Shown here in pieces: positions 1 to 36,629 of a DNA stretch of 36,629 nucleotides. The stretch is from a virus: positions 1 through 36,629 of IMG/VR virus record IMGVR_UViG_3300037485_002345. One strand, written 5' to 3'. A model generated the notes under the pieces. The model ran no database searches. It was not told where the DNA came from and worked only from the letters and a program-made list of their open reading frames with translations. The translations under genes and the position numbers were made by a program. The first letter of the stretch is position 1. Every line of letters begins with the position of its first letter.

Positions 1-3
1 GGA

Positions 4-288
4 ATGATGCGCATGATCGGCGTTAGTAACATTTTACATGGTGAAAATAGCGTCAAAGTGCGCTTCAAAGCGAAAGCACTTTACGGGATCAACTGCTTTG
101 AAGTTACCTTAGATCCAGATGACACTTACACGGTAAAATTTTACCGTGTAACCGTCAACGGATTTAGCCTGAAATATGAGATCAACGATATTTACAACGA
201 TCAATTAATCCCGCTAATAGAAAACAAGACTGGTCTAGCACTTAAAATGCCCAAAATCTACAATTCAGACGGGAGGAGATTAGCGTGA
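4..288 (+). CDS. Conserved-type hypothetical protein, second-last gene of the rightward arm
   Basis: Encodes 94 aa that I do not recognise. The sequence alternates polar and hydrophobic residues (for example KVRFKAKALYG and YTVKFYRVTV) and is probably rich in beta strand, with no membrane segment. Possible starts are ATG at 4, 7 and 13. If the molecule is circular, a GAGG motif spanning the end/start junction lies 4 nt before the ATG at 7 and 10 nt before the ATG at 13, and the ATG at 4 overlaps the stop of the gene that enters from 35854. It is followed by an overlapping GTG start at 285, so it is part of the rightward operon. The function is unknown. Confidence 0.75.
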   Translation: MMRMIGVSNILHGENSVKVRFKAKALYGINCFEVTLDPDDTYTVKFYRVTVNGFSLKYEINDIYNDQLIPLIENKTGLALKMPKIYNSDGRRLA

Positions 289-626
289 CAACCAAAAAGC
301 AACCGTTACCGAGAATCGAAATTCGTACCGAGGAGTTTATCCTAGAATGCGATGGCGCCGGCTTTAACGTCAGTGATCGGCGCGACCAGAATCATGACAC
401 CACAATACAGACCCAAGACGACCATCAAAGCGTTTTACAGTTGGATCGTGGCGCATATAGACATGATCCAAACACCGGTATTATTGTTCCATGGACTGAG
501 ATTCGGTTTCCCCCACCTTTCCCCCACCTCAAGAAAAAAGCGTTTCATCTTTATGTCACGCGACAAGTGCGCGGGAACCTGTTAAGCTGCGCTCGCGTCA
601 CTGGGGAGTGCATTTATATATTATAA
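285..626 (+). CDS. Hypothetical protein, last gene of the rightward operon
   Basis: Encodes 113 aa from a GTG start that overlaps the upstream TGA (GTGA). The start is preceded by a strong GGAGGAG ribosome site. The protein is polar, has a Pro/Phe-rich stretch (RFPPPFPH, about residue 75) and lacks a membrane segment. No family is recognised. After its stop the rightward transcript meets hairpins at 735-761 and a terminator at 1181-1222, so this looks like the end of the inferred virion operon. The C-terminal third uses less typical codons than the first half, so a frameshifted end cannot be excluded. Confidence 0.6.
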   Translation: MTTKKQPLPRIEIRTEEFILECDGAGFNVSDRRDQNHDTTIQTQDDHQSVLQLDRGAYRHDPNTGIIVPWTEIRFPPPFPHLKKKAFHLYVTRQVRGNLLSCARVTGECIYIL

Positions 627-734
627 ATCAATCTAGCGTATAATCGGCAACCAAAGGTATACACCTTTCGCTGATTTGACTTTTGCTTTTGGCCGTGCCT
701 CGTGGTAGATCTCGCGCGCTGGAAACGGCATCGT

Positions 735-761
735 ACCACGGTACCCTGCAGGTGCCGTGGT
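735..761 (+). terminator. Strong hairpin in the 3' region of the rightward transcript
   Basis: ACCACGGTACC (735-745) pairs with GGTGCCGTGGT (751-761), an 11-bp stem with one G-T wobble and a 5-nt loop (ctgca). It is followed by a pyrimidine-rich run (gctccttcttctcc) rather than a pure T run. It may be a weak terminator or an RNA-stabilising 3' structure. A smaller hairpin, AAAGGT-ATAC-ACCTTT, lies just upstream near 654-669. Confidence 0.45.
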
Positions 762-781
762 GCTCCTTCTTCTCCCCTCGC

Positions 782-991
782 TCAACGCTGAAAGTAGTTT
801 CTCTCGAAATCCTCGGCGAGAATGGAACGCACGCGGTCAATGCGATCGCAGAGCCGCTCTAGTGGACGATCCAGCTCGCAGGTTGTCGAGCTCCCACACC
901 GCGCCTCATGCAGAGCAATCGACTCCCCTCGGAGCAGGTTGGCTAGCTGGGGGCGAGGGGGGAGACGGACGGGGAAAAAATAGGGTGGCAT
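782..991 (-). CDS. Possible small leftward gene in the convergent region
   Basis: An open frame of 69 aa from ATG at 991 (an upstream TTG at 1009 is also possible). The product starts with a Pro-rich segment (MPPYFFPVRLPPRP) and continues with a charged, probably helical region ending in LAEDFERNYFQR. Composition is protein-like, but I see no good ribosome site. It lies more than 300 bp beyond the last coupled gene of the leftward operon and inside the 3' region of the rightward operon. It may be a genuine small gene or chance. Confidence 0.3.
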   Translation of the reverse strand: MPPYFFPVRLPPRPQLANLLRGESIALHEARCGSSTTCELDRPLERLCDRIDRVRSILAEDFERNYFQR

Positions 992-1180
992 CGGCGGCAA
1001 GGGGTGCAAGAAGTCCCATGCCGCCGTGCCACCCTGGGTCTGCCCCTCGGGTCGCCGATGGGCCGTCCGTCATATGCTCAACCGGCACACAGCCGGGTAG
1101 AGCCGATGTTGGCTCTGCTGTATTTGGAATCTTGCACGAAGGCGCAGGAACGGCTACATTCACCTTACATTCACTGTTCT

Positions 1181-1222
1181 GAAAGCCACCTAGTCGCCAA
1201 ACTAAAGGGTGGCTTTCTTTTC
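1181..1222 (+). terminator. Rho-independent terminator, rightward
   Basis: GAAAGCCACC (1181-1190) and GGTGGCTTTC (1208-1217) form a perfect 10-bp stem with a 17-nt loop, followed by TTTTCT (actual bases 1218 onward ttttct). This is the likely end of the rightward (inferred virion) transcript, about 550 nt after the last gene. On the other strand the stem is not followed by a T run, so it should act in one direction. Confidence 0.75.
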
Positions 1223-1321
1223 TGGGGTCCAGACTACAACTGAACGCCCGTTCTGGTCAATTCGCTCGGCACTTCATTGGCGACTTGGCCCAACTCCACC
1301 CAGCTCTAAGTCCGATCAAGG

Positions 1322-1429
1322 TCAGTCCGACGAGCATGATCGGCGGCAACTGAACTCGTCTTGGGTATGCCGCAACACCTTCTCAACGCCAAGCAGTACC
1401 TCGAGCACCTTGCGCCAGTCGTTGATCAC
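1322..1429 (-). CDS. Small hypothetical peptide at the end of the leftward operon
   Basis: Encodes 35 aa from a GTG whose last two bases overlap the stop of the upstream gene (GTGA, 1426-1429), the coupling used throughout this operon. The peptide has an amphipathic helix-like N-terminus (INDWRKVLEVLLGVEKVLRH) and a Ser/Cys/Arg-rich tail. It has no clear ribosome site, so translation would depend on coupling. No family is recognised. It is the last leftward gene that I find convincing by context. Confidence 0.4.
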   Translation of the reverse strand: MINDWRKVLEVLLGVEKVLRHTQDEFSCRRSCSSD

Positions 1430-1905
1430 AACTTGGGCTTGAACAACTTGCAAGCGTCTTGGCTCCCAGGAGCAGGGCGCGCATCGGGACAGTGCCGAGT
1501 TGTCCACCACAGGCACCGGCTGCAGTGGTCCTTGACCGGAGCAGGAGCAGGAGCGGGCCGGCCTTCGGCTGTATTGGACAGCCAGCAAGCGTCTTGGCTT
1601 TCGGATGTGAGGCGAGCATTAGGACAGTGCTTGGCGCACCAGAAGCACACCGCTTGTGGTGCCTGCGGTGACAGTGCTGCGACAGGTTGCGGCGTCGCCC
1701 GCGGCTCGCTCGTGATATGCCAGTCGTGCTCACCGCAATCGCACGGCGCCATCCATCCGGCAACGCAGTGCTGGGACATGTTGCTGCACGGCGCCAAGCC
1801 CGGGGGCGTGCACGCACACTCGCCGTCTGGATTGTAGAGCCCATGGTAGCCGTGCTGCTCTAGGTACTCGGTGATCATGTCCAGAACATCAATCTTGAGG
1901 CTCAT
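1426..1905 (-). CDS. Cys-rich phage protein with an internal 45-residue duplication
   Basis: Encodes 159 aa from ATG at 1905 with ribosome site AAGGGGG. The first half contains YLEQHGYHGLYNPDGECAC followed by several Cys and a WMAPCDCGEHDW segment. This YL-x-x-x-G-x-x-GLYN-x-DGECAC type of N-terminus is familiar from small uncharacterised tailed-phage proteins, and the Cys/His content suggests metal binding. The second half contains two copies of a module ending in SQDAC-x-L, about 45 residues apart, and the DNA carries a matching 15-bp direct repeat. The last base of the stop overlaps a small downstream gene. The function is unknown. Confidence 0.65.
   Translation of the reverse strand: MSLKIDVLDMITEYLEQHGYHGLYNPDGECACTPPGLAPCSNMSQHCVAGWMAPCDCGEHDWHITSEPRATPQPVAALSPQAPQAVCFWCAKHCPNARLTSESQDACWLSNTAEGRPAPAPAPVKDHCSRCLWWTTRHCPDARPAPGSQDACKLFKPKL
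1450..1599. repeat. 15-bp direct repeat marking an intragenic duplication
   Basis: GCAAGCGTCTTGGCT occurs at 1450-1464 and again at 1585-1599, exactly 135 bp (45 codons) apart and in the same reading frame of the 1426-1905 gene. The flanking sequence is diverged but alignable (both copies continue to a gcg...c-x-ggacagtgc segment). This points to an in-frame tandem duplication followed by divergence. Confidence 0.75.
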
Positions 1906-2001
1906 GTTTTCCCCCTTCAGGTTCCTCGACGAGTAGTTGCCACGAGAGAATGAGCACGTCGCGACTGCTCAACGTCTTTCGGGCGACACCCTCGAGCTGT
2001 G

Positions 2002-2169
2002 TCAGCCAGCGCTCTGAGCCAGAATGCACCCTTCATCGAGCAGGCAGTCGTTGAGCCGGAGCCATCCCGCTATCACGCACAGCGAACGCAAGAGCGCCGT
2101 GGGAAACTCAGAAAGCAGCACCCACAGCACCGCGAGCTCTTGGAACACGGCCCTGAGTGTGGATTTCAT
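2002..2169 (-). CDS. Small hydrophobic protein, possible membrane peptide
   Basis: Encodes 55 aa from ATG at 2169, chosen because AGGAG lies 7 nt upstream. An earlier in-frame start would lack this site. The start sits 1-4 nt inside the end of the upstream gene, consistent with coupling. Most of the product is hydrophobic (VFQELAVLWVLLSEF, then LLRSLCVIAGWL), compatible with one or two membrane-associated helices. A holin-like or other membrane role is possible because wall hydrolases lie in the same operon, but nothing in the sequence proves it. Confidence 0.5.
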   Translation of the reverse strand: MKSTLRAVFQELAVLWVLLSEFPTALLRSLCVIAGWLRLNDCLLDEGCILAQSAG

Positions 2170-2342
2170 TTTTGATCTCCTACCAACGTTTTCAGCCATC
2201 CCGCCGTGTCACGCACCCATTGAGTAATCCGGCGCCACACTGGGAGCTGCTGCGCGAAGTGTGGGCACCATCCATCCTTGTTCGACACGCTGAAGCGGCA
2301 TCCTTTGCACAACACCGGTCCCTTACCTTCCATGTTTGTCAT
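2166..2342 (-). CDS. Small Cys-containing hypothetical protein
   Basis: Encodes 58 aa from ATG at 2342, which overlaps the stop of the upstream gene as ATGA. Residues 11-26 contain a C-x2-C ... WC-x2-H arrangement (VLCKGCRF ... GWCPHF), a plausible small zinc site, followed by a Trp-rich amphipathic segment (VWRRITQWVRDTAGWLK). This pattern occurs in short phage early proteins of unknown function. The start decides the size: a longer frame exists upstream but it would overlap the neighbouring zinc-finger gene. Confidence 0.55.
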   Translation of the reverse strand: MTNMEGKGPVLCKGCRFSVSNKDGWCPHFAQQLPVWRRITQWVRDTAGWLKTLVGDQK

Positions 2343-2587
2343 TTTTTCACTTTCAGCTTGGTCAACCTGTTCAAGCAGGTCACACAGAGCCACTGGACCT
2401 CTAAGGGGAACTTTGGGCCTTTGTGATGATAGCCGCGGATGAGAGATCTTCCGAGGCGATCGAGCCCTGGGTTGCTCCCGCACTGTTCGCAGACTGACGG
2501 CCGGTGCAGCAATCCCAAGGTCAGCGCGCGATCGAGACGCTTGCATGGCGAATCTTGTTGACAGCCCCCGTCTTCCCGCGGTACCAC
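2339..2587 (-). CDS. Small zinc-finger (HNH-like fragment) protein
   Basis: Encodes 82 aa from GTG at 2587, directly after the TAG of the HD gene, with GAGGTGA as ribosome site. It contains CEQCG, then GYHHKG-x3-PLEVQWLCVTC. The C-x2-C ... HH ... P-L-x-V-x-WLC-x2-C pattern is well known in small phage zinc-binding proteins related to the zinc-binding half of HNH endonucleases. No separate catalytic histidine motif typical of a full HNH nuclease is evident, so I call it a zinc-binding protein, not a nuclease. It is coupled to the next gene by ATGA. Confidence 0.65.
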   Translation of the reverse strand: MVPREDGGCQQDSPCKRLDRALTLGLLHRPSVCEQCGSNPGLDRLGRSLIRGYHHKGPKFPLEVQWLCVTCLNRLTKLKVKK

Positions 2588-3181
2588 CTATCTCACCTCA
2601 GCCACACCTAGTTGTTTTGCTCTCAAAAGCCACATGTACCTTGCCATCGCCGGAGACCACAAGGGTCTTTTCCATGCGCGATAGAACGGCGAGCTCGGCG
2701 GCACCGGTCCCCACCACTGCAACCAACGGTCAGGTTGATCAAGTGCGAGCTCTGCCCACGCGCTGTTGTCGCCGTACCGGTCTACTTCGTAGGCCGCGAT
2801 CACCTTGTCTGCCGCCATGACGCTGTCCGGGCACCGTGTGCCCTCGAGACCGTACTTGGTCGCGATCACCGCGAGTAGGCGCTGCTCGGCGACGAAGAAC
2901 CCGGTGGTATCGGGCAAGCGCCTAGCCGGCGCAGGCACGTCACCGAGGTAGGCTTCGGCCGCGTCATGGAACAACGCCCACACCCGGCGGCTGGGCTCCA
3001 TGTCGTTCCAGTAGGACAACATCACGCAGTGCTGCGCCACAGTGAGCTGCACGCCGAGGGCGCCTCGGTACCGGATCGTGCTCGCGAGTCCATTGGCGAT
3101 GTCCTTGAGCATGATGGTCTGCGGATCTGGGTGGAGCAGATCAACCACCTGGCCGCTGTGCGTGAGAAGCTCGTAGTTCAT
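2588..3181 (-). CDS. HD-domain phosphohydrolase (YfbR-like nucleotidase type)
   Basis: Encodes 197 aa. The conserved metal-binding pattern of HD hydrolases is visible: H at VAQHCV (about residue 51), the HD pair in ALFHDAAEAYLGDVPAP (about residues 72-73), and a distal D in ADKVIAAYE (about residue 125). The HD-AAEAYLGD-x-P form is typical of 5'-deoxynucleotidase-like phage proteins, which hydrolyse deoxynucleoside monophosphates and can shift dNTP pools during phage DNA synthesis. It lies in the early operon with the polymerase. Its substrate cannot be read from the sequence. The start ATG at 3181 has only a weak GAAGTGA site and lies 9 nt after the upstream stop. Confidence 0.85.
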   Translation of the reverse strand: MNYELLTHSGQVVDLLHPDPQTIMLKDIANGLASTIRYRGALGVQLTVAQHCVMLSYWNDMEPSRRVWALFHDAAEAYLGDVPAPARRLPDTTGFFVAEQRLLAVIATKYGLEGTRCPDSVMAADKVIAAYEVDRYGDNSAWAELALDQPDRWLQWWGPVPPSSPFYRAWKRPLWSPAMARYMWLLRAKQLGVAEVR

Positions 3182-3190
3182 GCGTTCACT

Positions 3191-3379
3191 TCAACGGCCG
3201 CGGATGATCCAACCCTTGTACTTGGGGTGAACCTCGACCAGCTCGGACAATACCCGGTCAAAAGTTTCCCTGGTTGACTCCTCTACTGCCCGAAACGGCG
3301 TGAGTGAGGCTTGCACATAGCGGGCGAGATCCACATCCGCCACGAGGTGCCTCAACGTGCCGAGGATGTCTTGGCTCAT
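3191..3379 (-). CDS. Hypothetical small protein
   Basis: Encodes 62 aa from ATG at 3379, overlapping the upstream stop as ATGA. The product is charged and mostly helical in appearance (TLRHLVADVDLARYVQASL ... ETFDRVLSELVEVHP) with a Tyr/Lys/Trp end (KYKGWIIRGR). There is no membrane segment or known motif. A longer frame upstream would overlap the neighbouring gene extensively and lacks a ribosome site. Confidence 0.6.
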   Translation of the reverse strand: MSQDILGTLRHLVADVDLARYVQASLTPFRAVEESTRETFDRVLSELVEVHPKYKGWIIRGR

Positions 3380-3873
3380 GGCGCTGCCTTGGCACTCTCG
3401 CGCGCTTTGATGAGAGACACGTTCTCGACGGGGAATACGCGCCAGCGTTTCGCCGGCTGCACCCATTCATCATGGAGACCGATCTCGGCCGTACCCGGCA
3501 TGAGCTTCACGACAAACTGCGGTATCTTGCCCCGGCCCTCGGGCTGCACTGTGTCACCGAGGTCAAAGGGAATGACAATCCCCTCGTCGGCAACCCACTT
3601 CGAGCGGGCGATCTGATACCACTTGCGCCGCAGAGGGCTGGCGTCGGTGAAGATCTCGACGAGCTCGGCGTCCACTTCCCAACCGGCGCGCTCGAGGTCG
3701 CGTGCGATGGCATAGCCGTCGTCGGTAAAGCTGTCATCTATCGCCGCGAAAACTGCCGAGCGGATCTCTTCTTTGTCGAGATCATTGCCGCACCATTTCA
3801 CGACCTGCGGCAGCAATTCATCGGTGATATTTTGGGTGATCTCGTTGTCTCTTTCAGCTGGACCCTTTTCCAT
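3376..3873 (-). CDS. Hypothetical early phage protein
   Basis: Encodes 165 aa from ATG at 3873 with AGGAATAGGCGG upstream. The N-terminal part is acidic and probably helical (EITQNITDELLPQVVKW ... FTDDGYAIARDLERAGWEVDAELVEIF), and the C-terminal part is probably beta-rich (GIVIPFDLGDTVQP ... FVVKLMPGTAEIGLHDEWVQP). It ends in an ATGA overlap with the next gene. No family is recognised. Its place among DNA-metabolism and early genes suggests a host-takeover or accessory role, which is inference only. Confidence 0.65.
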   Translation of the reverse strand: MEKGPAERDNEITQNITDELLPQVVKWCGNDLDKEEIRSAVFAAIDDSFTDDGYAIARDLERAGWEVDAELVEIFTDASPLRRKWYQIARSKWVADEGIVIPFDLGDTVQPEGRGKIPQFVVKLMPGTAEIGLHDEWVQPAKRWRVFPVENVSLIKARESAKAAP

Positions 3874-3901
3874 TGATTCCGCCTATTCCTGTTTGGTGAT
3901 T

Positions 3902-4594
3902 TCAACCTTTTCGCCACTCGCCGATGTGCGGCTTGGGGGCCTCGGGCTTGACCGGCGGCAGTGCTTTCGGCGTGCAAGGGAAGATGCCGGCGTATTGCAT
4001 GCACAGCTTGTTGGTGGCGCCGTCCATCAATGCAGTGGAACTTGGACAGCCGAGAGCATTGTGAAACGCGATCGATGCGGTGTTGTCGACCTGGACGCAA
4101 AAGGTGAACACTCGACCCTTGAGGGGCGTGAGAAGAGCGCGACCAACACCTTGGCGTGGATTGACGACTGCGATTGCCCGGCGCAGCAAATGCCCGCTGC
4201 CGAGCACCGTGTAGAAATGGAAGCCCTCGGCAGGGCGGCAGACGTCAACGCGGTACATGGTAGCGCCGGCCTCGCGGCCAGCTAGGTACGCCTGCCAGAT
4301 CCCCTCGAACCCGGCACCGAGCACGTCAGCGTAGCGCTCCCACAGCGCGGCGATCCATGGGTAGTCTTCCGGTACCGCGGGCTCGATGACGTAGGCGACA
4401 GGTGTCGCGGGTGCTGCCGGTGCTGCCGGTACTTCTGGCTCGGCAACTTCCATCTTGATCGGCTCTGGGGCCGATGTCGGTTCCGTGATCGGCTCGGGTG
4501 GATCGGGCACAAAGGTCTCGGCGATTTCGGCGATTTCGGTGACCACGGTAACGGCCTCGGGTGGCGCAGTGTAAACCTTCTTGATCGGTTTCAT
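3902..4594 (-). CDS. GNAT-like acetyltransferase with a Pro/Glu-rich N-terminal tail
   Basis: Encodes 230 aa from ATG at 4594 (ribosome site AAAGGAA). Residues 1-70 are a low-complexity linker rich in Pro, Ala, Glu and Val (repeats of EI-A and PEP type). Residues about 70-205 resemble the GNAT fold: PEDYPWIAALWERYADVL as the first helix, a beta segment before the acetyl-CoA loop (AVVNPRQGVGRALL), and a late VDNTASIAFHNALGC segment typical of N-acetyltransferases. The usual R/Q-x2-G-x-G/A loop is here RQGVGRA. The substrate is unknown. Phage GNATs can modify host or virion proteins. The tail might tether or localise the enzyme. Confidence 0.6.
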   Translation of the reverse strand: MKPIKKVYTAPPEAVTVVTEIAEIAETFVPDPPEPITEPTSAPEPIKMEVAEPEVPAAPAAPATPVAYVIEPAVPEDYPWIAALWERYADVLGAGFEGIWQAYLAGREAGATMYRVDVCRPAEGFHFYTVLGSGHLLRRAIAVVNPRQGVGRALLTPLKGRVFTFCVQVDNTASIAFHNALGCPSSTALMDGATNKLCMQYAGIFPCTPKALPPVKPEAPKPHIGEWRKG

Positions 4595-4650
4595 TGGTTG
4601 TTCCTTTCCATGAAATTCATGGATTCTACGTTACAATTTGTTGCGCAATC

Positions 4651-5322
4651 CTACTGGATTGGCATGAACATGTCGAGCATAAGCTTATCGCGAGTACGCA
4701 ACCGCGCTGCTACTCGCGGCGAGGTTATCGTAGACGCTACGCACTTACCGCTCAAGTACGCGGACAACCCGCCATCACAAGCTGGCGTGATTTTGGTTTT
4801 TCGGCATTTCTCCCAATCGCGCACCTCGAAACCGCACCATTTTGTGGCTTCGGCCAACCACAGTGCACCGCATAGCGCGCTCTGCTCGAGGTCTGCCGTA
4901 GGGTCGATGCCATGCTTCAAACACCTGTTTAGCGCGACTCCGTGTACCTGGAGCAAACCGCGCTCATTTCGTTTACCGCACGCACTGAGCTGAAAACTGG
5001 ACTCATGGAATATCATCGAAGTGAGCAACCAGGGATCGCCGTTTGTCGCCTGCGCAGCGGCGTCAACTGCCGCGGCAATGTCTGCGGCAATCGCTCGTCG
5101 CGGATCATTCGATGGGGCGTGATCCCGATCAAGTAGTTTGATCACGCCTTCGACTGTTCTCGTTTGTCCCTGCTCCCGTCCCTGAAAGACAACAGACATA
5201 GGATTCTCGGAAAGCGGCATTCCAAACGCTTCTTTGCAGAAGAAATAGCACATAAACGCGAGCACAAAAATCATCATAGTTGCTGCCCAGAACATGAGGG
5301 GATCGTTGCGTCGTCGAGGCAT
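4651..5322 (-). CDS. Membrane-anchored lytic transglycosylase (SLT type)
   Basis: Encodes 223 aa. Residues about 9-30 form a hydrophobic signal-anchor (PLMFWAATMMIFVLAFMCYFF). The catalytic region follows the SLT pattern: IFHESSF with probable catalytic Glu107, then GLLQVHG about 18 residues later, and a GGLSAYLSG segment near residue 185. SLT enzymes cleave the glycan strand of peptidoglycan to form 1,6-anhydromuramic products. The gene is next to a second wall hydrolase (5452-6180). In membrane-containing phages such enzymes can be virion membrane proteins used at entry. In others they act in lysis. Several Cys residues suggest disulfides outside the cytoplasm. Confidence 0.8.
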   Translation of the reverse strand: MPRRRNDPLMFWAATMMIFVLAFMCYFFCKEAFGMPLSENPMSVVFQGREQGQTRTVEGVIKLLDRDHAPSNDPRRAIAADIAAAVDAAAQATNGDPWLLTSMIFHESSFQLSACGKRNERGLLQVHGVALNRCLKHGIDPTADLEQSALCGALWLAEATKWCGFEVRDWEKCRKTKITPACDGGLSAYLSGKCVASTITSPRVAARLRTRDKLMLDMFMPIQ

Positions 5323-5451
5323 GGTTGTGCGCCTTTCTCGTTTGCTGTGTCCTGTTGCGCTGGACCTTCCGGAACACAGTCATGGCCTATGGTAGTGGAC
5401 TAAGCGTGCCACAGGTTTTCGCTAGCTGTCAACGAGCGCTACGTTTAAGGT

Positions 5452-6180
5452 CTAATGCGTCCGTGCCCATGCGAGATAAGCGGCAATGCCCGCGATACCG
5501 AGACCGACGATCACGCTGAACGTGTTCAAGGTCGACCATCCGCCTGAAACGCTCTTCGAGACTGGAAAGCACTGAGGCGCTGGTGCGGAATCGGCGCGCA
5601 CTACGTGCACCTCACAATCCAAAATCCCTTTAATCTCGAAAAACCAGTTTACCGGTTTGGCATCTTTATCGGTGACAACGCCGCTCGAGTTGAACCCGAT
5701 TTCGCGATCCATGTACTCTTTTTTGTGGAAAGCCGCGAAGTCAGTGAGACGCCAGTGGGACAGCCCGAACACGGCGTCCGGCATCGTGATATTTCCGGCC
5801 GCAAAGCTCTCGACGAAGTTGCGAATGCCTATGTCGATATCTCGCCAAGCTAACGTTGAAATATGCTCACGGCGGTCTAGCAGACCCTCGTAACAGGGAT
5901 CAGACTTGTCCGGTGATCCGACCGGGCACTTTGATCCACCGCGGGCATGCTTGGGGTTGATCGGTTGGCAGTAGTTGCGCAACAGGTTAGCGTAGGTCGG
6001 CCAGATTTCCTGACCCTTGGTCAGAAGAAAACGATTCATCATCGACCACGCCACTGCGGCCGGTCCATCCATACCTTTAAGGCGCTCACCTGTCTCGCCG
6101 GCAATGGCCCGCGCGAGCCAGAGCTTGTCGTCCTCGGTCAGCGTGTAGACGCGTTTCGGTCCAATGTAGAAAGCTGGCAC
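5452..6180 (-). CDS. Cell-wall hydrolase (SleB-like) with C-terminal membrane anchor
   Basis: Encodes 242 aa from GTG at 6180 with AGGAGG 7 nt upstream. The N-terminal half resembles the SleB/hydrolase_2 family: W-L-ARAIAGETGE with candidate catalytic Glu29, then AAVAWSMMNRF, matching the GE...AAVA-x2-NR pattern of these peptidoglycan hydrolases. Residues about 217-238 form a single hydrophobic helix followed by a short basic end (WARTH), so the enzyme is tail-anchored with its catalytic domain at the N-terminus. Together with the neighbouring SLT enzyme it gives two differently anchored wall hydrolases, compatible with a virion membrane or with lysis. Confidence 0.7.
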   Translation of the reverse strand: MPAFYIGPKRVYTLTEDDKLWLARAIAGETGERLKGMDGPAAVAWSMMNRFLLTKGQEIWPTYANLLRNYCQPINPKHARGGSKCPVGSPDKSDPCYEGLLDRREHISTLAWRDIDIGIRNFVESFAAGNITMPDAVFGLSHWRLTDFAAFHKKEYMDREIGFNSSGVVTDKDAKPVNWFFEIKGILDCEVHVVRADSAPAPQCFPVSKSVSGGWSTLNTFSVIVGLGIAGIAAYLAWARTH

Positions 6181-6198
6181 TTCACGACCTCCTGCTTC

Positions 6199-6429
6199 TC
6201 ATTCAACGCCCAAACATTGATTTACGCGGGCGCGGTGCTTTTGGGGCAGAGCGCAACCGCGAGTACGATCGCGTTCCTTCGTAGCTCTCGAGCGCAAGCG
6301 CGACCACGATCGCATCATCAACATCAAGGTCTCACCGCTTGCCGATCTCGAACGGGGCCGTACCGCGGAACCCAACCACGACGGTCGTCGTGCTCTAAGC
6401 TGACGACAACATTTTACCGGCTGCTTCAT
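6199..6429 (-). CDS. Tiny basic protein D of a four-member coupled paralogue chain
   Basis: Encodes 76 aa, strongly basic. It begins MKQPVKCC and continues with an R/S-rich region (VRPRSRSAS ... MRSWSRLRSR), ending with ATKERDRTRG and a unique tail. The start ATG lies 2 nt after the TAG of member C. The N-terminal M-x-Q-x2-K pattern is shared with members A, B and C. The R/S region derives from a degenerate hexanucleotide repeat. Its stop is followed by AGGAGG and the start of the wall hydrolase. No known family; nucleic-acid or membrane binding is possible from charge alone. Confidence 0.45.
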   Translation of the reverse strand: MKQPVKCCRQLRARRPSWLGSAVRPRSRSASGETLMLMMRSWSRLRSRATKERDRTRGCALPQKHRARVNQCLGVE

Positions 6430-6431
6430 GG

Positions 6432-6617
6432 CTACGAAGTTTCCCACGCCATTGCCACCCGTACCCGTACCCGTGATCGCACACACACCATTTTCCCTGA
6501 TCGCAACGCCGACCCCGACCGCGCCCATGACCGTGACATCGCCCATGACCTTAACCGCACCAGTAACCGGCTCGAGTCTACTAACACAGCGATCGGGCGC
6601 TTTTTTGGTTGTTTCAC
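6432..6617 (-). CDS. Tiny basic protein C of the coupled paralogue chain
   Basis: Encodes 61 aa from GTG at 6617, which overlaps the stop of member B as GTGA. A ribosome site AAGGA lies about 9 nt upstream. The product starts MKQPKKRP and then alternates R/S/W/L/V (RLRSWAMSRSWARSG, VRSRVRVRV). The alternation follows from a 6-bp repeat in the DNA, read as dipeptides. The same N-terminal motif and the same repeat type occur in members A, B and D. The function is unknown. Confidence 0.5.
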   Translation of the reverse strand: MKQPKKRPIAVLVDSSRLLVRLRSWAMSRSWARSGSALRSGKMVCVRSRVRVRVAMAWETS

Positions 6618-6769
6618 GGCAGCAATCTTCCTTGTGCTCGTGACGGCGACCGTGTTAGCTGTATTGGCCTTGACTGCGCCATCGACACCGACACTACCCA
6701 GCGCAGTGATCCTGCCCAAGACTGCATCCGCCTCAGCGCCCTTGGGTAGGCTTTTACGCGTTGGATCAT
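6614..6769 (-). CDS. Tiny basic protein B of the coupled paralogue chain
   Basis: Encodes 51 aa from ATG at 6769, overlapping the stop of member A as ATGA. AGAGGTGG about 10 nt upstream is a fair ribosome site. The product starts MIQRVKAYPRALRRMQSWAG and is rich in R, S, Q and P. It is the shortest member and carries the fewest clear hexamer units. It aligns with A, C and D over the N-terminal M-x-Q-x2-K and following basic residues. Confidence 0.45.
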   Translation of the reverse strand: MIQRVKAYPRALRRMQSWAGSLRWVVSVSMAQSRPIQLTRSPSRAQGRLLP

Positions 6770-7008
6770 GGCCGCCATACCACCTCTGCCCTTACTCGTG
6801 ATCCTATCCACGATTTCGCCCATACTCGTGATCCTATCCACGATCTCCACGCGGTTCCCGTTGCCGACCGCGACCCTAGCCGTGACGGCAACTCAAACAA
6901 CGACCGTGCTAGTGTTCCCGTCCGCGATCTTAATCCCGACACCGTCTCCGATATCGTCCCCGCCCATACCCACGTCCACAGGTAAGGAGCTTTTGTCAGT
7001 TGGATCAC
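6766..7008 (-). CDS. Tiny Trp/Ser/Arg-rich protein A of the coupled paralogue chain
   Basis: Encodes 80 aa from GTG at 7008, overlapping the upstream stop as GTGA. It starts MIQLTKAPYLWTWVWAG and has a repetitive C-terminal half (RSWIGSRVWAKSWIGSRVRA). The last part contains a near-perfect 30-bp tandem DNA duplication (near 6793-6850). There is no ribosome site, so expression would depend on coupling to the 7005-7262 gene. It is the first of four paralogues that end just before the wall hydrolase gene. Confidence 0.45.
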   Translation of the reverse strand: MIQLTKAPYLWTWVWAGTISETVSGLRSRTGTLARSLFELPSRLGSRSATGTAWRSWIGSRVWAKSWIGSRVRAEVVWRP

Positions 7009-7262
7009 TTCTGCTTGTCCGGCAGTGGCCAGTCGACCACGGTGAGGGACACGATCGCACCCATGGCGATGTGGACTGGCTTGTCCCCAAAGACCTCGAT
7101 CTCAGAGAAGGTGCCAGACGCCATGGCAGGCGTGAACCGCCCGGTATCGGCGATCCAGGCCGCCTTGCCCAAAACGAGCCATCGGTCATCTTCGCTGATG
7201 ACCTGCCCTGTGTAGAAGAACGAAACCGTGCACACGAATACGTTTTTGCCTACTAGCGACAT
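7005..7262 (-). CDS. Conserved phage hypothetical protein (small beta-rich protein)
   Basis: Encodes 85 aa from ATG at 7262 with AGAGGA 6 nt upstream. The sequence (FVCTVSFFYTGQVI ... WLVLGKAAWIADTGRF ... EVFGDKPVHIAMGAIVSLTVVDW) is of a type I recognise from many phage genomes as an uncharacterised protein with the AADTGRF-like core and a final GAIVS-x-T segment. It is probably an all-beta fold. It is inserted between two repeat-bearing genes but has normal non-repetitive composition itself. It overlaps the upstream gene by 10 nt and the next start by GTGA. Confidence 0.75.
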   Translation of the reverse strand: MSLVGKNVFVCTVSFFYTGQVISEDDRWLVLGKAAWIADTGRFTPAMASGTFSEIEVFGDKPVHIAMGAIVSLTVVDWPLPDKQK

Positions 7263-7597
7263 TTGAAATCCTCTTTTCTACGGCCTCGCCCACGACCGTA
7301 ACTGCGATTCAGACTGTAACCGTGACCACGACAACGATCGCCATCGAGATCGCCACTCTGAGCATGTCTGCAGCCATGATTTTGCGGGTATATTGCATAG
7401 ACATTCCGAAGCAATGTTGCTGCAGCAAATTGCGCAGATCTGCGCTCACCAGGAAACGAAAATCCGGCATGAATAGCGTGAGTCAGGTATTTGGTGCAAA
7501 GTGAGATATCGGGTTCTCCCTGGTTCTCGGCTACCCATCCCAAGTAAGCTGGAAGCATGCGATCTAGGAGATCGAGAACCCGATCCTCGAGGGTCAT
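7253..7597 (-). CDS. Small early protein, paralogue of the next gene, with repeat-derived Gly/Arg tail
   Basis: Encodes 114 aa from ATG at 7597 (ATGA overlap with the upstream gene, GAGG 7 nt upstream). Residues 1-75 align with the product of 7594-7884: a helical region, then AI-x-AG and SAQF-x-AA ... Y-x-I-x-P (here RRSAQFAAATLLRNVYAIYPQ). The last 40 residues are different. They have a D/G/R/Y-rich tail (GDLDGDRCRGHGY ... YGRGRGRRK) encoded by the hexanucleotide repeat. An alternative short frame in the tail could encode a hydrophobic 22-residue peptide (MAADMLRVAISMAIV...), which I do not annotate. The function is unknown. Confidence 0.6.
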   Translation of the reverse strand: MTLEDRVLDLLDRMLPAYLGWVAENQGEPDISLCTKYLTHAIHAGFSFPGERRSAQFAAATLLRNVYAIYPQNHGCRHAQSGDLDGDRCRGHGYSLNRSYGRGRGRRKEDFKCR

Positions 7598-7884
7598 GGC
7601 GTAGCCTCGACGTTGGCAGCGTAGGCGGCACAGTATAAATCCAGTTTTTTCAAGATTACCATGAGGGCTAAATCCGGCTTAATCAGGTAACACTGCGCCA
7701 TCCATTGCGCAGCGTAAAACTGTGCGGATTGTCCGACTAATCCGGCCTTAATCCCTGCGCGCAAAGCGGCTTTACAATGGTCTGCCTCGAGCGGATATTC
7801 TCCACTCCAATCCACGATCGCAGGGCACAAGAGCGGAATTGCCGCCTCGAGCACGTTATTCATATGAATAAAAATGTCCTGCAT
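7594..7884 (-). CDS. Small early protein, first gene after the 8.1 kb regulatory region
   Basis: Encodes 96 aa from ATG at 7884 with a very strong ribosome site (GGAGGTAAGGGAG). The product is helical in appearance with HCKAALRAGIKAGLVGQSAQFYAAQWMAQCYLIKP, which aligns with the neighbouring 7253-7597 protein and marks a tandem gene duplication. It is the first gene after a 290-bp intergenic region with an inverted repeat at 8110-8132, so it probably begins a transcript. No family is recognised. Confidence 0.65.
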   Translation of the reverse strand: MQDIFIHMNNVLEAAIPLLCPAIVDWSGEYPLEADHCKAALRAGIKAGLVGQSAQFYAAQWMAQCYLIKPDLALMVILKKLDLYCAAYAANVEATP

Positions 7885-8176
7885 GATACTCCCTTACCTC
7901 CGATAGGTCTGTTCTGTCAAGGATTTTTTATCAAAAAAAAAGTGATCAACGGCCAGGCCATCGCCAACTTATGTCCACAACGCGTGATTCGGGGATGGCA
8001 ATGAAGAAACCATTCCATCACTCGAGCCTGCCAGCATTGACCTGCTCGAGCTCGTCAACAACGACACTGACCGTTGATCGCTTAACAACATCTTCTCATC
8101 TCGAAAAGTGTTATAGCAAACAGTGCTATAACTACCGCAATTTCAAACAATCTATTAATTACAGACAACAGCATTG
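7885..8176 (-). promoter_or_regulatory. Intergenic control region upstream of the 7884 leftward genes
   Basis: A 292-bp non-coding stretch. It contains a perfect inverted repeat GTTATAGC-N7-GCTATAAC at 8110-8132. Each arm carries TGCTATAAC, an extended -10-like element, on opposite strands, so the palindrome could be an operator over a leftward promoter. A run of nine A residues lies near 7934-7943. The TAGC/GCTA cores recall the clusters at 20867-20914 and 25529-25608. No convincing gene is present here. Confidence 0.5.
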
Positions 8177-8497
8177 CTATACTTCAATTTTCTCGATCTC
8201 GGCGCACACCTTCTCATGCGCCTCTTGATAGGCTCGTCGCGCCGTGTCGCCAACTGCGCCGACTAGCCCTGTGTTTTTCGCTTTAATCGCCGCTGCGAGG
8301 TAATTGTCGCCAGCGAGCCACATACTGACCAAAGCGCGAAAGGCGCCTGACCGGTTGATAGACCCATCATACTTTTTGTATCCAGCCGCAATTGCCCAAA
8401 CGTCGAGCGCTTCGAGCGTTTCAGCGGGCAAGCTGATACCAAGGCGAATGTTGCCGGTGTTCGACACCGGCGCGATTTTTCGGCGTATCCGTGACAT
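8177..8497 (-). CDS. Ribbon-helix-helix type DNA-binding regulator
   Basis: Encodes 106 aa. Residues about 15-65 show the ribbon-helix-helix pattern: a short strand (NIRLGISLP), helix A (AETLEALDVWAIAAGY), and helix B (INRSGAFRALVSMWLAG). RHH proteins bind DNA as dimers through the strand. The C-terminal 40 residues are helical and charged (TARRAYQEAHEKVCAEIEKIEV) and may mediate oligomerisation. The gene has its own promoter and a palindromic candidate operator directly upstream (8504-8552), which suggests autoregulation. Downstream lies a control region with another palindrome. Confidence 0.65.
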   Translation of the reverse strand: MSRIRRKIAPVSNTGNIRLGISLPAETLEALDVWAIAAGYKKYDGSINRSGAFRALVSMWLAGDNYLAAAIKAKNTGLVGAVGDTARRAYQEAHEKVCAEIEKIEV

Positions 8498-8503
8498 GGC
8501 AGA

Positions 8504-8532
8504 AGATTAGCGCGAAGTGATACCGTTGTCAA
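8504..8532 (-). promoter_or_regulatory. Leftward promoter of the RHH gene
   Basis: On the minus strand a perfect TTGACA (8532-8527) is followed after exactly 17 bp by TAATCT (8509-8504). The start codon at 8497 is only 6 bp from the -10 box, so transcription would begin at or near the ATG and the mRNA would be leaderless. I see no ribosome site, which agrees with that. Confidence 0.55.
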
Positions 8533-8535
8533 GAC

Positions 8536-8552
8536 TGTGCACAATGTGCACA
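8536..8552. promoter_or_regulatory. Candidate operator palindrome GTGCAC-N3-GTGCAC
   Basis: TGTGCACAATGTGCACA (8536-8552) is a 17-bp near-perfect palindrome made of two GTGCAC half-sites. It lies 3 bp upstream of the TTGACA box of the RHH gene, a good position for control of that promoter. The RHH protein itself is the obvious candidate ligand, by inference. Confidence 0.5.
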
Positions 8553-8562
8553 AGTTTTTTCG

Positions 8563-8796
8563 CTATTCCACGAGCTTGAGCAGTTGAACGGCGGCATAGA
8601 CTGAGGAGTCGCAGACCTCCTCGAGGACTTCGCGGTTGAAATCTCGCGGATCTTTGGCGATGTCGAGCAGACCGTAGACCACCTGTCCTTGGATCAGCCG
8701 ATCCGTGATGAGTTCGATGACTCGCAGCTCGTCGAGCCCGAGCTTTGCGAGCTTCGCGTAGATACCCAAACAGCGGTTGGAAGCGGGAGGGGTCAT
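8563..8796 (-). CDS. Hypothetical small helical protein
   Basis: Encodes 77 aa from ATG at 8796, with GAGGTGA at the end of the upstream gene serving as ribosome site. The product is mostly helical in appearance (IYAKLAKLGLDELRVIELITDRL ... REVLEEVCDSSVYAAVQLLKLVE) with an acidic C-terminus and no known motif. It closes the polymerase transcript just before the RHH promoter. Confidence 0.6.
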   Translation of the reverse strand: MTPPASNRCLGIYAKLAKLGLDELRVIELITDRLIQGQVVYGLLDIAKDPRDFNREVLEEVCDSSVYAAVQLLKLVE

Positions 8797-8801
8797 AGCG
8801 G

Positions 8802-9155
8802 CTACTTCACCTCGGCGAGCACGGCGCGCATGGTCACCTGGAGCTCTTGCCCACGGATGACGGTGACCTCTTCGTTCTCAGTGCAGCTCGAGAGAAACTC
8901 AAGTGCACTGGCCTCACCGGCGTGACTCGTGACAAGGCCGTTTTTGACGACGAAGTAGGTTTGCACAACCTTGGGGCGCCCAACGCGTCGCGCTGAGCCG
9001 GTTCCACGCTCACGCCGAAGGCGCGGTGTTCCATCCGCTTTGAAGCCGAGGTCCGGACGAACCTTCGTAGGCTTTTCGACCACGGGAGCGGGAACAGCGA
9101 TAGGGGCAGCCACGGGCACGGGAATGGTCACGGTGAAGGCATTGGCGTCAGTCAT
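8802..9155 (-). CDS. Hypothetical protein with AT-hook-like motif
   Basis: Encodes 117 aa from ATG at 9155 with AGGAG 10 nt upstream. The first 30 residues are a Val/Pro/Ala repeat (IPVPVAAPIAVPAPVVEKP). A central basic segment (RRERGTGSARRVGRPKVVQTYF) contains GRPK, an AT-hook-like core that suggests minor-groove DNA binding. The C-terminal part is compact and acidic-neutral. It lies next to the DNA polymerase and may be an accessory DNA-binding factor, by inference. No family is recognised. Confidence 0.55.
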   Translation of the reverse strand: MTDANAFTVTIPVPVAAPIAVPAPVVEKPTKVRPDLGFKADGTPRLRRERGTGSARRVGRPKVVQTYFVVKNGLVTSHAGEASALEFLSSCTENEEVTVIRGQELQVTMRAVLAEVK

Positions 9156-9160
9156 AACGA

Positions 9161-11782
9161 TCAGTCTCCTAGGCGCTTGTACAGCGCGTCTGCGACCTCG
9201 TGATTGAGGTCTTTTTGCTCAATGAGCCCCTCGAGGTTGAAGGTGCTCGGTTTACTCGCGTCATCGCTCCAAGCCGCGTGGTTGTGCCCGATCGAGCCTT
9301 CGGCGACGAAACCCATGACGTTCAACTTATTTGTCACGGGCGAGGTATAGGACTTGACCGAAACCATGCAATCAAGTAAGCTCCGCAACGCTTCGGGCGC
9401 GTAGTCTATAGACACTTCAGCTCTGAGATCATCGTGGATTTGGAGACACGGCCACACGCGGGTATGGTAGTCGCCAGATCCCTTGAGGCGCGCAATCCAT
9501 TTGATCGTCGCTTCAGCCATGAGATCACCAGCGCCTCCCTGGATAGGATGGTTCGCGGTCTCGGTGTCAGGGATATCACCGAGCGGCCAACGCCGACGTC
9601 TGCCGAGCCATGGGGTTCGCAGCTCTTTGGACTTGATCGCCTGCTTGTGCACGATCTGGCACCACTCGCCGATGTTCGGCTCGCTGGCGCGCTTAGTCGC
9701 TTGCAGGAGCTGCACTTGCTCGAGGGTGATCTCCGGGTCCGTGGCTCGCACGTTCTCGTAAAGCGTCTGCGCACCAGCGCGGTAGATGTCCCCGAACGTG
9801 ATCGGCTTGGACTTCTTGCGAAGTTCCTTCTGCTGCTCGGGTGTGTAGGTGTCCCAGGTGCTCGCGAAGTAGCGCGAGGCGTGCAGCGCATGAATGTCCC
9901 CGCCGCGGTTGAACGTCTCGATCTGGTCTTCCTGCCCGGCGAGCAGCGCAACGATGCGCAGCTCGAGCGCAGCGAAGTCCGCCGAGATGATGACGCGGCC
10001 AGGCGCCGGCACGAGCAACCGCTTCATGGTGCCTGGCCAATTCTGCAGGTTAGGCGAGGTCGAGAAGCGCCCCGTGGGTGTGACATGGAGCTTGTACTGA
10101 GGGTGCAAGCGGTTGTCCGGCCCGAGCTTGTTGCCCATGCCTACTAGATACTGTGAGTAAAGTTTCGACTTCTCCCGCCAAACGAAGAGCAGCTTGATGA
10201 AGTCTTCGTCGCGAAACTCGAAGAGCGCCTTCTTGTTGGTCGAGATCTTCCCCTTGGCTGTGAGCTTCGAGGGCACAAGACCGAGCTCTGCCATAGCTTC
10301 GACGAGCTGTTGGGTAGAGGCTGGATTGAAGTCCGGGCGCTTGGTGATCTCGACCATCTCGGCGAGCTCATCTTCGAGCTCCCCGCGGAAGACTTCAGCG
10401 AGCTCGAGGCGCCGTTCGTTGTCGATACCGACGCCAACGCGGTACCAGTCGAGGGCGATGTCCGCAAGCTTGCAGTCGATGTTGTACACGAGCTCGACGT
10501 TGGTGCGCTCCAGATATGGGCGCATTGCCTCGAACAGGCGGTAGGTGTAGAAAGAGTCTGCCGCGTTGTAGTAGTGCAGGTTCGCAACGCGTTCAGCGAT
10601 AAGCTCTTGCTTCTCTTCTTCGGTAACCGATTCCCAGGTCAGCTTATAGAGCTTAGTCCACTTTCCCTTTTTCTTATCGAGTGGTTCGCCTGGATACATG
10701 GCATGAAAGTTGTCGATCGCTTGCGCCTTGAAGTCAGACTTTTCGATCGTCGTTAAGCTTTCAAACGGCGAATCGAAGTAAGCTTTCCATGGCTCTACTG
10801 GAAGGTAATGGCTCGCAACGGCCTGTAGGTCGTGTGGTGCCTTCGGATGTAGCGCATGGTGCATCAAAATAGTATCTTCCCGGTGCCCTAATATCGGCAG
10901 CGCAAAGTAACGCTCTAAAACAGTGACGTCAAATGATTTGTTGTGAAAAACGATCACCGCTTCTTCGTCGCAAAATAGGTTGCCAAAGGCTTCAACAATA
11001 TCGTTCCATTCGTCCGTGGTGTAACGCGTAGCGAACTCAGGCACCGGTATCGACAGAGATGTGGTTAGGTTCGAGACGCCGATAGTGCGCAAGCCGCAGG
11101 TGATCGAATCTTTCCCGTCCGTTTCCACGTCGAGCGCTAGTACCGGCGAGTCGTAAACGAGGTTCAGGATGTTTTCTACCGTGGCCGAGACGACACGGGG
11201 CTCTAATAGCGCAGTTGTGCCCTGCGCGAGCATATGCCCGCGGCGGATGTCTGCCGCGAACAGGTCGAACCAGGCGCGCCTCGTGGGCTCGCGCAAGATG
11301 ACCATTGGGTGAAGCGTGGCGATGGTAGGATAGGGTATGGTCTCAGTAGCCGGCACCACGCAGCCGCGCCACTTCTCGATGCCCTCGAGGCCGCTTAGCG
11401 CGAACCATGAATGCTTCCCCAAGGCCACTGCGGCCGTCGTCCCCTCGGCGAGGTTGTCGAGTAGGATGGGCGCACAGCACTCGGCGACGCGCCGAAGCTC
11501 GGGGTCGGTTAGTTTGTTCCACGCTTTGTAACCACAGCGAATCGCATAAGTCGCATGTACGTTTGCCGGATCTATGCCCACAACCGCCAATGTAACGTCA
11601 AAAAGTCTCCCACTTTCACCTACAAACGCACACTTCTGCCTCACTTCGTCGCGACTCGGCATATCCCCGACCACCGACAATCCCGACCACCCGGTGCTCA
11701 AGGGTTCGCGGTCATTGACCACAACCCCTTCTTCATACATCGGGCAGTTTGGGCAGTTTGGGCCATTCTTCGGAATGATCAT
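9161..11782 (-). CDS. DNA polymerase family A with 3'-5' exonuclease and N-terminal UDG-like domain
   Basis: Encodes 873 aa. Residues 1 to about 185 resemble family 4/5-type uracil-DNA glycosylases: N-terminal Cys pair (NCPNCPMY), VGDMPSR, FVGESGRLFD, a Cys later (AIRC), VALGKHSW and a final TLHPMVILR. Residues about 210-420 are a DnaQ-like proofreading domain (LALDVETDG, FHNKSFDVTVLE, YYNAADSFYTYRL). The polymerase motifs follow: motif A SADFAALELR (about 600), motif B KPITFGDIYRAG (about 660) and motif C LQIHDDL (about 782). SPO1-type phage polymerases share a UDG-like N-terminus. It is the likely replicative polymerase. Its start overlaps the upstream stop (ATGA). The central part (about 10600-11060) is more AT-rich than the ends. 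Confidence 0.95.
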   Translation of the reverse strand: MIIPKNGPNCPNCPMYEEGVVVNDREPLSTGWSGLSVVGDMPSRDEVRQKCAFVGESGRLFDVTLAVVGIDPANVHATYAIRCGYKAWNKLTDPELRRVAECCAPILLDNLAEGTTAAVALGKHSWFALSGLEGIEKWRGCVVPATETIPYPTIATLHPMVILREPTRRAWFDLFAADIRRGHMLAQGTTALLEPRVVSATVENILNLVYDSPVLALDVETDGKDSITCGLRTIGVSNLTTSLSIPVPEFATRYTTDEWNDIVEAFGNLFCDEEAVIVFHNKSFDVTVLERYFALPILGHREDTILMHHALHPKAPHDLQAVASHYLPVEPWKAYFDSPFESLTTIEKSDFKAQAIDNFHAMYPGEPLDKKKGKWTKLYKLTWESVTEEEKQELIAERVANLHYYNAADSFYTYRLFEAMRPYLERTNVELVYNIDCKLADIALDWYRVGVGIDNERRLELAEVFRGELEDELAEMVEITKRPDFNPASTQQLVEAMAELGLVPSKLTAKGKISTNKKALFEFRDEDFIKLLFVWREKSKLYSQYLVGMGNKLGPDNRLHPQYKLHVTPTGRFSTSPNLQNWPGTMKRLLVPAPGRVIISADFAALELRIVALLAGQEDQIETFNRGGDIHALHASRYFASTWDTYTPEQQKELRKKSKPITFGDIYRAGAQTLYENVRATDPEITLEQVQLLQATKRASEPNIGEWCQIVHKQAIKSKELRTPWLGRRRRWPLGDIPDTETANHPIQGGAGDLMAEATIKWIARLKGSGDYHTRVWPCLQIHDDLRAEVSIDYAPEALRSLLDCMVSVKSYTSPVTNKLNVMGFVAEGSIGHNHAAWSDDASKPSTFNLEGLIEQKDLNHEVADALYKRLGD

Positions 11783-12015
11783 CTGGCGTTACCCCCGTAC
11801 TCTTGCAGAATTGCGCGTAGCGCTAGCAGTGCGCGGTAGGTCGTACCCTTTACCGCGTCGTTGAACTCTGGGTACTTATCGTGAACTTCGCGCCAGAACA
11901 CAGCATAGGTGTGCGTTGAAGGATCCGTGAGTACCTCGAACACCCGATCGAACTGTTTGATATTTTCTTTGGTCAGTAGCCGTTGCAATTTACCAACAAT
12001 CGCTAACGTTGACAT
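11779..12015 (-). CDS. Hypothetical small protein upstream of the polymerase
   Basis: Encodes 78 aa from ATG at 12015, chosen because AAGGAGGG lies just upstream. A longer frame to 12072 has no such site. The product is helical and charged (KLQRLLTKENIKQFDRVFEVLTD ... REVHDKYPEFNDAVKGTTYRALLALRAILQEYGG). It is coupled to the polymerase by ATGA, so the two are probably made in proportion. No family is recognised. Confidence 0.65.
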   Translation of the reverse strand: MSTLAIVGKLQRLLTKENIKQFDRVFEVLTDPSTHTYAVFWREVHDKYPEFNDAVKGTTYRALLALRAILQEYGGNAR

Positions 12016-12254
12016 AACTGGACCCTCCTTGTTAGTGTTTGGTACCGTGGCAAGGTAACGAACCTCGAACAACGCTGCTTTGGCCCTAGACCGCTTGCAA
12101 ATCTCGATAACAGCATTGCCGCAACATGCCCACGGTAAAAAAGACCTGAACGAGAGGCGGGGTCCAGTCCGCTTTCCCGCTCAGGTCAACGAGGCGAAGG
12201 AGCCTTGAAACCGCTCACTGGGCGAGTAATGAGCAGCCAAGGGCCCCACAAAAC
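12016..12254 (-). other. Non-coding gap between the SSB candidate and the polymerase block
   Basis: A 239-bp stretch without a supported gene. It holds the leftward terminator at 12137-12187. The remaining 120 bp before the 12015 gene should contain a leftward promoter, but I do not see a convincing -35/-10 pair. Confidence 0.5.
12137..12187 (-). terminator. Rho-independent terminator, leftward
   Basis: Read leftward, GACCTGA-GCGGG pairs with the facing segments at 12157-12161 and 12143-12149 (outer 7-bp and inner 5-bp stems separated by an asymmetric internal loop) and is followed directly by TTTTTT (12142-12137). It separates the recombination/SSB genes from the polymerase block and implies either partial read-through or a separate promoter between 12016 and 12137. 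Confidence 0.7.
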
Positions 12255-12932
12255 CTAACCTTGCGGCGTCGGCCGCATGCGCCGCGGAATGGCCGGCCTG
12301 GGTTCAACTGCCGGTGCCGGTGCCCGCGGGACAGCAGCTTGTGCATGAGCCGGTGCCGCCACAGGGCGACTAACGGGTGTCGGTAAATCCGTGAATCCGG
12401 CATCGATTACGGGTTGATCACCGTACTGTGTGACACCCTGTGTGGCACCGTATTGTTCGTCTGAATATTGCAAACTTTTTCGCGGCCGATTAAGCCATAT
12501 GGCTGTTTGACCTGTTTTTCGATTCAACGAATAAGCAACATCAGCAATAAAAACAGTGTTAAGTAACTCAGCTGGTCTGAAATCTTTGCGGTCACTGCCA
12601 TCTGGATTTTTAAAAAGATCAGATCTTCCAATATCCGCGATGAAAGCCTTGGTTTCACCAAACTGCGATGTGCCACGCTTTCCGACTTTCGTTCCAAATC
12701 CAATAAATTTGAAGGTGGAACGTGTACCAGGAAACTCACCGCTCATCTGCGTGCACAACAGGTTTACATACTTTTCTTCTAAATTCTCACCCTGCTTTTG
12801 TATGCCCTGAGTAACCTTGGTAATCTCAAATTCTTGTTCACCAACCTCTGGCGGTACCTGCCCAGCGCGTTGTTCTTGTGTCTCTGCCCAAGGCGCGTCA
12901 AATGTCATGTCGTTGTCATAGCTGTTTGTCAT
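12255..12932 (-). CDS. Candidate single-stranded DNA-binding protein
   Basis: Encodes 225 aa from ATG at 12932 (AAAGG 8 nt upstream). Residues about 30-100 look like an OB-type or DUF669-like beta domain (EFEITKVTQGIQKQGENLEEKYVNLLCTQM ... FKFIGFGTKVG). Residues 175-225 form a flexible Pro/Ala/Arg-rich tail. Position between the polymerase and the Sak4-like ATPase is where phage genomes of this kind usually place the SSB. The tail lacks the acidic tip of bacterial SSB. The SSB role is therefore inference from context and general shape. The N-terminal two-thirds is AT-rich and the tail is GC-rich. Confidence 0.5.
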   Translation of the reverse strand: MTNSYDNDMTFDAPWAETQEQRAGQVPPEVGEQEFEITKVTQGIQKQGENLEEKYVNLLCTQMSGEFPGTRSTFKFIGFGTKVGKRGTSQFGETKAFIADIGRSDLFKNPDGSDRKDFRPAELLNTVFIADVAYSLNRKTGQTAIWLNRPRKSLQYSDEQYGATQGVTQYGDQPVIDAGFTDLPTPVSRPVAAPAHAQAAVPRAPAPAVEPRPAIPRRMRPTPQG

Positions 12933-12969
12933 TTGTTCAAACCTTTCGTTTCTTTCACATTGCTACAGA

Positions 12970-13164
12970 TCAGCGAGCATTAATGCTCGTTGTTCTCAAC
13001 TCTTTCCAATAAATAATAGCAACAGATTTCAAACCTCTCCATGCGTCTGTATCTGGTTCGGCCGTAAACCCATGCAACCTTGCATCACTAATGCCGAATG
13101 ATTTATCATCCACATAAAAATAAGATATAAAATAACGTCTATTTTCTGGTAACAACGCGCTCAT
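12970..13164 (-). CDS. Hypothetical small protein
   Basis: Encodes 64 aa from ATG at 13164, overlapping the upstream stop as ATGA. The product begins MSALLPENRRYFISYFYVDDKSFGISDARLHG and is aromatic-rich with a short strand-like N-terminal part and a Trp/Arg segment. No motif is recognised. It sits between the RecA-like ATPase and the SSB candidate. Confidence 0.6.
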   Translation of the reverse strand: MSALLPENRRYFISYFYVDDKSFGISDARLHGFTAEPDTDAWRGLKSVAIIYWKELRTTSINAR

Positions 13165-13886
13165 TGCCACCCTTCTGCTTCGCTTAGCGAGGGCATACCG
13201 AGGCAAACCGCGAGGTCATCGTAGTGCGGATCCGGCCCTATCGTAGTGAAAATGGGGCGCCCAGCGACGTCAGCCATGCGCACCCGCGCCGGCCACTGCC
13301 CGCACCGCCTGCCATGGATGAAGAATCCCGTGGGCTTGTTGATCCCAAAATCCTTGGATTCACTGTAAAGTAGCAGGTCCGAGTTGCCTGGAATGAAATT
13401 CTTAGAATCCCCTCGTAACGTGAAGGTTTTTTCCACGTCGCTGTGGGTAACCCAGATTATGTTGACCGGCCAGCGGTGAATCATTGTCATCCATTCCACG
13501 AAAAACCCAGTGAATCTACCCCAATCTTCCCAGTCTAGCTTGCCATGGCCGGAGTTTGCCTTGATTTCGACCTCGAACAAAGTCTGAATAGTCGTGAGGT
13601 TGTCGACCACGATCGTCTTGCACTGGATTTTGCCGGCCTTCATAGCCTCACCGAGGGCTATAGTTTGGTCCTTAACGTCCGCCATGGTCTCGAACAGTAC
13701 GACAGGAATGTTCTCGTTGGCAATAGAGCGTAGCTCGTTTTTCGCCATGACTGGCGTAAAATAAACAGGAAACGGCCAAGTCGACGCAAACCGCGTTTTT
13801 CCTGACCCGTTAGCTCCATACAATAGCACCTTGATCCCCGTCGTTTCGATCTTGTTACACGTTGTGATTTTCAGAGATTTTCCCAT
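13161..13886 (-). CDS. RecA-like phage ATPase (Sak4 / AAA_24 type) for recombination
   Basis: Encodes 241 aa. Walker A is GANGSGKT (about residues 21-28) and Walker B is TIVVDNL (about residue 85-90). NIIWVTHSD near residue 145 would be the sensor strand. The size and motif order match single-strand annealing or strand-exchange ATPases of the Sak4 kind, which act with a phage SSB on ssDNA. The SSB candidate and two nucleases in the same operon support a recombination module. ATG at 13886 is preferred over the GTG at 13895 because of spacing from AAAGG. It lacks features of packaging ATPases of PRD1-like viruses. Confidence 0.8.
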   Translation of the reverse strand: MGKSLKITTCNKIETTGIKVLLYGANGSGKTRFASTWPFPVYFTPVMAKNELRSIANENIPVVLFETMADVKDQTIALGEAMKAGKIQCKTIVVDNLTTIQTLFEVEIKANSGHGKLDWEDWGRFTGFFVEWMTMIHRWPVNIIWVTHSDVEKTFTLRGDSKNFIPGNSDLLLYSESKDFGINKPTGFFIHGRRCGQWPARVRMADVAGRPIFTTIGPDPHYDDLAVCLGMPSLSEAEGWQ

Positions 13887-13901
13887 AGAATACACTACCT
13901 T

Positions 13902-14522
13902 TCACTTACTCATCGTTTTTACGCTGGCCAGTAAGGCCCTGGTTATGCCGATCGTTGCCTCGACATCAGATAATGCGTCGTGTGCCCGCACTAACTCGAC
14001 ACCAAATAACTCGGCCAAATCCGCCAATTTATAACTTTGTATGGACTTTCCAGCGATATTCGATAACCAGAACGCTAATTGCAACGTATCCATTACACGA
14101 AAATCGGCTTTTAAAAACAATTTTATAGCTTTAACGTGTCTAAACAAGATTGGTGCATCAAATCCAGCAACGTTGTGCCCAACGAGTTGTGCGACTGTGT
14201 ATAGTTTACCCGTTTTTGCGAAATTAACCTTAGTCGCATAATCTTTCAAAAACTCATTAAAGCTTTGTAAAGCGTTTGGCAACGTATAGGCAGTTTTCCA
14301 CGCTACAGCGGTATATACGTGGTTAAACCCAGTTAAACGCGCAGTTTCGATTTCTGCAAGACCTTTAGCCGACGGTATGATCTTTATTTCAAATTCCTCT
14401 ATCTCCGTAAACGTCGGGGCCGGTCCTGTAGCTATTGCGGCGATTTGCACGATTTCTGTGGAAGCTACATCTGTAGATGTGGTTTCTAGATCGAAAAACA
14501 CGTAATTTTGCTCTTTAGCCAT
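13902..14522 (-). CDS. DnaQ-like 3'-5' exonuclease
   Basis: Encodes 206 aa from ATG at 14522 with GAGGTAA upstream. The three DEDD exonuclease motifs are visible: FFDLETTSTD (residues about 8-16), GHNVAGFDAPILF (about 115), and HDALSDVEATIGI (about 185), giving a DEDDh-type site. The enzyme would degrade DNA or RNA from the 3' end. The polymerase already has a proofreading domain, so this is probably a separate nuclease for recombination or nucleotide recycling. The gene is clearly AT-rich compared with the polymerase. Confidence 0.9.
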   Translation of the reverse strand: MAKEQNYVFFDLETTSTDVASTEIVQIAAIATGPAPTFTEIEEFEIKIIPSAKGLAEIETARLTGFNHVYTAVAWKTAYTLPNALQSFNEFLKDYATKVNFAKTGKLYTVAQLVGHNVAGFDAPILFRHVKAIKLFLKADFRVMDTLQLAFWLSNIAGKSIQSYKLADLAELFGVELVRAHDALSDVEATIGITRALLASVKTMSK

Positions 14523-14527
14523 TTTTG

Positions 14528-15394
14528 TTACCTCGTTTTCTTTTTGGCCAAGCCCGTTTTGTCTTTCCCGCCGCTTAGGCAGTAGTCGAAGAAACTGCAC
14601 AGCCGATTGTACTTTGAACAGTTATGGCGCTTTCGTGGCCAGTTACCCAGGCGCTCACACATATCCCGCTCAAAGGCTATGTGGCGCATATCACGCTCAA
14701 ATGCCCTCGTCAAAGCCTTTCCAATGGAAACTTCTTCCCAATAGCAAGAAACTTCCCTAGTCTTTACAACGAGATCGACGACCACGCCAACACATTTACC
14801 GTACTTCTTCACATAGTCGCTCGTATTCCACAAATAGACTTGTCCAATGAGCTGCGCGTCCATCTGATACGATTTGACGAGATCCATGTAACGAGCGCCC
14901 GAGGTCTTGTGCTCTACAATCCACACCCCGTCGGTCTTAGTGATGACGTGGTCGATCCTCGCGCTGTAGGGAAAGGGCTTTTCCTGCTCCAAGGGGAGCT
15001 CGACCGCCGTGGTGAAGAAGCGCAGGTCTCGTGGCGCCTTGGGTCCGTAGAACTTCAGCCACGACTCGAACAGGCGACGGGTCTCAGCGCCGATGGCTGG
15101 TGTGACTTTTTCGATGCGCGTTAACAGATCAAAAGCGGGGGCCACCCCATCCTCATAGTAAATCGCAAGCAGTTCGTGGAATGCTCCACCAATCTCGAGC
15201 GCATCAGACAATGCGGTACTGTCGAGCCCCTTGACGTGCTTGAGGAAATAGCGTTGAGGGCAGCGGTTGAAGTCTGCCCACTTGCTATTACCGTTGACCG
15301 TTGGCCCGCCAAGCCGCTGCTCTTTGGGCAGCACTATTTCCCAACTCGGCGGTTGTTCGATTGCGGCATTCCAATCAATTTTGATTTCGTTCAT
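14528..15394 (-). CDS. PD-(D/E)XK nuclease, Cas4/RecB family, with probable Fe-S cluster
   Basis: Encodes 288 aa. Motifs in order: NRCPQRYFLKHV (Cys near residue 45), GGAFHELLA (about 70), SARIDHVI with the catalytic Asp (about 142), IVEHKTSG with the E-x-K pair (about 155), and a C-terminal NCSKYNRLCSFFDYC (about 259-273). The first Cys plus the three C-terminal Cys form the four-ligand 4Fe-4S arrangement of AddB/Cas4 nucleases. It is probably a 5' exonuclease that resects DNA for recombination. It lies next to the DnaQ-like and Sak4-like genes. It is not linked to any CRISPR array in this window. Confidence 0.88.
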   Translation of the reverse strand: MNEIKIDWNAAIEQPPSWEIVLPKEQRLGGPTVNGNSKWADFNRCPQRYFLKHVKGLDSTALSDALEIGGAFHELLAIYYEDGVAPAFDLLTRIEKVTPAIGAETRRLFESWLKFYGPKAPRDLRFFTTAVELPLEQEKPFPYSARIDHVITKTDGVWIVEHKTSGARYMDLVKSYQMDAQLIGQVYLWNTSDYVKKYGKCVGVVVDLVVKTREVSCYWEEVSIGKALTRAFERDMRHIAFERDMCERLGNWPRKRHNCSKYNRLCSFFDYCLSGGKDKTGLAKKKTR

Positions 15395-15611
15395 GTTTTT
15401 CTTTTATTACACGTATTGTGCGTTTTACTTCGGCACTTTCCATTCTAACTCGTCGAACGGTTGCACACGAAACGCCTAAATTTTTGGCCAGTTGTGCGGT
15501 ACTATCCACAGAATTTACTATGTACACTATATCCCTATAGGTTATTTTAGTTCTGCCTTCTTCTATAGCACAATCGGCAGCACGCCATTCAATAAAATTG
15601 CGTAGTTTCAT
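15375..15611 (-). CDS. Small helix-turn-helix protein
   Basis: Encodes 78 aa. The segment DSTAQLAKNLGVSCATVRRVRM (about residues 35-56) is a typical helix-turn-helix with the AQLAKNLGVS-x2-TVRRV recognition helix. The C-terminal part is basic (KRTIRVIKEKHERNQN). The start ATG at 15611 overlaps the upstream TAA (TAATG) and the end overlaps the nuclease gene by about 20 nt. It could be a transcription regulator or a DNA-specific accessory factor. Confidence 0.7.
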   Translation of the reverse strand: MKLRNFIEWRAADCAIEEGRTKITYRDIVYIVNSVDSTAQLAKNLGVSCATVRRVRMESAEVKRTIRVIKEKHERNQN

Positions 15612-15928
15612 TACCGATCCTCGGGCCAGTCAAACATTTCGTCAGCTACGCTTTGACGTTCTACAAAGAAGCTAACAAAACGTGGATCTGTTTTTTCGAT
15701 CAATCGTGCATAGAAAGATGTATAATTGTTATTCAATTTGAACCCGTCAGAACTTTGGGTTTTGAGCGCAACTTGCCAGCGCATTACCTCGAAAAGGCTC
15801 TTCATGCCCCAATGGCGTTGACCTGCGTTGCGTAACTGCTCAGCCATGTGGATCAGATCTCGCAAAACCTGTGGATTCTCTCGATGAAATCTCCAAAAGT
15901 CTCTAGTAAGCTTTGGCATCTTTTCCAT
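15611..15928 (-). CDS. Conserved hypothetical protein (phage/plasmid DNA-metabolism neighbour)
   Basis: Encodes 105 aa. It contains MKSLFEVMRWQVALKTQSSDGFKLNNNYTSFYARLI (residues about 42-77; short pieces quoted for recognition are SLFEVMRW and KLNNNYTSFYAR). This combination is familiar from small uncharacterised proteins of phages and mobile elements. The start could be ATG at 15928 or 15919. There is no membrane segment or metal site. The function is unknown. Confidence 0.7.
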   Translation of the reverse strand: MEKMPKLTRDFWRFHRENPQVLRDLIHMAEQLRNAGQRHWGMKSLFEVMRWQVALKTQSSDGFKLNNNYTSFYARLIEKTDPRFVSFFVERQSVADEMFDWPEDR

Positions 15929-15952
15929 TTTTTATATTACTCGCCTCTTTAC

Positions 15953-16486
15953 TCAGTCAATACACCAAGCGCTCACAAATATACCATGCTCGATAAGCTT
16001 AGCTTTTTCGTGCGGCCCTACGTCACCATACCTACCTAACGCAAGCAGAGCCGAGTCAAACTGTGCCACTTGCGGTGCACCCTCAAACGCCAGGCGCCCT
16101 CGGATGAAAGTGATTGACCGAGCGTTGGGCCACACGGCGCGCTGCCACCACTGGTTGCCGGGGGCAGCCGGAATAAGCACCAAAGCTCTAAACACCTTAG
16201 CGTAGATCTCTGTTATCCATTTCTCAAGACCGCCGTACTCGCGCCCATAAGGCGGATTACACCAACACCATTTATCGTCTAAATGTTCAAAGTCTTCAAA
16301 GTGAAGATCAAAAAAACCATTGTCACCGTTTTCTATTGAACAATATTCAGCACATTTAGTGTTATACTCATCGGCTGCAAGATCTGCCGCAAAGTTGAAA
16401 ACGCTGTTCAAGCTATCAAACAAATCCCGAGGCGTGCCCCAATCATCTCGCCTCGTTTCGCTGTAATTTGCTTTATTCTTTGACAT
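15953..16486 (-). CDS. Phage-type DNA N6-adenine methyltransferase (Dam family)
   Basis: Encodes 177 aa from ATG at 16486 (an upstream GTG at 16498 is possible). The N-terminal DDWGTPRDLFDSLN and the central CNPPYGRE (NPPY motif IV) identify the phage_N6A_MTase family. FFDLHF and FIRGRLAFEG are further family features. The enzyme would methylate adenine in DNA with S-adenosylmethionine as donor, most often at GATC, and could protect phage DNA from host restriction or affect replication timing. No partner endonuclease is seen. The actual target site cannot be told from sequence. Confidence 0.88.
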   Translation of the reverse strand: MSKNKANYSETRRDDWGTPRDLFDSLNSVFNFAADLAADEYNTKCAEYCSIENGDNGFFDLHFEDFEHLDDKWCWCNPPYGREYGGLEKWITEIYAKVFRALVLIPAAPGNQWWQRAVWPNARSITFIRGRLAFEGAPQVAQFDSALLALGRYGDVGPHEKAKLIEHGIFVSAWCID

Positions 16487-16673
16487 CGAATTGACCACAC
16501 CAACAAATGTTGGATGTTATTGGAAAAGCTTTCCAGTTTATCTCGTCACCGCTATAGCAGACAATCACCTTATCTTCGAGATTGGCTGCTGGCGGATTGA
16601 ACCGACATTCTCCAATGTCTGGATCGTTTTCTAGTACTGACCAAAAGTCACAATTTTCACATGAACGTTTCAC
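16473..16673 (-). CDS. Small zinc-ribbon-like phage protein
   Basis: Encodes 66 aa from GTG at 16673, overlapping the upstream stop as GTGA. CENCDFW at the N-terminus, GECRFNPPA in the middle and CWCGQF at the C-terminus give four or five Cys in a pattern common to small phage proteins that probably bind one metal ion. It overlaps the methyltransferase start region. The function is unknown; a regulatory or DNA-binding role is possible. Confidence 0.75.
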   Translation of the reverse strand: MKRSCENCDFWSVLENDPDIGECRFNPPAANLEDKVIVCYSGDEINWKAFPITSNICWCGQFDVKE

Positions 16674-17056
16674 GATAACACCACTGTGTTGTTGTGCTGG
16701 CGTTGGCGCAACTTGTCTTGTTGGGTCACTTGGTCGATGGCCGAGGGCAGGCGGTCCAGTAAGGTGTAGGCAAAGAGCTCGGCCATGCCTTTGACATACG
16801 GTGCGACCTCGGCCGGCCCGGCGTTCTTCAGCACAACGGCTGAAGGGATTGCGGCGGCAAGTCCTAACACCATAAACGCTTCATTCGGCTCTAGGTCTCC
16901 CAAACCCACCAATATGCGCCCCAATGCCTGCATGCACGCGTTCAATATGGTGGTTGGATCTTCGCCAGAATGTTTTTTCTGTATTTTACCTAAAGTCGAT
17001 TTAACGATCGCAATGTACGCCTTGTGTGCTTCGTCTGCTGTGACTGCATTGGTCAA
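16670..17056 (-). CDS. Hypothetical helical protein after the helicase
   Basis: Encodes 128 aa from a TTG start at 17056 that overlaps the helicase stop (TTGA), with GAAGGAAG as ribosome site. The product is helical with an alanine/leucine-rich hydrophobic middle (NEAFMVLGLAAAIPSAVVL) and a Gln/Arg-rich end (DKLRQRQHNN). The hydrophobic part is too short and interrupted for a confident membrane call. No family is recognised. Confidence 0.65.
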   Translation of the reverse strand: MTNAVTADEAHKAYIAIVKSTLGKIQKKHSGEDPTTILNACMQALGRILVGLGDLEPNEAFMVLGLAAAIPSAVVLKNAGPAEVAPYVKGMAELFAYTLLDRLPSAIDQVTQQDKLRQRQHNNTVVLS

Positions 17057-18654
17057 AGGACACTTCCTTCTCGTAGCCAGCGAAGCGCAATAGACTCGCT
17101 GGTCGGTTCCTCTTCGGCAAGTAATCCTCGCATTTGTGCGAGCGATCCATCTTCGCCGAGAGCGGTTTCACTAGCATTGGCCTTCTCGAGCAATGCCTTC
17201 ATCATTTGCCTATCAACACCTACTTGTGAGACAATGTAGGATGTTTGTATGTCTTTGAACACATTTCCAAAGCGGTAGTGACGCTTTTCGGCTTGGATAA
17301 GGTTCATAGGCGTCCAGTCGAGCTCCACAAAGACCGCCAGCCGGGCTGTGGTGAGGGCAATAGCAGTTGCCGCCGCCCCGATCGAAGCAATGAGCACACG
17401 GGGCTTGGTGTGGTCGCCAACGCGCCACTCGTTGACGATCTCGGTGCGCTTGCGGCTGTGGGTGTCACCGAGGAGCACGTCAACCGGAACACCGGGGCGC
17501 CCCCACTCTTTGAGAATGGCGGCAACCTCATGGTGCCAGACCCACAAGATCACCCGCTGATGGGCATCCACAAGATCGTCGATCTGGGTTAACGCATGAC
17601 GCGCCTTGGCGCGGCCGACAGCGAGACGAAGGGCGCCGAGGGCCCTTATGGCCTCGGCTGGCCGGGGGGCTGTAGAGTGACCACGCAGGCCCTCGAGCGC
17701 ATCCATAAGATCGCATGAGGGAATGGCGCAGTCAATTACCGTCCTCGTGTGAGCCGGAAGGACGATCTGAACTTGAGCTCGTGTGCGCTTGATCACACAC
17801 TCGGTGAGCCGCGTGGCAAGCTCGAGCTGGTTCGTGGGCTCGCCGTCTTCCAGGCCGAAGGATCCGGTCGTTGCTCCGCAGTAGTATTTGCGGAAATCAT
17901 ACTCACTGCCAAAGGCGTGAGGGCACGCACAGTCGAAGAGCCCCCACAGGGATCGAAGGCGGTTGCGCATCGGCGTGGCGGTGAGCAAGATCGTCTTCTC
18001 GCGGTGCACCATGCGGAACATTTGCGCCCACGTCACCCGCTTGTTGGTGAGCTGGTGAGCCTCGTCAGCTATGAGAGTCTGCGTTTGCCACTTTGAGCCC
18101 AACGTCATGCTCCCCGCGAGGGCCGGCAACAGGTTGTAACTCACGATCAACGCCTGGACGCGGTTGAAGTCACCGTTGCGCAAAGGCTCGCGGTAGACCT
18201 TGTGATCGAGCGTTTTGTAGGTCCATCCCATTCTCTGACATTCTTGTTCCCATACGACGATCGCACTTGACGGGCAGACAATAAGGGTATAGGCTTCGCT
18301 GGCGGTTGCGGAAGCTATAGCTGTTTTACCGATGCCCAAGTCTGACGCAAGTACCACACCGGTTCGCTTCGAGATGAAATCCACGTCCTCACGCTGGTAG
18401 GGTCGCAGCCAGGCAAGCTGGCCTGGTGTCGATCCCGTTGCGGACTGCGTAGGGGCCATGGTGCGCCAAGCTGCCGGCAGCAGCGGAAGGTGCGTGCGGT
18501 GAATATGGATCTCCGCGAGAGTCGGTCTCCCCATCTCGTTCAACAGTTCACAAAGGCGAATTCCTGGGGACGGTTTGTCAGTTGCGCGCACCATGGCATG
18601 CATCGCGTCACCAGACAAAATTTGCCAGTCGTGCGGTAACTTTACAGTCGGCAT
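17053..18654 (-). CDS. SNF2-family DEAD/DEAH-box helicase
   Basis: Encodes 533 aa. Motif Q-like LRPYQREDVDF (about 83) precedes Walker A SDLGIGKTA (about 105), DEAH in IADEAHQL (about 198), LLTATPMRN (about 225) and the C-terminal motif VI-like AEKRHYRFGN (about 457). Motif IV-V regions (VILWVWHHE, VLIASIGAAATAIAL) are also present. This is a compact SNF2 ATPase of the type common in phages and likely to translocate on dsDNA. It is the first gene of the leftward arm and probably acts in replication or recombination with the polymerase and nucleases downstream. Confidence 0.92.
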   Translation of the reverse strand: MPTVKLPHDWQILSGDAMHAMVRATDKPSPGIRLCELLNEMGRPTLAEIHIHRTHLPLLPAAWRTMAPTQSATGSTPGQLAWLRPYQREDVDFISKRTGVVLASDLGIGKTAIASATASEAYTLIVCPSSAIVVWEQECQRMGWTYKTLDHKVYREPLRNGDFNRVQALIVSYNLLPALAGSMTLGSKWQTQTLIADEAHQLTNKRVTWAQMFRMVHREKTILLTATPMRNRLRSLWGLFDCACPHAFGSEYDFRKYYCGATTGSFGLEDGEPTNQLELATRLTECVIKRTRAQVQIVLPAHTRTVIDCAIPSCDLMDALEGLRGHSTAPRPAEAIRALGALRLAVGRAKARHALTQIDDLVDAHQRVILWVWHHEVAAILKEWGRPGVPVDVLLGDTHSRKRTEIVNEWRVGDHTKPRVLIASIGAAATAIALTTARLAVFVELDWTPMNLIQAEKRHYRFGNVFKDIQTSYIVSQVGVDRQMMKALLEKANASETALGEDGSLAQMRGLLAEEEPTSESIALRWLREGSVL

Positions 18655-18808
18655 GCGTGACCTGGACCTTCCTCGATTCCCAAAACAGAGGTCAATCCTA
18701 GCAGTCCCGCAGGTATATCGTCAAGGCCCTAACGGCTTGACGGCGTTTAAAAAGGCGTGCTACGGAATTGACTCTGCGCGAGGAACGGAAGGAGGCAAAG
18801 GTCCATAT
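18655..18808. promoter_or_regulatory. Divergent control region between the two transcription arms
   Basis: The 154 bp between the helicase (leftward) and the DUF3987 gene (rightward) must hold promoters for both arms. An inverted repeat GTCAAG-N10-CTTGAC lies at 18720-18741, and its right arm overlaps a rightward TTGACG (18737-18742) that is followed after 18 bp by TACGGA, a weak -10. The motif GGTATATCGT (18711-18720) recurs in the intergenic region at 20412. Ribosome sites are AGGAGGCAAAGG for 18809 and GAGGAAGG/AGGT for 18654. Confidence 0.55.
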
Positions 18809-20071
18809 ATGACGACACGACCGGTCGGCATAAAGGTTGATTTTTCCAAATGTAAATGGGCAACGCCCGACGAGGAAACTGCAATGCTCATCCCAAAGGA
18901 AGGGGTCTTTAAAGACGTCTTAAACGAGCTCATCGCGTCTGCTGACGCGCCCGCGATCTACCACTTGGCTGCGGTGTTCACAACGTCAGCCGTTGCTTTG
19001 AGCCAATGCGATTTATGCATCGGAGACCTACGAAATCCATTTGTTGTGCCCATGTCCATGTGGAGCGCTGTGATCGGTGAGTCAGGAGACCGAAAGAGCT
19101 CGGCGCTCGAGCGCGCGGTCAACTCGCTACAGCAAGTCATGCCCGAGCGGATGTTCCCCTCTGACGCGAGCACAGAGGGCTGGCAGTTGGCCTTGAGCGA
19201 GCAACCCATCTCTCTGCTCTACCGGGACGAGTTGTCAGGCTTGTTCGATGCGACACAGCGCTCCTACTCGAACTCCCTGCGGTCTTGGCTGCTCGAGACC
19301 TGGACCGGTCACACCTTGATCCGCAAAACGCTCACCCACAAGGAATGCGTCATCACGCGGCCGAGGCTCTCGGTGCTCGGCGGTATCCCGCCAAGCGTCT
19401 TCGCCGAGAAAACGACCAGGGCGGACTGGCGCAGTGGGTTCTTGGCGAGGTTCATCTACTGGGGCGGGAAGCGCCAGAAGTGGTCTGCGCTGCCCTACGG
19501 CAACGAGTCGGGCAAGTACACCAAGTGGTTGAACACAGTTGCCAAGCCGTCGACCGGTACCCTTCACATCCCAGAACGAAACGCCGAACCGCTCTTCGAG
19601 TGGACCTACCAGAACGTCGAGCTCACGCGAAGTCTACACAAGCCCGAGGTCGAGTCTACCTTCCAGCGCCTTCAGGTCACCGGCTACAAGCTCGCAGCCA
19701 TCATCGAGATGTCAAAACGAGATAGACCGTTTGCCTATGGATCTAGCGAACAGGTGGTAGAAGTGTCGGAAGCCTCTGTGGTTTCTATTCTACCTATACT
19801 CGATATGATGAAAAGCACGATAGAACACGTCTTTGCCGATTCCAGTATGAGTAAAGATTTGATCGAAGAAAATCAGATTCTTAAGCTGTTCACTGTAGGT
19901 GTAAAACTTACTCGTAAAGATGTAGCCGATATTACCGGTTTTGGCAGTAAAAAGGTAAATGCTATATTATCCGATTTAGCCAGCAATGAGCAAATTCTTG
20001 AGCGTTTGGTGGATCCGGAGGGGGGAAAAGCTGGAGCGAAGAGAAAAGTTTATTTGAAAAACCCGATATAA
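18809..20071 (+). CDS. DUF3987-type primase/helicase-like ATPase
   Basis: Encodes 420 aa from ATG at 18809 (AGGAGG site; a longer frame from 18575 would run antisense through the helicase start and is not supported). A Walker A-like GESGDRKSSALE (about residues 89-100) and RDELSGLF (about 137, a Walker B-like pair) followed by PRLSVLGGIPPSVFAE match the DUF3987 family, which is found with phage and plasmid replication genes. The C-terminal 120 residues include a possible winged helix (LTRKDVADITGFGSKKVNAILSDLASN). It is the first rightward gene. Its last 370 bp are strikingly AT-rich. Confidence 0.8.
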   Translation: MTTRPVGIKVDFSKCKWATPDEETAMLIPKEGVFKDVLNELIASADAPAIYHLAAVFTTSAVALSQCDLCIGDLRNPFVVPMSMWSAVIGESGDRKSSALERAVNSLQQVMPERMFPSDASTEGWQLALSEQPISLLYRDELSGLFDATQRSYSNSLRSWLLETWTGHTLIRKTLTHKECVITRPRLSVLGGIPPSVFAEKTTRADWRSGFLARFIYWGGKRQKWSALPYGNESGKYTKWLNTVAKPSTGTLHIPERNAEPLFEWTYQNVELTRSLHKPEVESTFQRLQVTGYKLAAIIEMSKRDRPFAYGSSEQVVEVSEASVVSILPILDMMKSTIEHVFADSSMSKDLIEENQILKLFTVGVKLTRKDVADITGFGSKKVNAILSDLASNEQILERLVDPEGGKAGAKRKVYLKNPI

Positions 20072-20375
20072 CTATTTTTTTCCATCGGAAAAGAATCGAA
20101 AAATATTCTCGCCCAGTCGTAGCAAGGCTCGCAGCATATTTTTATTTTTTTCCTCGATTTGCACAACCCCCCCTGCGTCCTTTCCCTACATGCCCTCTTT
20201 TTGGCCCTCTTTTTAGCTACCTTTTTTAGGTGCTGATTCTAATTCAAAAGACGATAAAATCCAAGCGTAGTGCGAACTGATTAAGTTAGTCACCCGAAGG
20301 TATCCCTATAGGTGTACGAGGCATTTAGTCACATTTAGTTCTAGTGTAGTGTGCATAACACAAACAGGGGGTGCC

Positions 20376-20530
20376 CCACTCATGAAAAATGAAAAAAATA
20401 ATAGATATATAGGTATATCGTATAGTACCTAAGTATATGTAATTATTTAGTTTTTTATAGAATATGGACTATAGCAAAAAATATTTTTCCTAAAGAAAAA
20501 AATGGAAAAAAATAGGGGTAACGGCTCGTC
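20376..20530. other. AT-rich candidate DNA-unwinding element / origin
   Basis: Nearly uninterrupted A/T with runs such as aaaaaataatagatatatagg and three GAAAAAAAT-like repeats near 20385, 20497 and 20510. The 11-mer TATATCGTATA (20414-20424) is repeated at 25508-25518. Easy melting, repeats and location near the divergence of replication and virion genes suggest an origin or a strong regulatory region. There is no direct proof. Confidence 0.35.
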
Positions 20531-20772
20531 TAAACCCCACAAATCCTTCGGGAATAATATTTTTCAGGGGTAAAAATCTTGCGCAACAAAAATGCATCGT
20601 ATGAAGCCTCCGGCCCAGTCGCTGCGCGGGTTTCCGCGATTCGGTTGCTATCTGCACTTAATCTCACCTTTGCCCCTAAACCTGGAAACCATTGTACAAC
20701 AAATAGAGAATATACACCGTTTTGGTGCGTTTATGCATACGATTTTGGGTCGAATTGTGGAAATTACGTAGG

Positions 20773-20851
20773 TTTGTGGCACTGAACATCCCTGTTTTTG
20801 ACTTGGCACGACCTTTGCTTACTGAGCAGCATTCACAAAAAGTGCCACAAA
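20773..20851. repeat. 10-bp inverted repeat flanking a rightward promoter
   Basis: TTTGTGGCAC (20773-20782) and GTGCCACAAA (20842-20851) are perfect complements separated by 59 bp. They flank the candidate promoter at 20798-20825. They may be paired operator sites acting by looping, or a stem of an RNA. Confidence 0.6.
20798..20825 (+). promoter_or_regulatory. Candidate promoter of the virion operon
   Basis: TTGACT (20798-20803) is followed after 16 bp by TACTGA (20820-20825). The -10 is weak but resembles those of the other two candidates (TAATCT at 8504 and TACTCT at 25672). It lies 110 bp before the first virion-block gene and between the arms of a 10-bp inverted repeat. Confidence 0.4.
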
Positions 20852-20866
20852 AGGCAGCATTTCCTT

Positions 20867-20914
20867 GCTACGCTTTATAGCAACTGCTACTAATGCTAGC
20901 ACCTAGCTGAGCTA
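20867..20914. repeat. Cluster of TAGC/GCTA motifs upstream of the virion operon
   Basis: GCTA or TAGC occurs at 20867, 20878, 20886, 20895-20900 (GCTAGC), 20904 and 20911, i.e. every 7-11 bp. This is a smaller version of the phased array at 25529-25608. It ends 25 bp before the start codon at 20939 and overlaps the expected early transcribed region. It is a likely binding site for an RHH protein. Confidence 0.5.
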
Positions 20915-20938
20915 GGCCACCAAAACAGGAGAAAACCG

Positions 20939-21604
20939 ATGCCGGCCCAGCCTTTTGCCCTACATTTGTGGGTACAGTCTGACAAATCCCGATGGATTGA
21001 CTATGACATGGACAACATCCTCGAGCGTTCTGCCGAGATGGTGCGCCTGGAAGCCTACGGCGGCTGGTGTGAGGCGCTGTACGCCGAGGCGGTCTCTTAC
21101 CCCCTCCTGCTCACTGCGGACGGCCTAGAAGGCGCTGAGGCCCTTCCAGGCGACCTCCCGCTTACAGCCGCACGTCAGACCTTTGACCCTAAAGGGGACA
21201 ACGGCAAAGTCATCGCCCACGAACTACGCGTAGGTGAGCAAGTGCTTACGCAACGGCCAGCGCTCGTCGAGGCGGGCATCGTGTGGGTCACACCACGTCG
21301 CCAGGATGCCGTAGTGCAGCTCTCACCGCCCGTGGAGAACATCAAGCAGGGTCACACCTGCGAGGGTTGCAAGCGCTTCTCTCGAAGCGATGGGCAACGT
21401 TGGGTGAACGAGACTACGCACGCGTTCAGCGGTGAAGGTCAAAGTAAGCAAATGTGGCATGATGTAATCGCGGCCATTGGGCGGAACACTGACGTCCAGC
21501 TTCCCAACGACCCCGAGGACTGGGGAGCTTGCCTCGAGCACCAGCGGCTCGTCGAGCGCACCTTCCCCGGTTGCCTTGAATTCGTACAGCGAAAGGTGTG
21601 GTAG
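20939..21604 (+). CDS. Hypothetical protein with C-terminal Cys/His motif
   Basis: Encodes 221 aa from ATG at 20939 (AGGAGA upstream). The N-terminal two-thirds is unfamiliar (AEMVRLEAYGGWCEALYAEAVSYP). The C-terminal part contains HTCEGCKRFSRSDGQRWV, then WGACLEHQRLVERTFPGCLEF. The C-x2-C ... C-x3-H ... C pattern suggests a bound zinc ion, a form I have seen in uncharacterised phage proteins. It is the first gene of the rightward virion block. Confidence 0.7.
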   Translation: MPAQPFALHLWVQSDKSRWIDYDMDNILERSAEMVRLEAYGGWCEALYAEAVSYPLLLTADGLEGAEALPGDLPLTAARQTFDPKGDNGKVIAHELRVGEQVLTQRPALVEAGIVWVTPRRQDAVVQLSPPVENIKQGHTCEGCKRFSRSDGQRWVNETTHAFSGEGQSKQMWHDVIAAIGRNTDVQLPNDPEDWGACLEHQRLVERTFPGCLEFVQRKVW

Positions 21605-21663
21605 AGTATGTCTATCGCTATACACTACTATACATAATAGCTACAACCGATAGGAGAAGCTAA

Positions 21664-22167
21664 ATGGCAGAAAAAACTACAACTTTCGACAAAGCAGCCA
21701 AACAGTTCGAGGTGTGGGGAGCGAACAGCACACCTTACGTGAGCTCGAGCGAGGCAAACGCCCAAGGAGACCTACAGCCAGGGCAGAAGCGGATGATCCG
21801 CCCTGACCGGATGGTCACCGAGGACCGCATAGCGGCCATCCAGGCTCATGGATTCTGCCGGCACTTCCGCCTCGAGGATGGCCAGAAGCAGATCGAGTAT
21901 GAACGCTTGTGGGAGCGACTCAAGCACGACGAGAAATACGACCTGTCGTGGTTCATCGTGCACTTCAAAGGCTACGGATTATGTGACGTATTCCAAGGAC
22001 TTGCAGTCAATGCGACGTCACCAGGTAAAGTTCCAAATCACTACGTGAACTCTGGTATCGCGTTCCACTTGAGGGACAAGTCCATCATCTGTCCACATTG
22101 GGAAGATCGTAATCGCCGCGGTGAGAAAATCATGGCCGGCAAGTACACCAAGAGGAGTGAGGTATGA
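21664..22167 (+). CDS. Hypothetical protein of the virion block
   Basis: Encodes 167 aa from ATG at 21664 (AGGAG upstream). It contains no membrane segment. Features: an N-terminal polar region, a central helical part (EDRIAAIQAHGFCRHFRLEDGQKQIEYERLWERL) and a C-terminal part with Cys, His and aromatics (SIICPHWEDRNRRGEK). The 59-bp gap before it has TAG/CTA-rich sequence with TATACA/CATAAT-like elements that might be a promoter. It is coupled to the next gene by ATGA. The function is unknown. Confidence 0.65.
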   Translation: MAEKTTTFDKAAKQFEVWGANSTPYVSSSEANAQGDLQPGQKRMIRPDRMVTEDRIAAIQAHGFCRHFRLEDGQKQIEYERLWERLKHDEKYDLSWFIVHFKGYGLCDVFQGLAVNATSPGKVPNHYVNSGIAFHLRDKSIICPHWEDRNRRGEKIMAGKYTKRSEV

Positions 22168-22484
22168 CAGTGGACTTTGGGATTATGGTCTGGATTGTAC
22201 TGGTAGCCGCAGGGATTAGCTTTGTGATTACGGGCAGCACAATCGCCTATCCCTTCCGCCTGATAGCGCACCTTACGCTCGGCAAGCTCGTGTTAGGACC
22301 AATCCATCTTGACTCGTTATTTCGCTGTCCGTTCTGCAACGCGTGGTGGGGAGGTTTCGGCTTGAGTCTCTGGCTGCACTTGCCATGGTGGCAGGTGATA
22401 GCAAACGCCTTTGTCTCGTGCTTGGCGATGGGCATCGCCCAGGCACAGTGGAGCCTCGCGGCTCATGACGACTTCGACAAGTGA
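22164..22484 (+). CDS. Small membrane protein, DUF1360-like
   Basis: Encodes 106 aa. Three hydrophobic segments are visible: residues about 6-30 (MVWIVLVAAGISFVITGSTI), 55-75 (WWGGFGLSLWLHLPWW) and 78-95 (IANAFVSCLAMGIAQ). FRCPFCNAWWGGF between the first and second is close to the C-x2-C-x-x-(F/W)W core of DUF1360, a family found in phages and spore-forming bacteria. It could be a virion membrane protein or holin-like. AGGAGTGAGG and an ATGA overlap define the start. Confidence 0.65.
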   Translation: MTVDFGIMVWIVLVAAGISFVITGSTIAYPFRLIAHLTLGKLVLGPIHLDSLFRCPFCNAWWGGFGLSLWLHLPWWQVIANAFVSCLAMGIAQAQWSLAAHDDFDK

Positions 22485-22495
22485 GAGGAAAAGCA

Positions 22496-23053
22496 ATGGA
22501 TACCAAAATGATCATCGAAACGACCAACACCAAGCTCGTCGATGCCACGAGCGTTTGCACGGGGATCAACGACACCCTCGAGACGTTTGTGGATGCGCTG
22601 CGCGACGTGCTCGACAACGCCACGGCCATTCAGGCGCAACTTAGCTCTTGGAGCGCTGATGACTTCGCCATGCTGCCCATAGCGCTGCGCGAGGCGGGGT
22701 TTGACTCTGACGCGGTGGTCAGTCTGGTTGAGATCTACCACCGGAACAAGCGCGAGAACGCCAAGCTGCCTTCGGTGCTCGGAACAGTGTTAGACGTTGG
22801 CGCACAGAAGTTGCTCGAGTTCTTTCAGTCCGGCGGACTGGATGCCTTTGTAGCGCAAGTGGCTACGGTTCTGCGCCCTGACACCGAGGCGCATCGCACC
22901 ATGCCCTTTGAGTACTTCCTTCAAATGCTTGAGAGTTATGCGGCGGAAGGCGATGAGGTTTGTATTGAATTGCTTCGCCTCTACCGCGACAGCGTAGCGT
23001 CGTCGGCCGCCGCCGTCAAGGAAAATGGCGAGGAGATCAAAGAAAATGCGTGA
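22496..23053 (+). CDS. Hypothetical helical protein
   Basis: Encodes 185 aa from ATG at 22496 (AGAGG). The sequence is almost entirely helical in appearance, with heptad-like hydrophobic spacing (NDTLETFVDALRDVLDNATAIQAQL ... VVSLVEIYHRNKREN ... LGTVLDVGAQKLLEFF) and a charged end. No family is recognised. Its end overlaps the start of the large 752-aa gene by 8 nt, and the two may cooperate in assembly, by position only. Confidence 0.65.
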   Translation: MDTKMIIETTNTKLVDATSVCTGINDTLETFVDALRDVLDNATAIQAQLSSWSADDFAMLPIALREAGFDSDAVVSLVEIYHRNKRENAKLPSVLGTVLDVGAQKLLEFFQSGGLDAFVAQVATVLRPDTEAHRTMPFEYFLQMLESYAAEGDEVCIELLRLYRDSVASSAAAVKENGEEIKENA

Positions 23054-25304
23054 CTCCATTCTGGGCCCAGATCGCTCGGGAGATCTGCCCAATCCAGATA
23101 ACGACGATCTGCCTCAACGGCCCTTGCGCAGTACCCAAGGTCGGGGCCCCGGCCGCCCGCGCAAGGCTGTCATGGACTTCCCTCCGGCGGACGAGGATGA
23201 AGACGAGCTCAAGTTACCGCCGCCGCTTCCGCCTGGACCGCCCCCCTCACCTGAGAAGCTCGCGGCGATCCGTGAGATGATGCGGAAGGCCGAGGCGTTC
23301 GAGGATCGCGAGAACGAGAAGATCCGGGTGTCCCCCGATTCACCATTGTACGACCTAACAACACCACTCGCTGACATGGACTCGCCCGATCACGAGAAGG
23401 CGGAACGCGAGTTCGAGAAGTGGCAGAAGGAGAATAAAAAAGTGGCCAAAAAGGATGATGTTGCGAGCATGGTGGGAAGGGAGTTGCTGCAAGGCTACAA
23501 GGCCGCGGCAAAGGAGCTGGCGATCTCCCAGCTCGATCCAGGGGTCTCCCCCTTGAGCTCGGTAGCGAACACGATCTCGGCGAGAACGGTTGGTGACCTC
23601 GCCGCGCAGTTCCCGACGGTCAACATGCGCATCAAGCGCCGCAACCCGACAACGATGCGCTGGGAGATCATCCCTGGGCCGCGGGGCATTGACCCGAAGG
23701 CGCTCACCGAGACTGGCGCCCTCGAGGATCTCATCCTCAACTGGTCAGGCGGCGGTGAGTATGACATCGAGCTTGCGGCCCCGGGCACCAAGGGCTTTGT
23801 CCCGATCACTTTCACGATCGACGCGCCGCCTATACCGACACCGGCATTCCGTAATGGTGGAGCCAACTCGTTTGCCCCGGGGGGCCCGCAGGATAGCGCC
23901 CTGGCCAAGTACCTTTCGCAGCAGCAAGGGCAATCGCCGACGCAACAGCAGCAACAGCACGAGCAGGGCGGCCTGCTGAAGCTCGTCGAACAGATGTTGG
24001 CCATGCAGCTCGCGCAGACTATGAACCCGCGGCAAGATGCGTATCAAGGGTCGTCTCGCGAGGTCGAAGAGCTCAAGCGCCAGACGGCCGAGCTGCAGCA
24101 GCAGCTCCGCGCTTCCGAAGATCGTGCTCGAGCGGACCGTGAGCGTGCAGAGATGATGCAGCGCATGGAGGAGATCGGTCGCCGCGCCGATGCCGCTGCA
24201 CAAGTGAAACCGGATCCTCTGTTGACCTTGCTCACCGCTCTTGCTCCGCTCGCGCCAGCGTTCCTTGCCAAGGGCGACAGTGCGGCGATGGCCACGTCTG
24301 CCATGATGCAAGCGGTGCTCAATCAACAGCAGCAGAGCTCGACGACAACGCTCGAGTTGTTCAAGGCCATGAATGCCAAGCCCGAGGTCGAAGAGCGCTT
24401 CGCTGCCCTCGTGGGCACCATGGGGAACATGTCCGCGAACACCATGGCGATGGTCACGCAAGTCATGCAATCCGGTCTGCTCGAGAAGGGCGGCGACTCC
24501 CCAGTCACGCAGATCATTTCGCAGGTCATCGGTGAAGCGGCCGATGTCGCCAAGACACTCTTCGCGAGCGGTGCTTTTGGCGGTGGAAACAACGCACAAG
24601 CAGAGCCCGCGATCGCAGCGCAAGCAACCTCTCTGCCTTCGCTGCCCCCGGCATCGCATATAGTTAGCCAGCCGAGCGCAAATCAGAGCATTGGCGCATT
24701 GCCGGCGCATGTTGCCGAGACGCTTGGGCCCGAGTTCGGACCCGAAGACGAGACCGAGGATGATACCGAAAACGAGGTTGAGAACGAGGTTGAGAACGAC
24801 GTCACCACTGAAGCGTCACTGAGCGATGACAACACCTATAACCTCATGCGCGACACGGCGTTCCGCGAGATCCTCATGCGGATTCGCAACAACGGCGATC
24901 TGCGCGACATCGCGGTGCGGCTCTACAGGCACGGCAATGTGGTCGATCCGGACAACGGGCATCCAGTCGCGAAGATCTGGTTCACCGATCCGCAGAATGC
25001 CGGCAAGGGCATCATGGGGCAGCTCGGCATCGAGCCCGCGCGCATCGAGGAGATCGTTGGGGCCATCGAGGCGCTCACACAACATCTCGCGAGCGGCAAG
25101 GAGCTCAACGAGTATCTGCCCGTGCGGCGCAACCGCGAGAATCGGCGCATTCCGGCGACATCGGCAACGAGCACACAGCTCGGCGAGCACTTCGACGCGA
25201 CGACCATTCAGCGCGTCGCCACCGTGCCGCCAGCTCCCATCGAAGCCACCGAGCAACCCCCGATCGTGGAAGCTGCGTCGGTGAATGCGATCACGGAGGG
25301 CTAA
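23046..25304 (+). CDS. Large low-complexity coiled-coil protein with AT-hook-like N-terminus
   Basis: Encodes 752 aa from ATG at 23046 (GAGGAGA 9 nt upstream; an earlier ATG at 23025 would add MARRSKK). Features in order: a Gly-Arg-Pro AT-hook-like segment (RGPGRPRKA, about 35), an acidic/Pro-rich stretch, a globular part about 130-260, a Gln-rich run (about 290-300), a coiled coil (EVEELKRQTAELQQQLRASEDRARA, about 325-365), Ala/Met-rich segments, an acidic repeat (DETEDDTENEVENEVEN, about 570), and a C-terminal domain (NLMRDTAFREILMRIRNNGDLRDIAVRLY). No known family. Size and composition suggest a structural, scaffolding or DNA-organising role in the virion, by inference. Confidence 0.7.
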   Translation: MRDSILGPDRSGDLPNPDNDDLPQRPLRSTQGRGPGRPRKAVMDFPPADEDEDELKLPPPLPPGPPPSPEKLAAIREMMRKAEAFEDRENEKIRVSPDSPLYDLTTPLADMDSPDHEKAEREFEKWQKENKKVAKKDDVASMVGRELLQGYKAAAKELAISQLDPGVSPLSSVANTISARTVGDLAAQFPTVNMRIKRRNPTTMRWEIIPGPRGIDPKALTETGALEDLILNWSGGGEYDIELAAPGTKGFVPITFTIDAPPIPTPAFRNGGANSFAPGGPQDSALAKYLSQQQGQSPTQQQQQHEQGGLLKLVEQMLAMQLAQTMNPRQDAYQGSSREVEELKRQTAELQQQLRASEDRARADRERAEMMQRMEEIGRRADAAAQVKPDPLLTLLTALAPLAPAFLAKGDSAAMATSAMMQAVLNQQQQSSTTTLELFKAMNAKPEVEERFAALVGTMGNMSANTMAMVTQVMQSGLLEKGGDSPVTQIISQVIGEAADVAKTLFASGAFGGGNNAQAEPAIAAQATSLPSLPPASHIVSQPSANQSIGALPAHVAETLGPEFGPEDETEDDTENEVENEVENDVTTEASLSDDNTYNLMRDTAFREILMRIRNNGDLRDIAVRLYRHGNVVDPDNGHPVAKIWFTDPQNAGKGIMGQLGIEPARIEEIVGAIEALTQHLASGKELNEYLPVRRNRENRRIPATSATSTQLGEHFDATTIQRVATVPPAPIEATEQPPIVEAASVNAITEG

Positions 25305-25307
25305 GCC

Positions 25308-25499
25308 ATGGTAGGTCCATTGCAGCTCAATGTGCGAATAAACGCAGAATGCCACGAAGCCCTTGAGCGCTATCGTTCTAAGTACGAGACTGCCGTGCGC
25401 GAAACGCTTCCAGAATTTCGTCTTACGTTGACGGAAGCTTTTCGCATCATTGTTGCGGGTGCACTCAAGGTCGAAGAACAGAAAAAAAAGAAGGCATAA
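25308..25499 (+). CDS. Small ribbon-helix-helix protein
   Basis: Encodes 63 aa from ATG at 25308 (GGAGG upstream). The strand LQLNVRI, helix A (NAECHEALERYRSKYE) and helix B (LTLTEAFRIIVAGAL) match the ribbon-helix-helix fold of Arc/CopG/Omega-like proteins, with a Lys-rich tail. Directly downstream begins a phased array of nine TAGC motifs (25529-25608), the classical arrangement of an RHH protein and its operator or centromere-like site. It may regulate late genes, or bind DNA in packaging or partition. Confidence 0.6.
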   Translation: MVGPLQLNVRINAECHEALERYRSKYETAVRETLPEFRLTLTEAFRIIVAGALKVEEQKKKKA

Positions 25500-25528
25500 A
25501 TGCTTAATATATCGTATACCGTACTTGA

Positions 25529-25608
25529 TAGCAAGTGCTAGCACTTGTAGCACTTGCTAGCACATGATAGCGCTTGTAGCGTCGATAGCAATGGTAGCAT
25601 TCGATAGC
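25529..25608. repeat. Phased array of nine TAGC motifs (9-10 bp period)
   Basis: TAGC begins at 25529, 25539, 25548, 25558, 25568, 25577, 25586, 25595 and 25605, with gaps of 9 or 10 bp. Several units form palindromes (AAGTGCTAGCACTT at 25533-25546; TTGCTAGCAC nearby), and reversed copies continue at 25612 (GCTA) and 25631 (GCTAGC). About 143 TAGC are expected in the whole window on each strand, so nine in 80 bp with constant phase cannot be chance. It lies between the RHH gene and the transglutaminase gene. Confidence 0.8.
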
Positions 25609-25649
25609 CTTGCTATCATATGTATCTTCTGCTAGCAGAACTATTTTTA

Positions 25650-25677
25650 TTGACATAGCTATTTAGCCTATTACTCT
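25650..25677 (+). promoter_or_regulatory. Candidate promoter before the transglutaminase-like gene
   Basis: TTGACA (25650-25655) is followed after 16 bp by TACTCT (25672-25677). The ATG at 25687 is 9 bp beyond the -10 and has no ribosome site, so the mRNA would be leaderless or nearly so. The same arrangement appears at the RHH gene at 8497. The TAGC array just upstream would be a natural operator. Confidence 0.5.
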
Positions 25678-25686
25678 TGCCATGAT

Positions 25687-26268
25687 ATGGCAGGTAGAGG
25701 AACATCCTTCGGGAAAGCGGCGGTGCACGACGTCTACTCGATAGCCGATCGGCTGAAGCTCATCAATGATCAGGTCTTTAGATCTTTGCGTGATCCAAAG
25801 ATCCGCGCCCTCGCTCTTGAGTTGGTACGGGGCACCGCGCAGCACGGTGAAGAGAGTGAGCTCGAGGAGCTCAAGCGTGTGTTCTGGTTCGTCAAGAACA
25901 ACATTGAGTATCGCCAAGATCCTTTCCCGTATGACCTTTACGCTTCGGCCGAGAGGGTGCTTCAAGCAGGCGCGGGTGACTGCGACTGTCACACTTGCCT
26001 CATTAACGCGCTAATCGGGAATATCGGATTTGTGCCTGGCGCGAAGATCATTTCAGCGGATAACGCCAACTGGCACATCTACGCTGTGACCTGCGTGTTT
26101 CCGCGGCACAATCCCTACGCGCCAACTGCGCGGTATCTGGCACTAGATACTACACAGATCCCTGCCTTTCCAGGATGGGAACCGCCCCTCAAGTTTCGTC
26201 GCTACGCCAAAATGGTCACGTTTACTGACGCTGGCCCAAGAATACGGGAGCTGAAAGCCAATGGCTGA
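25687..26268 (+). CDS. Transglutaminase-like cysteine protease/acyltransferase fold protein
   Basis: Encodes 193 aa. The transglutaminase-like triad is visible: Cys99 in GAGDCDCHT, His130 in NANWHIYAV and Asp154 in YLALDTT. The order and spacing of Cys, His and Asp match the superfamily, whose bacterial members are mostly peptidases or amide-bond enzymes. FWFVKNNIEYRQDPF before the Cys is also typical of the family. In a virion gene cluster it could process capsid proteins or act on host wall peptides. The start has no ribosome site. The end overlaps the next start. Confidence 0.75.
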   Translation: MAGRGTSFGKAAVHDVYSIADRLKLINDQVFRSLRDPKIRALALELVRGTAQHGEESELEELKRVFWFVKNNIEYRQDPFPYDLYASAERVLQAGAGDCDCHTCLINALIGNIGFVPGAKIISADNANWHIYAVTCVFPRHNPYAPTARYLALDTTQIPAFPGWEPPLKFRRYAKMVTFTDAGPRIRELKANG

Positions 26269-26947
26269 TGACTATCTCTACGGCCTGCACCCTTACCTGC
26301 GCAATGACGCTAGGGCGCAGAAGCTCGGCGGGCGCGGACCGCATAATGTCCCCGGTGGTATCGACCCCCGCGGTCTTGGGTCAGACGCTAGCCCGTCAAT
26401 GCCGAACTTCGGCGCGCTGAACCAGCCGCTCGGGACGTCCATGTCGACGCAGGCAGCAGATCGCCTCGATCAGTTCGGAAAGGCAGTGAAGCGCCGTTTT
26501 GCCAAGGTCGCCTACAGCGAGCAGACGCGCTTCAACCCCGGCACTACGATCCATCACCTGGCCGAAGAGCCCAAGCTGCGAACGGCTGGCCCTGCTCGGC
26601 GGATGAACCAGGATATGATGAGAGCTTCTATGATGCAGAGTTCCGCCACAATGCGGAGCGTAGCGTCAGTCGACAACCAAGTCAAGAAAATTGTCGCGGA
26701 AAAAGAGGCGCTCAACGCGCAGCGGCGGCGCATCCAGATCGCAGGAGATCTCGAGCGTGAAGCCATGAGCCTCGAGCAGTCTGCGATCAAGGCTGCGAAC
26801 AAGGGCGTCGAGGTCGCTGATAGTTTGATCGACCAGATTCCCAACATCCAGTTGGTTGCCAGTCAAGGTCGAACCATGAACACCGCGCTTGTGCTCGGTG
26901 CGATCGCTCTTGGTGTCATCGCTGCAACGATGCTTGCACGGAGATAG
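26261..26947 (+). CDS. Tail-anchored membrane protein, candidate virion membrane protein
   Basis: Encodes 228 aa. The first 85 residues are polar with Gly/Pro (RNDARAQKLGGRGPHNVPGG), then a long helical or coiled-coil region (VDNQVKKIVAEKEALNAQRRRIQIAGDLEREAMSLEQ), and a single C-terminal hydrophobic helix (residues about 206-226, TALVLGAIALGVIAATMLARR). A single terminal anchor on a small protein is usual for internal-membrane viruses. It starts inside the end of the transglutaminase gene and precedes another membrane-anchored protein. No known family. Confidence 0.7.
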   Translation: MADDYLYGLHPYLRNDARAQKLGGRGPHNVPGGIDPRGLGSDASPSMPNFGALNQPLGTSMSTQAADRLDQFGKAVKRRFAKVAYSEQTRFNPGTTIHHLAEEPKLRTAGPARRMNQDMMRASMMQSSATMRSVASVDNQVKKIVAEKEALNAQRRRIQIAGDLEREAMSLEQSAIKAANKGVEVADSLIDQIPNIQLVASQGRTMNTALVLGAIALGVIAATMLARR

Positions 26948-26953
26948 TTACAG

Positions 26954-29206
26954 ATGACGAAAACCGGTTGGATCGCTGTTGCTGTTGGAGCCATTGGGGC
27001 TGGCGCGCTGGTGTTGTACCGCATGGGCAAGAAGGTGGCTGCCCCCGGTAATCCATTCGAGGAAAGCCCCACGGGCGTTGTGAGTCCCTTTCCCTTCGAG
27101 GATGTTACCGCGACGACGCCCAAGGCGATTGTTGCGCAGGCTGAAGTGGCTACCGAAGTCGCAGGACAAGCGGCGGCGCAGTACACGCAGCTCATGGCTG
27201 AAAAGGCGCAGCTCGAGCAGCGTGCCTTTATCGCTGAAGACAGACTGAACGCGGCTCTTGCCGAGCAGACTCCAATGGGCACCGCGGATGCGCAGACCTT
27301 TGACGCTGAGCGTCAAGCGTTGCTAGCTCAAATCGCCGCAAACGAAGCGGCAGCAGCACAGGCTGTTGCGACTGCCGAGGCCGCTCAACAGTCGATTGAC
27401 GCGGCTGCGCAAAGCATGGCTGATGCCGCCGAGCGCGAACGAGTTTTGACGGATGCTGTTACTAAGGCAGAAACTGACCGTGTGGCTCGCGAGCTCGAGA
27501 TCGCCAGACAGAATCAAGCCACTTCAGAGCTTGGTACTACGCCTCCCGCTGCTCCTGGAAGTGGTACACCAAGTACCGGTAATGGTAATTATGCCACCAT
27601 TAGCACAGTAGATGTTTTTGGTGATAAGTTAACAAATACGCAATTAGGTCGTTGGTCTAATTTCGTTAGCGATATTAAATATCGCTTTACTGGTGTTGCT
27701 CCTTCTGCCGGTGAAGGCACTGGTCAAGAATTTTATGATAGGTTTTATTTACATGTTAGTGGCGGAAATGCCGGTAAATTACAGTGGTTTACTAAAATAG
27801 AAAAGGAAATTAGCGATTTTGCGGCCAGTAACCCTGGGTTTACTGAGTGGTTTACGCGAACGTTTATAACACTAATAAACTCTATGGCTGTGGAGAAGAA
27901 GCGCGTAAATGCCGCTTCTGGTGTTTCCATTAGTGTACCGCAAGTACCCGATCTCGAGCTCAAGTATCAGCAAGCAGAGAAGTTGCTCGTACAGCTTTGG
28001 ATGGAAGAGTACCCCAAGCAGACCACTAACGCTGCTCGGTTGCTCTGGTTCAAAAAACTCGAGGCCGGTATTTTGGCAACCGAGAAAGTGGCTCCCGGGT
28101 TTGGTGATTGGTTGTTGAAGACGAACAAGCCACTTCTCGACAAGATGTTCACCGAGAAGAAGAAGGCGAGTGCCGAGGTCGTTGGACCAAACGACATCAA
28201 GCTCGCGGCTTGGAAAGTGGCTTCAGTCGCCACGCTGGACTATTGGACTAAAGTTTATCCGGGTCAGACCGATGTCGTGAAGGCCAAGGGTCTTGTCGCG
28301 ATCGTCATAGCTACGCAGAAAACCGAGAAGGCCGCTCCCGGTTACATGAAGTGGTTTGACATCACGTACCCGGGCGTCTCGGCCAAGATGATCGCCGAGG
28401 GCAACCGTCTCAAGAACGTTGCGGTACCTGGATCGACAGCGACTGGCGAGAAACCGCCAGCGGAAGCCAATGCCCAGGCGAGCAAGGCCACGATCGACGC
28501 GTACAATGCTCTCGTGGCCGGCTGGGCGCAGTATCAGAAGCTGACCACCGAGGCGCAGCGCAAGGCGGTTATGACCGCGGTGTGGTCTGCCAGTGTGACG
28601 CCTCAAGGCAAGGTGGTTTGGGCCTATGCGCAGTCGGTAAATCCGAATTTCGTGGCAGCGGTCACCGCCGAAATAAAGCGTTTGACCGCGACGCCTTCCG
28701 TCGCGGGCAAGTTTAAACCTGCTCGTATTACACCCACTGGAGGGGGAGTAGGTGCTCGCACTGCACCGGTAAGTGCCGCGACGATTAGCGTTTACAACCA
28801 GATCGTTTCCGGTTGGGCGGCCTATCCGAAACTTGCTGAGTCGCAGCGCAAAGCGTGGCTGCAAACGGTATATTCGATCATCACCACACCGGCCGGGCAA
28901 ATAGTTTGGGCCTACGCCAACACCGTGAACCCGTCCCTTGTGTCTGCGATTTCCACTGAGATGGCGCGTCCGGCTACCCCTGCGAAACCGTCTGGTGGCA
29001 TGTTGCTAGGTGACACAAAGAACAAAGCTGTTCCCAAGGGAGTGCCGCCAAGAGCGGGCGTCAATAAGAAGCTCGCCGGTCTTGAGGAAGTCAACGACTA
29101 CGTGACACGGGCGAAGCAGTTGCGCGATGCAGCACGCATTTTACACGCTGACGCAGTGCAACACGCCAATGTGAATATGCGTCTGCACCGCGCGATGGGA
29201 AGGTAG
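26954..29206 (+). CDS. Large membrane-anchored protein with five helical repeats
   Basis: Encodes 750 aa. Residues about 5-24 form an N-terminal membrane helix (WIAVAVGAIGAGALVLYRMGK). A long Ala/Glu coiled-coil region follows to about residue 190. Five diverged units then occupy about 219-316, 332-399, 415-489, 514-576 and 610-675. The last two are clearly homologous (YNALVAGWAQYQKL / YNQIVSGWAAYPKL, then VVWAYAQSVNP / IVWAYANTVNP), and the first three share W-x2-K-x-E/I-x-A patterns followed by PGF/PGY. The DNA of the first unit (27570-27930) is strongly AT-rich. It is probably a virion membrane or spike-type protein, by inference. Confidence 0.7.
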   Translation: MTKTGWIAVAVGAIGAGALVLYRMGKKVAAPGNPFEESPTGVVSPFPFEDVTATTPKAIVAQAEVATEVAGQAAAQYTQLMAEKAQLEQRAFIAEDRLNAALAEQTPMGTADAQTFDAERQALLAQIAANEAAAAQAVATAEAAQQSIDAAAQSMADAAERERVLTDAVTKAETDRVARELEIARQNQATSELGTTPPAAPGSGTPSTGNGNYATISTVDVFGDKLTNTQLGRWSNFVSDIKYRFTGVAPSAGEGTGQEFYDRFYLHVSGGNAGKLQWFTKIEKEISDFAASNPGFTEWFTRTFITLINSMAVEKKRVNAASGVSISVPQVPDLELKYQQAEKLLVQLWMEEYPKQTTNAARLLWFKKLEAGILATEKVAPGFGDWLLKTNKPLLDKMFTEKKKASAEVVGPNDIKLAAWKVASVATLDYWTKVYPGQTDVVKAKGLVAIVIATQKTEKAAPGYMKWFDITYPGVSAKMIAEGNRLKNVAVPGSTATGEKPPAEANAQASKATIDAYNALVAGWAQYQKLTTEAQRKAVMTAVWSASVTPQGKVVWAYAQSVNPNFVAAVTAEIKRLTATPSVAGKFKPARITPTGGGVGARTAPVSAATISVYNQIVSGWAAYPKLAESQRKAWLQTVYSIITTPAGQIVWAYANTVNPSLVSAISTEMARPATPAKPSGGMLLGDTKNKAVPKGVPPRAGVNKKLAGLEEVNDYVTRAKQLRDAARILHADAVQHANVNMRLHRAMGR

Positions 29207-29213
29207 TTGTTAA

Positions 29214-29531
29214 ATGGCCCAAGTCATCACCTTGAGCGGTATGGAAAAGTCGGCGGTCGTGCCGAGCAAGTACCGCAAATGCACACCGGCTACTGTTGAT
29301 TCGTCGGTGCTTGGGCGTTCGGTGCAGGTGTGTCAGGAAGATTTGCTCACCATCGAGCAGGCTGGTGAGCTCGGGCCAGGTAGCCCCAAGGTGAAGCGCA
29401 TGCGCCGCAAGTATGCGCGCAAGCGGTTGGCGCCTTGTCAGAAGGCAGTGTGGTTCCAAGGGCCTAAAGGCAAGCGCTGTAAGTGCGTCTTGGGCAACAA
29501 GTCGTTTGTGAAGAATAGTGAGTGCACTTGA
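29214..29531 (+). CDS. Small basic Cys-containing protein
   Basis: Encodes 105 aa from ATG at 29214 (AAGGTAG upstream). The product is very basic (KVKRMRRKYARKRL ... KGKRCKCVLGNKSFVKNSEC) with six Cys residues, two as C-x-C near the end. This suggests metal binding or disulfides plus nucleic-acid contact. No family is recognised. It ends near two hairpins and before a multi-spanning membrane protein. Confidence 0.6.
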   Translation: MAQVITLSGMEKSAVVPSKYRKCTPATVDSSVLGRSVQVCQEDLLTIEQAGELGPGSPKVKRMRRKYARKRLAPCQKAVWFQGPKGKRCKCVLGNKSFVKNSECT

Positions 29532-29536
29532 ATTGC

Positions 29537-29585
29537 AACGGGCAATTTCGCCCGACAGAAAGCTGACGGGCCTATTTTCCCGTCG
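29537..29585 (+). other. Two adjacent RNA hairpins between 29214 and 29602 genes
   Basis: CGGGC-AATTTC-GCCCG (about 29538-29553) and GACGGG-CCTATTTT-CCCGTC (about 29564-29583) form two short GC-rich stems. They fall inside a possible N-terminal extension of the next gene and argue that this part is untranslated leader. They may adjust expression of the downstream membrane protein. No T run follows, so they are not obvious terminators. Confidence 0.4.
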
Positions 29586-29601
29586 CATGGAGCTAGTTGA
29601 G

Positions 29602-30120
29602 ATGTCAAAGCGCAATGATTATGTGCTGGCTCGCGACGCTGCCGACGAAGGCAACATCGGGGCCCTGGACCTCGAAATCCTGTCTGGTTTGGACCTGACC
29701 GCAGACGTGATTATCCCCCCGGTGATCGGTGTCGGCGTTGCTGCGATCAGCGACATGTTGATCCGTCGTTACAGTTCTTCAACGAGCTTCATGCGCAAGT
29801 ACTCCCCCCTGTTGGGCGGTGTTCTGGGCGCGGTAGCGTCAATTCCGCTGAAGTACTGGAAGGGCGACGCCGCAATGACCTCGGGGGCCGTGTCCGCGCT
29901 GCTCTATGGCGGCTGGAAGTTCCTCGTGCCGATGCTCGAGAACCTCGGCGAGACTTTCAGCATCCTGCCGCCAGCAAGGGTGGGCGGTCTGACCCTTGAG
30001 AGACTCAACGGTCTGACCCTCGAGCGCATGGGCGCGCTTCCCCAGATCACGGATGGTTACGACCGCGTGCCGGCGTCGATTCGCTCGACTGTCGACATGA
30101 GCGCCTACGGTCGCGTGTAG
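29602..30120 (+). CDS. Multi-spanning membrane protein, candidate virion membrane protein
   Basis: Encodes 172 aa from ATG at 29602 (GGAG 9 nt upstream). A longer version from GTG at 29518 (200 aa) would translate the two hairpins and is less likely. Three hydrophobic segments lie at about 34-54 (ADVIIPPVIGVGVAAISDML), 67-86 (PLLGGVLGAVASIPLKYW) and 92-112 (SGAVSALLYGGWKFLVPML). The C-terminal part has two tandem copies of GLTLERLNG/GLTLERMGA. Together with the neighbouring anchored proteins it points to a virion with a lipid membrane. No known family. Confidence 0.7.
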   Translation: MSKRNDYVLARDAADEGNIGALDLEILSGLDLTADVIIPPVIGVGVAAISDMLIRRYSSSTSFMRKYSPLLGGVLGAVASIPLKYWKGDAAMTSGAVSALLYGGWKFLVPMLENLGETFSILPPARVGGLTLERLNGLTLERMGALPQITDGYDRVPASIRSTVDMSAYGRV

Positions 30121-30194
30121 GAGACTTGAGACCGAAGACAAAACCGCGGGCTCATAAATTATGGCCTGCCAAAAGCGTAAAGAGGTAGATTCCC

Positions 30195-30263
30195 ATGGCA
30201 GTTATCAAAGACATCGAGTTCGGAGATGGAAATGTGGTCAGTATCACGGATTGGGGTAAATGA
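30195..30263 (+). CDS. Possible 22-residue leader peptide
   Basis: ATG at 30195 opens a 22-codon frame (MAVIKDIEFGDGNVVSITDW plus GK, stop at 30261-30263) with AGAGG 9 nt upstream. A second frame from ATG at 30161 (32 aa, ending at 30259) overlaps it. Neither has an obvious homologue. The peptide ends 1 nt before a large structured hairpin, an arrangement often seen in leader peptides that regulate downstream genes. Confidence is limited by size. Confidence 0.4.
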   Translation: MAVIKDIEFGDGNVVSITDWGK

Positions 30264-30264
30264 T

Positions 30265-30301
30265 AGTTGCCCCCCTCCGCGGTAACGCGGTAGGGATAAC
30301 T
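30265..30301 (+). ncRNA. Structured hairpin with GNRA tetraloop in the leader of the 30324 gene
   Basis: Nested pairing: AGTT (30265-30268) with AACT (30298-30301), CCCT (30273-30276) with AGGG (30292-30295), CCGCG (30277-30281) with CGCGG (30286-30290), a bulged T at 30291 and the loop GTAA (30282-30285), a GNRA tetraloop in RNA. The stem lies between a short peptide frame and the AAGGAG ribosome site of 30324. It could be a translational control element, a protein-binding site or a packaging signal. Confidence 0.45.
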
Positions 30302-30323
30302 GGATAAACGAAGGAGACTTCGG

Positions 30324-30632
30324 GTGAAAGAGTGCTGCAATAAAATTTGGAATGAGCAAGCTGATTATGCTCGTCAAATTTTTATGTTTATCTCTTTTGC
30401 TAACGGGGAAATCTTAGCAGGCGCATTAGGCGCGCTGAAGACAATCCCGTCGGAAGCTATGGGAAACGTGATTAGTACCATAGAACCGCTAGAGAGCAGG
30501 CTGACGAGTAGCGTAAACAGTAATTCAGCCCACGAGCGTCCAGCACCCCAATGGGGTGAAGATGTGCTCCGATCCTCGGAGAAATTCGAGAGCTGGGATA
30601 AAGAGCCCAGCGAAGAGGCGGCCCATGCTTAA
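30324..30632 (+). CDS. Hypothetical protein upstream of the capsid-like genes
   Basis: Encodes 102 aa from GTG at 30324, with AAGGAG 8 nt upstream. The N-terminal 45 residues contain a partly hydrophobic segment (QIFMFISFANGEILAGALGAL), and the rest is polar and acidic with many Ser and Glu. It overlaps the first capsid-like gene by 8 nt, implying coupled expression. The function is unknown. A scaffolding or assembly role is only a guess from position. Confidence 0.6.
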   Translation: MKECCNKIWNEQADYARQIFMFISFANGEILAGALGALKTIPSEAMGNVISTIEPLESRLTSSVNSNSAHERPAPQWGEDVLRSSEKFESWDKEPSEEAAHA

Positions 30633-31314
30633 CCAGCAACAAGAGATGGACTATCCCTTGTGGAGCCGCTGCTACGTCGCAACGGAAGCTGGCTTCAACC
30701 AAGCCCAGAGCTTCTTCCAGTACTTGGTAGGCCAGGCGGGCCCCGGTATCACCACGGCCACGGACATCGACACCAACATGCCCGCCAACGGCAACCTGCC
30801 GGCGTCGCATGAGATGTTGATCTATTCGATCCAGATCATCCCGGACGAAGTTGTCGGGCAGAACAGCGTTCTCGGCGGTGTGACCTATACCCCCGGCGAT
30901 TTGCTTCCCGTCTTCAACGTCATTCAGGGCATGCAGAAGTGGCGGACCTACTTCGACAACCTCCTGTTCCAGCTCCGTATCGAGCAGAGCAAGACCTACG
31001 TCGAAGGGCGCATTGACCACTTCCCGCAAGGCGGCGGTCTCGAGATCGCTGGTCCCGGTACCGTGGCCATTCTGCCGGCGGACGCGGCCTTCACGTCAGC
31101 CTACACGATCAGCAACGGCATGCGGACATGGGAAGCTGCGCGCCGGCTCGCGACACCGATCTATCTCGGTTCTCTCGAGACGTTCCGCGGTATCCTGTCC
31201 CGCCCCCGTGGCGTGACGGCGAACCAGGGAACAGCGCCGATCGCGTACAGCGTTACACACGGCGGCGCCTTCACGGTCCGCCTCACTGGTCCGCGCAAGC
31301 GCCCGACCATGTGA
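30625..31314 (+). CDS. Candidate capsid protein 1 (beta-rich, 229 aa)
   Basis: Encodes 229 aa from ATG at 30625 (AGAGG 6 nt upstream). It has no membrane segment and alternates strand-like segments with loops: HEMLIYSIQIIPDEVVG, WRTYFDNLLFQLRIEQSKTYVEGRI, GPGTVAILPADAAFTSAYTIS and a final AFTVRLTGPRKRP. The size and strand-rich pattern suit a single jelly-roll coat protein such as those of P23-77-like viruses. The DNA is GC-rich, unlike the next three capsid-like genes. No sequence family is recognised, so the capsid role is inferred from fold-like pattern and position. Confidence 0.55.
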   Translation: MLNQQQEMDYPLWSRCYVATEAGFNQAQSFFQYLVGQAGPGITTATDIDTNMPANGNLPASHEMLIYSIQIIPDEVVGQNSVLGGVTYTPGDLLPVFNVIQGMQKWRTYFDNLLFQLRIEQSKTYVEGRIDHFPQGGGLEIAGPGTVAILPADAAFTSAYTISNGMRTWEAARRLATPIYLGSLETFRGILSRPRGVTANQGTAPIAYSVTHGGAFTVRLTGPRKRPTM

Positions 31315-31386
31315 TGTTCTTTGCTTTGGTGTTTGGTGCCCTCGAGGAGCTGCGCAACACGGTTCCTCTGTTCGTGCCTTGAAACC

Positions 31387-31433
31387 TTGGAGCCGATCGG
31401 GTGCGAGTCCCCCCTCACCTCGCTCGGCTCCAA
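31387..31433 (+). ncRNA. Long hairpin in the leader of the second capsid-like gene
   Basis: TTGGAGCCGA (31387-31396) pairs perfectly with TCGGCTCCAA (31424-31433). The interior can add GGT/ACC and GAG/CTC pairs around a small bulge and a C-rich loop. After the stem comes tctttgac, a poor T run. It may be an attenuator between GC-rich and AT-rich capsid genes, an RNA processing site, or part of a tRNA-like structure with the segment at 31446. Confidence 0.5.
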
Positions 31434-31445
31434 TCTTTGACGCAC

Positions 31446-31468
31446 GAGCTCAGTTGGTTAGAAGGAGC
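31446..31468 (+). other. tRNA D-arm-like sequence in the leader of 31477
   Basis: GAGCTCAGTTGGTTAGA (31446-31462) is identical to the D-arm of many bacterial tRNAs, and a GAGC (31465-31468) further on can pair with GCTC. No anticodon arm or acceptor partner follows. Instead the segment runs into AAGGAG, the ribosome site, and the ATG at 31477. It is a tRNA-derived remnant or a co-opted leader structure rather than a tRNA gene. Confidence 0.5.
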
Positions 31469-31476
31469 GTTAGAAG

Positions 31477-32514
31477 ATGACCGAGAAAGCGACACGTTAT
31501 ATACCGCGTTGGCTGCATTTTAAGGCTAACGTTACTTCAGACCTTACTGGTTTCGTGTTTACAGAAATTCCGCCTAACGCTTTCGCGAATGAAGGCATTT
31601 GGCCTTACCATCTCGAGTATTTAACTATTTCTGGGTTTCCGCCAGGCGCACCTACTGGCGGTGTGTTGCCTGGGTATTTTTGGGGCGGTGTCGGTAACTG
31701 CGTTAACATAGAGCTCGGTATTTCTGGCGTTTCGGACATCAACCAAGTAACGGCCACAGCAACAACTATTATGGGGCATGGGCCGCGTGCCGTGCTTTGT
31801 CCTTCGTATTCGCCGATCAGTAACGGCGGTGCGCCGCCATACTACGATGATGTGTTTATCCAAAAGCTCAAATATCCTTATCTGCTTAATCGCGGTAATG
31901 GGTTGAATGTCGAGTTTCGCAGTGCTCGGGATGACTGGCAATATGACGCACTTAATCAGCCTTACCAAGGTTTGCCAGCGTTTGCCGCGCATGGTAGAAG
32001 TCTTAAAGGCAATCATCCGGTAATGATCGCCGGTAATTACCGAACTACTGACAATCCCAACGCTTTTCCTGCGATTAACGGTGGTGGCGGTATTAGCTTT
32101 AATAAAGCTGATTTAGTGAATGATGGAAAAGATGATGTGTTGCTAGATACATTGTGTTTTTCGTGTCCGTTAGTAAATGTCGCTTATATAGACGATTCTG
32201 GTCATGGTGCGCTAATTGGCGCTTATAGTGAATATTTAGTTAATCCGATCAATGGACCAAAATGGATGCCAGGGTCTAACCCCATCCCATTAATGGGATT
32301 ATGTCCCGGTTCGTTGCCGTGGCCTATGCAAGTTGGTGTGCAGCCTATAGTGCACACTCCCGCCGTGTATCAATTTCCAGAATCTACGACGCTAAACAGA
32401 CGACAACGGTTGAGTGTGCGAATGTTCAACAACGCCATGTATCCTGCCGCGCAAGTGGTATCTATGCCAGTGCGCGTTGACGTCACGTTGTTCGGGTATT
32501 TGGAGGTAAACTAA
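31477..32514 (+). CDS. Candidate capsid protein 2 (jelly-roll-like, 345 aa)
   Basis: Encodes 345 aa with AAGGAG upstream. The protein is strand-rich with many Gly/Pro loops, no membrane segment and no low complexity. Its C-terminal third (GPKWMPGSNPIPLMG ... NRRQRLSVRMFNNAMYPAAQ ... PVRVDVTLFGYLEV) aligns with the C-terminal third of the 33329 protein, so the two are paralogues. The ending, a run of strand followed by LFGYLEV, is like the last strand of jelly-roll capsid proteins. The DNA is markedly AT-rich compared with the 30625 and 34393 genes. It is a good candidate for a major or minor coat protein. Confidence 0.6.
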   Translation: MTEKATRYIPRWLHFKANVTSDLTGFVFTEIPPNAFANEGIWPYHLEYLTISGFPPGAPTGGVLPGYFWGGVGNCVNIELGISGVSDINQVTATATTIMGHGPRAVLCPSYSPISNGGAPPYYDDVFIQKLKYPYLLNRGNGLNVEFRSARDDWQYDALNQPYQGLPAFAAHGRSLKGNHPVMIAGNYRTTDNPNAFPAINGGGGISFNKADLVNDGKDDVLLDTLCFSCPLVNVAYIDDSGHGALIGAYSEYLVNPINGPKWMPGSNPIPLMGLCPGSLPWPMQVGVQPIVHTPAVYQFPESTTLNRRQRLSVRMFNNAMYPAAQVVSMPVRVDVTLFGYLEVN

Positions 32515-33332
32515 TGACTGAGGTTAACTATTTACCTGCAATTAAAAGAGCGGTATTGGCACCGGCCGCTGGATTGCGCCAAGCTCCTGTTAGGGCTGAT
32601 TTTGATTTTGGCAATAAGCGTGTGCACCTTACTGACGTAGCTTTTTTTCAGTTAATTGGAACCGCGGTTAATAATCCTCCGATTATAACCGTTGGTGGAA
32701 CATTGGCACGTATTGGAAAATTCGGTAGTGAGCTGCTAACGGAAGATTTTTATCCGTTGACTATGTTTGGCACAAAGCCTCGGCAAGAGTACGGTGTTTG
32801 GGAATTCCCAAAACCTTATAGATTATTTCCAGGTGAGCGTCTTAGCGCTTCTATTACATACGCTGCCGGAGCCGGAGCTCGGGGAGGTGAACGCGATTGC
32901 ACGGTTCCGGCTGTGCAATTTAATGCTGTGCGCATTGTGGATAACCGCCCTATCTTGCTACATGATAATGCTAATGCGCGAATGGGTGGAGTAGCTGCTA
33001 CGTCGATTAGACTAATATCCGAAAATTTGCAATGTCCGGCAGATTCACCAATTGATATTTATTCTTGCGTTTTACAGCCGAATTCCGGTAGTACAACCGT
33101 ATTTGGAGCCATAACGGTTACTGAGCTTATGATCTATGGGCCAGATGGGCGTAAATGGTGGGACGACCCTACATGGCGCTTTTTGTTTGATACTCCTGGA
33201 TTTCTCATGGATCTCGGTAAATCGGAATGGATTCTCGAGCCAGGTGAAAGTTTTTATGCTGAATTTATCACCCCCGCCGCTGCATGCGATCTTGCTATTG
33301 TTTTGCGAGGTCAGATTGAGGTGATGAAGTGA
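32514..33332 (+). CDS. Candidate capsid protein 3 (two-domain jelly-roll-like, 272 aa)
   Basis: Encodes 272 aa, starting at an ATG overlapping the previous stop (TAATG). Two halves each contain an L-x-PGE-x-L/F pattern: FPKPYRLFPGERLSASITYA (about 98-117) and WILEPGESFYAEFITPA (about 238-254), the second followed by the strand AIVLRGQIEV at the end. Such PGE turns followed by a strand and a final hydrophobic strand are common in viral beta-sandwich coat proteins. The repeat suggests a double-domain capsid protein or an internal duplication. It lies between two paralogous capsid-like genes in an AT-rich block. Confidence 0.6.
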   Translation: MTEVNYLPAIKRAVLAPAAGLRQAPVRADFDFGNKRVHLTDVAFFQLIGTAVNNPPIITVGGTLARIGKFGSELLTEDFYPLTMFGTKPRQEYGVWEFPKPYRLFPGERLSASITYAAGAGARGGERDCTVPAVQFNAVRIVDNRPILLHDNANARMGGVAATSIRLISENLQCPADSPIDIYSCVLQPNSGSTTVFGAITVTELMIYGPDGRKWWDDPTWRFLFDTPGFLMDLGKSEWILEPGESFYAEFITPAAACDLAIVLRGQIEVMK

Positions 33333-34396
33333 CAATAAGAGATCCACGACAAGCGTTTGTCCCTGGACAGTGGCTTGGACCCGTTGCTTTGGGTACTAGG
33401 GAAAAACCGACTGGTGGAACCGTTTCTACTGTACAGTTGGCGCGAGCAGGCGAACGTGCGGCACAACGCTATCCATGGATGACGGTTATTCCCGTCACTA
33501 TGGCCAGTCTTGCGACTAGTCCGGTTGTGCGCGTAACGCGCGCCGATCCTGGATCAATCGGTGAGACAGCGTTCGTTAATAACATGAACCGTATTGTTCA
33601 TATCAAAGAAATACGGTTTATGGCTATGGCTCCACCGGGATCTGTTACTTACACATTTGATCTTGCACGCCGTTTCGGTGTGTCCATCAAGCATACTAGC
33701 TACGATATTGTTCGTGATTTTCTACCGTTGTACGCATTAGCGACATACAACAATTTTGCTAGTACTTGCTATGATGGATCTTTGTCGTTCGCCCTTCCCG
33801 CTAAATACACTGCCCCAAAGGGCAATGGGTTTACGATGATCGCTAGAAACACAGCTGCACCAATTGCTGGCGGCGGTGTGTTAGGTATATCAGTCAATGG
33901 TAGCGATGAACGCGGAAATCCGTATGTATTAGCGCGTGAGGCTAGCCCTGCGTTAACTCATACTACTTTCCAGTTTACGGAAAATACTGGCGCAGGTTCC
34001 TTAAAGAATTGCCTTATAGAGCGCATTAACTTTAATGTGTCTCGCAACTTCACAACTGCTTATGATTCGTTTTTATGGGGATTGCAAACTGAAGTGCAAT
34101 TCGTTCCACCAGAGGGACCGAAATGGCATGGCGGAAACGAATGGTTTCCTATCAATGGTATTGTTGATCAGCCTGTAGCAAACGTGGTAGATACGCAAGG
34201 TTTACCCGACGTTATATGTCATCAAAATATTGTTAGTTATCGCCCGGTGACGCCGCATATCGTTACACCGCGCCAAGCGATTTCTGTTGATTTAAAGTGT
34301 TACCAGAATGCTTCTTATTTCGCTGGTCAAAATGAAATTTTTCGAGTGCCAATTTGGGTCATCATGCTCGGTACACAGGAGTCATTGACAGCATGA
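33329..34396 (+). CDS. Candidate capsid protein 4, paralogue of capsid protein 2 (355 aa)
   Basis: Encodes 355 aa from GTG at 33329, which overlaps the preceding stop (GTGA). C-terminal alignment with the 31477 protein: GPKWHGGNEWFPINGI versus GPKWMPGSNPIPLMGL, then TPRQAISVDLKCYQNASYFAGQ versus NRRQRLSVRMFNNAMYPAAQ, then RVPIWVIMLG versus MPVRVDVTLFG. The N-terminal half differs and includes a strand-rich region (HIKEIRFMAMAPPGSVTYTFDLARR). Paralogous coat proteins side by side are known from P23-77-type viruses (VP16/VP17). It ends in an ATGA overlap with the next gene. Confidence 0.6.
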   Translation: MTIRDPRQAFVPGQWLGPVALGTREKPTGGTVSTVQLARAGERAAQRYPWMTVIPVTMASLATSPVVRVTRADPGSIGETAFVNNMNRIVHIKEIRFMAMAPPGSVTYTFDLARRFGVSIKHTSYDIVRDFLPLYALATYNNFASTCYDGSLSFALPAKYTAPKGNGFTMIARNTAAPIAGGGVLGISVNGSDERGNPYVLAREASPALTHTTFQFTENTGAGSLKNCLIERINFNVSRNFTTAYDSFLWGLQTEVQFVPPEGPKWHGGNEWFPINGIVDQPVANVVDTQGLPDVICHQNIVSYRPVTPHIVTPRQAISVDLKCYQNASYFAGQNEIFRVPIWVIMLGTQESLTA

Positions 34397-34695
34397 AAAA
34401 ACGACTTGAAATGGATCGCATGTCCGTGGATTGCGCGCCAAAGCCTGCTTACACTGCCACAGCAGCTTGTGTTGTAACGATTTGGTGTTTGCCTAACCTC
34501 GAGGTCGAGCAAGACGAGAAGGCCGAGTTTAGCCACATTTATGTGGGATTCTCGCTAGAAGCCACGACGGTTGATCACGGTACCCCGTTGCCCGAGGATC
34601 ACCCGGTAGACGTGCCGCTCGCCGCGGGAGAGACCCTTTACGCCGTGACCACCGACTACGCCTACCTTGGGTATGTCGCGGTGAGCGAGGAGTAG
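34393..34695 (+). CDS. Small beta-rich protein, candidate minor virion protein
   Basis: Encodes 100 aa from ATG at 34393 (ATGA overlap). The sequence is strand-rich: AACVVTIWCLPNLEV, FSHIYVGFSLEATTVDHGTPLP, DVPLAAGETLYAVTTDYAYLGYVAVSEE. The GTPLPE ... PLAAGETLYAV core resembles small beta-sandwich proteins found at the surface of phage particles. GC-rich composition resumes partway through the gene (from about 34490). The role is inferred only from position and strand pattern. Confidence 0.6.
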   Translation: MKKRLEMDRMSVDCAPKPAYTATAACVVTIWCLPNLEVEQDEKAEFSHIYVGFSLEATTVDHGTPLPEDHPVDVPLAAGETLYAVTTDYAYLGYVAVSEE

Positions 34696-34699
34696 TCTG

Positions 34700-35689
34700 T
34701 TGATTACGCCCATCAAGCTTGCTCCTGCATGGGTCGGTTACAATGAGCCGCTCGACCCGTCGCGTCACTACGCCGTGCGGTTGTTCGCGACGAGCGCGAG
34801 TGTGGCCGAGGCTGACCGCGTCGAGTTTCTCAAGCAGTTGTCAAAATACGCTGGTGTTGAAATCCCGCTGGCCTACAAGTCCGCGGTGCTCGAACTTCCT
34901 TCACGCGGGATCAATCTTCCCTACGCCCCGAGCTCGAGCTTCGTCGAGCTCCCGGTTGGCTCCAACGTGGCCTGGCTGTTCTTTGTGCAGCCGGTTGACG
35001 CGTTCGTGACGCCAGCGCAGCTCAACATCGTGGCTGGTGTGCTTGACCCTCGCGTGACGGCGGTGCTCGTCGAGCGCGCCCAATCCGCTGTGGTCACTGA
35101 GTCAGTGCTCGAGGGCGTGGAGAGTCCAGACTACCGCGACACGCTCGCCAAAGACGTTGCGCGACCCTATCCCTACGACAAGGCTTTGCTCTCAGATCGC
35201 GGGTACATTGGCGTCTTCCACTTCAAGACCGCTATGCCCGGCGAGGTAGAGCTCAAGGCCAAGCTCGCCACTCGCGACATTGAATATATCGACCTCGGTA
35301 GCGGTTACCAACTCAAGATGACCGGCGAAGGTTGGATAGCCGTGGTCATGGCGACCGGTGGTCGTCCACCGACGCCGCGCGAGCTCGCTTATCTGCTCGG
35401 CGCGCAGACCGTTTACATCGATCGCCGCACCGAGCTTTCAGCAAACTTTGTACGAACGGCCGGCATCACGGGAACGATCGATGACGTGCTGCAGCGCGTG
35501 ATTCACCTTGGCGCGACGATCCCGCAAGCCGGCATCGCCTTCACGGAGTTCGCTGCGGTAGAGCTGCCAGAGCTCGGGCTCAACATCTTGAACGCGGTCA
35601 AGTGGCTTGCTCTTGTCGGCGCTGGCATCTTTGCCGGCGGTTTGTTGTCACGCGTTTGGCGATCTTCGCAGAAGGGCAAACCCAAATGA
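34700..35689 (+). CDS. Tail-anchored membrane protein, candidate virion protein
   Basis: Encodes 329 aa from TTG at 34700 with GAGGAG 7 nt upstream. The bulk is soluble with mixed strands and helices (FVELPVGSNVAWLFFVQPVDAF, GEGWIAVVMATGG, PPTPRELAYLLGAQTVYIDRR). Residues about 301-322 form a single C-terminal membrane helix (AVKWLALVGAGIFAGGLLSRVW) followed by a basic tail (RSSQKGKPK). It is the third single-anchor protein of the block and another indication of a membrane in the particle. No known family. It is coupled to the next gene by ATGA. Confidence 0.7.
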   Translation: MITPIKLAPAWVGYNEPLDPSRHYAVRLFATSASVAEADRVEFLKQLSKYAGVEIPLAYKSAVLELPSRGINLPYAPSSSFVELPVGSNVAWLFFVQPVDAFVTPAQLNIVAGVLDPRVTAVLVERAQSAVVTESVLEGVESPDYRDTLAKDVARPYPYDKALLSDRGYIGVFHFKTAMPGEVELKAKLATRDIEYIDLGSGYQLKMTGEGWIAVVMATGGRPPTPRELAYLLGAQTVYIDRRTELSANFVRTAGITGTIDDVLQRVIHLGATIPQAGIAFTEFAAVELPELGLNILNAVKWLALVGAGIFAGGLLSRVWRSSQKGKPK

Positions 35690-35850
35690 CGATAGCCCAG
35701 AACAACCAGAATAAGGCCAAGGCGATCGATGCAGTGGCCGGTATCCTTCAAGCGCTCGTCAAGGGCATGGCCAAGAAGAAGCCTGGCAGCGGCAGCGGCC
35801 CACAGAACACGAACATCGCCGGTTGCGGCGGATGCTCGGCTAAGAAGTAG
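35686..35850 (+). CDS. Small basic Gly/Cys protein
   Basis: Encodes 54 aa from ATG at 35686 (ATGA overlap). It has a helical N-terminal part (AKAIDAVAGILQALVKGMAKKK), a Gly/Ser linker (PGSGSGP) and a C-terminal AGCGGCSAKK. The two Cys spaced by two Gly could form a disulfide, bind a metal or carry a lipid. It is placed between a membrane protein and the peptidoglycan-binding protein. The function is unknown. Confidence 0.6.
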   Translation: MTIAQNNQNKAKAIDAVAGILQALVKGMAKKKPGSGSGPQNTNIAGCGGCSAKK

Positions 35851-35853
35851 ATT

Positions 35854-36629
35854 ATGGCAAATCAGGACATCCGCCGAATTCAAAGCGCACTCGATCGCTA
35901 CAGCTTCAAGCTCAATATCACGGGCGCATGGGATAGCATGACGTGCCAGGCGTTGCTCGGGTTCCAGGCGAGCAAGTACGGCACGGCCAAGCAGAACTAC
36001 CTCGACTCCGAGACCTTCATGGATCTTGGGTTTGACGCCAAGACCGCAGATCGCTTTGAACAAGCCTTTGGGCATATCTGCGGCGGTGTGGACGTGGCCC
36101 CCTCGACCTACGGCAACACCGTGGGAACAGGTTTGTCCGGGCCTGTGAAGCGCATCCAGCGCGCATTGCGCGTCAAGGAGTCAGGTAAGCTCGATGCGAA
36201 GACCTGCTCGAGGCTCACCGAACTCGCGCAGAACCATGGTGAGAAGGCGTTGATCACGCGTTCCGGTCTCGAGCGCCTTGGCTTCACCTCGACCGAGGCG
36301 GTTGCGCTCGCCGAGCAGTTTGCTTTCGCGCAGTGCACAGCGCGAGGGCGATCTGTGGTCGCAGGTGTTGGCCTCGACTATCCTGGCTTCAGTCGCTTCC
36401 GTGGTGCTGACGCCGACGCTTATGAGCAGAGCGACCAAAACCCAGATGATTCTTGGGAGCTCGAGTACGACCGCAGTGAGAGCTATGCGGACCAGGCGGC
36501 CGTATGGGCAAAGGTTCTTCCCGCTGGGCACCACTGGTGCACCGCGACACCGAGCTCGCTCAAAGCCACTGGCGACTGGCTGCTCGTTGATCAGTCGGCC
36601 AACGGCATCAAGCGCAAGCAGTTCAGTGA
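35854..36629 (+). CDS. Protein with two peptidoglycan-binding-like modules, open at the window end
   Basis: The frame from ATG at 35854 runs 258 codons without a stop to the last base. If the molecule is circular it continues GAG GAA TGA across the junction (260 aa in total). Two modules resemble PG-binding-1 repeats: IRRIQSALDRYSFKLNITGAWDSMTCQALLGFQ (about 6-38) and VKRIQRALRVKESGKLDAKTCSRLTELAQ (about 97-125). Each is followed by a segment ending in LGF (DLGFDAKTADRFEQAF, RLGFTSTEAVALAEQF). The C-terminal 90 residues are acidic and Trp-rich. It is probably a virion or lysis protein that touches the host wall. No catalytic domain is visible. Confidence 0.75.
   Translation, partial: MANQDIRRIQSALDRYSFKLNITGAWDSMTCQALLGFQASKYGTAKQNYLDSETFMDLGFDAKTADRFEQAFGHICGGVDVAPSTYGNTVGTGLSGPVKRIQRALRVKESGKLDAKTCSRLTELAQNHGEKALITRSGLERLGFTSTEAVALAEQFAFAQCTARGRSVVAGVGLDYPGFSRFRGADADAYEQSDQNPDDSWELEYDRSESYADQAAVWAKVLPAGHHWCTATPSSLKATGDWLLVDQSANGIKRKQFS

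Follow-up and report, generated by a model that had tools for sequence, protein, structure and literature searches.

The question raised by the 36.6 kb virus record IMGVR_UViG_3300037485_002345, the whole of which was analysed and is called the window here, is what kind of virion its long rightward arm encodes. An initial annotation of the DNA had proposed a large tailless phage containing a membrane. The observation behind that proposal, an unrecognised rightward arm that is rich in membrane anchors and beta-biased proteins and has no known tail or packaging genes, stands, but its accompanying description of the record as a complete genome does not. From our analysis, the most likely single reading, which we put at about an even chance, is that the window covers part of the genome of a large tailless phage that contains a membrane and is of the grade of the bacterial virus SSIP-1.

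The window consists of two divergent arms (Table 1, in which genes are named by their first coordinate). The leftward arm, from about 18.65 kb, carries replication, recombination, and lysis genes recognised by Pfam and PHROGs, and represents the standard module with which phages replicate and recombine their DNA. The right arm has a DUF3987 primase-type gene followed by 20 rightward genes that run to the end of the record (20.9-36.6 kb). The primase-type gene is listed with a TTG start that overlaps the SNF2 gene; its translation probably begins further in. Most of the rightward genes are preceded by good Shine-Dalgarno (SD) sequences, which shows that these genes are real. A second IMG/VR contig (IMGVR_UViG_3300037488_001957, 14.4 kb) showed about 92% DNA identity over much of 18005-4230, indicating that the lineage is real and that the matched part is not a chimera from a single sample. 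The similarity between the two has gaps near 12.4-13.2 kb and 13.9-14.5 kb of the window. The roughly 870 bp between genes at 20072-20938 are AT-rich, contain direct as well as inverted repeats of poly-T/A, and lie near the point where the cumulative GC skew is lowest; this stretch is a candidate origin or regulatory region.

Table 1. Features of the window with their positions, strands, and supporting evidence.
Position	Strand	Feature	Evidence
4..288	+	phrog_9437-type gene, apparently 5'-truncated at record start	PHROGs profile alignment
2591..18654	-	Whole replication/recombination/lysis arm	Pfam/PHROGs
2591	-	dNMP phosphatase	Pfam/PHROGs
4654	-	SLT transglycosylase with N-terminal anchor	Pfam/PHROGs
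5455	-	C-terminally anchored protein	Hydrophobicity count
9164-11782	-	Uracil-DNA glycosylase, 3'-5' exonuclease, and family A polymerase (PolA) fusion, 873 aa	
13164	-	Sak4-like ATPase	Pfam/PHROGs
13905	-	RNase_T exonuclease	Pfam/PHROGs
14531	-	PD-(D/E)XK nuclease	Pfam/PHROGs
15956	-	Dam methylase	Pfam/PHROGs
17056	-	SNF2 helicase	Pfam/PHROGs
18575..20071	+	DUF3987 primase/helicase-type protein at divergence point	Pfam 1.2e-16; PHROG DNA primase
22164	+	Protein with N-terminal anchor	Hydrophobicity scale
23025..25304	+	759-aa Gln-rich coiled-coil protein, upstream of transglutaminase-like gene	Helix-biased; no family (Pfam, NCBIfam)
25687..26268	+	Transglutaminase-like protein	Pfam 5.3e-6
26261..26947	+	C-terminally membrane-anchored protein, 228 aa	
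26954..29206	+	750-aa protein, N-terminal anchor, helix-rich body	Repeat-like stretches judged by eye
29518..30120	+	Hydrophobic membrane protein, immediately 5' of beta-rich genes	
30625..31314	+	Beta-rich protein	ATG 30625 with SD 6 nt upstream
31477..32514	+	Beta-rich protein, capsid or spike candidate, paralogue of 33329	SD AAGGAG
32514..33332	+	Beta-rich protein, capsid or spike candidate	SD GGAGGT
33329..34396	+	Beta-rich protein, paralogue of 31477	Has SD
34393..34695	+	Small protein after beta-rich set, mixed propensity, no family	SD at ATG 34393
34700..35689	+	C-terminally membrane-anchored protein, 329 aa, basic tail	Has SD
35854..36629	+	Peptidoglycan-binding protein, no stop before record end	Pfam PG_binding_1 7.5e-6

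Searches of the 20 rightward proteins with Pfam, PHROGs, and NCBIfam gave no match to a terminase, portal, HK97, tape-measure, baseplate, or fibre protein, as the initial annotation had stated, and the terminase, portal, or tail profile match that it had regarded as counter-evidence was not obtained in these libraries. Above the cut-off, the three libraries recognised only Transglut_core (25687) and PG_binding_1 (35854) among these proteins. The only tail-like match, to a PHROG tape measure on 23025, was set aside as noise (E = 0.066 over a coiled-coil stretch). The suggested DUF1360-like membrane protein found no support in Pfam. Of the wall-binding and wall-cutting proteins assigned to this arm, the binding domain was recovered in 35854, but the cutting enzyme is the SLT transglycosylase of the left arm.

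Among open frames of at least 200 codons in the whole record, canonical Walker A motifs occur only in the Sak4 and SNF2 proteins, and no P-loop was found in the rightward arm. As in the earlier statement, no packaging ATPase of the FtsK/HerA type was found in this probably incomplete record, and neither was an ATPase of the SSIP-1 gp40 type. In SSIP-1, gp40 (24775-25737) is listed as structural, contains a RecA/KaiC-like AAA_25 domain, forms its own PHROG family, and has been predicted to be the packaging ATPase (PMC4124505). The Sak4-like protein, which is the only protein of the window comparable to gp40, did not match the gp40 family. We considered it as a packaging motor and rejected it: it shares the P-loop alone with gp40 and sits among recombination genes. 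SSIP-1 gp40 also weakly matches UvsX-like and Sak4-like PHROGs.

Membrane anchors were found at the C-terminus of 26261 and 34700 and at the N-terminus of 22164 and 26954, in agreement with the membrane proteins first noted in the rightward arm. For 29518, where three helices had been seen, one segment exceeded the threshold on a crude hydrophobicity scale. We then counted as tail-anchored every ORF of at least 150 aa whose sole hydrophobic segment lies at the C-terminus, using one procedure for all genomes. The window has 3 such ORFs among 31 (5455, 26261, and 34700), six tailless membrane viruses together have 8 among 87, and nine tailed phages have 1 among 275, and that one is antisense to annotated genes. 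The difference between the window and the tailed phages gives p = 0.0035, with a crude scale, a small sample, and a length limit picked after a first look. When the limit was lowered to 100 aa, the difference persisted (p = 0.008), with one of the then four window matches being a probable antisense ORF. In terms of this frequency, the window fits the tailless membrane viruses and not the tailed phages, which favours a membrane virion. This comparison is independent of the completeness of the record, and we consider it the best support for the tailless membrane idea.

The four proteins that had been called capsid-like, 30625, 31477, 32514, and 33329, indeed rank among the most beta-biased of the record, with a bias comparable to that of PRD1 P3 and P23-77 VP17. 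Their proposed jelly-roll folds were not obtained; AlphaFold, applied to 32514 alone and to 31477 and 33329 as a pair, gave pLDDT values of 28-29 and no usable model. We infer that the coat candidates may have such folds. The proteins 31477 and 33329 are paralogues (blastp E 0.001; z 6.4, 0 of 300 shuffles), and the weak similarity between 30625 and 32514 (z 2.4-4.2) may reflect a relationship. The candidates showed no similarity, in sequence or profile, to the capsid proteins of SSIP-1, P23-77, SH1, PM2, PRD1, and FLiP. Relatives of them were found neither by tblastn in phages and plasmids, where 34700 was also searched with the same result, nor among PDB sequences, nor in 398 bacterial genomes from the phylum of the Rhodocyclaceae bacterium; for 31477, 33329, and their alignment, IMG/VR gave none. 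The trio 31477-33329 has T-rich third codon positions (0.38-0.42, vs 0.13-0.27 in the other rightward genes measured), and this shared feature indicates that the three genes form a single unit, which was imported as a block or is subject to a different expression pressure. The GC3 of the trio (31477-34396) is 0.36-0.44, with about 0.6-0.8 in most neighbours, and the capsid genes of SSIP-1 and P23-77 show no such codon shift.

SSIP-1 (Salisaeta icosahedral phage 1) had been named as the closest virus in size and form, and its genome is reported to have hardly any similarity to GenBank entries (PMC6356626). When all window proteins were compared with all ORFs of six tailless viruses, there was one significant match, between 25687 and SSIP-1 gp34, an annotated structural protein (phmmer 7e-6, blastp 1e-8); both are transglutaminase-like. 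This link (z 13.6) was not retained as specific because cellular transglutaminases score equally high or higher. The transglutaminase scans returned cellular proteins only, and tblastn over 50,697 phage records found no tailed phage matching gp34. In terms of homology of structural genes to SSIP-1 or Halopanivirales-type viruses, we thus found this one domain, which is not specific. SSIP-1 is nevertheless a fair comparison in its arrangement, in which gp33 and gp34, like 23025 and 25687, are a Gln-rich coiled-coil gene adjoining a transglutaminase-like gene. The proteins 23025 and gp33 are alike in composition and position, and 29518 and gp44 in position, without significant sequence similarity (z 1.9 and 1.8, respectively); parallels noted by eye to gp33, gp44, gp45-47, gp48, and gp55 were scored, and none was significant. 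Both genomes belong to large bacterial viruses, lack recognisable tail genes, encode many C-terminally anchored proteins, and have paralogous coat-type genes 3' of a membrane protein, gp45 and gp46 (z 18.5) being the counterpart of the pair 31477 and 33329. They differ in that SSIP-1 has an integrase, a sigma factor, and the structural ATPase gp40, whereas the window has PolA, Sak4, and SNF2 and no gp40-type ATPase, and their coat proteins are not detectably related. SSIP-1 gp34, gp44, gp45, and gp46 have no PHROGs match, and therefore the silence of such libraries is expected for this grade of virus.

The Thermus phage P23-77 and the Haloarcula virus SH1 are Halopanivirales with two major capsid proteins formed by vertical single beta-barrels. 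Their adjacent coat genes of unequal size within a late cluster are comparable to the beta-rich genes of the window, and their virions contain a membrane. However, they have annotated packaging ATPases, genomes of 17 and 31 kb, and no sequence similarity to the window. The 10-17 kb range that had been given for PRD1, PM2, and P23-77 types omits SH1, at 30.9 kb. Phages from Methylomirabilis reactors, including an unassigned icosahedral one with a putative membrane, were set aside, since the genome sizes reported for them differ and terminases or a translocase are described.

Whether the missing functions are truly absent depends on the completeness of the record. Its ends show no direct terminal repeat, and the ORF at 4-288 matches phrog_9437 only from profile position 17 onward. 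Every homologue inspected has a conserved N-terminal segment of the ILxQLGGxRFxAMTGAK type, in place of which the window ORF has only (G)MMRMIGVSN. Of 49 alignments, most begin at one of residues 1-4; for two phages the alignment begins at residue 15, and inspection showed that both of these also contain the QLGG-type segment. In contrast, the ends can be joined into a circle that looks like a gene boundary: gene 35854 would stop two codons past the join with its TGA overlapping ATG 4, and an SD would arise 9 nt before ATG 13; a join of at least this quality appeared in 0.09% of random-join trials. This value first looked decisive, but with the Met-rich start of gene 4-288 taken into account, a gene-like join would be expected in about 2% of cases, and we dropped the join as proof of completeness, considering the missing N-terminus. 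In the circle, the frame upstream of this ORF is closed by a TGA, and therefore the QLGG segment would be absent there also. For the genome to be complete, the record would have to be cut exactly between two genes, which is rare, and the gene would have to have lost its N-terminus, which is rare too. The record has neither a terminal repeat nor intact genes over the joined ends, and the earlier description of the genome as complete was not upheld; the left end lies most probably inside a gene, as its alignments suggest, and we consider completeness rather improbable. That the window is a complete circular tailless phage genome as given, packaged by the Sak4-like or SNF2 ATPase or by a host motor in place of a dedicated ATPase, is improbable. 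Slightly less probable again is a complete or near-complete genome that founds a new family-level group among the large tailless membrane phages, combining a tailed-phage replication arm with unrecognised jelly-roll coats and packaging about 37 kb without an FtsK/HerA or terminase motor. With a record that is probably incomplete, the failure to find packaging, portal, and ATPase genes is no evidence of their absence from the virus. For this reason, the new or host-dependent packaging mechanism that had been put forward is unsupported, as packaging genes may sit on the missing stretch. The tailless membrane virion is plausible and has an independent quantitative support in the tail-anchor frequency, but the argument from absence would require a complete genome.

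The same incompleteness would suit a fragment of an unfamiliar tailed phage (Caudoviricetes), with terminase, portal, capsid, and tail genes on a missing stretch between 35854 and 4-288. In this case, the beta-rich trio would be receptor-binding or spike proteins within a right arm of accessory, host-takeover, and surface genes. Foreign codon usage is common for exchangeable receptor genes, and the composition of the trio would agree with this role. The replication genes and gene 4-288 have relatives in tailed phages, and all relatives of the latter with a stated taxonomy are tailed. The Caudoviricetes Rhodobacter RcSpartan, Pseudomonas PMBT14, and Gordonia Cleo share the layout with a leftward polymerase, Cas4-type exonuclease, and Sak4/RecA-like genes and a rightward primase or recombinase, and in RcSpartan the primase is rightward and gene 4-288 has a homologue. 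However, in these phages, which have a related polymerase or a similar layout, most of the late arm is annotated as head or tail, including terminase, portal, capsid, tape measure, and tail genes, and their rightward accessory arms have mostly small genes. Here, at least nine rightward proteins exceed 200 aa without one PHROG structural match, the 16 kb right arm has no recognisable late gene, and the tail-anchored frequency is unlike that of the nine tailed phages. We therefore regard a tailed-phage fragment as possible but clearly less likely than a tailless membrane phage. A virion that is tailless but has no internal membrane, or one of an altogether unfamiliar kind, for example pleomorphic, with the anchored proteins serving lysis or host takeover, agrees with the lack of direct evidence for a lipid vesicle and with the anchored proteins 5455 and 4654 in the early arm. 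The tail-anchored proteins 26261 and 34700 lie within the cluster of structural candidates of the late arm, and such a virion is improbable in our view.

A tailless, membrane-containing phage is favoured because of the lack of tail and packaging matches, the share of tail-anchored proteins, the beta bias, the paralogous pair, and the SSIP-1-like gene class. The lack of coat similarity, the unspecific transglutaminase domain, the missing ATPase, the probable incompleteness of the record, the foreign-looking codon usage, and the tailed-phage relatives of the replication genes and of gene 4-288 count against it. Under this reading, the record would represent most, but probably not all, of the genome, with leftward replication and recombination genes of the tailed-phage kind and a rightward late arm that would give rise to an icosahedral virion. 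The coat or spike proteins 31477, 32514, and 33329, and perhaps 30625, would assemble around a membrane vesicle bearing proteins with single C- or N-terminal helix anchors (26261, 26954, 34700, and perhaps 29518, 4654, and 5455). These anchored proteins may help the membrane and the DNA to pass through the host wall. The location of the proteins in the virion, the presence of the membrane, and the entry mechanism are proposed from the gene content, and the packaging motor is probably encoded in the unsequenced part.

To our knowledge, SSIP-1 is almost the sole known example of a tailless membrane phage of bacteria with a genome above 20 kb. If the window represents a second, independent large lineage, such viruses would have been missed because profile libraries fail on their coat proteins, and their replication genes would be exchangeable with those of tailed phages. 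Our study suggests that a high share of tail-anchored proteins without a terminase is a usable sign for finding more such viruses.
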